Assembly (NCBI GenBank): GCA_947646735.1
Contig: CANTFK010000891.1
Location: forward strand, 124,001-188,000
Direction of reading: 5' to 3'
DNA: 64,000 nt
Source: Peronospora farinosa
Taxonomy: Eukaryota; Oomycota; Peronosporomycetes; Peronosporales; Peronosporaceae
The notes beneath the pieces are model-generated. The model was not told the DNA's origin. It searched no databases and saw nothing but the letters and a program-made list of their open reading frames with translations. Below, piece after piece: positions 1-64,000 of the stretch (positions within the stretch are counted from its first letter, which is position 1; each line of letters opens with the position of its first letter). The position numbers and the translations under genes are program-made.

Positions 1-586
1 TGTTTCTACACCATCAATAACCTTCACCGAGCCAAAACCAACGCCGAAATTCGACGCGAGACACAGCAACTCGAGAAGCATCACGGGCGAAAAACAAAAG
101 AGAATTTTGTATCGAGACGCGAGGAAGCGCACCACGTCGTCTACAACGGCAATTGTGTACAGTCCCAAAACTGTGTAATAAGACCACTCAGTGACGTCGT
201 ACGAGTTGAGTCTGGACATGGTGAGGCTCAGGATGGCGCATGACACGAGCAACTGCACAGGTCGATTCTACTCAAACGCGAAATAGGTCAGACATAGTAC
301 AATATTATATACAATTGATGCAATTATTCCTTACAATAATGGCAGCCGTACGAGACGTACGTGCCCATGTACGACATTGAAGTGAAAACCCAATCTCGCC
401 CTTACGCAACGATTTGCGTTGACGACGTGAAGCGATTGTCCAGATCAATGCAATGAAGACGAGACCAATCAAGAGATAAATGGCATATAGCACCTGTTCC
501 TGCGTATGTGCCCAATTGGCTACACAACGAGGTGTGGTAGTCGTGACGTTGGTCTCTTTGTTTTGGTTTACGCAGATCATTCTCAT
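1..586 (-). CDS. BK-type potassium channel-like membrane protein, 5' part (partial)
   Basis: Exon 1 runs 586 to 335 and exon 2 from 267 through the left window edge. A 67-bp intron (268-334, donor GTAAGG, acceptor TAG) keeps the frame in phase 0. The visible protein has a short N-terminus, a first hydrophobic helix (YAIYLLIGLVFIALIW), a basic stretch (RRQRKSLRK), then further hydrophobic segments, including one reading LYTIAVVDDVVRFLASRYK and another reading FSPVMLLELLCLASNF. A lone N-terminal helix followed by S1-S3-like helices resembles the S0-S3 layout of calcium-activated BK channels, which are numerous in oomycetes. The pore and calcium-sensing parts lie outside the window, so ion selectivity is inferred only. 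It could be another voltage-gated channel of the same superfamily. Divergently oriented to HAT1. Confidence 0.55.
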
Positions 587-1219
587 GGTGAAAGGTCAAC
601 TGACGTTCTATATTTTTATAGACGGGATGCGGTACAAGGAGGAGGGGTGGGGGTGTTCGACAAAAGAGAAGGATTACGGAATCACGATACGAGAAGGATT
701 GGCTTTTCTTTTTCTTTAGACACAAAAGTCGTTTTAGATGAGAGATTTTAATTGGGTACAATACGTAATGAAAACGAGAGGATGGGAGATGTGGCATTGA
801 GACAGGTCAAGTTGCAAACATGATCAAGTTTACGCTTGGTTTAAAGTCGCCATGATCGTGTCATTTGTTATTCCGTCGTACGACTTCTGCTCGTCCAAGG
901 CTAAGGTGGCGAGCATACTTTATAATTCAACGGAGATATACATACACATATATATACAGTCAAGTACGAGATTATTTACATGTGAAACTACAGACTCAAA
1001 TAGCCGAATACATTCTAGTACTTGACAATACGGTAGTAAATGCTATTGTAAGTGAAATCAACAGATGAACACTGACTGAAAACGAGTGGTTCACATCAGT
1101 CGACCGAATCTAACTTCTATGCATCTTATCTTAGCCCTTCATCCGATAATAGAGTCGTGTACACACTTAATTGTAAATCGCAAATTTGTAGAAATTTCAT
1201 TTTTTTGGGAAATACAAAA
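587..1219. other. Intergenic region between divergent genes
   Basis: About 630 bp separating the channel-like gene (minus) from HAT1 (plus). Only short out-of-context reading frames are present. A TCATTTTTTTGG stretch at about 1197-1208, just before the HAT1 ATG, is vaguely like an oomycete initiator but is not convincing. No RNA gene or repeat is seen. Confidence 0.5.
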
Positions 1220-2828
1220 ATGGCGTCAAGTGGAACCAAACGACCAGCGAATGAGGATCAGACGTCTCTTGTGAAGCGTGTTCGCTTTGCACGATCGGTT
1301 TGCTCTACATCAGTCATGTCCCTAGCAATTGGTATACACAACATTCACTTGCAACTCATTAGCTATCAGTCTAACGACTCGCTATTTGTTGCAGCAACGG
1401 ATGCTGATCAAGTTGAAGCACAGACACTCAAATGGTTTGCTCCCAAGTTTACGTACCACGCATTCGGGATTGATGAAGTCATTGATGGCTATGATGAGCT
1501 CAATATCTCTGTGATTTTCAATGGATTCGACTTCCGGGCCTTGCTAGACATCACGTTTAAAGAGAAAGAAGACACGTGAGAGATGCACGGGCTTGATGGT
1601 TAGCACAGATTTGTTGCTGAGCTTTCAATGTTGTGTGAATGCAGTGCAGATGACGTCGTTGCAAAACTGGTATCGTCGCTACCGCAGGACTTTGTCCAGG
1701 ACAAAGCGGACTTTGTGGTGGCGCTGCGCAAGGCAGCGACTGACTTTACTTGTCCTCCTGGGAATTGCATCGAGTCTTACACTACTACTGCAAAAAATGA
1801 CGAAGAACCAGCAGGAAAGCGGTACTTTGACATTTATGAGTGCAAGCTAGAAGACAATGAACCAGCCCAGAAGCTTTTTGCAAATTTGCAGACACTTTCG
1901 CCGTGGTTTATCGAAGGTTCGTCTTCTCATTTGTTGCAATCTTACGAGTACTCGACCGTTTTCACGAACGTTTCAGTGCAGGAGCCGACGCAGTCGATGT
2001 CATGGATCCGCGATGGGTAATATACTTGATCTACGAGCGGACGAAGGCCAGCAGCGGAGCTTTTTGCCCCGTAGGATTCATCACAGTCTTTAAATTTTGC
2101 AATCCTCTCGGACGAAAGGCTGCGTACTGCAAACCTGACCAGAACGAAACGCACCGCATATGCCAGGCTCTCATCTTCCCCACGCACCAGCGCCAAGGTA
2201 AGTTGACAATGTGTGGGTACGTGCGAGATGATTTCTAACGGCGATGTGACGTATAGGCCACGCCGAGCGCTTGGTGCGTTGTATTCATGCACAAGCAATG
2301 GCGAACCATCATGTGTATGAACTTACTGTAGAAGATCCAGTGCCAGGTTTTTCTTGTGTACGTAAAGTCTGCAAATACTTGAATCTGTCGGTGAAAAAGC
2401 TCACCTGTTTGATTGTTTTGCGGCAGCTTCGAGACCTTGTTGATCTCAAAAATTGCATCAAGCACGAGTTTTTCTGTCTCCCACCGGAAGCAAGTGGAGA
2501 TGCAAGCGGCACCGGGCGTGGCACAGCACAACTAACGACCGCCGATGTCCATGCTGTGCAGGAGACACTCAAACTCACGCATAAGCAGGTGCAGACCTGC
2601 TACGAAGCTCGGAAGCTCACGTTTGTCGACCAAAACGATGAGACACAGCGCAAAACGTTCCGTCTTGAAGTAAAAAAGCGGCTGTTTCGATTGCATACGG
2701 AGGAATTGGACGCCATGGGCAGCGCTGATCGTCGCAAATCCTTTCTTGATACGGAATATAAGCGTTTGGAGACGCATTATCAGCTAATGGCTTCAAAACT
2801 TAATCTTGTGAATATTAGCCAATTATAA
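1220..2828 (+). CDS. HAT1: Histone acetyltransferase type B catalytic subunit (HAT1)
   Basis: Four exons: 1220-1575, 1645-1916, 1982-2197 and 2257-2828. Together they give an uninterrupted 471-residue protein; the introns are 69, 65 and 59 bp. HAT1 acetylates newly made histone H4 at Lys5/Lys12 before chromatin assembly. Exon 1 carries the HAT1 N-terminal domain (KFTYHAFGIDEVIDGYDEL). Exons 2-3 join to give WFIEGADAVDVMDPRWVIYL, the segment leading into the GNAT core. The acetyl-CoA loop HQRQGHAERLV is split by intron 3, and YELTVEDPVPGF carries the conserved acidic active-site region. The C-terminus is a Lys/Arg-rich helical extension. The ATG at 1220 gives MASSGTKRP; an in-frame ATG at 1157 is possible but would add a sequence unlike the family. 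The second intron uses donor GTTCGT; it was chosen over a 29-bp alternative because it restores the family motif. Confidence 0.88.
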
Positions 2829-2940
2829 AGTAGATTGAATCTAGCTCGTAACCAATAGCAAATCGATATAGAAGTTTTGAGAAGGGAGAGGTACGACGAC
2901 GGTAGCACATCTCGGTTGTCAGCTGTATAGACACTTTAGA

Positions 2941-4681
2941 ATGAGTGGCAGTCTCGATCCTACACTGAAGTATGAACTAGTTGAACGTATAGGTGGCGGT
3001 GCATTTGGAGAGGTCTTTAAGGGGTTTAATACTCAGACAAATGAGGTGGTTGCCATTAAAATCATCGATCTCGAGTCCGCGGCTGATGAGATCGAAGATG
3101 TGCAGCAGGTGCGACCGTCTCTTGCTTTAATTTGGTGAAAGGGTTGTGGCTTTTGCGTACTAGTTGATTACTGTATATGAGTAGGAAATTCACGTGCTGT
3201 CCCAGTGTTCATGCGACCAACTTACGACGTACTCGGGCTCGTTCATTGCAGGGACAAAGCTGTGGTTAGTTGTATTGTGATGCTGTCTAAGCTGACGGTC
3301 GTGGGTATACAAATTAACACATGATAATACTGTGATGTAGGATCATTATGGAATATCTATCAGGTGGCTCGGTGCTGGACAGTATGCGGAAAGGGCCTCT
3401 GGATGAAGCCTTCATTGCCATTATTCTACGTGAATTATTGAAGGGTCTTGAGTATTTGCACTCGGAGAAGAAGATTCATCGAGATATTAAAGCTGCAAAC
3501 GTGCTGCTGAGTGGAGACGGTCATGTGAAGCTTGCGGATTTTGGCGTCACAGGTCAAATCACAGAGACAATGACGAAACGCAATACGGCAGTGGGTACTC
3601 CATTTTGGATGGCGCCTGAAGTGATTCAAGAATCCGAGTACGACTTCAAGGCCGACATATGGTCGCTGGGCATCACTGCAATTGAGATGGCAAAAGGTGC
3701 ACCTCCCCTTGCTGAGTACGTGACGTTCTCTTAGGTTATCGCATTGCGGGCCGAAGTGACGTACTGTTTCGTATTTTTAACAGCATCCACCCGATGAAAG
3801 TGCTTTTCATGATCCCGACGATGGATCCGCCTGTGCTCGAAGGCAGTTTCTCGCCGCGATTTGCCGATTTTGTCTCGTGTTGCTTGCAAAAGGCCCCACA
3901 GGATCGACCAACTGCGTCCGAGTTACTACGTCACCCATTCATTCGTTCTGCTAAACACATCTCACATCTCACGGAACTTTTGGATCGAAACCAATTACAA
4001 GACCAGCAGCAAGATGGAGAAGACGAAGGCTCATTTGACGACAAAAGTGGCTTCAACAATGGCAACATGGATAACAGCTATTTCGCTTCGGGTCATGATG
4101 ATACGTTACCGATGGCATATGGTCAACGGGATAGCAGCAAACGCCATGCTCGAGGCGCATCGGTGGGAAGCGGGTGGGATTTCAATACCATCCGTTTATC
4201 GTCTACCACTCTCCAACAGGAGTTGAAGGCTCAAGCAGAAGCGGCTGCCGCAGAAGCCGCTAGTCACAGCGATCCATGTACTCTCGGAATGGCTGGTGAA
4301 AACGAACATTCATCAGTTGATGATTTGATATCTTCTATTACGACCCCACTTCATGAGGTCGAGAACGAAGACGAAGGTGAAGAGGACGACGCATTCGACA
4401 GCATTGTGAAGCCCGCGATCAGTGATGTGCTGGAGCGTGTTCTTCATTCGTCAAGTACTGGATTCATGACGCCGACTCATCGTGATGCTGCAGAGGCTGC
4501 TACAGAGGTGCAAGAAGATCTCCTTTTTGAGCTGCTGCACGTTTTTGACAACGTAAGTCAACAGAAAGGTCTGCTCCGGCAAGTGCTGCGGAGCCTGGCT
4601 GACTACACAAACGTAGAAATGTCCCCCTCCAGCGCAAATGCAAACGGTAGCACAGAAAGCACATTGTCGCAGACATCATAG
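2941..4681 (+). CDS. Ste20-like (germinal-centre/MST type) Ser/Thr protein kinase
   Basis: Exons 2941-3108, 3185-3264, 3341-3715 and 3784-4681 join in frame to give 506 residues; introns are 76, 76 and 68 bp. The N-terminal kinase domain has the Gly loop [18 protein letters not shown] with the catalytic Lys, the catalytic loop [15 protein letters not shown], and the Ste20-family activation segment [14 protein letters not shown]. The short N-terminus ahead of the kinase domain and the EIEDVQQE helix match the GCK-III/MST class (STK24/25/26 or Hippo-like kinases), which act in polarity, cell-cycle exit and stress signalling. The C-terminal tail (about 230 residues) is acidic, with an alanine-rich helix ([13 protein letters not shown]), and has no domain I recognise. 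The gene starts 112 bp downstream of HAT1 on the same strand and converges on the kinesin gene. Confidence 0.88.
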
Positions 4682-4924
4682 TTGTTGGCCATAGGTGTCA
4701 AATATGCACAAGTCCGTTAACATTTGTTTGGGCACTGCCTTTTACTGCTTTTTACGCAAATCCTTCTCTCACATTCGAAAATTGTCGATATCGCCGCTTT
4801 TCATGAAACTGCGATTTTACAAGAACCGAAGGTGATCTTCGATCGATCACCATGCTGACCTCAAGGTACGTGTGCTCTCTGTCACGTCTAAAGCGCTTCG
4901 CTGTGTATCTTGACGTTCAGTCAG

Positions 4925-7900
4925 CTATTTCCAAACACCCTGATCGGTTTTAGAGGTTGTCCGCGCTGATTTTGAGCCTAGAGAACTTGCGCGTTTGCTA
5001 CTTGGCGGACTCTGACTTGCACTAATACCATTGCTCGACGCGTTACTGGACGGCAAACGTGATCCTGCCGACCTGGGAGCTACCGTGGGCGTCTTTGTAA
5101 CGCGACTGGCACCAGGCGCGTGTGCGCTTGTTACTCGACTGTCAGAACGAACATTTTTTGACTTCTTCATCGGTGGCGAAGACAACGGCAGCCGCGGAAT
5201 GAGCGAGGACGTGCTTCGTCGCCTGGCCTCCGTTAACAATTGCCGTAGCTTTTTAATCTCTTCTTCACGCTCATAAAGCAGTTTTTGCTGTGCCACTTGC
5301 TGCGACGAAGAAATACGCGTCTTAGAGCTTTGCTGTCGAAGCAAGCGTTGAGCAGCTTCGCGTTGTTCTGCCTCCTTTTGTTTTGTCTCCCGCTCAGCCT
5401 TCAGCTGGTTATTTACATCATCCACGAGTCGTTTCAGAGATTCGTTTTGAGTTTTGAGACTCTCATTTTGCGTCTCCCATGCCCTAAGCCGGTTCTGCAG
5501 CGTTGACGACTGTTTTTCCGACTGGTTCTTTTGGTCTCGTTTCTGAAGGAGAGGAGGCATCGGAACCATGACGTGAGAACAAATGCCTCCCCGGATTAAA
5601 AGCAGACCGACAGCGACTTACCAGAGCAACAACAGACTGTTGCGATTGCATATACTTCCTCTTGGAAATCTGCATCTGCTGCTTTAAAGACTGGAGCTCT
5701 GAGAATGCCTTCTTGGCAGACAAAATATCCTTCTTGTTCTTCACAATCTGGTTTCGGCCCACCACAATATTCCGCACGCGTTCCGCCAGCTGCAACGACC
5801 GATATGTCTCGCTAGCGTTCTCAATAGTCGGACCAACGTTAACAATCATCACTGTCTTACACGACGAGTTTAGCACATCCTGCAGCAAATATGTGAGTTT
5901 TGAATTGCGGTATGGAATGTGAGCCATCTTCTTGTCCAGCGCCTCCATCACATCGGCTAGGGCTGACAGAGATTTGTTGATATGAGCGGCCTCTCGGAGC
6001 ATATCTCCGCTCACATTGCTTTTCTTGACTCTTTCTGAGCCAGCTAGATCAACAAGATACAGCTTGCCACACGCTTCTTCTTCGGCTTCAAGGTCGGCTG
6101 AATCTCTATCGGCATCATCGTTGTCCAGCCGGCGTTTCGAAATTTGCACAATCACGATACTGTGCGATCGACTACTATGCATATTCGAATTTGTCTTGCC
6201 TGTGACGCGGTTCGTTTGCGCGATCCGTAACACGTCTATTGTTTGTTGAGGAGAAGAGACAGTCGACATAGTCAGATCAGGAACACATATATCTCCAGTC
6301 GCCGAATCGTGACGAATTTCTAGTGCCTTGTTGGTACTGTTGATCAAGTCGCGCACTGAATCGTTGTAGATTTCCAGCACGCCCACTTGCACGTGATAGA
6401 CTGACGACTCAGTTGCAGTATGCAAACCGTTCATCTCATCGTCTTGATCCTCAGTGGTGGCAGGTTCAACAGCATAAATTGCTCCACGCAACTGAATCGA
6501 CTGAAAGATGTGACTGATGACTTTGTAGTTTAGACCAGGATCACTGGGAGTACCTTCCATAGTGTACGTTTTGCCCGAACCAGTTTGCCCGTACGCGAAA
6601 ATGCATGCCTTGAACCCGTCGACAACTGACTGTGCAATCGGCTCCACTTCACGAAAGACGTCATTTTGCGTCTCTTCCGGACCCAAAATTCGATCAAAAG
6701 TAAACACTTTCCATGAACTGTTGTTTGCTAAGTCTTCCATATTCCCGTTGCTAGCTGTCTTCTCATCAGAGTCGGTAGGCGTCAAACGATCAGACCGAAA
6801 ATCCATGGCAGCTAAATCTGACTGGTTCACCACATTAACTGCCAACTTCGAACCCCATGACTTCTCCAGCTCTTCATTGATGACCGGTCGTACACGACAG
6901 AATACTTGGATGTTACCGCAGACAGTCTGTAGACGTGAAAGTAGCGAAGCATTACGGGTTCGTTCCGCTAGGTACTTTCGCGCAAGCTGCTCTGGCGTGA
7001 AGTTCACTTGCAGCACGTCAGCTGACACCCGCTTTGCAGGTATAACGCTCGTAGACGTTCCTTCTTGACTCCTTAGTCGCGCATTCTCTGCGGACAGAGA
7101 GTTCAAAGACGTGCGCATCGTTCTAATTTCCATCATCAGTCGTTTCGATTCGGCCGCGTCTGAGACAGATGGCACAGCTGAAACGGTCGACGTGCGCTCA
7201 AGCTCAGACATTCTCTTGTTCGCTTCATCAATCTGTTTCTGAAGGTCTGAATTCAGGTTTTTCAGTTCTTCCACTTCTTTACGATTTTGCGATATTTCAC
7301 CCTTGTCATACTGCAGTTTCCGTTCGAGCTCGCTGCGCTCTTGCTTGCTTTCCTCCAGGTTCCTTGTCCAAGTCTCGATTTGTTCCTTCAACTCATCTAC
7401 AGTTTCGCACTCTTGTGCGAGACGGGATTTGAGTTGGCGCTCATTCTCCGCTAGGTCATCATACTGTGACTTGACGATCTCCAGCTCTTCCTTGATGCTG
7501 CTAATGATCTTTTCTTTGCTTTCCAGCTCGTTCCGCATCTTCTCGCGCTCATTTGTAAACTCAATGCCCCCATCATTAAGTGTCGCCATTTCAGACTGAA
7601 GTTTCAGCAGAGATTCCCGAAGCTCTTCAATCTGTTCGTCGCGAGCACGGATTTCTTGAGACTTTCCAATCAGTTCGTCAGTCATGTCCGTCATTTCTGC
7701 CTCCATGGCCTCCATGTGGGCAAGACTCTCATGAAGTTGCTGCACCTCAGCTTCAATCGCCGTGCGGGCCTCCATCTCATCCTGGAGACTGGACGATAGA
7801 GCCTCTATCTCCTCTTTCAGCGACTCGATCAGCGCTTCACGATTGATCTGGTCACGTTCATGGACCGTTGAATGCTGCTGTGGCTTCTCATTGTAGCTCA

Positions 7901-8540
7901 AGTCATACCCTTCCTCATCATCTGACTGGCTGCGTGTCGTGGCCATGCTATCATTCCCTGAGAACGATCCACGGGTTTCTGACGCCGTCGTAGCGTCTTC
8001 ATACTTTTGCTGAAGAGCATACAGCTCTGACTTGAGGTCCATGATCTCCGTCCGGAATCGTTCCGTAGCCATTTCGTGCTCATGCTCCAGCTCTTCCTGG
8101 TCACTTATCAAAAACACCTTCTCCTCTATCTCCCGCTCCATCTTGTGTCTCAGATCAGACTCCGTAGCCTGCAAAACACGCACCTGCGTCTCTAATTCAT
8201 CCTGTTGTTGTTCAAGAGTCCGCCGAGCTTTCACGGCCGTCTCAAGCTCGACACGCGTCACTTCGAGCTCTTTCTCAAACTTGTGTGTCTGGTCCAGTGC
8301 TTCCTCCAATTTGCTACGTGCAAGCTGTAAATCACGTTCAAAGTACTGATTTTTCGTTAACAAATGGACGTTACGCTTCTCGACACGAGAAAGCTCTTGC
8401 TCCAGCTCCTGTTCGAGCTCGTGACTCGACTGTGTGTACTCATCAAACTCATCCTGCATGTGCTTAAGCTCCTGTGACTTCTTGCGTAGCTCCTCACGTA
8501 GAACAAAGACATTATCTTCATCTTCTGATCCGCTCTCCAT
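4925..8540 (-). CDS. Kinesin-14-like motor protein with central motor domain
   Basis: Two exons, 8540-5622 and 5542-4925, with a 79-bp intron (donor GTAAGT, phase 0), give about 1178 residues. Residues 1 to about 530 are almost continuous heptad coiled coil. The motor domain starts at about residue 541 with GNIQVFCRVRPV, the neck-motor junction typical of kinesin-14. The P-loop GQTGSGKT lies near 648-656, switch I SSRSHS near 785, switch II VDLAGSERV near 830, and the motor ends near 920 (LAERVRNIVVG). Classical kinesin-14s end with the motor, but here about 255 more residues follow: a second coiled coil, then a Ser/Arg/Lys-rich tail, as in some plant KIN14 proteins. It should bind microtubules and probably acts in spindle or minus-end transport; directionality is inferred from the neck. 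It is divergent from the acid phosphatase with 233 bp between them. Confidence 0.88.
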
Positions 8541-8773
8541 ACTGACGGTAGAAGCGTTATGGGGACAAGCGTTCTCCCCTTCTGTCGTTTCATGTTACTT
8601 AAACAAGTTACTTCAACGCCCTCTCTTGGATAAAGTACGAAATCAGATTGTTGCGTTTTGATTGGCAAATTGTCGACGGCCCAAGCGACGCCAGGAGTTT
8701 TGCCGTCGACCTGCTGCTGCTGCTGCTGGTGCACTTTGAGACCGGCGCTAGGGTCAAGACTAGTTGACAGAGA

Positions 8774-10685
8774 ATGCAATTTGCTGTGACAATTGCTGCC
8801 TTAATGGGCATATGTCCTGTGGCTATGATGGCTGGACCATACGATGGCTGGGCGCCGCATCGTTACTGTAACTCATTGGATAACATCGAGACAACGCGTA
8901 TCCCGCCGCTCACCTCGGAGCAGGCAGAGCTCGTGGAGTCGCTGGAGCAAGTCCAGATTATTGCACGACATGGTGCTCGTGCACCTTACGCGAGAATTTT
9001 CTGTTGGGACTCGCCCAAGCATAATCCAATGAACGCCGAGTGGAACTGCAGCACCATTTCCGTCTCGGTATGTGGGTCCGATGAGCTTTGTCTCGTTATG
9101 GTGACTGGCTATGAGTTGGCTAGTAGCTGATATGACACTTTTATAGTCGCAGGAAATCAATTCCAAGGAGGAGTCGAAGGTTTTCGGTCGCTTGTACCGC
9201 AAGTCGTACATTGACGGACACAATATTCTCAATGGAGACTGCATTGTTGGCGGACTGCTTGAATCGGGACGTCAGCAGCATATGATGAACGGACAGTACG
9301 TAACGAAGTGCCTGTGTGAGGCACCAGATTGTTAGACTTACAAGCGCTGACGACCGTACTGTAGGTTTCTTCGTGACGCGTACGTGGGCAAAGGCTCACT
9401 CAAGCTCTTTCCCACTGCAAAGTTGTCAGTATGTTGACCATGTATTGCTAGTTACTGTCATCATGGGTGAATCGTGCTTACATTTACCTTATGTATTATC
9501 GTGGCAATCAGGACCTCGAGTTGTCAGAGATCTATCTCCGAAGTGATGACCAAGAGAGGACGCTGGGATCAGGCCAAGCGCTGATAAACGGTCTCTTTCC
9601 GATTGACGGTACCCCATCATTTGAGCTTCACCGCATGCTGTCATGGAATGTTGCAGATTACTCGATGGACTACATCAGCCCCAACAAAAAGATTTGCCCG
9701 CTCATGAAACACATTGAACAGATGTCGAACGAGAGTCCTGAGTTTTGGGGTCACCTCCGAGACCCTGCTACCGTTGAAATCGAGCGCCATTTTAGTGACG
9801 TTGTCGGCGACTTCTCCTGGGACTCAGTACTGGAGTGCCTAAGCACAGCCCGTTGCAGTAATCTTGAGCTGCCAGATGGAGTGGATGAAGAGACGTTCAC
9901 CAAGACCTACCACGAAGTTGAAGTGCTCCAAGGAATCTTTCTAACTTACAATGATTCGTGGTACGCAAAGGTTGCGATGCAACCGCTAGCGCACGATATG
10001 CTCACCCGGCTCAATGGCGCGCTGAATGGTGATCCAGACGCGTACAAGCTCTCTGTCACGATGGGTACGCATGCACTTATGCTAGGCTTGAGTACCTCTT
10101 TTTGTCTTAATCGCTCTTGTTGATTACAGCTCACGATTCAACTATCATGCCATTCCTGGCTGCAACCGTGAAGGAGAACTGGGATCGTACTTGGACTCCG
10201 TACGCAGGCATGCTGGTGCTTGAAGTTTACAAGACCAAGAGTGGATCACATGCCGTTCGGATGATTTTTCATGGAGAACCTCAACTTCTTCCTGACTGTC
10301 GTGATAGTACGTACTCAAAGTACAATATCGAGTTTGTGTCTGTTGTTGAGATTATTGAATGGAGATGGTTCTAACTTTGTCGAGTACATTGTTTGTCATT
10401 GCAGCTCTATGTGATATTGACGAATTTTTCCAGGCATTTGCCTTTGCGCACAATCCACGCACCGAGAACGACTGCAAATTGCCGAAAACGAAAAAGGGAA
10501 GAAAAAACCCTTCGTCAAGTCTGAGTACGATGGCCGATGGACAGAATCATTTCACTGCAGCTAACTACATTGGGAGTTACTTGCTGCTGGGTCTGGTTGC
10601 TGTTGCTGGATTGCTTGCTCTTCGTCGGCACAATCGTCAACATGAAGTGCGCGGTGCTGATGAAAACATTTCTCTCCTTCAGTAA
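8774..10685 (+). CDS. Histidine acid phosphatase, membrane-anchored
   Basis: Six exons (8774-9067, 9147-9295, 9365-9428, about 9512-10064, 10130-10306, 10405-10685) join in frame to about 505 residues; introns are 65-98 bp. A signal peptide (MQFAVTIAALMGICPVAMMAG) is followed by the histidine-phosphatase signature ARHGARAP near residue 64, whose His forms the phospho-enzyme. The proton-donor motif AHDST is assembled across intron 4. Substrate-pocket residues IYLRSDDQERT sit between them. A hydrophobic helix near the C-terminus (YLLLGLVAVAGLLALRR) with a short charged tail indicates type I membrane anchoring, so the catalytic part should be extracellular or in the vesicle lumen. The acceptor of intron 3 is ambiguous (9511 or 9520, both in frame). 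Substrate is not predictable: it could be phosphomonoesters, phytate-like compounds or inositol phosphates. Confidence 0.87.
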
Positions 10686-10918
10686 AAGTAGCAGTAGTAC
10701 TTAACATTGCTGAAGTGGCCGATCAATAAAACGTACCTACTTGAACTATGAAGTGTAGTCATGTAACTCTTTTTCTCAGATCAGCTAAGTGTACGTAAAC
10801 CATGCGTAAAATTGGTACATGTTAGAATAGGTACCATTCTACCTACTGTTGGTACCAATTCTACCATTCCGAGGGATACCAATTCTACCTACGGTTGGTA
10901 CGAAAGTGAAGAAGTGCC
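10686..10918. other. Intergenic region with GGTACCAATTCTACC direct repeats
   Basis: Between the acid phosphatase and the reductase gene. At about 10829-10902 there are three to four imperfect copies of a motif close to GGTACCAATTCTACC, partly palindromic through GGTACC. They lie just upstream of the start at 10919. They may be regulatory or simply a short local duplication. Confidence 0.35.
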
Positions 10919-12879
10919 ATGTTTACACGAGTACTTTGCCGCGGCTGCTCTTGCGCGTACCACAGAACGACGTTGCGCAACAATGTAGTCTCTACACGGA
11001 CAGTCGCTTTGTGCAATGTTCAGCAACAGAGACGCTTTCTGGTCGATAGTATGGACGCTTTTATGGATTTTGAGCGAGAGATGGCGCTCAAGCGTCAAAA
11101 GGCAAACGTTCGTGCTGATGTTTGTGTGTAAATTTGAATAGTAAACTTGGTATTGACTTCTTAGTTGTCTTCCTACTTGTGTATCTCGACGTTACGTGCT
11201 TAGCCTGAAAAATTTGCACCGGTAGGTCCCCTGACACCTCCAGTGAAGCCGGATGATGATGAGTGCTGCCATTTGGATTGTCCCAATTGCGTACTCCTAG
11301 TTTACCAGGTTTGTTGGTGTTGTAGAGTAAATAAGCATGTCCTGGATGTAACCAACGGACGGGTGTGTGCAGGAACAACTGCTAGAGTACGAGCTGAGTC
11401 TGCAAAGCCAGAATAGAAGAAAGAAGCCTAAGATTCCTGTGCCCATGTACGACTTGTCATTTTACTCGAGTAAAGACGATAAAGAAGTGTCAAGTGCATG
11501 GCAAATGCTCCTGACGGAAACAAATTGTGGAGTATTCGGGGTCGCAGCCAACGATGTGATCAGTGCGCCGCACCAAACGGCGGACGGGGCGTGGCGGTCG
11601 GTGCGTCATATTGACCTCCGCGTTCGTGATGACCAACAGGAACACATTAGTAAGCAGGCGTCTAATATTGGTGTGTATGTTCCAAACGATCTGCCAGTCG
11701 TGGAACGCATGCTGGTTCACTTGCATGTAGAAGACCCGAGCGTGGTTTACGCTGCTAAACCTCTTGCCGATTCCAAGCAGCAATCTTCACTCCAGCATCA
11801 ACCGCTTCAACAGCATCCGTTTGCTCATGTTGGAACTGTTCGTGATGCTCTTACGTGGAGTTTCGATCTCATTTCGACTCCACGCCCCAGATTTCTACGC
11901 AACCTTGCCGCGTACGCATCTGACGACAATGACGTTGCTGCACTAATGGCACCGCGAACAGTAGATGCTATCCAGGCCGAAAGGTAGGCGAGTCGCGGAA
12001 TAAAAGATGTTATTGCACTTGCTCACTTTGTTTACACTGCACGTGCTGAACGCAGGCCGCACCAACACGTTACCATAGCAGACATTTTCGACCTTTTCCC
12101 GTCGGTTCGTCTGAGCTTTGCAGATTTTTTTCAGATTGTGCCGCCCAGCTCTCCACGGTATTACACAATCTCGTCGTCACGCCAGTTCAATCCTGATATA
12201 GTCTCGATCACGCTTGGCCTTCGCAAAAAGGACGCACTACCGCTGCCAAGATGTTCCAGCTACCTCGCGATGCTGAAGCCGGGCGAATCCATCCGCGCAT
12301 CATTTTACCAGTCATCATTTGTGTTTCCATTTCACGACCACCGTCCTATAATGCTTATCAGTGCAGGCACCGGAATTGCGCCATTTCGAGCGTTCCTACA
12401 GGACCTTGAGCATGAACATAAGACATCGCCACATCGATCAGCCTACCTCTTTTATGGTTGTCGTGAAGCAAGCATGGACTTCTTGTATGGCGAGGAGTTA
12501 GAGCGTGCGTGGGCGTCCGGTGTGCTAGACCAATTGCATGTAGCATTTTCTGATGACGGCGATCGGCCAAAGCAGGTGCGTATTGCATGGGCTTCAATTA
12601 CAAACCGGACGCAGCTTGGTATTTACATTGTTTGTATAGTATGTTCAAGACGCGTTGATTGAACAGAGCGAGCTCGTAGCACGGCATCTGCTTCGAGATG
12701 AGGGCTACATCTACGTGTGCGGTAGTTTGGATATGGGCCGCGCTGTGAGGAAGGCCATCGCCGGGGCCATTCTGCGGCACCCCGAGTTTTGTGGCGGCGC
12801 GATTGCAACGCAAGAAGACGCCGAGCGCATCGTGAGGCAGAAGCTGGCAGGGCATCTCATCGTCACAGAGCTTTGGTAG
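10919..12879 (+). CDS. Oxidoreductase-like motif fused to FAD/NAD(P)H reductase module
   Basis: Exons 10919-11119, 11204-11308, 11373-11983, 12056-12575 and 12640-12879 join in frame to 558 residues. The start MFTRVLCRGCSCAYHRTTLR, with Arg and hydroxyl residues and few acids, looks like a mitochondrial presequence. Exon 2 carries DECCHLDCPNCVLLVYQ, the Cys-rich signature of the oxidoreductase-like family (PF09791, as in OXLD1). Downstream lies a cytochrome P450 reductase/CysJ-type module: the FAD motif RYYTISSS, the pyrophosphate-binding AGTGIAPFRAF, YIYVCGSLDMG, and a terminal aromatic residue (VTELW) as in diflavin reductases. No FMN-binding flavodoxin domain is present, so electrons would pass from NAD(P)H to FAD and then to an unknown acceptor. 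The partner and pathway are not known. Confidence 0.78.
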
Positions 12880-14234
12880 CGGCGTGGTGCTCGCTCGTTT
12901 AATCATCATTCCAGCCTGCAGTCTTGAAAAGAGACAGGCGGCTTCTTCCCTAGCAGGTGATGCCAACCCAGTAGCGTCCGTCTCACGGATTGATATGAAG
13001 CACCACGACAAACGCAGGTAAAGCTAGGCCAGTCAGCGTCCGTCTCACGAAATTATTGGTACGAGGCATGACTACAAACCATAATAGATAACATGTTTTT
13101 TTTTGCTCATGATCGCCACCCACATGCAATCTTTGCGGTCAGTCATAGGCGAAAGACGCGTACGCTCGCTTTGCTGCTCGTCGCGCAAGATCTTGTACCA
13201 ATAGCCTGCCTGATACAGTGGATCCGTCTCACGTAATTCTATACAGCGGTTATAAGATAATGTACATTCATAACTCCCTGTAAATAGACCGTCTGCGCCT
13301 ATCACTCTCACGCTAGCGAGCACGGCTTGGCATAAAACGATCAGATTTTAAATCATGCAGCTCAAATCTGTCTCATTTATTATGAAGATTCATAATTTTT
13401 AATTTCTCTGATTTGTGCTGCTAAAATAGTATGACGTATCGTAACAGTCACATATGAGCTGGTACCGATACTGTGCAGTTTAGTCAACCGCTAGCCATGT
13501 CTTTCACGGACGTACGTCACTCGTCCCTTTCCTTTACAATGATTTTCAACAGTCCTACGAATTGGATTTTTCTTTGGCAGGCCAAAATTGATTAACACAG
13601 TCGCTATTTCCAATTCAATACTAACAAAGTAGCTCTTCCTAAACCGTAGCCGCAGCTTTGATGACAAAATATGCAGACTTTAATTGAAGCGTGAATAAAT
13701 GAATCTGGCGTAATCAACCTTCGACACAACGAGGTGGGAAGCCCTTTCTCTTGTCCTAAGCTGTTCCGCGTGGACATGCTCACAACGTGGCACACGTATT
13801 TGTTTAAGTATGGTAGAGCTCACGCAACGATGCCAAGTCCTGGTGTGTCTACATCGTCGTACAGCCACTCGTGAAAAGATACATGGAAAAGCACGTTTTG
13901 CATTATTTGCAGACCTTTTGGCATGATAAGTATTAAAGCTTCGCGCGTGTCTATCTATATCACTTAAATTATGCCAAGCAATTTCCTCAGCTGCTTTTTT
14001 AGAGCAATTCTTATGATCTATCCTACAGTTAGGCAACCTCCAAAAAAAGGCAAAAAAATAGACAGTTATCAAAAAATGGATATGATTCTCGAAAGGATAG
14101 TTCGGATTAGACCCCTTCCCCTCTGAGCAGGGCGCTGGACGTGTCGGCCGAAGTAACGGAAGGAAGTTGAGGTAGGCGCTATTTCTTGCGGTCTGAAGGG
14201 CCAGACCATTTCTCAAAGTGCAGCAGATAGCTCA
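12880..14234. other. Gene-poor interval
   Basis: About 1.35 kb with no convincing gene. Two minus-strand frames (13072-13323, 83 codons; 13680-14216, 178 codons) have no recognisable motif and a composition (His/Arg/Cys-rich) typical of chance frames. A short phrase, GCGTCCGTCTCACG, occurs twice (about 12974 and 13037). No tRNA or transposon signature is seen. Confidence 0.5.
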
Positions 14235-15200
14235 ATGTTTACGGTCATGTCAATGAGCAGCACTCCAATTTGCGCCCCACGTCGGGCTACACCCAAGAAA
14301 ACGAGACTTCGCAAGCGTCTGCCCGCGTGCCTCCCGAACTTTTATACGACCGAGACGACACATGACGTGCAATGCATGGAGTCTGTCGAGTCCGCCGTCA
14401 AGGTCCCCTCACGCCCGAGCCGTCTGGACATCGACGGCACGAACCACTCATGGTCCGACACCGAGGAAATAACTTTTCCAAGCCAATCTCGTCGCACACG
14501 CCGCCAGAACAACTCGTCTCCGTGCATCTCGCTGTCTTCTCCATCTTCTTCAATCTTAACGTCGCCTGCGTTCTCCGTAGCCAAGAAAGGCGTCACGTAC
14601 GGCCATAACGGCACGCTGGTGTCTTGCCGCTTTTGTGAGATTTTAGAGTCCGGCAAAGAAACCTTCCTTTATCAGGACGAAGACGTGGTCGTCTTCCGTC
14701 CCCTGGCCCCCGTAGTTGTGAGCCACATCCTGGTAGTGCCGCGTCGCCACATCCGCAACGTGAGCGAGCTGACACCTGACGAAGCGACGCTGCTGCGCCG
14801 TATGCGCGAGGTCGCTGCCATGATTCTGCGGGAAATGCCACGCCCTCTCGAGGTGCTAGCTCCGTCAAAGGCTGAACGAGCTTACGATGTCGCAGAAGAC
14901 TGCACCGACGAGGAAGATTACGAGCCGGACTTCAAGTTTGCATTCCACTCGCCACCATTCAACAGCATCGACCACGTCCACATGCACGCCTTCCGCACGC
15001 GCGACGGAAAGTTTGGCTGTGTCGGATCTATAAAATACCGTACAGAGACTTGGTGGTGTCGCTCATTCGACGAGATTATGACCCGTCTGGGTCCTGGCAA
15101 CCGCAAGCAGCGTAACAGAATTGATGCGGAAACAGTTGAGTCGGCTACACAGAAGAAAGAGCACAGACGGAGGAGGCATCACGTCAGCTGCACCTTGTGA
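14235..15200 (+). CDS. HIT-domain (histidine triad) protein
   Basis: Single exon, 321 residues. The N-terminal 125 residues are Ser/Thr/Arg-rich and probably disordered. The HIT domain begins at about residue 130 with CRFCEIL and continues through FLYQDEDVVVFRPLAP and HILVVPRRHIRNV. It ends with the complete histidine triad HVHMHAF near residue 246, the nucleotide-hydrolase or nucleotidyl-transferase active site. An acidic insertion (EDCTDEEDYEPD) separates the central helix from the triad. The C-terminus is basic (KKEHRRRRHH), which could be a nuclear localisation signal or nucleic-acid contact. HIT proteins of this general form (HINT/aprataxin-like) act on AMP-linked substrates; the actual substrate here is unknown. 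The ATG at 14235 is the first in frame; another start within the disordered N-terminus cannot be excluded. Confidence 0.82.
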   Translation: MFTVMSMSSTPICAPRRATPKKTRLRKRLPACLPNFYTTETTHDVQCMESVESAVKVPSRPSRLDIDGTNHSWSDTEEITFPSQSRRTRRQNNSSPCISLSSPSSSILTSPAFSVAKKGVTYGHNGTLVSCRFCEILESGKETFLYQDEDVVVFRPLAPVVVSHILVVPRRHIRNVSELTPDEATLLRRMREVAAMILREMPRPLEVLAPSKAERAYDVAEDCTDEEDYEPDFKFAFHSPPFNSIDHVHMHAFRTRDGKFGCVGSIKYRTETWWCRSFDEIMTRLGPGNRKQRNRIDAETVESATQKKEHRRRRHHVSCTL

Positions 15201-15357
15201 GAGTGCCAACGGATCAATGGTATTGATGACAGTCTAGTCTACTAAGTAGTAAAGTGAGTTGTAGTATTTAACAAGATGAACAACACCATCGATTATTCCT
15301 ATCGAAGGAAGATCTAATCACTACTTGTGCTAAGCACGTAACATCTACGCAGCATCC

Positions 15358-17712
15358 TCAAGTGTATTCTCGAAGCGCTCCACATTCATCAGCCGCCTTC
15401 TTCAACTTTGTAGTATTCCATGCTTCCAATATTCTGCTGTGATCAGCAGGACTGTAGTGCTTCTTGTTCATGGATGCTCTCAAGGATTTTACCGCCCCAC
15501 CATAAACAGCATTTACATCCTCAATGGTTCCTATTTCAACAGCAGCTTCCAGCAACATCGAAAAACATGCGACTGGCAGCACGTACTTGTCATGACGATC
15601 CTTTATTGCCTGATGATAGCCTCGAAGCACAGTAAGCTTCATGCCTTTCCATCTCTCGCTGTCGTTTATGACGCTGCCGCACACCACTGGTACCACTAAG
15701 CGTAAAATGGCCTTGCTGGGTGCTACATCACGCCGTGTCATGTCGTCCCAGACCAGCATGAATTCATCCGCTGTGTACAGTTTGCCATCATTATCAATGG
15801 TCTTGGCCATGGTGCTAAAGATGTTCTCATATTCGCTTAATCGTATTGGTATTCCATCTGACTCAAGATAATCCAACGCATCGACAACCATGCCAAGTTC
15901 TTTTGATCCCAAAAGGATTCGCAGTGCATCGCGTACTGCTCGTCCTGGATCAAAATGAAGCGCACCGGAGCTCTTTAGCGTTCGCATAAAGTCTTTTTGA
16001 TGCCTCGTCGCAGTTTTAACATCCTTCATAGCTCCTGCAATTTGCTTAGACACCTGCTTTAGCAACAATAATGCAGCCTTCGTATCTTGGTTTTGCTTGA
16101 AACGCGTAAGTGCATCTCGGATACGAAAAATCTGAAGACCTTGAAATTGCATTGCCAAAAAGGCCTCGTATGCTATGCGGCTGTCGCGCAGCTTGCCCTT
16201 GCCGCCGAAAATGCCCACAATACGTGAGAGTGCATGCCTGAAATCTCCACGTATGCACAGAAATCCACGCAGAAGCGAGCACACCTTGTCTATTTCTTGG
16301 TTGTGCGAATATACCTCAACCGCAATATCAGCCAGCCAAGGTGGGACGACAGTAGGCTCTTCGCTAAGATAATCTTCTCCATAGTGTCTATTGCTTGAAA
16401 TCATATCATTGCTCACTGGTAATACGTACGAGTCCACGATAGCAGCAGCCTGTCCATACTTGCAGGCGTCCAGCAACTCGTGCAATAACGGCAAATCCAG
16501 CTCGTTTGTGCGTAACTGGGCTTCCATCTCTCCCTCAGCTGACGGCGTCACCAGGAATGGTGTACCATGCAAATGCTGCTGATTACGAGCGATGAGAGCA
16601 TGCACACGGTCAGTAAATGGCACGTTATCAGCTTGCATCTCTTCGCATATTAATGCCATCTCATTTCCTGGCAAACCACCAATATCCAACTCTTCGACAA
16701 TCTCCAGCAACATTGGATACTGCTCTGGCAACATTTTCAGACCAAATCTTCGACGATTTGACAAAACGGCGAGTGCGTGCTTTGGCCGTGCGTTCTTACG
16801 ACACACATACAACAATTTCATCAGTGTCTTTGGAGACAAGCGGATTTGAGACTTTCGGTAGAACTCAAAGGCTGCGTCAGGTTTTCCAGCAATTCCCAGA
16901 CTTGTGATGACACGATTCAAGTCGGCCTCATGCCAACTCTTCTCACTCTGCATATTTAGTCGTTCTGCAGCTTTCACCACGGTCTTCACATCTCCATTTG
17001 TCGCCTGTGCAACCATCACTCGTGTCACTATCTCAATGGAGGGCTTGACACCGTTTGCCTCCATCTCACGCATCAGCGTCTTCACCCCCACATAGTCATT
17101 AAGTGCAATAGCAGCGCTGATTCCAAGACGATAAACAATTTCCGGCGGATTTTGTCCTTGCTCCGGATCGTAGCGAGTCATAGCTCGCTCGAAAATGGCA
17201 CGCATTGTCTGTGGTTCCTTCGCAGCGAGAAGGTTGGTAAACATCTGACCATACCTTTCAAAACTTATGCATTCTAAGGAGTGAGTCTCCATGTAGCTAA
17301 AGACATCACGCTGCATCTTGGGCAACCTCCAACGTCTGGCGGCTTCGTAAAAGTCTTCGACAATTTCCGAAGCCATCTCGTCGCTACCTTGTGCGTGACT
17401 GATCAGCTTCTTCCACACCAACGGCAGCGTCTGTCGCACCTTTGACATCTCTATAGGACCACAATATTCTTGCAGATCGACCCACGGACGTCGCACCAGC
17501 TCATGCAGCGCAAAATCGCGCACTTTGACGTCATGGGCACGCGATTCGTAGCGAGCGTTAGTAGAGGCAAACGTTCGACTGATTGTGGCTAAATAATGAG
17601 TACTTGGCAGACGCAATGAACGGTACGTTTGAAACTGAGAGACACTCACGCAATGAACTGTCGATGGGCGTCGAGCGACAGTCGTCGCGCTCCTCGTTAG
17701 TCGCCGCCACAT
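15358..17712 (-). CDS. PPR-like mitochondrial protein, paralogue A
   Basis: Single exon, about 784 residues. The longest frame starts at 17745. I prefer the Met at 17712 because it gives MWRRLTRSATTVARR, a good mitochondrial presequence that aligns with the MWR start of the neighbouring paralogue. The body is all-helical, with degenerate pentatricopeptide-type pairs such as GVKTLMREMEANGVKPSIE and PDAAFEFYRKSQIRLSP; PPR proteins bind organellar RNA. No catalytic domain is visible. It lies 128 bp beyond its paralogue on the same strand, and the order of similar blocks is the same in both, so this is a tandem duplication. A role in mitochondrial RNA processing or translation is inferred from the fold and presequence only. 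Confidence 0.75.
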   Translation of the reverse strand: MWRRLTRSATTVARRPSTVHCVSVSQFQTYRSLRLPSTHYLATISRTFASTNARYESRAHDVKVRDFALHELVRRPWVDLQEYCGPIEMSKVRQTLPLVWKKLISHAQGSDEMASEIVEDFYEAARRWRLPKMQRDVFSYMETHSLECISFERYGQMFTNLLAAKEPQTMRAIFERAMTRYDPEQGQNPPEIVYRLGISAAIALNDYVGVKTLMREMEANGVKPSIEIVTRVMVAQATNGDVKTVVKAAERLNMQSEKSWHEADLNRVITSLGIAGKPDAAFEFYRKSQIRLSPKTLMKLLYVCRKNARPKHALAVLSNRRRFGLKMLPEQYPMLLEIVEELDIGGLPGNEMALICEEMQADNVPFTDRVHALIARNQQHLHGTPFLVTPSAEGEMEAQLRTNELDLPLLHELLDACKYGQAAAIVDSYVLPVSNDMISSNRHYGEDYLSEEPTVVPPWLADIAVEVYSHNQEIDKVCSLLRGFLCIRGDFRHALSRIVGIFGGKGKLRDSRIAYEAFLAMQFQGLQIFRIRDALTRFKQNQDTKAALLLLKQVSKQIAGAMKDVKTATRHQKDFMRTLKSSGALHFDPGRAVRDALRILLGSKELGMVVDALDYLESDGIPIRLSEYENIFSTMAKTIDNDGKLYTADEFMLVWDDMTRRDVAPSKAILRLVVPVVCGSVINDSERWKGMKLTVLRGYHQAIKDRHDKYVLPVACFSMLLEAAVEIGTIEDVNAVYGGAVKSLRASMNKKHYSPADHSRILEAWNTTKLKKAADECGALREYT

Positions 17713-17840
17713 TGGAGTGTGGAGAGTCGATCGAAATTCAGCCAATCAACAGACAGAGCAATTGTTATATGTATCCATCGAGCATCTACCCTTTCTTTGT
17801 CGCAATTGAGTAACAAGTACATTGTCAAGCCCAAGACTGT

Positions 17841-20525
17841 CTATTCGTCAACCGACTGCTTCTCCTTGCGCTGTCTCGGCAAAGCATTCACACTCGTGGC
17901 AATCTCATCCATCGCCTCCTTTCCTAGTAGCGTCGTCATCCGGTCACGAAGCACAAGCGCCTGCTTCCAAAGACCACCCTTCTCGCACGCCTTGAGAACC
18001 ACACTGTACATGGTCCTTACCTTTCGGAGCGCGTGGACATCGCCGCGCTGACGACGGACATAGGCTTCTTCCAGATTACCCGAGCCATCCGCAGCAGGTG
18101 CCACCTCCTTTAAGTTACCCCTTTCGAAAATTCGAATGATATCCAGCGCTTTCGGCGAGAGATCCTTCTGTCGGGCCAAGTGCACTAGATCGTAGGCATC
18201 AGATAACCCTATGATGAACTCCCGTTCTTCCATAAGCGCCACCATATTGTCGACTACATCCGGCTTCTGAGCTTCCAAAGCTCCCCTCAGCACTGCAACT
18301 ACAGCTCGGGGCGTGAATCCACCACACACTTCCGGCATCTGCTTCGTGAGCTGCTCGGCTTCTTCCACGTTGCCATCCTCGGCAAGCTTTTCAATTAAGA
18401 TAGTCACCCAGCCGCGCGGCACGCCAAGCGTTTCCTTTTTGTCTAAGGTACTCACAGCCTCATCGTACAGCGCTCTCAGCTCCGACATGGTACCCTCTTG
18501 TGCCGTAAATGTTAGGAGCGTTTCATAACAAGCATGCGGTAAGATATAGTTGTCGTTGGGGTCACTCCGAGCCTCATCAAAAGCTTCTAGCAGCTCCAAG
18601 CGCTGCTGCTTATTTGCTTCCTTGTAAGCAGGGCACAAATAGCCCACAACCGCCCTGTTCACTCTCATATTACGGTTCTTGAGGTCCTTCAACACTGTCT
18701 GGAAACTGAGAATATCGTACACCACCTTTTGCTTCTTCGTACCCTTGTTTGAGCTTTGCAAATACCTACGCATCGAGCTTAGAAGAGTGACGTAGTTAAA
18801 TTGCGTAGCCTGCAGACCCCGACTTTCCATCATAGTAAAGGTATCCAAAGCTTCAGCCATCCTGTCATTCTCCACCAGCGTCTGCATGACAGAGTCAATG
18901 ACTTTACCGATATTGAAATTCACATACTGCGGCTTTTTGACGTCCTCATCCTCATCCTCAGCAAACACGTGCGCACTCCTACCATCCTTGCCCCGATACG
19001 ATGCTAATATCTGAGTAAATAGCTCTAAGGCGGCATCAGCATCGTGAAAGCGACGGAATAGCATCATGGTTTCATTCGCGCGGTAAACCCGAATTCCTTG
19101 GTAAAGCATTGCCTTGCTGGCAGCATAGCTAAGCTCATCACCGAGCTTGGTTTTTATCTTCAGGTAGTGACTGATGACCTCAGCCAAAGCGTACGCATAC
19201 CTGCCACGCACCACAGAGAAACCCTCGATGAGAGCAGCCACCTTGTCAGGTTGTTCCGTCTTGATGTACGCTTGGATAACGTCTTTCGCAACATTGGGAC
19301 TCACAATCAACGCTCCTTCGGGGACCTCGCCTTTATAGTCTTCTGGTACTTGCGACTCATCCACAGACTTTACGATGGAGTCTACATACGCAGCTGCTTC
19401 ACTATCATTTCCTTGCGCAAGCAGCTCGCGAATGCGCGGACTTATAGTAAAGCCTGCAGCCCTGCTCTTGCTGGGACTAGCAACAAAATTCGTATCCTCG
19501 AGGAACTGGGCGTTGCGTTCAATAATGTGGTTCGTTTTGGTATCAAATCGGATTTCTTTTTCGACCATCTCCTCCAGAATATACTTAATCTCATCATTGC
19601 GCTCCAGAAATTCAAGTGTCATCATAATGCGATTGTAGCCACGCGCATCAAGACGCAAATCGAACTTCTTGCGGTTCGCTAAAATATCCGAAGCTTGTTG
19701 CTTGCAATCATTGTTGTTGCAAACACTAAGCAGAGCAATTAGTGTGCCACCGTTCAGCTTCATGCTCGAGTTGCTGTAGAATTCGAAAGACTTTGCAGGC
19801 TGCTTAATGATACCCATGCTAAGAATGACACGATCAATGCATGACTCGTGCCAATAGCCGATCTGAGGGTCCACAGACTCATAGAGCTCTTGCACCTTTT
19901 CCACGTCACCATGGCGTGCATACGCCATCATGAGTCGTGACGTGATTTCGTTGGTCGTCTCATGGCCAGCATCAACCATTTCCTGCCAAGTCTTAATGGC
20001 TATCTCCATGTCGCCATTCTGCAGATATCCAGCAATACCAAAACGGTAGATCATTTCAGGCACTGCACTGAAACGCAACTTAGATGTCTCGTAGATCTGG
20101 ATGAGACGTTTGGGGTTATTTTTACGAGTCATAATGCGGAACACTTCACCATATACTGAAAAGCTAATGTGCGACGGAAAATTGGCTTCCAGAAAGTTAA
20201 AGGCATCCAGCATGACAGACACGGCGCGCGTCTTTTGCGCTGCCGTGAACAGATCGATGATATCTTCGCTGGTCACATCCTCACGAGCCATGGCTTCGGC
20301 TAGCTTTCCCTTTAGCGCTTTGGCTACGCTTCCCATCTTCGAGTCGCCGAGTTCGTCGCGCAGGTCGCGTGCTGAGCGAGTAAGCAGCAAGTCACGATCC
20401 ACGCCGGCGATACTGGTGAAGTACCAGTTGACACCGCCCAGTTGTTGCGGGAAGCGAGTGACGGGCATTCGAGCGGCCTCGCTTCGCAGTTGGCGGAGTG
20501 CAACAACACGACACGCACGCCACAT
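17841..20525 (-). CDS. PPR-like mitochondrial protein, paralogue B
   Basis: Single exon, 894 residues. It begins MWRACRVVALRQLRSEAARM, a probable mitochondrial targeting sequence. Helical repeat pairs occur throughout (for example IKTWQEMVDAGHETTNEIT, ALDTFTMMESRGLQATQFNY), with PPR-like spacing near 35 residues. Blocks shared with paralogue A include WHESCIDRVILSMGI and KSFEFYSNSSMKL in the N-terminal half, and DNYILPHACYETLL towards the end. It carries about 120-150 extra C-terminal residues, ending in a Lys/Glu/Arg-rich tail. The two genes are head-to-tail with a short gap and could share regulation. Function is inferred as organellar RNA binding. Confidence 0.77.
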   Translation of the reverse strand: MWRACRVVALRQLRSEAARMPVTRFPQQLGGVNWYFTSIAGVDRDLLLTRSARDLRDELGDSKMGSVAKALKGKLAEAMAREDVTSEDIIDLFTAAQKTRAVSVMLDAFNFLEANFPSHISFSVYGEVFRIMTRKNNPKRLIQIYETSKLRFSAVPEMIYRFGIAGYLQNGDMEIAIKTWQEMVDAGHETTNEITSRLMMAYARHGDVEKVQELYESVDPQIGYWHESCIDRVILSMGIIKQPAKSFEFYSNSSMKLNGGTLIALLSVCNNNDCKQQASDILANRKKFDLRLDARGYNRIMMTLEFLERNDEIKYILEEMVEKEIRFDTKTNHIIERNAQFLEDTNFVASPSKSRAAGFTISPRIRELLAQGNDSEAAAYVDSIVKSVDESQVPEDYKGEVPEGALIVSPNVAKDVIQAYIKTEQPDKVAALIEGFSVVRGRYAYALAEVISHYLKIKTKLGDELSYAASKAMLYQGIRVYRANETMMLFRRFHDADAALELFTQILASYRGKDGRSAHVFAEDEDEDVKKPQYVNFNIGKVIDSVMQTLVENDRMAEALDTFTMMESRGLQATQFNYVTLLSSMRRYLQSSNKGTKKQKVVYDILSFQTVLKDLKNRNMRVNRAVVGYLCPAYKEANKQQRLELLEAFDEARSDPNDNYILPHACYETLLTFTAQEGTMSELRALYDEAVSTLDKKETLGVPRGWVTILIEKLAEDGNVEEAEQLTKQMPEVCGGFTPRAVVAVLRGALEAQKPDVVDNMVALMEEREFIIGLSDAYDLVHLARQKDLSPKALDIIRIFERGNLKEVAPAADGSGNLEEAYVRRQRGDVHALRKVRTMYSVVLKACEKGGLWKQALVLRDRMTTLLGKEAMDEIATSVNALPRQRKEKQSVDE

Positions 20526-21067
20526 CGTTTGAAAGTGGTGACGGGTAAATAGGCGGTTAAGAGCCTTGTCCTTTGATGGTTTACTCCCTAAGTAAGTGAG
20601 CGGTGGCCAGTGGTCGTATTTTAATGTGATGCTTTAATTTATGTATGACACAAAACCTACACCTGCCAATATTAGTGCCATTCAATAAAGCAAAGTCGGT
20701 GCAACGGTGTGAATGATGTTAATGGTAGACGTGATGTTTGCTCACCTTCTTGATGTGCGGGTGATGATTTGCATGGATATCGGAGACAGCGCGGCACCTC
20801 AAAATTATGCCGGCACTGGTGCGAACGACGTATGCGAAACCGTGCAGCCATCTGCCAAGATCTAGACGTGGAAGAATGCACAAGGTCGGCGGGCAACCAG
20901 AAGCAACGTTTGAATGAAAGTAAAAGGTTTGTATACACCGCCGCACTCACGCTATTAACCTCCTATCATGCCGCCAAAATTCAAAGTAGGCAAAACGTAT
21001 CCATCCTGCCTCGCCAGTCTCGTCGTCCGCACAGGCAAATCTCCGCGCTTTTGCTTCTGAGCGTGGC
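20526..21067. other. Intergenic region, no clear gene
   Basis: Upstream of PPR paralogue B. A minus-strand frame (20672-20950) and overlapping plus-strand frames are open, but none has a motif I recognise. A short plus-strand frame starting MPPKFKVGKTYPSC at about 20968 ends after 30 codons and could be a first exon, but I could not support a continuation. Confidence 0.4.
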
Positions 21068-21328
21068 ATGTCTTTGTACTGTGCTCTCGCTCTGTTATTT
21101 ATTCCCCACTTGCTTCTCTCCTCGTCACACTGGCGGCAGCATGTCTTGCAAGCAGATCAATGGCTGGCTTTTATCAATGATCGCTCGAAATTCATACAGC
21201 ACCTCCTCCACAATGACGCTGGCCTTTGTTTTCTCGTTTCGTCCCATCATCTCTTGGAACGAGGGAATGACCTTCGCCAAGTACTTTACGCACTTGAGTC
21301 GGATACGCTGGTGATCTCGTCGGTATGA
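21068..21328 (+). CDS. Possible small hypothetical protein or terminal exon
   Basis: An 86-codon frame. Its C-terminal half ([20 protein letters not shown]) has a plausible amphipathic-helix composition; the N-terminal part is leucine-rich. It overlaps the last 43 bp of the CK2 alpha coding region on the opposite strand, which argues against it. I do not recognise a family. Confidence 0.2.
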
Positions 21329-22618
21329 TGCGCGCCACCACGCAGCTTCTGTTCGGCTGCATCACGTACAGGCTGAAAGTACGCGTGCTGCATAGCCTCC
21401 TTTGCCGTCAGACGCTCTTGGTGGTCATAACGCAGCAAACCATCTAGGAAGTCGATGGCCTCGGCGGACACCAAATGCTTATTGTCTTGTGTGACAAATT
21501 TCTCCCACGGCTTCTTCGTGTGCGTGCCCAGGATACCGTCGTACTGCGGGTCGAGCTCCAGATCGTACGTCGTGAGGTAGTCAAATAGCTCATCCGTACC
21601 CTTCACCTTGGCAATCTTTACCAACTGGTCGCAATTGTCATGGCCATGGAAAAATGGCTCCTTACGGAAGATCATGGCCGCAAACATACAGCCCAGACTC
21701 CACATGTCCAGCGAATAGTCGTACTCCTGCATATCCACTAATAGCTCGGGTCCCTTAAAGTAGCGACTAGCCACACGCACGTTGTATTCACGGCCTGGGT
21801 GGTAGAACTCAGCGAGACCCCAATCAATCAGACGCAGTTGTCGTTTTTCGTGGTCAATCATGACATTATGCGGCTTGACATCGCGATGCATGATGCCGTT
21901 TGCATGGCAGTAGTCCAATGCCTTCAGCAGCTCGAACAAGTAGTAGCGGATATCGAAGTCGCTCAGCGTCGGGTACAGTGTCTTAAAGTCCGTGTTGTTA
22001 ACATACTCGGTTACTAGACTCGGGGTCTTGGACTGCGGGTCGCGTACCACATCTAGCAGCTGGATAATGTTTACGCCACCCGACAGGTTCTGCAAAATCT
22101 TGATCTCACTACAAGGACCATAACGAAACAAAGAAAATAAACAACACAGTACATGGTCAGTTTCTGCAGCCAAGTCCGCTTGATAAGCTCTCCAGGCATA
22201 CGTACCGTTTAATCTTTTTCTTCTTGACCGGCTTGAGAATCTTAATAACGCAGCGGGAATTACTGGCTACATTGTAGCCCTCAAATACCTCACTATATTT
22301 GCCTCGGCCAATCTTGCGGATCACCTCGTAGTTGTCTTGGTCCCTGCGTAATTCACAACATAACGTCGGTGAGCCATCCCTAAATAATAGAGAGAAAAGA
22401 CGATACCGCTTCATTCGATTGATGCTGCATATCGCTCAATGCGTGGGAATAAGCACCTCTTCCCTTCTTCAAGCGAAAGATTTCGAGAGAGTAGTAGGGA
22501 CGAAGGGGCAGAAAAAAAGACGAGATACGTACCCCCAGGCGACATTCAGTGTCTCGTAGTCCCAGTACTCGCGTGGACGGGTCTCATTTACGTCGCAATA
22601 CACACGCGCGCGACTCAT
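21286..22618 (-). CDS. CK2A: Casein kinase 2 catalytic (alpha) subunit
   Basis: Three exons, 22618-22533, 22343-22206 and 22108-21286, join to 348 residues; introns are about 189 and 97 bp, both with GTACGT donors. The start [20 protein letters not shown] is the canonical CK2 alpha N-terminus, so the ATG at 22618 was chosen over an in-frame ATG at 22669. Hallmarks are the Gly loop [11 protein letters not shown], the basic cluster [10 protein letters not shown] used for substrate selection and nuclear import, [13 protein letters not shown] in place of DFG ([12 protein letters not shown]), and [15 protein letters not shown]2 is a constitutively active Ser/Thr kinase for acidic sites, acting in nucleus and cytoplasm with beta subunits. 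Length is normal for the family and no defects are seen. Confidence 0.94.
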
Positions 22619-23002
22619 ACTTTGGTCGCCGCCTTCTCTTTTAACCAGACTTCTTTTTTGGAAGGCCACGGCGAGTTTGTAAACAGCTTACAAAGATCAG
22701 GTATAATGATGATTTGGAGTTTGTAAAGTCCATCTTCCTTTTTTCTGACAACTGGATCCCCTAACATGCAACAAAATGACACAAATGCCTTCTTAAACAT
22801 TTGACAGTGAAATTGTATATAATAATGAGCTACAGTTGTCTACTATAAGACGGATTGCGATCGAGGTCCACTAAGAGAAGAAGAATCTACCATGGAGCTT
22901 TGCTGGCCTCCGAAGCGGGAACTAGTACGTTGGTCACACACAAATACACGTAAGACTTGTACACATTGCGCACAACCAAATTTATTGTTGGTAAGCTGCT
23001 CC
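22619..23002. other. CK2 upstream region up to the transposon block
   Basis: No gene is recognised. The reading frames across 22615-22800 are short and lack motifs. The sequence leads into the transposon-rich block that starts at about 23003. Confidence 0.45.
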
Positions 23003-23083
23003 TGTAACGGGGTAACCCCATTACATAATTGTGGCACTAGCATCAGTGCAAGTAGACTATATGTAATTGAATGCCATGTTACA
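23003..23083 (+). repeat. Internally deleted gypsy LTR remnant
   Basis: Starts TGTAACGGGG and ends GTTACA, the same termini as the solo LTR at 24935, but is only 81 bp long. It is followed two bases later by TGGTAGCACTTCGTGG, in the position of a tRNA primer-binding site. Interpreted as an LTR that has lost its middle. Confidence 0.5.
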
Positions 23084-23094
23084 CCTGGTAGCAC

Positions 23095-24350
23095 TTCGTG
23101 GTCACAACGACATGTGGTGAAGTGGGTTCTCAAAATTGTATGATGAGACCCCAAACCACTCACTGTGCCGGGACTGCCTACAGTCGGAGGGGGTACCCCG
23201 ATGCCGCGCATGGACCTTCTCTCACCTTGTGTACCCTTCGGCTGGTGTGTTGCACTCTTCGGAAGAATTGATGAGGATGTAGACGTCTGCCTTGAGGAAG
23301 GTAGACCTGGGGGGGGGGCCTCGAGTGGATATGCTTCACTCGGTGGTCCGGCAGGTGGCCACTCGATCGACCTGTCGAGAGTGGGCTTAGAGCCAAATTC
23401 TTTAGGGAGCTTGTCGTCCCTGACCTTTTCCTTCTTTTTTCAGGGGTATTAACCACCTGAACTTTCCTTTGCTCCCGGGCCGTGAGGTAAGGGAGACCGC
23501 TTACGATAGCGGGTCTTGGGGGGTGTTGCTACTCGAACGAGCTCACAGGCCAAATATATCCTGGAGCTCTATTCACACTTGAACTTAACCACAGAACTGT
23601 CTTCATCGGGGGTAAAAATGTATCCCTTCCCGGAACAGATGGTAGCTTAGAGCAAGTTGTTTTTTTTGGTTGACGGAGTCGTGCAACGTAGATCGCAAAG
23701 TGAGTAGTATTTACATATAGTCCTATCCTTTTAAATCCCTTACCTTATCCTTTCCTGAATATCTGATTCCTTGCGTCGAGTGGTCTGATCCTTGTGTTAA
23801 GTGTTCAGAAGTGGCTGAATCCCGAAAGGCCGAAGTCGACCGACGAGCGACCCAGGTCTACCAACGAGGTACCGGGTCAACCGATGAGAAATCGAGGTCG
23901 ACCGAAGAAGAGCCGGGTATACCGACAAAGGACCGAGGTCGACCGACGAGACACCCAGGTCTACCAACGAGGTACCAGGTGTACCGACGAGGGAACTAAA
24001 TCTACCGATGAGGGACCGGGTCGACCATTGAGGGAACGAGTCTACCGACGAGGGGCCGAGGTCGACAAACGAGGGGCCGAGGTCGACCGACGAGGGACCC
24101 AGGTCTGACAACGAGGAATCGGGTCGACCAATAAGGGACCATGTTCGCCTCTCTTCAGTACCGATTAATCGGTATCCTGATGCTCATTTTTTCGTGGGTC
24201 CTGCTATTTGTTCACCGCCAACGGTCGCTTCCCCACGGGGCCCCTATCTCTCTGGTGATACACGGTGTTTTATACTCCGAATCCAACTGGATTCTGGGGT
24301 TTCTATATCTTAAAACAAGCACTTCACCACAGACACGTTCGCTATGAAAC
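23095..24350 (+). repeat. Left arm of long inverted repeat (gypsy leader/untranslated sequence)
   Basis: Nearly the whole segment recurs in reverse orientation at about 25385-26690. Landmarks shared by the arms are GACTGCCTACAGTCGG near 23170 and near 26590 on the opposite strand, GGTTGACGGAGTCGTG, the TAGTCCTATCCTTTT stretch, a 21-bp minisatellite, and CAACGGTCGCTT. The left arm lacks about 130 bp present in the right arm, which there look like a tandem duplication of a TCCCTTCCCGGAACAG-type segment. No coding function is recognised. This is probably the untranslated leader or a long LTR of a gypsy element. Confidence 0.65.
23826..24140 (+). repeat. 21-bp minisatellite, about 15 diverged copies
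   Basis: Period is 20-21 bp, with a consensus close to GGACCGAGGTCGACCGACGAG. Variants alternate between GAGGTCGACC, CAGGTCTACC and CGGGTCGACC. Copies are diverged, so the array is old. A homologous array lies in the right arm of the inverted repeat. Confidence 0.75.
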
Positions 24351-24559
24351 CAGCAGATGTGAAACGTCATCACGCGTTGCGTGATGACTTCTGCCATTCG
24401 TGTAATCTCGATGGCAAATGATACAGCGTATGCTGCGACCGTTCGGCGTCCCCGCTGTCGGTGCCATGTTTCTCGCTTGAGTGGAGAAGAGCAGCATGCA
24501 ACCATCGCCAAGTACTCTACAGCGGCATGGTTCATAACAGGCTGACCTGTTGAGAGAGC

Positions 24560-24720
24560 AAGGCGCACAACAATCTACTTGTTGGTTAAGGCCACATTCA
24601 TCAAATGTGTTTTCACGTCTGTCAAGGCCGATGCGCGATTTCGCGCCGAGCTACTTCGACGATGTGTTCGTCCATAGCAGGACAATAGGTGGCAAGACAG
24701 AGATGGCGATCGTTTTTCCA
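24560..24720 (+). pseudogene. Gypsy reverse-transcriptase fragment
   Basis: Encodes RPMRDFAPSYFDDVFVHSRT, which contains the YFDD catalytic motif of the Ty3/gypsy reverse transcriptase. It matches the corresponding region of the larger element at about 29610-29680 but is isolated and followed by unrelated sequence. Confidence 0.7.
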
Positions 24721-24934
24721 GTGGCTTTTAAGTCTTGTACTTAATCTATATCTAGACATCTTAATCTTCTTGGAACTCTCGGTGAAATTACGCGTCTTCC
24801 AAAGATCTAGGCACGCGCACCATTGTGATGGAGTGGATTTTAGTTTGTATAATAACACTCCTAACTACTCACTGTGCCGGACTTGCCGACTGTCGGAGGG
24901 GGTACCCCGATGCCGCGTATGGACCTTCTCTCGC

Positions 24935-25254
24935 TGTAATGGGGTTAAACTATTACATACGTAGTTTCAGGATAATACATAATTACATAAGTAGGCATAG
25001 GGCAGTATCCGATTAGCGGATACTGCGCGTCACTTTTATTATTGGTTTATTAATAAGGCGCCAGACCCAATAATTAGCCAATAATAAATTGACTTCCATA
25101 TTGAGTGGTTCCCATGAGCTAGGGAACATATTCGCACTTACTGCGAATTTAAACTAAAACAAAAATAAAACAGAGTTATATTTACGAGTTGATTAAGAGC
25201 GCTTTCTCAACACCCTTTTAGTGTAAGACGGTAACGGGTCCTTATCCCGTTACA
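24935..25254 (+). repeat. Solo LTR (Ty3/gypsy type)
   Basis: A 320-bp element bounded by the inverted termini TGTAATGGG and CCCGTTACA. It is followed two bases on by TGGTAGAAC, in the primer-binding-site position. The interior is AT-rich. The same termini occur in the deleted LTR at 23003. Confidence 0.6.
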
Positions 25255-25384
25255 CCTGGTAGAACTTTCGTAGTCCTTCCAATGACCAGATTTGAGATGA
25301 CATGGACGAGTCTTAGGTGGCTCCAGCGGTCTCATTGGAACATTCTTACTTCCCACATCTCACCTCGGATGAGTGGCAGGCACT

Positions 25385-26690
25385 ACACCGCTGTGGTGAA
25401 GTGTCTTTTTAAATTGTGAAGAACATAGAGGCCAATTGGAATAAAGGGACAAGGGGTCGTGGCCCAGGGAGAAGGGACCACGCACCAAAAAAGAAGGGAC
25501 CGGAGAGATAAGGAACCTCGTAGTAAAGCGACCGTTGGCTGAGAATGTGAAAGACAAACAAAGGAGAGGTCATTACCAGGGTACCGTTTAACCGGTACCG
25601 AAGGGAGTCGACCATGGCCCCCTTTGAAAGGACCGGTCCCTCATCGGTAGACCTGGGTCCCTCTTCGGACGACGTCGGCCCCTCATTGGTAGACCCGGTC
25701 CCTCATTGGTCGATCCGGTCCCTCATCGGTCGATCCGGTCCCTCATCGGTTGACCTAGGTAGACCTCAGCCCCTTGTCGGTAAAATCGGTCCCTCATTGG
25801 TCGGCCTGGGTCTCGCGTCGTTCATCCACTCCTGACCAGTTAACACAAGGATCAGACCAATCGACGCAAGGAATCAGAGATTCAGGAAAGGATAAGGTAA
25901 GGGATTTAAAAGGATAGGACTATATATAAATACTACTCAATTTGCGATCTACTTGGCAAGTCTTCTTCACGCTGTAAAGGAACTCGAGTCTGGCCACACG
26001 CCTGTTCGGGGAAGGGATATATCTGAGCCCCCCTCCCCCCGTTTAAGACAGGGTGTGGTTAGACTCAAGTGCAGCTAAACCCCACGTGGCACGACTCCGT
26101 CAACCAAAAAAACAACTTGCTCTAAGCTACCATCTGTTCCGGGAAGGGATACATTTTTACCCCCGATGAAGACAGTTCTGTGGTTAAGTTCAAGTGTGAA
26201 TAGAGCTCCAGGATATATTTGGCCTGTGAGCTCGTTCGAGTAGCAACACCCCCCAAGACCCGCTATCGTAAGCGGTATCCCTTACCTCACGGCCCGGGAG
26301 CAAAGGAAAGTTCAGGTGGTTAATACCCCTGAAAAAAGAAGGAAAAGGTCAGGGACGACAAGCTCCCTGAAGAATTTGGCTCTAAGCCCACTCTCGACAG
26401 GTCGATCGAGTGGCCACCTGCCGGACCACCGAGTGAAGCATATCCACTCGAGGCCCCCCCCAGGTCTACCTTCCTCAAGGCAGACGTCTACATCCTCATC
26501 AATTCTTCCGAAGAGTGCAACACACCAGCCGACGGGTACACAAGGTGAGAGAAGGTCCATGCGCGGCATCGGGGTACCCCCTCCGACTGTAGGCAGTCCC
26601 GGCACAGTGAGTGGTTTGGGGTCTCATCATACACTTTTGAGAACCCACTCCGCCACACCGCCTCGCGGCGGTGTTCTGGTCACACTATCG
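25385..26690 (-). repeat. Right arm of long inverted repeat
   Basis: Reverse-orientation counterpart of 23095-24350. It contains its own minisatellite block at about 25629-25822 (roughly ten copies of CCCTCATCGGTCGACCGGT-like units) and an extra 130-bp segment at about 25960-26085. It directly abuts the gag region of the plus-strand gypsy element, in the wrong orientation to be that element's own leader. Confidence 0.65.
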
Positions 26691-26709
26691 CGACGTAGCT
26701 GCTGAGCAC

Positions 26710-27520
26710 AGCGATGTCCGATGATCATCGTGCCGCCATCCAAGACTTTATGATGCGCGAGCTCGCCGAAGCGAATCGGCGAGTATAGACCCCCTCGCGC
26801 ACTTCGCACCATGACGCTATCAAGATGGAGACGTCAACATACTCCGGCGATGGTCCGGATTGTCCCTCCCCTTAATTGTTGGTTTTGTAAGGTGGATATT
26901 GTGATTGCGTCAAGATTGATCGACGCTCCGACGGCCAAGGCTAATTCTCTGTTGTCCCGGCTTGTTGGCAAAGCCAAGGAATGGGCTCTCGGGAAGCTCG
27001 TCGTAGATGAGTCGGCGTTCTCTCCGCTGGAAGATATTCAGCGTGACTTATGACTGTCTTTCGAGCCCCCAAGATAAATATATCTGCTGTGCAGACTTCT
27101 TTTCACTCAGACAGGGCAAGCATGTCGATGCGTGACTACGTACAAAAGACACGACATCTTGCTTCGCGTATTACCACGCAGCCAATTGACATGGCCTTAC
27201 AAGTCCATGTCTTTACTTTCGCTATGCAGGAGGGCATGACGCGTTACTGCCTCACACAGGCTGAATCAAAGTTTCTCGAGGAGTCATTTGCCCTCGCACT
27301 TCGTGAGAATTACACTGTCGCGTCGTCTTACCTGCACGCAGCGTCACAACATCCCCGAACGTCTAACCCAGAGCCAATGAATATTGATGCAATTGAGATG
27401 CAATTGATTCCTCTCGTGGCCGCGACATTCGCAATCGTAACACGATAAAGTGTTAACATTGTGGCAAGACAGTCCATCGCGCGGCTGTTTGTAGAGCACC
27501 AACGCCGGTGACTATGGACA
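26710..27520 (+). pseudogene. Gypsy gag remnant
   Basis: Two frames are joined across a stop near 27053. The first contains LVGKAKEWALGKLVVDE and the second MSMRDYVQKTRHLASRI and LEESFALALRENY, both typical of retrotransposon gag. A CCHC zinc knuckle follows at about 27450-27500, with HCGKTVHRAAVC readable, but an in-frame TAA sits directly after its first cysteine. Confidence 0.8.
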
Positions 27521-27689
27521 CAGCTGTCACACGAGGAGATAATGTGACCCCAATTGTTCCCCCAAAAACGATCGATTCCAGTAGGCGCGGGGCGCCCTAC
27601 TGGCAAAAAGGGAGCCCCGAGTACTCAGGTGGCAGCTCGGGCCTCTAAGTGATTAATACCCCCTTCAATGCCACCAATATGCGCGATTA

Positions 27690-28110
27690 TTCGAGACTGA
27701 TTATTATCAGTATCATTGTTTCTGGAGGTGAAGCGACCACTTCGAGCGTTGCTTTATTCTGGCTCTTCCAACAACTTCTTTCGTGCATCCTGTTTGTCCC
27801 TTCTCCCGTCCACTGTCACGGTTCGAAAAAGGTCCAGGTGACATCGTTTTAAAATTTGCCGATGGACAACGAAAACGTGTTCCGCGAAAACAGTAATTTT
27901 ACCGTACACCTTCGATGGTTTCCAGAGTCAAGACGAATCTTTGGTGTACGAGATGAATTATGCAAAGATTGGCTCTCTCGGTACGTCAAACGACGAAGCG
28001 GTTATGACGTCAGTGAAGTGTTTACTCATTTGTTTGTCGCTTCATCCGATTGGCCTCACGTCAGGGTCGTGAACGAACTCGTCACGACTAGGAGTCAACA
28101 CAGAGAGAGC
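27690..28110 (+). pseudogene. Gypsy aspartic protease remnant
   Basis: The frame reads LLYSGSSNNFFRAS where an aspartic protease has a D-S/T-G triad, so the catalytic Asp is a Tyr codon (TAT). FADGQRKRVPR, the next conserved block, lies in a different frame after a frameshift. Confidence 0.7.
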
Positions 28111-28179
28111 GATGGCACACTGTGCAAAAGAAGTTACAAATTGAAACTACAACTAATGATTCTAATATCAATAAATTAA

Positions 28180-29200
28180 ACAATGATTCTATTTTTTTTT
28201 AAGAAAATTACTCAAAATATACAAAATACTCAAAAAATCCTTATCATTTAGTAGATCCAAGTCCTTGGCCTTTTCTTATTTCATTTGGATTATTTTTTTA
28301 ACGTTTGGGGGTGCAATGTATTTTCATGGTTATATAGGTAGTAATATTTTGCGCAGTATGTTCCGTTACAGTGATGGATCCACAGAACTAGGTGGTCGAA
28401 CAGCGGTTCCCGCATACACATACATCAGTTTAACAAGAGTTCCCGATTATCAGCGAGGCGGTCGAACAGGGGCTCCCGCATACAAGCACATTGGACGAGC
28501 AGGTCTCCCTATCAATATCGAGGCGGTCGAGCAGGGGCTTCCGCAAACGAGTGAGGCGGTCGAAGACGAGCTCCCGCCTTTAATTGACGAGAATGGGTGG
28601 ACTATGGATCCGCATGAGACTGACGTGGTGGATACAGATCTCCCACGTCTAGAGGGGGGGGGGTACATCATCCCCTTGTGATAGCAACGTGCCAGTCTCG
28701 ATCAGGGGCTCGAGACGCAAGAGAACACGCAAGAAAGGAGCACGCCGATCACCGAGACGACGCCAATCGCATCAAATTGCTGATGCAGATGATTTCATAG
28801 TGACGGATCCGTAATTGCGCTTAAATACGTGGAGAGATCTCCACAACGTGGCCGCTACAATGAGGTAGCGATCCCACCGTGCAATGCTGCAGAGATCACA
28901 TTTCTGTCAGACCTCTCATGGAAAGATTTTCTTCACGACCGCAAGACCGGCGACATCGAACAAGTGTGCGTCGTTTCAGCCGCTGAGCATCCAGTGAAGA
29001 AGTTATGGAGGCTCTCCCAAAGAGCGCCGATCCTAAATAGCGCGCGAAGAACGCGTTGATGCACAGTATTAAGATGCTCTTCGTGCTTCGGGAAACCCTG
29101 TATACGATATCGCCCGCGAGTACGCCGATATTTTCCCGGAGAAAATTCCAGTTGACCTTTTAGCGTATTGTGGAGTGCAGCACGAGATAGATCTCGTGCC
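28180..29200 (+). pseudogene. Gypsy protease-RT linker remnant
   Basis: Starts AT-rich, then encodes Glu/Val-rich repeats such as EAVEQGLPQTSEAVEDELP in an open stretch (28265-28681). It then gives fragments leading to the reverse transcriptase (ADIFPEKIPVDLLAY near 29130). A nonfunctional linker between the protease and RT domains. Confidence 0.55.
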
Positions 29201-30663
29201 ATGACCGAAGTATTGCGTGACACGGCAGTGGCCTTTACCGCGTAATTAAGTCATCGCTAGTGATAATTTTTTGCGGGTCCCCGTAAGGCTGCCCATGTCC
29301 GCGAGAGTATCTCGCCCGACATTCTGTGTGAAGAAAGCCACCGGCGGCTGGCGCATTGTGCACGCTTTCAAAAAGCCTGAATGACGCCACGAACCCGGCT
29401 CAAATGCCTATTCCTCGAAAATACATGGTATTGGGTGGACCGAGATCTACAGTGCCATAGATCTGACAGACGGCCTCTATCAGTTCCTCATGAAAGACAG
29501 TGACATTCCGTTTACTACGTTCACCTCAAGCTGGATGCTTTGGGAGTGGCTAGTCATGCCACAAGGCCTTAAGAATGCTCCAGCTAAGTTCAATTAGATG
29601 GTGATACAAGTATTTCGTCCACTTCGCGATTTTGCATCGAGCTACTTTGATGATACTTTTGTTCACAGCCGCGCTGAGCAAAAGCTCAGCGCTACGGAGG
29701 TACACCATCGACACTTGAAGCAGGTGTTTCAAGTTATGCGCGAGAATAAATTGTATGCGAATTTGAATAGATGTGTCTTCTGCGCTCCCGAGATTCCAGT
29801 ACTCGGTTGTTACGTCAGCAAGGAAGGTGTCGTCGCTGATCCTGAGAAGATCTCATCGATCTGTTCCTGGCCAACGCCCAGGAACCAAACTGAATTACGT
29901 CAATGGCTCGGTATGGAGAATTACTTGTATAAGTATACGAATTACTATGCTGAGCCAATTCAGCAATTATCGACTTTGCTCAAGAAAGATGCAGTATGGT
30001 TATGGACGGCAGAACATCAATCTTCCTTCGACTCCGTAAAGAAGAGCTTGTCCGAAACGCCAGTGCTGATGCTACCTGATGACTCCAAGCCATTCCACGT
30101 CGTATGTGACGCGAGCAATTTCGCTATAGGATGTGCCCTCATGCAATTTGATGACGAGGGTCGAGAGCGCGTCGTGAGTTTTCAATCACGACAGATGAAA
30201 CCTGCCGAGAAAAATTATCCGGTACACGACAAGGAACTTTTTGGCTATGCGTTACGCGCTAATCAAGTTCAGAGTATATTTTCTCGGCGAGAAGATGTTT
30301 TCTATCTACACAGATCACGCATCATTGCGTACCGCCGTCAAGAGTCCTCACTTGTCCCAGCGTATGGCACGGTGGCTGTCATTTTTTGACGAGTATAATT
30401 TTGTGGTGCATTACAAGCCTGGCAAGAATAACATTCTCGCTGAAGCGCTTTCTCGTCATCCTAATTACGATCCTTGGCGCGACATGGGTCATCAATCAGA
30501 GAATTTTGATGACGACGAAGATATTTGTGTGTGTTGTATTGAGCTGGGGCTAAATGCAATGATTTCGACCCCCGTGCTGTGGATACTAGCTCAGATCGCT
30601 GAATCCTACGATAATGATACCTTCTATGCGAGAATCAACAATTATCTCAGGGACCCGAGCTAA
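29200..30663 (+). pseudogene. Gypsy reverse transcriptase and RNase H remnant
   Basis: RT blocks are readable: FCVKKATGGWRIVHAF, AIDLTDGLYQFLM, VMPQGLKNAPAKFN and SYFDDTFVHSR with the catalytic aspartates still present. RNase H begins with VVCDASNFAIGCALMQ. A frameshift near 30240 moves the rest (IYTDHASLRTA, VVHYKPGKNNILAEALSR) to another frame, and a TAG interrupts the RT at about 29596. Confidence 0.85.
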
Positions 30664-30679
30664 ATTCATTCGCGAAGTG

Positions 30680-31340
30680 AGAAACCAACACGCGGCAACA
30701 TCAAGCGTTACGCGCTTGACGGTCCGTTGCTGACGTACACGATGGACGTCTTTGATTCCCCGCGTGTCGTCATCCCTGCTGATGACGAAATTCGAGCCCG
30801 ATTAATTAATGAGTGTCACGACATCCCAGCTGGCGGACACCTGGGTCGCCAAAAGACGTTTGCGGCTAATTCTCGCGTATATTTTTGGCCGCGAATGTAT
30901 AAGTACATCCAAATTGGGTACGCTCCTGTGAGGCTTGTCAGCGTATTAAGCCCGCGAAGTCTTCACAAGACCCATTGCTTCAGCTTCCGATTGCTACGGA
31001 AGCCTGGCGTTCAGTCAGCATGGATTGTATCTTTGAAATTTAACCGGATGAACAGAAGAGCACGGGCGTATTGGTGTTAGTAGATCGATTCAGCAAAATG
31101 AAGCAGTTTGTCCCTGTCCCCGCCCAAATTACGGCGGAGACGACAGCAAAGATCTTCATTGACCTTATCTTCAAGCATAACGGCTTGCCAGAATCTATTG
31201 TTTCGGACCGTGACCTACGTTTCACTTCGGCTTTTTGGGTCGAATTATTCTGGCTATCAGGCACGCGGTTGATTATGGCTACAGCGGCCCATCCAGAGAC
31301 GGATGGGCAAACGGATCGCTCAATGGTCGAGAGACCTTAA
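30680..31340 (+). pseudogene. Gypsy integrase remnant
   Basis: The N-terminal region around HDIPAGGHLGRQKTF carries the His part of the HHCC zinc finger but loses frame before the cysteines. The core reads VLVDRFSKMKQFVPVPA, GLPESIVSDRDLRFTSAFW and THE-like HPETDGQTDR. It ends in a stop at about 31340. Confidence 0.8.
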
Positions 31341-33265
31341 CTCAACACTCCAGAAACTATGTTGTTACGAACAGGGACCCAAAACCCAGTGTTGAGAACA
31401 GTAAATGGTGTTTATCTGAGGGACTTCGAGCCAGCACCATCTGACTAGGAGGCAAGGAAAGACAATTTTGATGAAAACCGACCAGCAGGAACAACGTGAA
31501 TAGAGAAGCCTCAAGAGGTGACAGATCGAGATGGAAGATTCCCAATCGGAGATGGACCAGCAGATGATAGAGTCGGGGCAAATACTTCTCATGATGAGGT
31601 CTTTGTTTACGAGAGTGGAGACTTATGTGGCAAAGATATAGACAAAAACTGGTCGATTATCCCTGAGGTCACCCCATTCACGGACGAAGTAACTTTAAAG
31701 ACATCCAGATGCCAGACCCTGGTGATACTACAAAGGAATAGGTGGACCGTCTTTGCCAGATTATCTGGCAGAAACAACATTTGCTGATAAGGAAAGGTAA
31801 AGCATCACCACCAGAGGCCCGAGTAGCGGTGTGCGACACTAATTTGGGAAATGCACGACCTATTGCCTAGCTCGTACTGAAATTACATCCCAATTTAGGG
31901 AGAAGCTGGCGGACCTACTAAAGACATCGAGTCATCCAAGATAATCCAGCATTTAACCTCCCCATGGGCCAGTTCGATTGTAATCGTTGTCAAGACAAAT
32001 GGAGTGAATGTAAGGCTGTGCATTGATTACCGGATGATGAGCGAGATGACACAACTCATGGTTTACCCTTGCCTTTTTTAATGAATTGTTAATCGACAAG
32101 GCCATGTGGTATTGCTCACTGGATATGGCTAGCGGTTTTTATGTAGTCAGAATGCATGAACGAGCTCGATTGATTTCGGCCTTTGTAACTTCGCTGGGAT
32201 TATTTGAGTGGAAAAGTATGCCATTGGACTGAAGAATGCGCCGCAGATGTACCATAGATTGTTGGATAATGCTTTATTTGGATTTCTCACGAATTCCGCA
32301 GGGTCAACGCTTGGAAACGGGAGGACCTGTTCGAAAAAGTTCAACCAGAGGTGTACGAAACCATATTGGGACGCCGGTCTTATATCGATGACATTTTTGT
32401 GACTCTCTGTCAGAGAATGACTTATGAGGAAAAGTAAAACGACTTTTGAATGTTTGTGATAAGTGACTATATCAATTAGCGCGGTCAAAGGCTCATGAGG
32501 TTCTCAAAAGGTAAATTATCTTGGCCATCAAGTATCTGTGAAAGGGTTGGAGGCCCACCCTAAAGGACTCCAGTCCTTGGTGGATCTACCGTTTCTCAGT
32601 ACCTAAAAGGATATGCAGTCGTTTCTTGGGAGTCTCAATTACTACAGTCGTTCCTTAGAAGACTACGCGATCTATGCGTCGATCTTGTATGATCTAAGGG
32701 AAATGAATTATCAAGTATTCAGACGCAGAACGAGCGGGACTGGGGACAACCAGGAAGGTGACCAGGAGGAAGACCGATGATCTCGGGTGCAGTTGTACGT
32801 ATAGAATAAGCCCGCTACCACCCCAATCCTCCGCCATTTCGAACCTGGTCGAGAACTGGCCATGATCGTATATGTCAGTTAGTAGGCCATCTCAACATCG
32901 CTGATACAAAAATACGAGGGGTATATATGCCAGTGGTTTTCACGAGTCGGACATTGAAGCCGAATGAGGTTATTCATTGCCTAGTAGATAAGAAAGAGCT
33001 GGAGTTATTGCGAATACTAGGCCTTTGTTATACGTCGTTTGTTAGACGATCAATTGAGAACCTTACTCGGCATTTAATGCTGGCGTGGTTGTTCTGGTCC
33101 CCTGGTCTACAAATCCGCCTTAGGAAGTTCGCTGCTTTCCTGCCCCAATTGACGTTGGAAAAATTGAAGTGTAAACAAATGAAAGATGATAAATTGGTAA
33201 CATTGTCGGCTAGCATTACGCCTCCTAAATATTTGACTTCTATTTTATCATCAATCTCCTTTTAA
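31341..33265 (+). mobile_element. Second degenerate Ty3/gypsy element (different family), pol fragments
   Basis: Fragments of a pol polyprotein are scattered over all three plus frames: VRLCIDYRMMSEMTQLMVYP, WYCSLDMAS, GLKNAPQMYHRLLDNALFGF, SYIDDIFVTL with a YIDD catalytic motif, and an RNase H piece FTSRTLKPNEVI near 32940. The first family in this window uses YFDD, so this is another lineage. It ends at the left edge of the tRNA array with no LTR seen. Confidence 0.75.
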
Positions 33266-33675
33266 AAAAACTAGCGCCAAACTAACACGTTGGTCCCTCC
33301 CTGAGTCGAGCCCGAGGGTTCTACATAAGTTTTAAAAAAGGTTTCAATCGTAATCTGCAAACCAGCAACTGTGCCGCAGAAATGACAGTAGCGACAACTA
33401 AAAAGCCTATTCACGACGAGTTGATAGTGAAAAGCGTCTCGCATGCAGCCGAACTCTTCCAAGATCACAGTATCAACTCCGTGTGCTGAATGAAGCGACA
33501 TGAAAACTCATTGAGCGCGTCGGTATCATCCCAGCCAACGCGGTCGGCGATCGAGTTCGTTCATGGAGATGACACCGAACCCAATCCGCAGCAGATGCTG
33601 AATAGTTGCACATTCCGTGTGTCAGCAGCGCGGCGGTGATGTGGACTGCCCAGTGGCCAATACACGAAGAACACC

Positions 33676-33679
33676 AAAA
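33676..33679 (-). terminator. RNA polymerase III terminator (TTTT) after tRNA-His
   Basis: AAAA on the plus strand is TTTT on the transcribed strand, 12 bases beyond the 3' end of tRNA-His copy 1. The same four bases are kept 13-16 bp before every tRNA-His start in the window, including units where the neighbouring bases differ. Confidence 0.75.
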
Positions 33680-33691
33680 TAAGCATAAGAG

Positions 33692-33763
33692 TGCGCGTGC
33701 CCGGATTCGAACCAGGGATTTCACCGCCACAAGGTGAGGTACTGACCACTATACTACACACGC
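33692..33763 (-). tRNA. tRNA-His(GTG), copy 1
   Basis: A 72-nt cloverleaf. The acceptor stem GCGTGTG pairs with CACGCGC, and the discriminator is A. The anticodon stem is TCACC/GGTGA with loop TTGTGGC, giving GTG. The T arm is CCTGG-TTCGAAT-CCGGG, which also provides the internal B box. No encoded G-1 is assumed; it would be added after transcription as in other eukaryotes. No intron. Confidence 0.96.
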
Positions 33764-33764
33764 C

Positions 33765-33837
33765 TGGAGAAGCAGGGTATCGATCCCTGTACCTCTCGCA
33801 TGCTAAGCGAGCGCTCTACCATTTGAGCTACATCCCC
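33765..33837 (-). tRNA. tRNA-Ala(AGC), copy 1
   Basis: A 73-nt cloverleaf. Acceptor 5' strand GGGGATG faces CTTCTCC and includes the G3:U70 wobble pair that marks alanine tRNAs. The anticodon stem is CTCGC/GCGAG with loop TTAGCAT, giving AGC. The T arm is CAGGG-ATCGATA-CCCTG. The 3' end is one base from the 5' end of tRNA-His, so the two are probably cut from one pol III transcript. Confidence 0.96.
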
Positions 33838-34464
33838 AGATACCACGCTCACTCCAATGCCCACAACACATTTCATTACGGACGACTCACGCATCTCCAC
33901 GCTCTCCACCATGTACCACACTCATCCCGCTTCCGTCCCGTATCTTCTCTGCATGCCCCACGCCTCAGGATCCATATGCAAGCAATCTCGCCAAGCACAA
34001 AGTATTGTATGGTGTGTTTGTCCTTATTACCGCCTATCAAGCCTACCGTAGCTTGTACCGCTCGTTTGTGAGCTGCTCGTTTGCCAAAACTTTAGTCAGC
34101 GTGGGTAGAGACGGCATCAATCTTGGTCCACCAACCAGCAAGTGAGCCGCAGAAATGACAGTAGCGACAACTAAAAAGCCTATTCACGACGAGTTGATAG
34201 TGAAAAGCGTCTCGCATGCAGCAGAACTCTTCCAAGATCACAGTATCAACTCCGCGTGCTGAATGGAGCGACACGAAAACTCATCGAGCGCGTCGGTATC
34301 ATCCCAGCCAACGCGGTCGGCGATCGAGTTCGTTCATGGAGATGACACCGAACCCAATCCGCAGCAGATGCTGAATAGTTGCACAGTCCGTGTGTCAGCA
34401 GCGCGGCGGTGATGTGGACTGCCCAGTGGCCAATACAAGAAGAACACCAAAATAAGCATAAGAG
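33838..34464. repeat. Spacer of the 774-bp unit
   Basis: About 627 bp between tRNA pairs. No other RNA gene is recognised, and no 5S rRNA or snRNA. On the plus strand one frame runs through the whole 258-codon unit with only three stops, all TGA. It includes a hydrophobic stretch (HKVLYGVFVLITAYQAYRSL), but differences between copies are mostly amino-acid changing, so I see no evidence of coding constraint. Confidence 0.7.
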
Positions 34465-34536
34465 TGCGCGTGCCCGGATTCGAACCAGGGATTTCACCGC
34501 CACAAGGTGAGGTACTGACCACTATACTACACACGC
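34465..34536 (-). tRNA. tRNA-His(GTG), copy 2
   Basis: Identical to copy 1. Confidence 0.96.
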
Positions 34537-34537
34537 C

Positions 34538-34610
34538 TGGAGAAGCAGGGTATCGATCCCTGTACCTCTCGCATGCTAAGCGAGCGCTCTACCATTTGAG
34601 CTACATCCCC
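34538..34610 (-). tRNA. tRNA-Ala(AGC), copy 2
   Basis: Identical to copy 1. Confidence 0.96.
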
Positions 34611-35238
34611 AGATACCACGCTCACTCCAATGCCCACAACACATTCTCATTACGGACGACTCACGCATCGCCACGCTCTCCACCATGTACCACACTCATC
34701 CCGCTTCCGTCCCGTATCTTCTCTGCATGCCCCACGCCTCCGGATCCATATGCAAGCAATCTCGCCAAGCACAAAGTATTGTATGGTGTGTTTGTCCTTA
34801 TTACCGCCTATCAAGCCTACCGTAGCTTGTACCGCTCGTTTGTGAGCTGCTCGTTTGCCAAAACTTTAGTCAACGTGGGTGGAAACGGCATCAATCTTGG
34901 TCCACCAACCAGCAAGTGAGCCGCAGAAATGACAGTAGCGACAACTAAAAAGCCTATTCACGACGAGTTGATAGTGAAAAGCGTCTCGCATGCAGCAGAA
35001 CTCTTCCAAGATCACAGTATCAACTCCGCGTGCTGAATGGAGCGACACGAAAACTCATCGAGCGCGTCGGTATCATCCCAGCCAACGCGGTCGGCGATCG
35101 AGTTCGTTCATGGAGATGACACCGAACCCAATCCGCAGCAGATGCTGAATAGTTGCACATTCCGTGTGTCAGCAGCGCGGCGGTGATGTGGACTGCCCAG
35201 TGGCCAATACAAGAAGAACACCAAAATAAGCATAAGAG

Positions 35239-35310
35239 TGCGCGTGCCCGGATTCGAACCAGGGATTTCACCGCCACAAGGTGAGGTACTGACCACTATA
35301 CTACACACGC
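35239..35310 (-). tRNA. tRNA-His(GTG), copy 3
   Basis: Identical to copy 1. Confidence 0.96.
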
Positions 35311-35311
35311 C

Positions 35312-35384
35312 TGGAGAAGCAGGGTATCGATCCCTGTACCTCTCGCATGCTATGCGAGCGCTCTACCATTTGAGCTACATCCCC
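35312..35384 (-). tRNA. tRNA-Ala(AGC), copy 3, flanking LINE copy 1
   Basis: One change, at 35353: the anticodon loop reads ATAGCAT, so position 32 is A instead of T; the anticodon stays AGC. The gene is complete because its first 14 nt were duplicated when the LINE inserted right at its 5' end. Confidence 0.93.
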
Positions 35385-35481
35385 ACTTCTCAATTTGCCG
35401 GCTACCCCACAAGTCGACTCTTCAGAAGAACCCTCTCTCGCCCGCCGCTCCCGCCGCCCCCTCTGTCCAAGCTTTTCCGCT

Positions 35482-38280
35482 ATGTTCGCTCCCACGAATC
35501 CAACCTCGGCCACAGCTGCCAACCCAGCCAATGGCGCTCGTCATCATGGTTCCGGGAAAGAATCCAGTGAGAAGCCTGCCTCGTCTGTTCCCCCGTCGTC
35601 CTCAACCCATGGCTCTGACCAATCAGAAGCGTGGATTCGTGGAACGGGAGGGAACGGTTCGGTGTCGCAAGACTCTGAACCCACCCCAGGTTCAAGTGCA
35701 AGTTCAAGTTCAACGCGCGAAAATTTGGGATCTGGTTTTCAACCCACCCCAAGTTCAAGTTCAAGTCCAAGTGCAAGTGCAAGTGCAAGTGCAAGTCGAC
35801 CAAAATTGGGATCCGGTTCCGAACCCACCCCAACTGCAAGTTCAACTTGCAAACATTTGGGAAGTGATTTCGAAACTGGAGAAAATTCCAGCTTCAACCC
35901 ATCTTCGGATGGACTTCCAGGACTGGATGAAGCGACCACCCCAGGTGGTACTTTAACCGAGAATCCGCCTGACACCACCACTGACGATGGGGATGTCGTC
36001 ATGGTGGAAGGAGGTACTGTGGAAGCGCCAGCCGAAGACACACGTCCGACCATGGCCGAGCTGCTCCGGCAGCACGAACACCTCCGACGCGACCGAGCTG
36101 TGATCGAAGCAGCCCGCAAGCGCGTCGAGACCCCGAAGCCTCTTGCTGTGGACATCGAGGCGATTGAGCGCCAGTATGCTGCTGGTCACGACTGGTCGCT
36201 CATCGCTTCAAGAATGGAACAAGCGCGTCCCTATCAGCTACCGAGAGCCAAGTTTGACATGGTGATCGAGACTGGTAGAGCGCTTGCGAAGACTTCCGTC
36301 CACAAGATACTGGCGTCGCTTGCCGGTCCGGATCATGGAAACAGTGAGCTCGAAGAGCTGTACAAGCAATTCGAGATTGGCCAGATTTCCAAGATGCCGG
36401 GAGGCAACTTGCGCGTCAAGGTCAAGTCGAAAGAAGCCTGTGTGCGCTTGGAGCGCACCAAGGTGAATATCCTTGGAGGTGTGTTCACCTTCAAGGAGTT
36501 CGACATCCTTGGCGACAAGTACTACTTGGATATTTCCAATGTAGACTGCGACATGGATACGGATATGATCCTGCACCGACTGTTCCTTCTTGGATGCAAG
36601 CCGGTATACGACACCTTCCGTGAAGTGAACATGCCGACTGGAGTCACGTCTGCGACATGGCGGGTGTACTTCCTGTCGAGATCGTGCCCTCCAGCTTTGA
36701 TCATCAACAACTGTGTGTGTGATCAGCTGGTCTTCGACAACAAGCTTCATCCTGCTCACGGGAAAAATGCGCCGTTCAGCTCAGAGCGAATGCCATTTGG
36801 CTATCGCTCGCACCACGGAATCGATCTGGGCACGCAAGATAGCGTCTTTCCGCCACCTGAGCCTGCGTCCGAGCCAGATCGCCAGCAGCAGCAACAACAC
36901 CAGCAATACCAACAACCGAAGACGTACGCGCAAGCTGCGAATGCGAATGCGAATGCGAATGCGAAGCCCAAGCCGATGCCCAAACAAACCTCGCTGCAGA
37001 GGGCAGTCGAGGACGCGAAAAAACGGGAAGGTCAGCTCCAGAAAGGAGCTCAGCATGGCAAGCCACCCGCTGCCAATCAGCTCACCAAGCTTCAAGGAAG
37101 CAACTCGGATGCGCTCTCGATCTCGACGTTCAACGGATCCAACGGCAAGATCACTCCCCCAGGGAGTCCGAAAGCTACAGCCAAGCCGAAGCTGTTGTTG
37201 ACCACCGGAGCCAGCGATGGCTTCATCGATGCGTCCAACAAGAAGAAACGCGGCCGCAACGCGATCGACTTCTCCAACATGTTGGTGAAGCAGTCCACGC
37301 AGCCCTTGAATGGCATCGCCACCTCCAACTACTTTCAAGCGCTCCAGTCGATGGAGGTCAAGTTCGAATCGAAGAACTTGACTGCTGACAAACAGTATGG
37401 AGTCCGCTATCAGGTTGTCCCTGCGGATGTGAAGCGTCCCGACGAATTGAAGACCTCGACCGAGTCTGCTTTCTTCGTCGAGAAGCACCACACGAAGATC
37501 AAGAAAGCAGCAAAGGCGTCGCCGGTCCTCGAAGTGACCGAGGCGATGATCAACGACGAGAACACGGCGCTTCTCAACACCCTCCCTGACTGTCTTGCGA
37601 AAGCGGACAAGAAGGTCGACGGCGTGTGCAAGCTGCTCGAGAACGCCACGAATCCTGACCACATCACGAAGAAAGCGGTCGAGTGTCCGCTCGCCTTCAA
37701 CAGCGCATTGGCGTTGAAGATGGCTGGAAGCGGACACGAGATCGCAGAACTGGCGCAACTTCACGCGATCAACCGCGTGTTCTGTGCGACGCAGCCCAAT
37801 GAAGACACCACGTTCAGCACGAAGTGGAAGAAGCTGATGGGATCGGCAGTTCCGTCGAAGCGTAGCGACATTTTCAAGACGTGTGCGAAGTGGTGGACGT
37901 CGTCCGACTCGATCAAGGAGCTGTCTCGCTCGTCCAAGGCTTTGGGCATGTTCGAGCTCATGCTCATGTCGATCGCGCCGACGATCTTCAACAACGACCA
38001 CTGGATCCAGTACCTCACGGGTCAGCCCGTCGAGTGGATCCCAGCACACAACACGCGACTTCTCCACGTGAACACCCTCCTTCGTCTCTTGCGGTCCGAG
38101 CTCGGTGCGCACTGTATGCAGCAGTGGAGTGAAGTGCAGTGGCAAGGTCACCTTCTGGACGACCTCGAGTCGCTTCAGAAGCTTGACGGGTTCTACAAAG
38201 AAGACGCTTCGGTGTTGCAGCTTCAAGTCGTTGAAGGTGGAGTTGCGATGGTAGCGGGCGGATTGGCCACTCGTTGCTAA
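35482..38280 (+). CDS. LINE copy 1 ORF1 (gag-like nucleic-acid-binding protein)
   Basis: 932 residues from MFAPTNPTSA; the start is set by comparison with copy 2, because the longer upstream frame is not shared. The first 190 residues are Ser/Thr/Pro-rich and coded by AAGTTC/AAGTGC hexamer repeats. A globular part (about 250-440, including GGNLRVKVKSKEACVRLE and GGVFTFKEFDILGDKYYLD) has the alternating strand/helix look of an RNA-binding ORF1 domain, but I cannot name it. Gln- and Asn/Ala-repeat linkers follow, then a helical C-terminal half. No zinc knuckle is seen. The likely role is binding LINE RNA. Confidence 0.75.
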   Translation: MFAPTNPTSATAANPANGARHHGSGKESSEKPASSVPPSSSTHGSDQSEAWIRGTGGNGSVSQDSEPTPGSSASSSSTRENLGSGFQPTPSSSSSPSASASASASRPKLGSGSEPTPTASSTCKHLGSDFETGENSSFNPSSDGLPGLDEATTPGGTLTENPPDTTTDDGDVVMVEGGTVEAPAEDTRPTMAELLRQHEHLRRDRAVIEAARKRVETPKPLAVDIEAIERQYAAGHDWSLIASRMEQARPYQLPRAKFDMVIETGRALAKTSVHKILASLAGPDHGNSELEELYKQFEIGQISKMPGGNLRVKVKSKEACVRLERTKVNILGGVFTFKEFDILGDKYYLDISNVDCDMDTDMILHRLFLLGCKPVYDTFREVNMPTGVTSATWRVYFLSRSCPPALIINNCVCDQLVFDNKLHPAHGKNAPFSSERMPFGYRSHHGIDLGTQDSVFPPPEPASEPDRQQQQQHQQYQQPKTYAQAANANANANAKPKPMPKQTSLQRAVEDAKKREGQLQKGAQHGKPPAANQLTKLQGSNSDALSISTFNGSNGKITPPGSPKATAKPKLLLTTGASDGFIDASNKKKRGRNAIDFSNMLVKQSTQPLNGIATSNYFQALQSMEVKFESKNLTADKQYGVRYQVVPADVKRPDELKTSTESAFFVEKHHTKIKKAAKASPVLEVTEAMINDENTALLNTLPDCLAKADKKVDGVCKLLENATNPDHITKKAVECPLAFNSALALKMAGSGHEIAELAQLHAINRVFCATQPNEDTTFSTKWKKLMGSAVPSKRSDIFKTCAKWWTSSDSIKELSRSSKALGMFELMLMSIAPTIFNNDHWIQYLTGQPVEWIPAHNTRLLHVNTLLRLLRSELGAHCMQQWSEVQWQGHLLDDLESLQKLDGFYKEDASVLQLQVVEGGVAMVAGGLATRC

Positions 38281-41200
38281 ACCTTCCTCGACGTCACAAC
38301 CGACGTGGAGTAACATCAGTGTTCTGACTGTGAACACTAATGGCATCAAGAAGAATGGCCACCTATTTATCTAGAGCATGCTCTCCAAGTACTCAATGGC
38401 GTGCGTCCAAGAAACCAAGTTCGGCGACAGCACCCATCTTTCCAATTTCAAGTTCCACCTCGACTCGAGCTTCAAGCACAAGGTCTTCGTGGACGACCCC
38501 AACTCACAGCTGCATCGACCCACGCGAGGACGGAGCAATGGAGTGTTGACTGTGCTCCGCTCTGACTTCCCTGGCTTCGACTCGGCTGTTGAATTTCCAA
38601 GTCTGTCGGTTCCCGGACGCTACCTCGTCGTGAAAGTAATGGTTGAGAGTGCTCCCATCTACATTCATAACGTGTATGCGCCTGTGGACCGCCAAGAAAA
38701 GCAACAATTCTTCTCGAGCTTGGCAACCGAGGAGTTCGAAGATCAAGCGACGCATTTTGTGTTGGGCGATCTCAACACTCCCCTGGACCCGAGACTTGAT
38801 TCTTCCAACCCCGACTTGCGCTACGATCCCAGCCGGTCCAGTTGCCTCGAATGGTTGGCGAAGCTGGGTGTCGTCGATGCATGGCGGATCCACTTCGACA
38901 CCAAGCGTGTGTTCACTGGTCCTCTTCCTCGGAAGAATCGGCTGGACTACATCTTGCTGTCAGAGTCTTTCTACGACCGCTTCTACGACACCTCCAAGTA
39001 CTTCCTGCCGATGCATGCTGGAGACCACCTTGCTCACAGTGTGAGTTTCAGGTCTGGCTCGCAGCTGCATGGACGAGGGTACTGGAAGTTCCCCCGCTAT
39101 CTGCTGGAATACCCAGTGGTGGTGTCTGCGATCGAGAAAGAAGCCGAGCTGGTCCGAGACAAGCTACGCACCACGTCCAACCCAGGCAGGATCTGGGAGG
39201 AATGGAAGGCGAGCATCAAGACCCAACTCCAAGACGTGCAGAAGAAGCTCCGGATGCAAGACTCTCAAGCTGTCGAAGAAGCTCGCGTGCAGTTGGATCA
39301 AGCTGCGGCAAGGTATCGCACAGCAGGAAGCGATTCGAATCGAGACCACTTCGACGAAGCCATGAGGAACTATAAGGAGACGGTCACGCGGACGAGCCAA
39401 TACAACCAAGACACTGCATTCGACTTCCAAGCCGCCAACTCCGAGAAATCGACCAAGCACTTCTTCCGTCCGCTGGACACGAGCTTGAGACGAGTCTCGA
39501 TCGAAGAGGTGATGACACCGGGTGGAAGTGTCTCGACGAACCCTCACGAGATCTCTCTCCGCTTCCTGGAGCACTGGGGGTCCGAGATGGGAGACCCCAA
39601 CAGTCCGACAGGGAGAGCTCCTCCACCCGACGATGGCATGCAGCGCAAGCTTCTCGACTCGATTGTCTGCTTCGTCACGGAGACTGACCGTGCGATCTTG
39701 GACGCACCGGTCACTTCTTCGGACCTTGCGAGCGCGATCCGACACATGAAAGCGTCGTCAGCACCCGGCATGGACGGATTGACCGCTGGTTTCTACCAAG
39801 TGGCTCCGGACGTGTTCGGAGAGTGCTTGAGCATCGTGTTCAACGAACGTCTCAAGCGTGGCGTGCTGCTCCCGTCTCAGCGCAAGTCTGCAGTCGTGCT
39901 TCTGCACAAGAAGGGTTCGAGAGCAGAGCCTGGCAACTACCGACCCATCGCACTGGTGCAAGTCGATGTGAAGGTGCTGTCCAAGGCTCTGACGTATCGA
40001 CTCCAGCAAGTGATCGCCGACTTGATCCATCCCGACCAGAAGGGCTTCGTCAAGGGTCGCTCAATTCACCACCATGTGCGGTTCCTCGCGGACCTCCAAG
40101 ACTTGACAACGAGTCGCGATGAAGAAGCGTACGCGATGTTCTTGGACTTCCAGAAGGCGTTCGATCGAGTGAACTGGGACTACATGTTCCGGCTGCTCGA
40201 GCGAATGAGGTTCGGTTCAGAGTTTGCTCAGTGGATCAAGCTGCTGTACACCGACCCCCAAGCGCATCTTCTCATCAACCAGAACATCCAGCCTGCGCTG
40301 TTTCCGACACGAGGAGTGAAGCAAGGCGATCCGTTGTCTGCGCTGCTCTTCGTCTTGACCATCGAGCCGCTCGGCAACATGCTGCGTACGCACGAAGAGT
40401 ACGGAGTGTGTCTGAATGCAGACCACACGACGACGAGCACGTTCTTCGCGGACGACTCAACTCTGCTTGCGAGCTCGATACCGAACTTGCAGGCGCAGCT
40501 TGACACCGTGGATGAGTACTGCAAAGGCTCTGGCGCGAAGCTCAATCTGTCCAAGTCGACGCTGCTAGCACTAAATCGGAACCAGACCTGCCCTTCGCTC
40601 CCCGGAGTGCAAGTGCTGGGTCGTGCGGAGACGGTGAAGTACCTTGGCATCCCGTTTGGGCAGTCGTCGGTGGATGACGACCTCGTGGAGTTCCTCGAGC
40701 AGCGCTTCTACGACGGCTTCAAGATGTGGTACCGGCGCGCAAGGACGCTTCGTGGGCGACTTCTGGTCGCTCAAACGATGGTGCTCTCCCGCTTGTGGCA
40801 CTACACACAACATGTGTCAATCCCAGCAACAGTCGTGAAGCGATGGCAGTCGATGCTGAATCGGTTCGTGCTGAGTCGAAAGCACGACCGAGACGCGTCG
40901 TACATCCAGCTGATCCCAAGCGAGTTCCTGTATCAGCGACGGAGTGAAGGTGGTTTGGGAATCCCAAGCCTGGAAGCACATCTCAAGCGCCAGCGTCTTC
41001 AGCTGCTTCTGCAGTTCATACGGGCTGCGAGAGTGACGGAAGCGCGGAACTGGACGACAGCGAGCTGTGAGTTGCTCCAACTGGTTCTTCCTCGCACCGG
41101 TGGCTACAACGCACTCGACTTCCTCGTGGTCTCTCCACTCCGACATGGCGACATGATCAAGTGGAGACTGACTTCAACCTGGTGGAGAGCGACGTGGACG

Positions 41201-42409
41201 TGGTGGTACAAGATCCGGTGGGAAGTCACGTGGCAAGACCTTCCTTTTGAGGAGCGCGCTTGGTACGGTCTCCGACAGCCGATCTGGTTCCATTCGGATG
41301 CAGAGCTTCATTTCGAGCAGACTCCGCGGACTCACACCTGCGTGGCGCATCGGCGGTGCATTGGGATGGTGGTCGAGCCACAGCGGAGTTTCCGGCTGCA
41401 CGTGTCACGAGTCTTTGGTGTGCGGTCGCTCGTTGACTTCATGCGTGAAAGCTGTGCTTGGCCGTCGCAGCAAGATTTCGTCCAGCGCCACCTTGACTTC
41501 ACGCTTGCATCTGTCTCCCCTGGACAACAGGCAAAGTGGCTGCGAGTGTTGTACAAGGAAGCGACTCAGATCGTCGAGCGACTTGGCGCGACGCAGCTTG
41601 TTCTGCAGGCTTCGAGCAGTGCACGGCGACTTCTTCCCCATCTGGGTTGCAATAGCGACGCGAAGGTGTGCTTGATCCCAGCGATCCCGAGATCTGCGCT
41701 GCTGCGTGTGGTGTGGACGCCAAAACCACCGACGAAGCCACATCCGATGACTGTGCACTCGCAGCGAGTTGGCGACGAGCAGATCAAAGCGTACGTCAAG
41801 TTCAGCAAGCACCTGCGCAAGATCCTGCTCCCTGTGTTCGAAGATCTGCAGTTCCGCCTCGCGTTTCGACTCCTACCGGTTCGATCGCGGTTCTGGTTCC
41901 TGCAGCAGTCGAACCCACGCATCATATACTGCATCCGAGACAGGTGCGACGCAGTCGAGACAGAGCAGCACTTGTTCTTCGAATGTTCACTCGCGACAAG
42001 ACTGTGGGAACACTTTGGGAACATCATGGCGCCGTTCGTCCGATCTCAACTGACATGGGTCATGATAGCGACAGCAAGGAAACCAGTCGTGCGAGACGAA
42101 TGGAAGGAGTGTGAAGACATCATCGGAGATGTATGGCACACGCTCCGCGCGGTGACACTCCACTTCATCTGGTCCGACCGCAATCGGTGTCTGTTCGACG
42201 GAAGACAGCCCACACCGACGACATCAGCAACGATGGTCATCTTCACCACAGCCAGCGCGCACTTTCGGCACAACCTGAGGAGGCGCTACGATGACGATGA
42301 GAGCGCATCACTGGAGAAGGCGCTTATCAAGATGAGGAAGTATCCGCCTTTTGGAGATTTTGCAACGGCGCACCCCGCCATGTTCCCAGTCCGTCACCTC
42401 CAACAGTAG
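38255..42409 (+). pseudogene. LINE copy 1 ORF2 (endonuclease-RT) with nonsense codon
   Basis: Same layout as copy 2, but a TAG at 38372-38374 replaces the GAG codon at 58304 in copy 2, between the Asn and Glu motifs of the endonuclease. A 1343-residue frame remains from the ATG at 38378; it keeps VQETK onward but loses the VLTVNTNG strand carrying the first catalytic Asn. This would cripple the endonuclease, while the RT (FFADDS) stays intact. Confidence 0.88.
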
Positions 42410-42617
42410 CCACTGCTCCTGCGTCTATTCACACACATCGGAATCATCCACACTCGCACATCACGCAAGAAACAACTTGCACGCTATTCCCAAGAAACAT
42501 GAAACATAGCAACTGTACAGTATATTTATTAGAAAAACAGCAGTAGTTTCTATACATAGCTAGGTAGATTGAGTAGTCACTTCGTCTAAATTCTAGTAAT
42601 ATAGACAACCTTTCAAC

Positions 42618-42631
42618 TGAGCTACATCCCC
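42618..42631 (+). repeat. Target-site duplication, right side of LINE copy 1
   Basis: TGAGCTACATCCCC, identical to 35371-35384. It is an orphan of the first 14 nt of tRNA-Ala. The next base (A) is shared by element and target, so the boundary is uncertain by one base. Confidence 0.93.
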
Positions 42632-43259
42632 AGATACCACGCTCACTCCAATGCCCACAACACATTCTCATTACGGACGACTCACGCATCGCCACGCTCT
42701 CCACCATGTACCACACTCATCCCGCTTCCGTCCCGTATCTTCTCTGCATGCCCCACGCCTCCGGATCCATATGCAAGCAATCTCGCCAAGCACAAAGTAT
42801 TGTATGGTGTGTTTGTCCTTATTACCGCCTATCAAGCCTACCGTAGCTTGTACCGCTCGTTTGTGAGCTGCTCGTTTGCCAAAACTTTAGTCAGCGTGGG
42901 TAGAGACGGCATCAATCTTGGTCCACCAACCAGCAAGTGAGCCGCAGAAATGACAGTAGCGACAACTAAAAAGCCTATTCACGACGAGTTGATAGTGAAA
43001 AGCGTCTCGCATGCAGCAGAACTCTTCCAAGATCACAGTATCAACTCCGCGTGCTGAATGGAGCGACACGAAAACTCATCGAGCGCGTCGGTATCATCCC
43101 AGCCAACGCGGTCGGCGATCGAGTTCGTTCATGGAGATGACACCGAACCCAATCCGCAGCAGATGCTGAATAGTTGCACAGTCCGTGTGTCAGCAGCGCG
43201 GCGGTGATGTGGACTGCCCAGTGGCCAATACAAGAAGAACACCAAAATAAGCATAAGAG

Positions 43260-43331
43260 TGCGCGTGCCCGGATTCGAACCAGGGATTTCACCGCCACAA
43301 GGTGAGGTACTGACCACTATACTACACACGC
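43260..43331 (-). tRNA. tRNA-His(GTG), copy 4
   Basis: Identical to copy 1. Confidence 0.96.
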
Positions 43332-43332
43332 C

Positions 43333-43405
43333 TGGAGAAGCAGGGTATCGATCCCTGTACCTCTCGCATGCTAAGCGAGCGCTCTACCATTTGAGCTACA
43401 TCCCC
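43333..43405 (-). tRNA. tRNA-Ala(AGC), copy 4
   Basis: Identical to copy 1. Confidence 0.96.
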
Positions 43406-44033
43406 AGATACCACGCTCACTCCAATGCCCACAACACATTCTCATTACGGACGACTCACGCATCGCCACGCTCTCCACCATGTACCACACTCATCCCGCT
43501 TCCGTCCCGTATCTTCTCTGCATGCCCCACGCCTCCGGATCCATATGCAAGCAATCTCGCCAAGCACAAAGTATTGTATGGTGTGTTTGTCCTTATTACC
43601 GCCTATCAAGCCTACCGTAGCTTGTACCGCTCGTTTGTGAGCTGCTCGTTTGCCAAAACTTTAGTCAGCGTGGGTAGAGACGGCATCAATCTTGGTCCAC
43701 CAACCAGCAAGTGAGCCGCAGAAATGACAGTAGCGACAACTAAAAAGCCTATTCACGACGAGTTGATAGTGAAAAGCGTCTCGCATGCAGCAGAACTCTT
43801 CCAAGATCACAGTATCAACTCCGCGTGCTGAATGGAGCGACATGAAAACTCATCGAGCGCGTCGGTATCATCCCAGCCAACGCGGTCGGCGATCGAGTTC
43901 GTTCATGGAGCTGACACCGAACCCAATCCGCAGCAGATGCTGAATAGTTGCACAGTCCGTGTGTCAGCAGCGCGGCGGTGATGTGGACTGCCCAGTGGCC
44001 AATACAAGAAGAACACCAAAATAAGCATAAGAG

Positions 44034-44105
44034 TGCGCGTGCCCGGATTCGAACCAGGGATTTCACCGCCACAAGGTGAGGTACTGACCACTATACTACA
44101 CACGC
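44034..44105 (-). tRNA. tRNA-His(GTG), copy 5
   Basis: Identical to copy 1. Confidence 0.96.
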
Positions 44106-44106
44106 C

Positions 44107-44179
44107 TGGAGAAGCAGGGTATCGATCCCTGTACTTCTCGCATGCTAAGCGAGCGCTCTACCATTTGAGCTACATCCCC
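44107..44179 (-). tRNA. tRNA-Ala(AGC), copy 5
   Basis: One change at 44135 alters the variable loop from AGGTA to AAGTA; all stems are kept. Confidence 0.95.
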
Positions 44180-44807
44180 AGATACCACGCTCACTCCAAT
44201 GCCCACAACACATTCTCATTACGGACGACTCACGCATCGCCACGCTCTCCACCATGTACCACACTCATCCCGCTTCCGTCCCGTATCTTCTCTGCATGCC
44301 CCACGCCTCAGGATCCATATGCAAGCAATCTCGCCAAGCACAAAGTATTGTATGGTGTGTTTGTCCTTATTACCGCCTATCAAGCCTACCGTAGCTTGTA
44401 CCGCTCGTTTGTGAGCTGCTCGTTTGCCAAAACTTTAGTCAGCGTGGGTAGAGACGGCATCAATCTTGGTCCACCAACCAGCAAGTGAGCCGCAGAAATG
44501 ACAGTAGCGACAACTAAAAAGCCTATTCACGACGAGTTGATAGTGAAAAGCGTCTCGCATGCAGCAGAACTCTTCCAAGATCACAGTATCAACTCCGCGT
44601 GCTGAATGGAGCGACATGAAAACTCATCGAGCGCGTCGGTATCATCCCAGCCAACGCGGTCGGCGATCGAGTTCGTTCATGGAGCTGACACCGAACCCAA
44701 TCCGCAGCAGATGCTGAATAGTTGCACAGTCCGTGTGTCAGCAGCGCGGCGGTGATGTGGACTGCCCAGTGGCCAATACAAGAAGAACACCAAAATAAGC
44801 ATAAGAG

Positions 44808-44879
44808 TGCGCGTGCCCGGATTCGAACCAGGGATTTCACCGCCACAAGGTGAGGTACTGACCACTATACTACACACGC
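44808..44879 (-). tRNA. tRNA-His(GTG), copy 6
   Basis: Identical to copy 1. Confidence 0.96.
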
Positions 44880-44880
44880 C

Positions 44881-44953
44881 TGGAGAAGCAGGGTATCGAT
44901 CCCTGTACCTCTCGCATGCTAAGCGAGCGCTCTACCATTTGAGCTACATCCCC
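44881..44953 (-). tRNA. tRNA-Ala(AGC), copy 6
   Basis: Identical to copy 1. Confidence 0.96.
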
Positions 44954-45581
44954 AGATACCACGCTCACTCCAATGCCCACAACACATTCTCATTACGGAC
45001 GACTCACGCATCGCCACGCTCTCCACCATGTACCACACTCATCCCGCTTCCGTCCCGTATCTTCTCTGCATGCCCCACGCCTCAGGATCCATATGCAAGC
45101 AATCTCGCCAAGCACAAAGTATTGTATGGTGTGTTTGTCCTTATTACCGCCTATCAAGCCTACCGTAGCTTGTACCGCTCGTTTGTGAGCTGCTCGTTTG
45201 CCAAAACTTTAGTCAGCGTGGGTAGAGACGGCATCAATCTTGGTCCACCAACCAGCAAGTGAGCCGCAGAAATGACAGTAGCGACAACTAAAAAGCCTAT
45301 TCACGACGAGTTGATAGTGAAAAGCGTCTCGCATGCAGCAGAACTCTTCCAAGATCACAGTATCAACTCCGCGTGCTGAATGGAGCGACATGAAAACTCA
45401 TCGAGCGCGTCGGTATCATCCCAGCCAACGCGGTCGGCGATCGAGTTCGTTCATGGAGATGACACCGAACCCAATCCGCAGCAGATGCTGAATAGTTGCA
45501 CAGTCCGTGTGTCAGCAGCGCGGCGGTGATGTGGACTGCCCAGTGGCCAATACAAGAAGAACACCAAAATAAGCATAAGAG

Positions 45582-45653
45582 TGCGCGTGCCCGGATTCGA
45601 ACCAGGGATTTCACCGCCACAAGGTGAGGTACTGACCACTATACTACACACGC
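45582..45653 (-). tRNA. tRNA-His(GTG), copy 7
   Basis: Identical to copy 1. Confidence 0.96.
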
Positions 45654-45654
45654 C

Positions 45655-45727
45655 TGGAGAAGCAGGGTATCGATCCCTGTACCTCTCGCATGCTAAGCGA
45701 GCGCTCTACCATTTGAGCTACATCGCC
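45655..45727 (-). tRNA. tRNA-Ala(AGC), copy 7, altered at its 5' end by the SINE
   Basis: The base at 45725 is G on the plus strand, so tRNA position 3 is C instead of G. C3 faces U70, which breaks the pair and removes the G3:U70 alanine identity element. The rest of the cloverleaf is normal. The gene may be transcribed but would be expected to charge poorly with alanine. Confidence 0.8.
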
Positions 45728-46006
45728 CTACCCCGGTGGCGTGGGGTAGTGGATTAAGCTTCTGGTCCTCACGGTGTGGATTGCGGGTTCGAGCCCCACA
45801 CCGGACATCTTCGTAATCGAACCACACATGGAGAGCGGTCGGCTCCATGCTAAATAATAACCGACCCCAATAACCGTAACGGTATAATACTAATAATAGA
45901 GGAAAAAGAATAGAAAAAAATTCAGCCTTAGCGAGCTGTGTAATATCTTAGCCATAGCCGAGAAGGTATAGGTTGTGTAAAAGGTAATATACAACTAACT
46001 TAAAAC
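45725..46006 (+). mobile_element. tRNA-derived SINE inserted at tRNA-Ala 5' end
   Basis: About 280 bp. The head has an A-box-like TGGCGTGGGGTAGTGG (45737-45752) and a B-box GGTTCGAGCCC (45786-45796), and folds ends CCGGTG/CACCGG as in a tRNA. The unrelated AT-rich body ends GGTAATATACAACTAACTTAAAACT. Target duplication: TGAGCTACATC at 45714-45724 and again at 46007-46017. The final bases CCC differ by one on the left, so the element starts at 45725 or 45728. The 3' end resembles the LINE 3' end (GTAATATA, CAAC, AACT in the same order), and the insertion site and orientation are the same as for the LINEs. Confidence 0.82.
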
Positions 46007-46020
46007 TGAGCTACATCCCC
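46007..46020 (+). repeat. Target-site duplication, right side of SINE
   Basis: TGAGCTACATCCCC, the same orphan tRNA-Ala head found to the right of both LINEs. Confidence 0.9.
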
Positions 46021-46648
46021 AGATACCACGCTCACTCCAATGCCCACAACACATTCTCATTACGGACGACTCACGCATCGCCACGCTCTCCACCATGTAC
46101 CACACTCATCCCGCTTCCGTCCCGTATCTTCTCTGCATGCCCCACGCCTCAGGATCCATATGCAAGCAATCTCGCCAAGCACAAAGTATTGTATGGTGTG
46201 TTTGTCCTTATTACCGCCTATCAAGCCTACCGTAGCTTGTACCGCTCGTTTGTGAGCTGCTCGTTTGCCAAAACTTTAGTCAGCGTGGGTGGAGACGGCA
46301 TCAATCTTGGTCCACCAACCAGCAAGTGAGCCGCAGAAATGACAGTAGCGACAACTAAAAAGCCTATTCACGACGAGTTGATAGTGAAAAGCGTCTCGCA
46401 TGCAGCAGAACTCTTCCAAGATCACAGTATCAACTCCGCGTGCTGAATGGAGCGACACGAAAACTCATCGAGCGCGTCGGTATCATCCCAGCCAACGCGG
46501 TCGGCGATCGAGTTCGTTCATGGAGATGACACCGAACCCAATCCGCAGCAGATGCTGAATAGTTGCACAGTCCGTGTGTCAGCAGCGCGGCGGTGATGTG
46601 GACTGCCCAGTGGCCAATACACGAAGAACACTAAAATGAGCATAAGAG

Positions 46649-46720
46649 TGCGCGTGCCCGGATTCGAACCAGGGATTTCACCGCCACAAGGTGAGGTACT
46701 GACCACTATACTACACACGC
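46649..46720 (-). tRNA. tRNA-His(GTG), copy 8
   Basis: Gene identical to copy 1; the flank has CACTAAAATGAGC instead of CACCAAAATAAGC, still with the T4 terminator. Confidence 0.96.
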
Positions 46721-46721
46721 C

Positions 46722-46794
46722 TGGAGAAGCAGGGTATCGATCCCTGTACCTCTCGCATGCTAAGCGAGCGCTCTACCATTTGAGCTACATCCCC
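46722..46794 (-). tRNA. tRNA-Ala(AGC), copy 8
   Basis: Identical to copy 1. Confidence 0.96.
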
Positions 46795-47422
46795 AGATAC
46801 CACGCTCACTCCAATGCCCACAACACATTCTCATTACGGACGACTCACGCATCGCCACGCTCTCCACCATGTACCACACTCATCCCGCTTCCGTCCCGTA
46901 TCTTCTCTGCATGCCCCACGCCTCAGGATCCATATGCAAGCAATCTCGCCAAGCACAAAGTATTGTATGGTGTGTTTGTCCTTATTACCGCCTATCAAGC
47001 CTACCGTAGCTTGTACCGCTCGTTTGTGAGCTGCTCGTTTGCCAAAACTTTAGTCAGCGTGGGTAGAGACGGCATCAATCTTGGTCCACCAACCAGCAAG
47101 TGAGCCGCAGAAATGACAGTAGCGACAACTAAAAAGCCTATTCACGACGAGTTGATAGTGAAAAGCGTCTCGCATGCAGCAGAACTCTTCCAAGATCACA
47201 GTATCAACTCCGCGTGCTGAATGGAGCGACATGAAAACTCATCGAGCGCGTCGGTATCATCCCAGCCAACGCGGTCGGCGATCGAGTTCGTTCATGGAGA
47301 TGACACCGAACCCAATCCGCAGCAGATGCTGAATAGTTGCACAGTCCGTGTGTCAGCAGCGCGGCGGTGATGTGGACTGCCCAGTGGCCAATACAAGAAG
47401 AACACCAAAATAAGCATAAGAG

Positions 47423-47494
47423 TGCGCGTGCCCGGATTCGAACCAGGGATTTCACCGCCACAAGGTGAGGTACTGACCACTATACTACACACGC
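47423..47494 (-). tRNA. tRNA-His(GTG), copy 9
   Basis: Identical to copy 1. Confidence 0.96.
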
Positions 47495-47495
47495 C

Positions 47496-47568
47496 TGGAG
47501 AAGCAGGGTATCGATCCCTGTACCTCTCGCATGCTAAGCGAGCGCTCTACCATTTGAGCTACATCCCC
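47496..47568 (-). tRNA. tRNA-Ala(AGC), copy 9
   Basis: Identical to copy 1. Confidence 0.96.
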
Positions 47569-48196
47569 AGATACCACGCTCACTCCAATGCCCACAACAC
47601 ATTCTCATTACGGACGACTCACGCATCGCCACGCTCTCCACCATGTACCACACTCATCCCGCTTCCGTCCCGTATCTTCTCTGCATGCCCCACGCCTCAG
47701 GATCCATATGCAAGCAATCTCGCCAAGCACAAAGTATTGTATGGTGTGTTTGTCCTTATTACCGCCTATCAAGCCTACCGTAGCTTGTACCGCTCGTTTG
47801 TGAGCTGCTCGTTTGCCAAAACTTTAGTCAGCGTGGGTAGAGACGGCATCAATCTTGGTCCACCAACCAGCAAGTGAGCCGCAGAAATGACAGTAGCGAC
47901 AACTAAAAAGCCTATTCACGACGAGTTGATAGTGAAAAGCGTCTCGCATGCAGCAGAACTCTTCCAAGATCACAGTATCAACTCCGCGTGCTGAATGGAG
48001 CGACATGAAAACTCATCGAGCGCGTCGGTATCATCCCAGCCAACGCGGTCGGCGATCGAGTTCGTTCATGGAGATGACACCGAACCCAATCCGCAGCAGA
48101 TGCTGAATAGTTGCACAGTCCGTGTGTCAGCAGCGCGGCGGTGATGTGGACTGCCCAGTGGCCAATACAAGAAGAACACCAAAATAAGCATAAGAG

Positions 48197-48268
48197 TGCG
48201 CGTGCCCGGATTCGAACCAGGGATTTCACCGCCACAAGGTGAGGTACTGACCACTATACTACACACGC
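48197..48268 (-). tRNA. tRNA-His(GTG), copy 10
   Basis: Identical to copy 1. Confidence 0.96.
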
Positions 48269-48269
48269 C

Positions 48270-48342
48270 TGGAGAAGCAGGGTATCGATCCCTGTACCTC
48301 TCGCATGCTAAGCGAGCGCTCTACCATTTGAGCTACATCCCC
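48270..48342 (-). tRNA. tRNA-Ala(AGC), copy 10
   Basis: Identical to copy 1. Confidence 0.96.
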
Positions 48343-48970
48343 AGATACCACGCTCACTCCAATGCCCACAACACATTCTCATTACGGACGACTCACGCAT
48401 CGCCACGCTCTCCACCATGTACCACACTCATCCCGCTTCCGTCCCGTATCTTCTCTGCATGCCCCACGCCTCAGGATCCATATGCAAGCAATCTCGCCAA
48501 GCACAAAGTATTGTATGGTGTGTTTGTCCTTATTACCGCCTATCAAGCCTACCGTAGCTTGTACCGCTCGTTTGTGAGCTGCTCGTTTGCCAAAACTTTA
48601 GTCAGCGTGGGTGGAAACGGCATCAATCTTGGTCCACCAACCAGCAAGTGAGCCGCAGAAATGACAGTAGCGACAACTAAAAAGCCTATTCACGACGAGT
48701 TGATAGTGAAAAGCGTCTCGCATGCAGCAGAACTCTTCCAAGATCACAGTATCAACTCCGCGTGCTGAATGGAGCGACATGAAAACTCATCGAGCGCGTC
48801 GGTATCATCCCAGCCAACGCGGTCGGCGATCGAGTTCGTTCATGGAGCTGACACCGAACCCAATCCGCAGCAGATGCTGAATAGTTGCACAGTCCGTGTG
48901 TCAGCAGCGCGGCGGTGATGTGGACTGCCCAGTGGCCAATACAAGAAGAACACCAAAATAAGCATAAGAG

Positions 48971-49042
48971 TGCGCGTGCCCGGATTCGAACCAGGGATTT
49001 CACCGCCACAAGGTGAGGTACTGACCACTATACTACACACGC
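48971..49042 (-). tRNA. tRNA-His(GTG), copy 11
   Basis: Identical to copy 1. Confidence 0.96.
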
Positions 49043-49043
49043 C

Positions 49044-49116
49044 TGGAGAAGCAGGGTATCGATCCCTGTACCTCTCGCATGCTAAGCGAGCGCTCTACCA
49101 TTTGAGCTACATCCCC
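49044..49116 (-). tRNA. tRNA-Ala(AGC), copy 11
   Basis: Identical to copy 1. Confidence 0.96.
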
Positions 49117-49744
49117 AGATACCACGCTCACTCCAATGCCCACAACACATTCTCATTACGGACGACTCACGCATCGCCACGCTCTCCACCATGTACCACA
49201 CTCATCCCGCTTCCGTCCCGTATCTTCTCTGCATGCCCCACGCCTCAGGATCCATATGCAAGCAATCTCGCCAAGCACAAAGTATTGTATGGTGTGTTTG
49301 TCCTTATTACCGCCTATCAAGCCTACCGTAGCTTGTACCGCTCGTTTGTGAGCTGCTCGTTTGCCAAAACTTTAGTCAGCGTGGGTGGAAACGGCATCAA
49401 TCTTGGTCCACCAACCAGCAAGTGAGCCGCAGAAATGACAGTAGCGACAACTAAAAAGCCTATTCACGACGAGTTGATAGTGAAAAGCGTCTCGCATGCA
49501 GCAGAACTCTTCCAAGATCACAGTATCAACTCCGCGTGCTGAATGGAGCGACATGAAAACTCATCGAGCGCGTCGGTATCATCCCAGCCAACGCGGTCGG
49601 CGATCGAGTTCGTTCATGGAGATGACACCGAACCCAATCCGCAGCAGATGCTGAATAGTTGCACAGTCCGTGTGTCAGCAGCGCGGCGGTGATGTGGACT
49701 GCCCAGTGGCCAATACAAGAAGAACACCAAAATAAGCATAAGAG

Positions 49745-49816
49745 TGCGCGTGCCCGGATTCGAACCAGGGATTTCACCGCCACAAGGTGAGGTACTGACC
49801 ACTATACTACACACGC
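49745..49816 (-). tRNA. tRNA-His(GTG), copy 12
   Basis: Identical to copy 1. Confidence 0.96.
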
Positions 49817-49817
49817 C

Positions 49818-49890
49818 TGGAGAAGCAGGGTATCGATCCCTGTACCTCTCGCATGCTAAGCGAGCGCTCTACCATTTGAGCTACATCCCC
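49818..49890 (-). tRNA. tRNA-Ala(AGC), copy 12
   Basis: Identical to copy 1; the spacer to its right has the one-base T insertion. Confidence 0.96.
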
Positions 49891-50519
49891 AGATACCACG
49901 CTCACTCCAATGCCCACAACACATTCTCATTACGGACGACTCACGCATCGCCACGCTCTCCACCATGCACCACACTCATCCCGCTTCCGTCCCGTATCTT
50001 CTCTGCATGCCCCACGCCTCAGGATCCATATGCAAGCAATCTCGCCAAGCACAAAGTATTGTATGGTGTGTTTGTCCTTATTACCGCCTATTCAAGCCTA
50101 CCGTAGCTTGTACCGCTCGTTTGTGAGCTGCTCGTTTGCCAAAACTTTAGTCAACGTGGGTGGAAACGGCATCAATCTTGGTCCACCAACCAGCAAGTGA
50201 GCCGCAGAAATGACAGTAGCGACAACTAAAAAGCCTATTCACGACGAGTTGATAGTGAAAAGCGTCTCGCATGCAGCAGAACTCTTCCAAGATCACAGTA
50301 TCAACTCCGCGTGCTGAATGGAGCGACATGAAAACTCATCGAGCGCGTCGGTATCATCCCAGCCAACGCGGTCGGCGATCGAGTTCGTTCATGGAGCTGA
50401 CACCGAACCCAATCCGCAGCAGATGCTGAATAGTTGCACAGTCCGTGTGTCAGCAGCGCGGCGGTGATGTGGACTGCCCAGTGGCCAATACAAGAAGAAC
50501 ACCAAAATAAGCATAAGAG

Positions 50520-50591
50520 TGCGCGTGCCCGGATTCGAACCAGGGATTTCACCGCCACAAGGTGAGGTACTGACCACTATACTACACACGC
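50520..50591 (-). tRNA. tRNA-His(GTG), copy 13
   Basis: Identical to copy 1. Confidence 0.96.
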
Positions 50592-50592
50592 C

Positions 50593-50665
50593 TGGAGAAG
50601 CAGGGTATCGATCCCTGTACCTCTCGCATGCTAAGCGAGCGCTCTACCATTTGAGCTACATCCCC
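50593..50665 (-). tRNA. tRNA-Ala(AGC), copy 13
   Basis: Identical to copy 1. Confidence 0.96.
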
Positions 50666-51293
50666 AGATACCACGCTCACTCCAATGCCCACAACACATT
50701 CTCATTACGGACGACTCACGCATCGCCACGCTCTCCACCATGTACCACACTCATCCCGCTTCCGTCCCGTATCTTCTCTGCATGCCCCACGCCTCAGGAT
50801 CCATATGCAAGCAATCTCGCCAAGCACAAAGTATTGTATGGTGTGTTTGTCCTTATTACCGCCTATCAAGCCTACCGTAGCTTGTACCGCTCGTTTGTGA
50901 GCTGCTCGTTTGCCAAAACTTTAGTCAGCGTGGGTGGAAACGGCATCAATCTTGGTCCACCAACCAGCAAGTGAGCCGCAGAAATGACAGTAGCGACAAC
51001 TAAAAAGCCTATTCACGACGAGTTGATAGTGAAAAGCGTCTCGCATGCAGCAGAACTCTTCCAAGATCACAGTATCAACTCCGCGTGCTGAATGGAGCGA
51101 CATGAAAACTCATCGAGCGCGTCGGTATCATCCCAGCCAACGCGGTCGGCGATCGAGTTCGTTCATGGAGATGACACCGAACCCAATCCGCAGCAGATGC
51201 TGAATAGTTGCACAGTCCGTGTGTCAGCAGCGCGGCGGTGATGTGGACTGCCCAGTGGCCAATACAAGAAGAACACCAAAATAAGCATAAGAG

Positions 51294-51365
51294 TGCGCGT
51301 GCCCGGATTCGAACCAGGGATTTCACCGCCACAAGGTGAGGTACTGACCACTATACTACACACGC
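51294..51365 (-). tRNA. tRNA-His(GTG), copy 14
   Basis: Identical to copy 1. Confidence 0.96.
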
Positions 51366-51366
51366 C

Positions 51367-51439
51367 TGGAGAAGCAGGGTATCGATCCCTGTACCTCTCG
51401 CATGCTAAGCGAGCGCTCTACCATTTGAGCTACATCCCC
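51367..51439 (-). tRNA. tRNA-Ala(AGC), copy 14
   Basis: Identical to copy 1. Confidence 0.96.
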
Positions 51440-52067
51440 AGATACCACGCTCACTCCAATGCCCACAACACATTCTCATTACGGACGACTCACGCATCGC
51501 CACGCTCTCCACCATGCACCACACTCATCCCGCTTCCGTCCCGTATCTTCTCTGCATGCCCCACGCCTCAGGATCCATATGCAAGCAATCTCGCCAAGCA
51601 CAAAGTATTGTATGGTGTGTTTGTCCTTATTACCGCCTATCAAGCCTACCGTAGCTTGTACCGCTCGTTTGTGAGCTGCTCGTTTGCCAAAACTTTAGTC
51701 AACGTGGGTGGAAACGGCATCAATCTTGGTCCAGCAACCAGCAAGTGAGCCGCAGAAATGACAGTAGCGACAACTAAAAAGCCTATTCACGACGAGTTGA
51801 TAGTGAAAAGCGTCTCGCATGCAGCAGAACTCTTCCAAGATCACAGTATCAACTCCGCGTGCTGAATGGAGCGACATGAAAACTCATCGAGCGCGTCGGT
51901 ATCATCCCAGCCAACGCGGTCGGCGATCGAGTTCGTTCATGGAGATGACACCGAACCCAATCCGCAGCAGATGCTGAATAGTTGCACAGTCCGTGTGTCA
52001 GCAGCGCGGCGGTGATGTGGACTGCCCAGTGGCCAATACAAGAAGAACACCAAAATAAGCATAAGAG

Positions 52068-52139
52068 TGCGCGTGCCCGGATTCGAACCAGGGATTTCAC
52101 CGCCACAAGGTGAGGTACTGACCACTATACTACACACGC
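52068..52139 (-). tRNA. tRNA-His(GTG), copy 15
   Basis: Identical to copy 1. Confidence 0.96.
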
Positions 52140-52140
52140 C

Positions 52141-52213
52141 TGGAGAAGCAGGGTATCGATCCCTGTACCTCTCGCATGCTAAGCGAGCGCTCTACCATTT
52201 GAGCTACATCCCC
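52141..52213 (-). tRNA. tRNA-Ala(AGC), copy 15
   Basis: Identical to copy 1. Confidence 0.96.
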
Positions 52214-52841
52214 AGATACCACGCTCACTCCAATGCCCACAACACATTCTCATTACGGACGACTCACGCATCGCCACGCTCTCCACCATGTACCACACTC
52301 ATCCCGCTTCCGTCCCGTATCTTCTCTGCATGCCCCACGCCTCAGGATCCATATGCAAGCAATCTCGCCAAGCACAAAGTATTGTATGGTGTGTTTGTCC
52401 TTATTACCGCCTATCAAGCCTACCGTAGCTTGTACCGCTCGTTTGTGAGCTGCTCGTTTGCCAAAACTTTAGTCAGCGTGGGTAGAGACGGCATCAATCT
52501 TGGTCCACCAACCAGCAAGTGAGCCGCAGAAATGACAGTAGCGACAACTAAAAAGCCTATTCACGACGAGTTGATAGTGAAAAGCGTCTCGCATGCAGCA
52601 GAACTCTTCCAAGATCACAGTATCAACTCCGCGTGCTGAATGGAGCGACATGAAAACTCATCGAGCGCGTCGGTATCATCCCAGCCAACGCGGTCGGCGA
52701 TCGAGTTCGTTCATGGAGATGACACCGAACCCAATCCGCAGCAGATGCTGAATAGTTGCACAGTCCGTGTGTCAGCAGCGCGGCGGTGATGTGGACTGCC
52801 CAGTGGCCAATACAAGAAGAACACCAAAATAAGCATAAGAG

Positions 52842-52913
52842 TGCGCGTGCCCGGATTCGAACCAGGGATTTCACCGCCACAAGGTGAGGTACTGACCACT
52901 ATACTACACACGC
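52842..52913 (-). tRNA. tRNA-His(GTG), copy 16
   Basis: Identical to copy 1. Confidence 0.96.
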
Positions 52914-52914
52914 C

Positions 52915-52987
52915 TGGAGAAGCAGGGTATCGATCCCTGTACCTCTCGCATGCTAAGCGAGCGCTCTACCATTTGAGCTACATCCCC
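52915..52987 (-). tRNA. tRNA-Ala(AGC), copy 16
   Basis: Identical to copy 1. Confidence 0.96.
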
Positions 52988-53615
52988 AGATACCACGCTC
53001 ACTCCAATGCCCACAACACATTCTCATTACGGACGACTCACGCATCGCCACGCTCTCCACCATGTACCACACTCATCCCGCTTCCGTCCCGTATCTTCTC
53101 TGCATGCCCCACGCCTCAGGATCCATATGCAAGCAATCTCGCCAAGCACAAAGTATTGTATGGTGTGTTTGTCCTTATTACCGCCTATCAAGCCTACCGT
53201 AGCTTGTACCGCTCGTTTGTGAGCTGCTCGTTTGCCAAAACTTTAGTCAGCGTGGGTGGAAACGGCATCAATCTTGGTCCACCAACCAGCAAGTGAGCCG
53301 CAGAAATGACAGTAGCGACAACTAAAAAGCCTATTCACGACGAGTTGATAGTGAAAAGCGTCTCGCATGCAGCAGAACTCTTCCAAGATCACAGTATCAA
53401 CTCCGCGTGCTGAATGGAGCGACATGAAAACTCATCGAGCGCGTCGGTATCATCCCAGCCAACGCGGTCGGCGATCGAGTTCGTTCATGGAGATGACACC
53501 GAAACCAATCCGCAGCAGATGCTGAATAGTTGCACAGTCCGTGTGTCAGCAGCGCGGCGGTGATGTGGACTGCCCAGTGGCCAATACAAGAAGAACACCA
53601 AAATAAGCATAAGAG

Positions 53616-53687
53616 TGCGCGTGCCCGGATTCGAACCAGGGATTTCACCGCCACAAGGTGAGGTACTGACCACTATACTACACACGC
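53616..53687 (-). tRNA. tRNA-His(GTG), copy 17
   Basis: Gene identical to copy 1; from this unit rightward to copy 20 the spacer has CGAAACCAATCC in place of CGAACCCAATCC. Confidence 0.96.
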
Positions 53688-53688
53688 C

Positions 53689-53761
53689 TGGAGAAGCAGG
53701 GTATCGATCCCTGTACCTCTCGCATGCTAAGCGAGCGCTCTACCATTTGAGCTACATCCCC
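53689..53761 (-). tRNA. tRNA-Ala(AGC), copy 17
   Basis: Identical to copy 1. Confidence 0.96.
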
Positions 53762-54389
53762 AGATACCACGCTCACTCCAATGCCCACAACACATTCTCA
53801 TTACGGACGACTCACGCATCGCCACGCTCTCCACCATGTACCACACTCATCCCGCTTCCGTCCCGTATCTTCTCTGCATGCCCCACGCCTCAGGATCCAT
53901 ATGCAAGCAATCTCGCCAAGCACAAAGTATTGTATGGTGTGTTTGTCCTTATTACCGCCTATCAAGCCTACCGTAGCTTGTACCGCTCGTTTGTGAGCTG
54001 CTCGTTTGCCAAAACTTTAGTCAGCGTGGGTAGAGACGGCATCAATCTTGGTCCACCAACCAGCAAGTGAGCCGCAGAAATGACAGTAGCGACAACTAAA
54101 AAGCCTATTCACGACGAGTTGATAGTGAAAAGCGTCTCGCATGCAGCAGAACTCTTCCAAGATCACAGTATCAACTCCGCGTGCTGAATGGAGCGACACG
54201 AAAACTCATCGAGCGCGTCGGTATCATCCCAGCCAACGCGGTCGGCGATCGAGTTCGTTCATGGAGATGACACCGAAACCAATCCGCAGCAGATGCTGAA
54301 TAGTTGCACAGTCCGTGTGTCAGCAGCGCGGCGGTGATGTGGACTGCCCAGTGGCCAATACACGAAGAACATTAAAATGAGCATAAGAG

Positions 54390-54461
54390 TGCGCGTGCCC
54401 GGATTCGAACCAGGGATTTCACCGCCACAAGGTGAGGTACTGACCACTATACTACACACGC
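54390..54461 (-). tRNA. tRNA-His(GTG), copy 18
   Basis: Gene identical to copy 1; the flank reads ACATTAAAATGAGC, a variant shared with copy 21. Confidence 0.96.
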
Positions 54462-54462
54462 C

Positions 54463-54535
54463 TGGAGAAGCAGGGTATCGATCCCTGTACCTCTCGCATG
54501 CTAAGCGAGCGCTCTACCATTTGAGCTACATCCCC
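54463..54535 (-). tRNA. tRNA-Ala(AGC), copy 18
   Basis: Identical to copy 1. Confidence 0.96.
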
Positions 54536-55163
54536 AGATACCACGCTCACTCCAATGCCCACAACACATTCTCATTACGGACGACTCACGCATCGCCACG
54601 CTCTCCACCATGTACCACACTCATCCCGCTTCCGTCCCGTATCTTCTCTGCATGCCCCACGCCTCCGGATCCATATGCAAGCAATCTCGCCAAGCACAAA
54701 GTATTGTATGGTGTGTTTGTCCTTATTACCGCCTATCAAGCCTACCGTAGCTTGTACCGCTCGTTTGTGAGCTGCTCGTTTGCCAAAACTTTAGTCAGCG
54801 TGGGTAGAGACGGCATCAATCTTGGTCCACCAACCAGCAAGTGAGCCGCAGAAATGACAGTAGCGACAACTAAAAAGCCTATTCACGACGAGTTGATAGT
54901 GAAAAGCGTCTCGCATGCAGCAGAACTCTTCCAAGATCACAGTATCAACTCCGCGTGCTGAATGGAGCGACACGAAAACTCATCGAGCGCGTCGGTATCA
55001 TCCCAGCCAACGCGGTCGGCGATCGAGTTCGTTCATGGAGATGACACCGAAACCAATCCGCAGCAGATGCTGAATAGTTGCACAGTCCGTGTGTCAGCAG
55101 CGCGGCGGTGATGTGGACTGCCCAGTGGCCAATACAAGAAGAACACCAAAATAAGCATAAGAG

Positions 55164-55235
55164 TGCGCGTGCCCGGATTCGAACCAGGGATTTCACCGCC
55201 ACAAGGTGAGGTACTGACCACTATACTACACACGC
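55164..55235 (-). tRNA. tRNA-His(GTG), copy 19
   Basis: Identical to copy 1. Confidence 0.96.
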
Positions 55236-55236
55236 C

Positions 55237-55309
55237 TGGAGAAGCAGGGTATCGATCCCTGTACCTCTCGCATGCTAAGCGAGCGCTCTACCATTTGAGC
55301 TACATCCCC
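55237..55309 (-). tRNA. tRNA-Ala(AGC), copy 19, flanking LINE copy 2
   Basis: Identical to copy 1 and kept whole by the target-site duplication; its 5' end abuts the LINE 5' end head to head. Confidence 0.96.
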
Positions 55310-55407
55310 ACTTCTCAATTTGCCGGCTACCCCACAAGTCGACTCTTCAGAAGAACCCTCTCTCGCCCGCCGCTCCCGCCGCCCCCCTCTGTCCAAGCTT
55401 TTCCGCT

Positions 55408-58212
55408 ATGTTCGCTCCCACGAATCCAACTTCGGCCACAGCTGCCAACCCAGCCAATGCCGCTCGTCATCATGGTTCCGGGAAAGAATCCAGTGAGAAG
55501 CCTGCCTCGTCTGTTCCCCCGTCGTCCTCAACCCATGGCTCTGACCAATCAGAAGCGTGGATTCGTGGAACGGGAGGGAACGGTTCGGTGTCGCAAGACT
55601 CTGAACCCACCCCAGGTTCAAGTGCAAGTTCAAGTTCAACGCGCGAAAATTTGGGATCTGGTTTTCAACCCACCCCAAGTTCAAGTTCAAGTCCAAGTGC
55701 AAGTGCAAGTGCAAGTGCAAGTGCAAGTCGACCAAAATTGGGATCCGGTTCCGAACCCACCCCAACTGCAAGTTCAACTTGCAAACATTTGGGAAGTGAT
55801 TTCGAAACTGGAGAAAATTCCAGCTTCAACCCATCTTCGGAGGGACTTCCAGGACTGGATGAAGCGACCACCCCAGGTGGTACTTTAACCGAGAATCCGC
55901 CTGACACCACCACTGACGATGGGGATGTCGTCATGGTGGAAGGAGGTACTGTGGAAGCGCCAGCCGAAGACACACGTCCGACCATGGCCGAGCTGCTCCG
56001 GCAGCACGAACACCTCCGACGCGACCGAGCTGTGATCGAAGCAGCCCGCAAGCGCGTCGAGACCCCGAAGCCTCTTGCTGTGGACATCGAGGCGATTGAG
56101 CGCCAGTATGCTGCTGGTCACGACTGGTCGCTCATCGCTTCAAGAATGGAACAAGCGCGTCCCTATCAGCTACCGAGAGCCAAGTTTGACATGGTGATCG
56201 AGACTGGTAGAGCGCTTGCGAAGACTTCCGTCCACAAGATACTGGCGTCGCTTGCCGGTCCGGATCATGGAAACAGTGAGCTCGAAGAGCTGTACAAGCA
56301 ATTCGAGATTGGCCAGATTTCCAAGATGCCGGGAGGCAACTTGCGCGTCAAGGTCAAGTCGAAAGAAGCCTGTGTGCGCTTGGAGCGCACCAAGGTGAAT
56401 ATCCTTGGAGGTGTGTTCACCTTCAAGGAGTTCGACATCCTTGGCGACAAGTACTACTTGGATATTTCCAATGTAGACTGCGACATGGATACGGATATGA
56501 TCCTGCACCGACTGTTCCTTCTTGGATGCAAGCCGGTATACGACACCTTCCGTGAAGTGAACATGCCGACTGGAGTCACGTCTGCGACATGGCGGGTGTA
56601 CTTCCTGTCGAGATCGTGCCCTCCAGCTTTGATCATCAACAACTGTGTGTGTGATCAGCTGGTCTTCGACAACAAGCTTCATCCTGCTCACGGGAAAAAT
56701 GCGCCGTTCAGCTCAGAGCGAATGCCATTTGGCTATCGCTCGCACCACGGAATCGATCTGGGCACGCAAGATAGCGTCTTTCCGCCACCTGAGCCTGCGT
56801 CCGAGCCAGATCGCCAGCAGCAGCAACAACACCAGCAATACCAACAACCGAAGACGTACGCGCAAGCTGCGAATGCGAATGCGAATGCGAATGCGAAGCC
56901 CAAGCCGATGCCCAAACAAACCTCGCTGCAGAGGGCAGTCGAGGACGCGAAAAAACGGGAAGGTCAGCTCCAGAAAGGAGCTCAGCATGGCAAGCCACCC
57001 GCTGCCAATCAGCTCACCAAGCTTCAAGGAAGCAACTCGGATGCGCTCTCGATCTCGACGTTCAACGGATCCAACGGCAAGATCACTCCCCCAGGGAGTC
57101 CGAAAGCTACAGCCAAGCCGAAGCTGTTGTTGACCACCGGAGCCAGCGATGGCTTCATCGATGCGTCCAACAAGAAGAAACGCGGCCGCAACGCGATCGA
57201 CTTCTCCAACATGTTGGTGAAGCAGTCCACGCAGCCCTTGAATGGCATCGCCACCTCCAACTACTTTCAAGCGCTCCAGTCGATGGAGGTCAAGTTCGAA
57301 TCGAAGAACTTGACTGCTGACAAACAGTATGGAGTCCGCTATCAGGTTGTCCCTGCGGATGTGAAGCGTCCCGACGAATTGAAGACCTCGACCGAGTCTG
57401 CTTTCTTCGTCGAGAAGCACCACACGAAGATCAAGAAAGCAGCAAAGGCGTCGCCGGTCCTCGAAGTGACCGAGGCGATGATCAACGACGAGAACACGGC
57501 GCTTCTCAACACCCTCCCTGACTGTCTTGCGAAAGCGGACAAGAAGGTCGACGGCGTGTGCAAGCTGCTCGAGAACGCCACGAATCCTGACCACATCACG
57601 AAGAAAGCGGTCGAGTGTCCGCTCGCCTTCAACAGCGCATTGGCGTTGAAGATGGCTGGAAGCGGACACGAGATCGCAGAACTGGCGCAACTTCACGCGA
57701 TCAACCGCGTGTTCTGTGCGACGCAGCCCAATGAAGACACCACGTTCAGCACGAAGTGGAAGAAGCTGATGGGATCGGCAGTTCCGTCGAAGCGTAGCGA
57801 CATTTTCAAGACGTGTGCGAAGTGGTGGACGTCGTCCGACTCGATCAAGGAGCTGTCTCGCTCGTCCAAGGCTTTGGGCATGTTCGAGCTCATGCTCATG
57901 TCGATCGCGCCGACGATCTTCAACAACGACCACTGGATCCAGTACCTCACGGGTCAGCCCGTCGAGTGGATCCCAGCACACAACACGCGACTTCTCCACG
58001 TGAACACCCTCCTTCGTCTCTTGCGGTCCGAGCTCGGTGCGCACTGTATGCAGCAGTGGAGTGAAGTGCAGTGGCAAGGTCACCTTCTGGACGACCTCGA
58101 GTCGCTTCAGAAGCTTGACGGGTTCTACAAAGAAGACGCTTCGGTGTTGCAGCTTCAAGTCGTTGAAGGTGGAGTTGCGATGGTAGCGGGCGGATTGGCC
58201 ACTCGTTGCTAA
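55408..58212 (+). CDS. LINE copy 2 ORF1 (gag-like protein)
   Basis: 934 residues, two more than copy 1 because of one extra AAGTGC hexamer (coding Ala-Ser) in the Ser-rich N-terminal region near 55690-55730. The rest is practically identical to copy 1, including the KVKSKEACVRLERTKVNILG block, the QQQQQHQQYQQP and NANANANA linkers, and the helical C-terminal part with KWWTSSDSIKELSRSSKALG. The last 26 nt overlap the ORF2 frame. Confidence 0.78.
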   Translation: MFAPTNPTSATAANPANAARHHGSGKESSEKPASSVPPSSSTHGSDQSEAWIRGTGGNGSVSQDSEPTPGSSASSSSTRENLGSGFQPTPSSSSSPSASASASASASRPKLGSGSEPTPTASSTCKHLGSDFETGENSSFNPSSEGLPGLDEATTPGGTLTENPPDTTTDDGDVVMVEGGTVEAPAEDTRPTMAELLRQHEHLRRDRAVIEAARKRVETPKPLAVDIEAIERQYAAGHDWSLIASRMEQARPYQLPRAKFDMVIETGRALAKTSVHKILASLAGPDHGNSELEELYKQFEIGQISKMPGGNLRVKVKSKEACVRLERTKVNILGGVFTFKEFDILGDKYYLDISNVDCDMDTDMILHRLFLLGCKPVYDTFREVNMPTGVTSATWRVYFLSRSCPPALIINNCVCDQLVFDNKLHPAHGKNAPFSSERMPFGYRSHHGIDLGTQDSVFPPPEPASEPDRQQQQQHQQYQQPKTYAQAANANANANAKPKPMPKQTSLQRAVEDAKKREGQLQKGAQHGKPPAANQLTKLQGSNSDALSISTFNGSNGKITPPGSPKATAKPKLLLTTGASDGFIDASNKKKRGRNAIDFSNMLVKQSTQPLNGIATSNYFQALQSMEVKFESKNLTADKQYGVRYQVVPADVKRPDELKTSTESAFFVEKHHTKIKKAAKASPVLEVTEAMINDENTALLNTLPDCLAKADKKVDGVCKLLENATNPDHITKKAVECPLAFNSALALKMAGSGHEIAELAQLHAINRVFCATQPNEDTTFSTKWKKLMGSAVPSKRSDIFKTCAKWWTSSDSIKELSRSSKALGMFELMLMSIAPTIFNNDHWIQYLTGQPVEWIPAHNTRLLHVNTLLRLLRSELGAHCMQQWSEVQWQGHLLDDLESLQKLDGFYKEDASVLQLQVVEGGVAMVAGGLATRC

Positions 58213-61200
58213 ACCTTCCTCGACGTCACAACCGACGTGGAGCAACATCAGTGTTCTGACTGTGAACACTAATGGCATCAAGAAGAATGGCCACCTATTT
58301 ATCGAGAGCATGCTCTCCAAGTACTCAATGGCGTGCGTCCAAGAAACCAAGTTCGGCGACAGCACCCATCTTTCCAATTTCAAGTTCCACCTCGACTCGA
58401 GCTTCAAGCACAAGGTCTTCGTGGACGACCCCAACTCACAGCTGCATCGACCCACGCGAGGACGGAGCAATGGAGTGTTGACTGTGCTCCGCTCTGACTT
58501 CCCTGGCTTCGACTCGGCTGTTGAATTTCCAAGTCTGTCGGTTCCCGGACGCTACCTCGTCGTGAAAGTAATGGTTGAGAGTGCTCCCATCTACATTCAC
58601 AACGTGTATGCGCCTGTGGACCGCCAAGAAAAGCAACAATTCTTCTCGAGCTTGGCGACCGAGGAGTTCGAAGATCAAGCGACGCATTTTGTGTTGGGCG
58701 ATCTCAACACTCCCCTGGACCCGAGACTTGATTCTTCCAACCCCGACTTGCGCTACGATCCCAGCCGGTCCAGTTGCCTCGAATGGTTGGCGAAGCTGGG
58801 TGTCGTCGATGCATGGCGGATCCACTTCGACACCAAGCGTGTGTTCACTGGTCCTCTTCCTCGGAAGAATCGGCTGGACTACATCTTGCTGTCAGAGTCT
58901 TTCTACGACCGCTTCTACGACACCTCCAAGTACTTCCTGCCGATGCATGCTGGAGACCACCTTGCTCACAGTGTGAGTTTCAGGTCTGGCTCGCAGCTGC
59001 ATGGACGAGGGTACTGGAAGTTCCCCCGCTATCTGCTGGAATACCCAGTGGTGGTGTCTGCGATCGAGAAAGAAGCCGAGCTGGTCCGAGACAAGCTACG
59101 CACCACGTCCAACCCAGGCAAGATCTGGGAGGAATGGAAGGCGAGCATCAAGACCCAACTCCAAGACGTGCAGAAGAAGCTCCGGATGCAAGACTCTCAA
59201 GCTGTCGAAGAAGCTCGCGTGCAGTTGGATCAAGCTGCGGCAAGGTATCGCACAGCAGGAAGCGATTCGAATCGAGACCACTTCGACGAAGCCATGAGGA
59301 ACTATAAGGAGACGGTCACGCGGACGAGCCAATACAACCAAGACACTGCATTCGACTTCCAAGCCGCCAACTCCGAGAAATCGACCAAGCACTTCTTCCG
59401 TCCGCTGGACACGAGCTTGAGACGAGTCTCGATCGAAGAGGTGATGACACCGGGTGGAAGTGTCTCGACGAACCCTCACGAGATCTCTCTCCGCTTCCTG
59501 GAGCACTGGGGGTCCGAGATGGGAGACCCCAACAGTCCGACAGGGAGAGCTCCTCCACCCGACGATGGCATGCAGCGCAAGCTTCTCGACTCGATTGTCT
59601 GCTTCGTCACGGAGACTGACCGTGCGATCTTGGACGCACCGGTCACTTCTTCGGACCTTGCGAGCGCGATCCGACACATGAAAGCGTCGTCAGCACCCGG
59701 CATGGACGGATTGACCGCTGGTTTCTACCAGGTGGCTCCGGACGTGTTCGGAGAGTGCTTGAGCATCGTGTTCAACGAACGTCTCAAGCGTGGCGTGCTG
59801 CTCCCGTCTCAGCGCAAGTCTGCAGTCGTGCTTCTGCACAAGAAGGGTTCGAGAGCAGAGCCTGGCAACTACCGACCCATCGCACTGGTGCAAGTCGATG
59901 TGAAGGTGCTGTCCAAGGCTCTGACGTATCGACTCCAGCAAGTGATCGCCGACTTGATCCATCCCGACCAGAAGGGCTTCGTCAAGGGTCGCTCAATTCA
60001 CCACCATGTGCGGTTCCTCGCGGACCTCCAAGACTTGACAACGAGTCGCGATGAAGAAGCGTACGCGATGTTCTTGGACTTCCAGAAGGCGTTCGATCGA
60101 GTGAACTGGGACTACATGTTCCGGCTGCTCGAGCGAATGAGGTTCGGTTCAGAGTTTGCTCAGTGGATCAAGCTGCTGTACACCGACCCTCAAGCGCATC
60201 TTCTCATCAACCAGAACATCCAGCCTGCGCTGTTTCCGACACGAGGAGTGAAGCAAGGCGATCCGTTGTCTGCGCTGCTCTTCGTCTTGACCATCGAGCC
60301 GCTCGGCAACATGCTGCGTGCGCACGAAGAGTACGGAGTGTGTCTGAATGCAGACCACACGACGACGAGCACGTTCTTCGCGGACGACTCAACTCTGCTT
60401 GCGAGCTCGATACCGAACTTGCAGGCGCAGCTTGACACCGTGGATGAGTACTGCAAAGGCTCTGGCGCGAAGCTCAATCTGTCCAAGTCGACGCTGCTAG
60501 CACTAAATCGGAACCAGACCTGCCCTTCGCTCCCCGGAGTGCAAGTGCTGGGTCGTGCGGAGACGGTGAAGTACCTTGGCATCCCGTTTGGGCAGTCGTC
60601 GGTGGATGACGACCTCGTGGAGTTCCTCGAGCAGCGCTTCTACGACGGCTTCAAGATGTGGTACCGGCGCGCAAGGACGCTTCGTGGGCGACTTCTGGTC
60701 GCTCAAACGATGGTGCTCTCCCGCTTGTGGCACTACACACAACATGTGTCAATCCCAGCAACAGTCGTGAAGCGATGGCAGTCGATGCTGAATCGGTTCG
60801 TGCTGAGTCGAAAGCACGACCGAGACGCGTCGTACATCCAGCTGATCCCAAGCGAGTTCCTGTATCAGCGACGGAGTGAAGGTGGTTTGGGAATCCCAAG
60901 CCTGGAAGCACATCTCAAGCGCCAGCGTCTTCAGCTGCTTCTGCAGTTCATACGGGCTGCGAGAGTGACGGAAGCGCGGAACTGGACGACAGCGAGCTGT
61001 GAGTTGCTCCAACTGGTTCTTCCTCGCACCGGTGGCTACAACGCACTCGACTTCCTCGTGGTCTCTCCACTCCGACATGGCGACATGATCAAGTGGAGAC
61101 TGACTTCAACCTGGTGGAGAGCGACGTGGACGTGGTGGTACAAGATCCGGTGGGAAGTCACGTGGCAAGACCTTCCTTTTGAGGAGCGCGCTTGGTACGG

Positions 61201-62341
61201 TCTCCGACAGCCGATCTGGTTCCATTCGGATGCAGAGCTTCATTTCGAGCAGACTCCGCGGACTCACACCTGCGTGGCGCATCGGCGGTGCATTGGGATG
61301 GTGGTCGAGCCACAGCGGAGTTTCCGGCTGCACGTGTCACGAGTCTTTGGTGTGCGGTCGCTCGTTGACTTCATGCGTGAAAGCTGTGCTTGGCCGTCGC
61401 AGCAAGATTTCGTCCAGCGCCACCTTGACTTCACGCTTGCATCTGTCTCCCCTGGACAACAGGCAAAGTGGCTGCGAGTGTTGTACAAGGAAGCGACTCA
61501 GATCGTCGAGCGACTTGGCGCGACGCAGCTTGTTCTGCAGGCTTCGAGCAGTGCACGGCGACTTCTTCCCCATCTGGGTTGCAATAGCGACGCGAAGGTG
61601 TGCTTGATCCCAGCGATCCCGAGATCTGCGCTGCTGCGTGTGGTGTGGACGCCAAAACCACCGACGAAGCCACATCCGATGACTGTGCACTCGCAGCGAG
61701 TTGGCGACGAGCAGATCAAAGCGTACGTCAAGTTCAGCAAGCACCTGCGCAAGATCCTGCTCCCTGTGTTCGAAGATCTGCAGTTCCGCCTCGCGTTTCG
61801 ACTCCTACCGGTTCGATCGCGGTTCTGGTTCCTGCAGCAGTCGAACCCACGCATCATATACTGCATCCGAGACAGGTGCGACGCAGTCGAGACAGAGCAG
61901 CACTTGTTCTTCGAATGTTCACTCGCGACAAGACTGTGGGAACACTTTGGGAACATCATGGCGCCGTTCGTCCGATCTCAACTGACATGGGTCATGATAG
62001 CGACAGCAAGGAAACCAGTCGTGCGAGACGAATGGAAGGAGTGTGAAGACATCATCGGAGATGTATGGCACACGCTCCGCGCGGTGACACTCCACTTCAT
62101 CTGGTCCGACCGCAATCGGTGTCTGTTCGACGGAAGACAGCCCACACCGACGACATCAGCAACGATGGTCATCTTCACCACAGCCAGCGCGCACTTTCGG
62201 CACAACCTGAGGAGGCGCTACGATGACGATGAGAGCGCATCACTGGAGAAGGCGCTTATCAAGATGAGGAAGTATCCGCCTTTTGGAGATTTTGCAACGG
62301 CGCACCCCGCCATGTTCCCAGTCCGTCACCTCCAACAGTAG
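58187..62341 (+). CDS. LINE copy 2 ORF2: AP endonuclease, reverse transcriptase, zinc-finger tail
   Basis: Open from 58187 (after a TAG at 58184) to the stop at 62341, in the +1 frame relative to ORF1. Counting from the GTG at 58262 as residue 1, the endonuclease has VNTNG, VQETK (Glu near 28), NVYAPVD, LGDLNTPLD (near 146), RLDYILL and GDHLAHS (near 230), all the expected catalytic blocks. The RT spans about 500-780, with NYRPIALVQVDVKVLSKAL, GVKQGDPLSALLF and FFADDS (near 707). Near residue 1205 CDAVETEQHLFFEC matches the zf-RVT type Cys/His motif. No RNase H domain is seen. The first ATG comes only after the VLTVNTNG strand, so translation probably starts at a non-AUG codon, by re-initiation, or by frameshift from ORF1. 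Confidence 0.9.
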   Translation, partial: RADWPLVAKPSSTSQPTWSNISVLTVNTNGIKKNGHLFIESMLSKYSMACVQETKFGDSTHLSNFKFHLDSSFKHKVFVDDPNSQLHRPTRGRSNGVLTVLRSDFPGFDSAVEFPSLSVPGRYLVVKVMVESAPIYIHNVYAPVDRQEKQQFFSSLATEEFEDQATHFVLGDLNTPLDPRLDSSNPDLRYDPSRSSCLEWLAKLGVVDAWRIHFDTKRVFTGPLPRKNRLDYILLSESFYDRFYDTSKYFLPMHAGDHLAHSVSFRSGSQLHGRGYWKFPRYLLEYPVVVSAIEKEAELVRDKLRTTSNPGKIWEEWKASIKTQLQDVQKKLRMQDSQAVEEARVQLDQAAARYRTAGSDSNRDHFDEAMRNYKETVTRTSQYNQDTAFDFQAANSEKSTKHFFRPLDTSLRRVSIEEVMTPGGSVSTNPHEISLRFLEHWGSEMGDPNSPTGRAPPPDDGMQRKLLDSIVCFVTETDRAILDAPVTSSDLASAIRHMKASSAPGMDGLTAGFYQVAPDVFGECLSIVFNERLKRGVLLPSQRKSAVVLLHKKGSRAEPGNYRPIALVQVDVKVLSKALTYRLQQVIADLIHPDQKGFVKGRSIHHHVRFLADLQDLTTSRDEEAYAMFLDFQKAFDRVNWDYMFRLLERMRFGSEFAQWIKLLYTDPQAHLLINQNIQPALFPTRGVKQGDPLSALLFVLTIEPLGNMLRAHEEYGVCLNADHTTTSTFFADDSTLLASSIPNLQAQLDTVDEYCKGSGAKLNLSKSTLLALNRNQTCPSLPGVQVLGRAETVKYLGIPFGQSSVDDDLVEFLEQRFYDGFKMWYRRARTLRGRLLVAQTMVLSRLWHYTQHVSIPATVVKRWQSMLNRFVLSRKHDRDASYIQLIPSEFLYQRRSEGGLGIPSLEAHLKRQRLQLLLQFIRAARVTEARNWTTASCELLQLVLPRTGGYNALDFLVVSPLRHGDMIKWRLTSTWWRATWTWWYKIRWEVTWQDLPFEERAWYGLRQPIWFHSDAELHFEQTPRTHTCVAHRRCIGMVVEPQRSFRLHVSRVFGVRSLVDFMRESCAWPSQQDFVQRHLDFTLASVSPGQQAKWLRVLYKEATQIVERLGATQLVLQASSSARRLLPHLGCNSDAKVCLIPAIPRSALLRVVWTPKPPTKPHPMTVHSQRVGDEQIKAYVKFSKHLRKILLPVFEDLQFRLAFRLLPVRSRFWFLQQSNPRIIYCIRDRCDAVETEQHLFFECSLATRLWEHFGNIMAPFVRSQLTWVMIATARKPVVRDEWKECEDIIGDVWHTLRAVTLHFIWSDRNRCLFDGRQPTPTTSATMVIFTTASAHFRHNLRRRYDDDESASLEKALIKMRKYPPFGDFATAHPAMFPVRHLQQ

Positions 62342-62549
62342 CCACTGCTCCTGCGTCTATTCACACACATCGGAATCATCCACACTCGCACATCACGCAA
62401 GAAACAACTTGCACGCTATTCCCAAGAAACATGAAACATAGCAACTGTACAGTATATTTATTAGAAAAACAGCAGTAGTTTCTATACATAGCTAGGTAGA
62501 TTGAGTAGTCACTTCGTCTAAATTCTAGTAATATAGACAACCTTTCAAC

Positions 62550-62563
62550 TGAGCTACATCCCC
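62550..62563 (+). repeat. Target-site duplication, right side of LINE copy 2
   Basis: TGAGCTACATCCCC, identical to 55296-55309. Confidence 0.93.
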
Positions 62564-63191
62564 AGATACCACGCTCACTCCAATGCCCACAACACATTCT
62601 CATTACGGACGACTCACGCATCGCCACGCTCTCCACCATGTACCACACTCATCCCGCTTCCGTCCCGTATCTTCTCTGCATGCCCCACGCCTCCGGATCC
62701 ATATGCAAGCAATCTCGCCAAGCACAAAGTATTGTATGGTGTGTTTGTCCTTATTACCGCCTATCAAGCCTACCGTAGCTTGTACCGCTCGTTTGTGAGC
62801 TGCTCGTTTGCCAAAACTTTAGTCAGCGTGGGTAGAGACGGCATCAATCTTGGTCCACCAACCAGCAAGTGAGCCGCAGAAATGACAGTAGCGACAACTA
62901 AAAAGCCTATTCACGACGAGTTGATAGTGAAAAGCGTCTCGCATGCAGCAGAACTCTTCCAAGATCACAGTATCAACTCCGCGTGCTGAATGGAGCGACA
63001 CGAAAACTCATCGAGCGCGTCGGTATCATCCCAGCCAACGCGGTCGGCGATCGAGTTCGTTCATGGAGATGACACCGAAACCAATCCGCAGCAGATGCTG
63101 AATAGTTGCACAGTCCGTGTGTCAGCAGCGCGGCGGTGATGTGGACTGCCCAGTGGCCAATACAAGAAGAACACCAAAATGAGCATAAGAG

Positions 63192-63263
63192 TGCGCGTGC
63201 CCGGATTCGAACCAGGGATTTCACCGCCACAAGGTGAGGTACTGACCACTATACTACACACGC
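63192..63263 (-). tRNA. tRNA-His(GTG), copy 20
   Basis: Identical to copy 1. Confidence 0.96.
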
Positions 63264-63264
63264 C

Positions 63265-63337
63265 TGGAGAAGCAGGGTATCGATCCCTGTACCTCTCGCA
63301 TGCTAAGCGAGCGCTCTACCATTTGAGCTACATCCCC
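63265..63337 (-). tRNA. tRNA-Ala(AGC), copy 20
   Basis: Identical to copy 1. Confidence 0.96.
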
Positions 63338-63965
63338 AGATACCACGCTCACTCCAATGCCCACAACACATTCTCATTACGGACGACTCACGCATCGCCA
63401 CGCTCTCCACCATGCACCACACTCATCCCGCTTCCGTCCCGTATCTTCTCTGCATGCCCCACGCCTCAGGATCCATATGCAAGCAATCTCGCCAAGCACA
63501 AAGTATTGTATGGTGTGTTTGTCCTTATTACCGCCTATCAAGCCTACCGTAGCTTGTACCGCTCGTTTGTGAGCTGCTCGTTTGCCAAAACTTTAGTCAA
63601 CGTGGGTAGAGACGGCATCAATCTTGGTCCACCAACCAGCAAGTGAGCCGCAGAAATGACAGTAGCGACAACTAAAAAGCCTATTCACGACGAGTTGATA
63701 GTGAAAAGCGTCTCGCATGCAGCAGAACTCTTCCAAGATCACAGTATCAACTCCGCGTGCTGAATGGAGCGACATGAAAACTCATCGAGCGCGTCGGTAT
63801 CATCCCAGCCAACGCGGTCGGCGATCGAGTTCGTTCATGGAGATGACACCGAACCCAATCCGCAGCAGATGCTGAATAGTTGCACAGTCCGTGTGTCAGC
63901 AGCGCGGCGGTGATGTGTACTGCCCAGTGGCCAATACACGAAGAACATTAAAATGAGCATAAGAG

Positions 63966-64000
63966 TGCGCGTGCCCGGATTCGAACCAGGGATTTCACCG
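63966..64000 (-). tRNA. tRNA-His(GTG), copy 21 (partial, window edge)
   Basis: Only the 3' half (acceptor 3' strand, T arm and part of the anticodon arm) lies in the window; what is visible equals copy 1. Confidence 0.93.

Follow-up and report, generated by a model that had tools for sequence, protein, structure and literature searches.

A tandem array of tRNA-Ala(AGC)/tRNA-His(GTG) units lies on contig C235 of Peronospora farinosa, within the 64,000-nucleotide stretch of DNA analysed here (the window). We consider it highly probable that the units form a real tandem array kept uniform by homogenisation, and that this array, like the other tRNA arrays of the genome, also acts as a landing strip for mobile elements: a LINE retrotransposon family, one or more diverged sister families, and a SINE-like element. 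All three insertions in the window occupy one identical site, the first nucleotide of tRNA-Ala. The first-pass annotation knew of no such array in oomycetes, but arrays of this kind have been published (PMC9584435, PMC11540230); the Ala/His array is a further case, and the LINE and SINE-like insertions are the newer part.

A homogenised array of tRNA-Ala/tRNA-His units

ARAGORN predicts 40 tRNA genes in this part of the window, all on the minus strand and forming 20 complete His(GTG) and Ala(AGC) pairs between 33691 and 63338, in agreement with the first-pass annotation. Their Rfam RF00005 scores range from 53.4 to 59.9 bits against a cut-off of 29, hence none resembles a pseudogene and their description as normal tRNAs stands. 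The left edge of the array is a partial unit (33344-33690, minus strand; unit positions 428-774, 96% identity), followed by pairs 1 to 3 (33691-33838, 34464-34611 and 35238-35385), pairs 4 to 7 (43259-43406, 44033-44180, 44807-44954 and 45581-45727), pairs 8 to 19 (46648-46795, 47422-47569, 48196-48343, 48970-49117, 49744-49891, 50519-50666, 51293-51440, 52067-52214, 52841-52988, 53615-53762, 54389-54536 and 55163-55310) and pair 20 (63191-63338). Pair 21 (63965-64000, minus strand) is truncated by the end of the window and complete further along C235, where the array runs for another 10,550 bases up to the contig end, in line with the continuation past the window noted in the first-pass annotation. 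Unbroken full units in the window measure 773-775 bp, have 99-100% identity to a reference unit (47422-48195, containing pair 9) and stand head-to-tail without duplication between neighbours. One nucleotide separates Ala from His within the unit and a run of T follows His, which suggests that the two tRNAs of a unit may be transcribed together.

Counting both contigs that bear the array, there are 42 pairs, 34 on C235 and eight on C49. Both contigs terminate inside the array, as is typical of unresolved repeats, and a few true units inflated by misassembly would give such a picture. We regard this as exceedingly unlikely, given that the units show ordered differences and drift towards the end of C235 into units of 95-97% identity that mostly alternate between approximately 763 and 773 bp, that the inserts have consistent duplications, and that read depth confirmed tRNA copy numbers in Phytophthora infestans (PMC9584435).

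Variation among units supports concerted evolution, as had been suggested from the near-identity of copies: neighbouring full units on C235 differ at a mean of 4.0 positions compared with 11.6 across all pairs of units. Unequal crossing-over and gene conversion would hold the units alike. Of the 42 pairs, 33 match the reference exactly along 147 bp, and across 37 full units one of 147 tRNA columns is variable compared with 29 of 629 spacer columns (Fisher p = 0.029). This lower variability of tRNA columns argues against the reading, which we consider improbable, that the array is maintained as a structural, boundary or nuclear-organising element and not to supply tRNA. A role in chromatin or nuclear organisation is an open idea for the P. 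infestans arrays, as shown for yeast tRNA genes (PMC9584435). TTTAGGG repeats occur in the genome, but no pair of them was found in the 74.55 kb of C235 examined, leaving a subtelomeric position without support.

A further possibility is that the 774-bp unit itself moves as a SINE-like element, expanding by transposition, as proposed for clusters in Peronospora effusa, where 717-bp tRNA units were termed SINE-like owing to their rapid expansion (PMC11540230). A few partial copies of the unit on C5 and C13 are compatible with this. Against it, the units adjoin one another with no duplication between them; full-length units are confined to the C235 and C49 arrays among the matches listed, in a search that scored 31 of 33 candidates and gives counts as lower bounds; the array tRNAs, at 53-60 bits, vary less than the spacer; and the array houses a distinct element that does have target-site duplications. 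Furthermore, the discussion in PMC11540230 holds that the elements are probably not mobile and puts the variation down to recombination. We consider transposition of the unit very improbable, and a homogenised tandem array remains the preferred reading.

Further tandem arrays occur in the genome, of tRNA-Glu (at 392-393 bp), tRNA-Ala (758-797 bp), tRNA-Lys (1,170 bp) and tRNA-Phe (approximately 594 bp), in a census covering 63 of the 2,736 tRNA candidates and 100 of the 173 pattern places. A second tRNA-His array on C36, indicated by 37-bp matches mostly at 4-kb spacing, was rejected: ARAGORN found no tRNA-His in 40 kb, and the matches come after an LTR-like end and look like primer-binding sites.

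Insertions at the first nucleotide of tRNA-Ala

Contrary to the first-pass annotation, the period of the array is not constant; spacing leaps to 8,021, 1,067 and 8,028 bp, always at the 5' end of tRNA-Ala, because mobile elements are inserted at 35386-42617, 45728-46006 and 55311-62549. Hence, the interval 33350-64000 does contain the array, but approximately 14.75 of its 30.65 kb are inserted elements. The first-pass annotation overlooked these LINE and SINE-like insertions.

Two of the inserts are LINE copies of 7.2 kb each, both on the plus strand, with 11 substitutions in 7,232 aligned positions. Copy 1 (35385-42617) lies head-to-head with the tRNA-Ala of pair 3, and it starts with an A that, in an empty unit, stands immediately before the tRNA; copy 2 (55310-62549) adjoins the tRNA-Ala of pair 19. 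ORF1, for which no Pfam match was found in either copy, comprises 961 aa as listed in copy 1 (35395-38280, start codon uncertain) and 934 aa in copy 2 (55408-58212). ORF2 encodes an APE-type endonuclease and reverse transcriptase, with Pfam domains Exo_endo_phos and RVT_1 in both copies, and comprises 1343 aa in copy 1 (38378-42409, with an in-frame stop immediately upstream of the listed start) and 1359 aa in copy 2 (58262-62341). Its best solved relative is human LINE-1 ORF2p, which scores above R2, and its close named protein relatives come from Globisporangium splendens and other oomycetes; those with 70-85% identity bear the names Globisporangium and Peronospora, plus one beginning 'Plasmo'. 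No relative from another species was found as DNA in the viral and genome contig sets searched.

The third insert is a SINE-like element of 279 bp (45728-46006, plus strand) beside the tRNA-Ala of pair 7; it is short, has several near-identical copies and is accompanied by a target-site duplication. Motifs resembling an A box and a B box, seen by eye, hint at a tRNA origin of its head, in which Rfam gave no tRNA match even at E values up to 5. We also tried the long and short inserts as an LTR retrotransposon and its solo LTR, and rejected this: self-comparison of the 7.2-kb elements revealed no terminal repeats, they encode an endonuclease-reverse transcriptase, and they contain no stretch of the 279-bp insert.

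On both sides of each insertion stand copies of tRNA nucleotides 1-14, whose last bases are the A-box sequence TAGCTCA, and this duplication leaves the tRNA whole. The duplications lie at 35371-35384 and 42618-42631 for LINE copy 1, at 45714-45727 and 46007-46020 for the SINE-like element (with one mismatch between left and right) and at 55296-55309 and 62550-62563 for LINE copy 2.

The two LINEs might represent one insertion copied along with 10.7 kb of array, since 33360-44068 and 53284-64000 form one alignment block of 99.5% identity with the element at equal offset. However, the flanks are the more divergent, with 32 differences in 3,477 positions compared with 11 in 7,232 for the elements (p = 2e-8, a disparity that gene conversion of the flanks could also produce), and for the four nearest full flanking units the closest relative is never the counterpart: the unit at 34464 is closest to that at 48970, 54389 to a C49 unit at 11409, 43259 to 44033 and 63191 to 53615. 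Near-identical LINE copies also occupy quite different tRNA genes. On these comparisons a simple segmental duplication is disfavoured and appears unlikely.

An A-box word as target across the assembly

Exact LINE 3' ends occur 18 times in the assembly (control, 0), and TGAGCTA, the antisense of the A-box word, comes next in 17 and a one-mismatch version in the other; the letters were read at 15 of the 18. LINE 5' ends number 16 (control, 1), of which 15 are preceded by TGAGCTA plus 7-8 bases, the exception (C220:229520) lacking the word at the expected distance. At least three of these 15 (C56:14012, C240:84490 and C248:625397) adjoin a short remnant of another element and not a whole tRNA, and at one copy (L060) ARAGORN detected no tRNA gene next to the LINE 5' end. 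Wherever a junction beside a tRNA gene was read, the tRNA was complete and faced the 5' end of the element head-to-head; both sides of a single LINE copy were read for part of the copies. ARAGORN places Ala (in the window, twice), Cys, Thr and Lys tRNA genes directly beside LINE 5' ends, and Phe and Trp tRNAs are also targets, judged by the letters. Nine LINE copies lying in different targets are nevertheless almost identical, with 0-3 differences over approximately 2,000 positions; hence their movement has been recent.

The SINE-like element shares this preference. Sixteen of 18 matches extend to the 3' end and are then followed by TGAGCTA (one with one mismatch), and copies were found beside Ala, Lys, Cys, Thr and Phe tRNA genes. 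The last 42 nt of LINEs and SINE-like elements alike are predicted to form a hairpin of 8-9 pairs with a 10-11-nt tail ending in AAC, similar in form while having little letter identity. In LINE family 1 the hairpin within these 42 nt is imperfect and weak, at a predicted -3.9 kcal/mol (copy 1, 42576-42617, plus strand, 11-nt tail), and over the last 69-70 nt both this family and the SINE favour a larger predicted fold. In a test of the last 69-70 nt with 300 shuffles, 3.7%, 0.7%, 1.3%, 4.7% and 1.3% of shuffles were as good.

Judged from sequence, the best-supported reading is a 'safe harbour' LINE/SINE pair, TRE5-like and R2-like, exploiting tRNA arrays. The LINE endonuclease would nick the tRNA-sense strand after nucleotide 14, the nicked 3' end would prime reverse transcription and the second strand would be cut at the tRNA start. 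The SINE RNA may borrow the LINE machinery via its 3' end. With the target gene preserved and further copies to spare, the host would tolerate such insertions.

Comparison with known systems and significance

In Phytophthora infestans, tRNA genes number in the thousands and are arranged in tandem arrays, some of them with dimeric units; read depth served to check the copy numbers (PMC9584435). Each Peronospora effusa isolate has 33-39 tRNA clusters (PMC11540230). Units are mono-, di- or trimeric, and the lengths given in examples are 513-850 nt for P. infestans and 717 bp for P. effusa (PMC9584435, PMC11540230). The P. farinosa array resembles these in its near-identical tandem units of canonical tRNAs and in being one of several per genome; P. 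infestans has a Thr-Trp-Ser trimer (PMC9584435), and in P. farinosa Ser, Thr and Trp tRNA genes are close together on C248. It differs in its Ala-His dimer and in the LINE and SINE-like insertions at the tRNA start, which go unmentioned in the parts of the two papers covered. Entamoeba arrays also comprise tandem multi-tRNA units (PMC2652664), but Tandem Repeats Finder detected no short tandem repeats inside the Ala/His units, unlike Entamoeba-type arrays; within the array, the LINE copies alone contain reported repeats.

Dictyostelium TRE5 and NLTR-A are LINEs that likewise target tRNA genes from upstream; TRE5 is, like the present LINE, opposite in orientation to the tRNA, and TRE5-A has two ORFs with APE and reverse transcriptase in ORF2 (PMC5911963, PMC5006619). 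Those elements insert 40-54 bp (TRE5) or 2-6 bp (NLTR-A) upstream (PMC5911963, PMC5006619), whereas the P. farinosa LINE starts at tRNA nucleotide 1, duplicates nucleotides 1-14 and, unlike them, lacks an oligo(A) tail. TRE5 is directed to its targets through the Pol III factors TFIIIB/TFIIIC. Utopia in oomycetes, NeSL-1_TV, LIN15_SM and LIN25_SM are also site-specific LINEs in multicopy small RNA genes, U2 arrays in Phytophthora being among their sites; they employ a restriction-like endonuclease and target U2 or one tRNA type (PMC4640811), while here an APE protein is combined with several tRNA types. Many families of Dada DNA transposons target tRNA nucleotides 8-13 in the A box, with TAGCTC in Perkinsus families (PMC8869645, PMC3706591). 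Dada elements, however, have a DDE transposase and 6-7 bp duplications (PMC8869645, PMC3706591), compared with an APE-reverse transcriptase protein and 14-bp duplications here, and we interpret the two as independent convergence on the same site. R1 and R2 are likewise site-specific LINEs, living in rDNA, where an essential RNA gene is tandemly repeated (PMC3706591). No description of the present LINE/SINE pair was found in the open-licence literature searched. R2 disrupts the 28S gene; the present LINE leaves its target intact.

R2 and rDNA have been suggested to support one another as parasite and array. By analogy, a LINE/SINE community might have settled in oomycetes on the A-box word TAGCTCA, which is widespread; every tRNA gene containing it would then be open to colonisation with the tRNA preserved, repeated nicking would feed the unequal exchange that keeps arrays large and uniform, and parasite and array would sustain each other. 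We consider this broader scenario improbable.

Whether the thousands of oomycete 'tRNA genes' are tRNA arrays, as in the P. infestans paper, or SINE-like elements, as in the P. effusa paper, is an open disagreement. In P. farinosa an array and a SINE-like element coexist and can be distinguished, the array unit by near-invariant tRNAs and no duplications, the SINE-like element by target-site duplications. The APE-type LINE accepts several tRNA genes, yet keeps a fixed insertion base and leaves the gene whole, which makes the site of interest for harmless targeted integration. Because ORF2 relatives are named from Globisporangium and Peronospora, public assemblies offer a way to examine this targeting.

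The Ala/His array and other tRNA arrays of the genome

A scan for tRNA genes, as proposed in the first-pass annotation, recovered 40 genes in the window with ARAGORN, all on the minus strand and forming 20 tRNA-Ala(AGC)/tRNA-His(GTG) pairs between 33691 and 63338, the same number of full pairs that the annotation had counted; the Rfam tRNA model placed all 40 at 53.4–59.9 bits, above its cut-off of 29 bits. The array was also correctly predicted to extend past the window, and reaches the end of its contig (C235) at 198550. A second contig of the 46.85-Mb, 274-contig assembly (C49) ends inside the same Ala/His array, bringing the complete pairs to 42 (34 on C235, 8 on C49). On C49 the array starts right at a tRNA-Ala 5' end with unrelated DNA beside it (L035:1-60, C49:134001), and a tRNA-Glu array lies about 7.5 kb away. 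The two genes of a pair are one nucleotide apart in Rfam coordinates, and since no run of four T falls between them and one occurs shortly after tRNA-His, the pair is likely to give a dicistronic Pol III transcript.

Several other tRNA arrays occur in the genome, where 63 of 2,736 tRNA candidates were scored with the model and all 63 exceeded the cut-off. The tRNA-Glu array on C49 has five copies seen at 392–393 bp spacing, a tRNA-Ala array on contig C184 has six copies seen at 758–797 bp, and a tRNA-Lys array on C229 has a spacing of 1,170 bp; the tRNAs of C247 are spaced in part at 179 bp. Among 100 of 173 A-box pattern matches listed, at least 53 recur at 776–777 bp on C74, a candidate tRNA array, and at least 31 recur at about 594 bp on C198, which carries tRNA-Phe.

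TTTAGGG, proposed as the oomycete telomere motif in PMC11139960, gave 288 and 207 overlapping matches in the assembly (controls 0), and among the matches listed its blocks recur at about 5.2-kb spacing on C22:94439-105043. Stretches of 36–37 bp equal to the 3' half of tRNA-His are present on C36 (L040–L043) and singly on C119, C120, C266, C247 and others; they follow an LTR-like end in all three C36 copies inspected and end at tRNA nucleotide 37, where, at a guess, reverse transcription of the primer tRNA was halted by a modified base. Contig C13 has tRNA-Ala with only the 5' half of tRNA-His (L037:2408-2517, L038:1845-2069), inverted and about 9.4 kb apart, the break being the His position that ends the primer-like 37-bp stretch in two of three. 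On C5 (L039:4700-5223) an isolated partial unit has an LTR-like end next to its tRNA-Ala 5' region; tRNA-Ala may thus have been used by an LTR element as well. Within the window, degenerate GTCGACC-rich 20–21-bp tandem repeats occupy 23762-24140 and 25633-25755 of the gene-bearing left part, and a reverse transcriptase/RNase H gene fragment, probably from an LTR element, lies at 29598-30389, some 3 kb to the left of where the array begins.

A LINE and a SINE-like element at tRNA 5' ends

Uninterrupted full units in the window measure 773–775 bp; the period, taken as constant in the first-pass annotation, is broken by three jumps of the spacing, to 8,021, 1,067 and 8,028 bp. Every jump falls between unit positions 147/148 and 134, and each insert therefore has 14–15 bases repeated on its two sides. 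Two inserts are LINE copies on the plus strand (copy 1, 35386-42617; copy 2, 55311-62549), and the third is a 279-bp SINE-like element (45728-46006) in which motifs resembling an A box and a B box can be made out by eye and Rfam finds no tRNA-derived match. LINE ORF2 contains the Pfam domains Exo_endo_phos and RVT_1, and no Pfam family matches ORF1. Of proteins with a solved structure, human LINE-1 ORF2p comes closest to ORF2 (E 1e-59), above R2 (4e-24). In copy 1 a stop codon in frame precedes the listed start of ORF2 by a short distance, a stretch that is open in copy 2. Among 120 of 135 ORF2 matches listed, the best overall is a JGI protein (92%), and the close ones that bear a species name are from Globisporangium splendens (up to 85% identity), with others in Peronospora, Phytophthora, Lagenidium, Aphanomyces and 'Plasmo...'. 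We refer to the host as a Globisporangium-like oomycete.

The exact 17-base LINE 3' end occurs 18 times genome-wide (control 0) and is followed by TGAGCTA in 17 cases and by a one-mismatch version in the other, letters having been inspected at 15 of the 18. Read on the opposite strand, TGAGCTA is TAGCTCA, nucleotides 8–14 of the tRNA within the A box. The 5' end word, searched with one mismatch allowed, occurs 16 times, always exactly (control 1), and 15 of these ends are preceded by TGAGCTA and 7–8 bases which, wherever the tRNA has been identified, equal its nucleotides 1–7 read antisense; the sole end without the A-box word at the expected distance is C220:229520-229535. ARAGORN places tRNA-Ala (twice, in the window), Lys, Thr and Cys directly against LINE 5' ends, with a second Cys at L046, and recognises no tRNA gene beside the end at L060. 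Phe and Trp genes are further targets, to judge from the bridging letters and from tRNA or A-box matches nearby. Three or more of the 5' ends (C56:14012, C248:625397, C240:84490) adjoin a short remnant that the insertion of another element left behind, and serial SINE-LINE and LINE-LINE insertions occur on these same contigs.

The rule extends to other elements. LINE family 2, a diverged sister 70–73% identical, uses the same site at all five 3' ends inspected. The SINE-like element has 18 genome matches (17 candidates, all scored), 16 of which extend to its 3' end, all of them running on into TGAGCTA, with a mismatch in one, the other two being partial or cut by a contig end; its neighbours are Ala, Lys, Cys, Thr and Phe genes. 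On C198, among the matches listed, the spacing widens to 872–887 bp at least five times, and all five gaps contain a SINE match (starts 9016, 11688, 13752, 22358 and 23244).

At the junctions inspected the duplication is tRNA nucleotides 1–14, with about one base ambiguous at some targets; the tRNA adjoining the element's 5' end is complete, a 14-nt remnant lies past its 3' end, and the orientations of element and tRNA diverge. By analogy with target-primed reverse transcription, the tRNA-sense strand would be nicked after nucleotide 14, reverse transcription would be primed at that nick and a second cut would fall at the tRNA start. In both LINE families and the SINE-like element, folding of the last 42 nt predicts a hairpin of 8–9 pairs, imperfect and weak in family 1 (−3.9 kcal/mol), then a 10–11-nt tail ending AAC; over the last 69–70 nt, 0.7–4.7% of 300 shuffles fold equally well, and family 1 and the SINE favour a larger fold. 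The similar predicted hairpin and tail suggest, without proving, that the LINE's enzyme also serves the SINE.

Relations among element copies and among units

Nine family-1 copies differ at 0–3 of 2,018 positions (1,754 for L052) and occupy five or more distinct tRNA 5' ends, which points to repeated transposition in the recent past; a tenth copy compared, on C56, has about 432 differences. Copies 1 and 2 differ at 11 of 7,232 positions inside the elements versus 32 of 3,477 in the flanks (p 2e-8), and for each of the four nearest full flanking units the closest relative is a unit other than its counterpart. These sequences make two independent insertions a likelier history than duplication of one block, although conversion of the flanks could mimic the flank difference.

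An alignment of 37 uninterrupted units (30 from C235, 7 from C49) has 30 variable columns: a single one among the 147 of the tRNA genes, the other 29 among the 629 of the spacer (Fisher p 0.029). Successive full C235 units differ at a mean of 4.0 positions, compared with 11.6 over all pairs, which supports the concerted evolution suggested in the first-pass annotation. Near the contig end unit identity falls to 95–97% and lengths of about 763 and 773 bp alternate for the most part, as expected had pairs of units been amplified by unequal exchange.

The 147 bp of the tRNA genes match the reference unit exactly in 33 of 42 pairs, three of the deviating pairs being on C235 and six on C49. On C235, in a post hoc comparison, two of three element-flanked pairs deviate as against one of 31 others, only a hint of an excess. 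The element-flanked tRNA-Ala genes at 35312-35384 and 45655-45727 each have a substitution, and their scores are 53.4 and 53.7 bits, against 57.0 for most others and 56.2 for one; these lower scores in two of the three element-flanked genes are a possible sign of relaxed constraint.

Relation to known systems

The first-pass annotation knew of no such array in oomycetes; oomycete tRNA arrays had already been published in PMC9584435 and PMC11540230, the former interpreting them as tRNA genes spread via unequal crossing-over and the latter as SINE-like. The Ala/His array fits the former reading. LINEs target tRNA genes in dictyostelids (PMC5911963, PMC5006619), some LINEs elsewhere, including the oomycete Utopia, are specific for one tRNA or U2 (PMC4640811), zebrafish Dewa is located in a tRNA-Leu spacer (PMC3706591), and Dada DNA transposons target the same A-box bases as the LINE/SINE-like pair described here (PMC8869645). 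Among the listings and passages of open-licence literature consulted, none described an oomycete APE-type LINE/SINE pair that inserts precisely at nucleotide 1 of several tRNA genes and leaves them intact. Judged on sequence, the array itself is of a known kind, and the tRNA-sparing APE-type LINE/SINE pair at nucleotide 1 would be the newer part.
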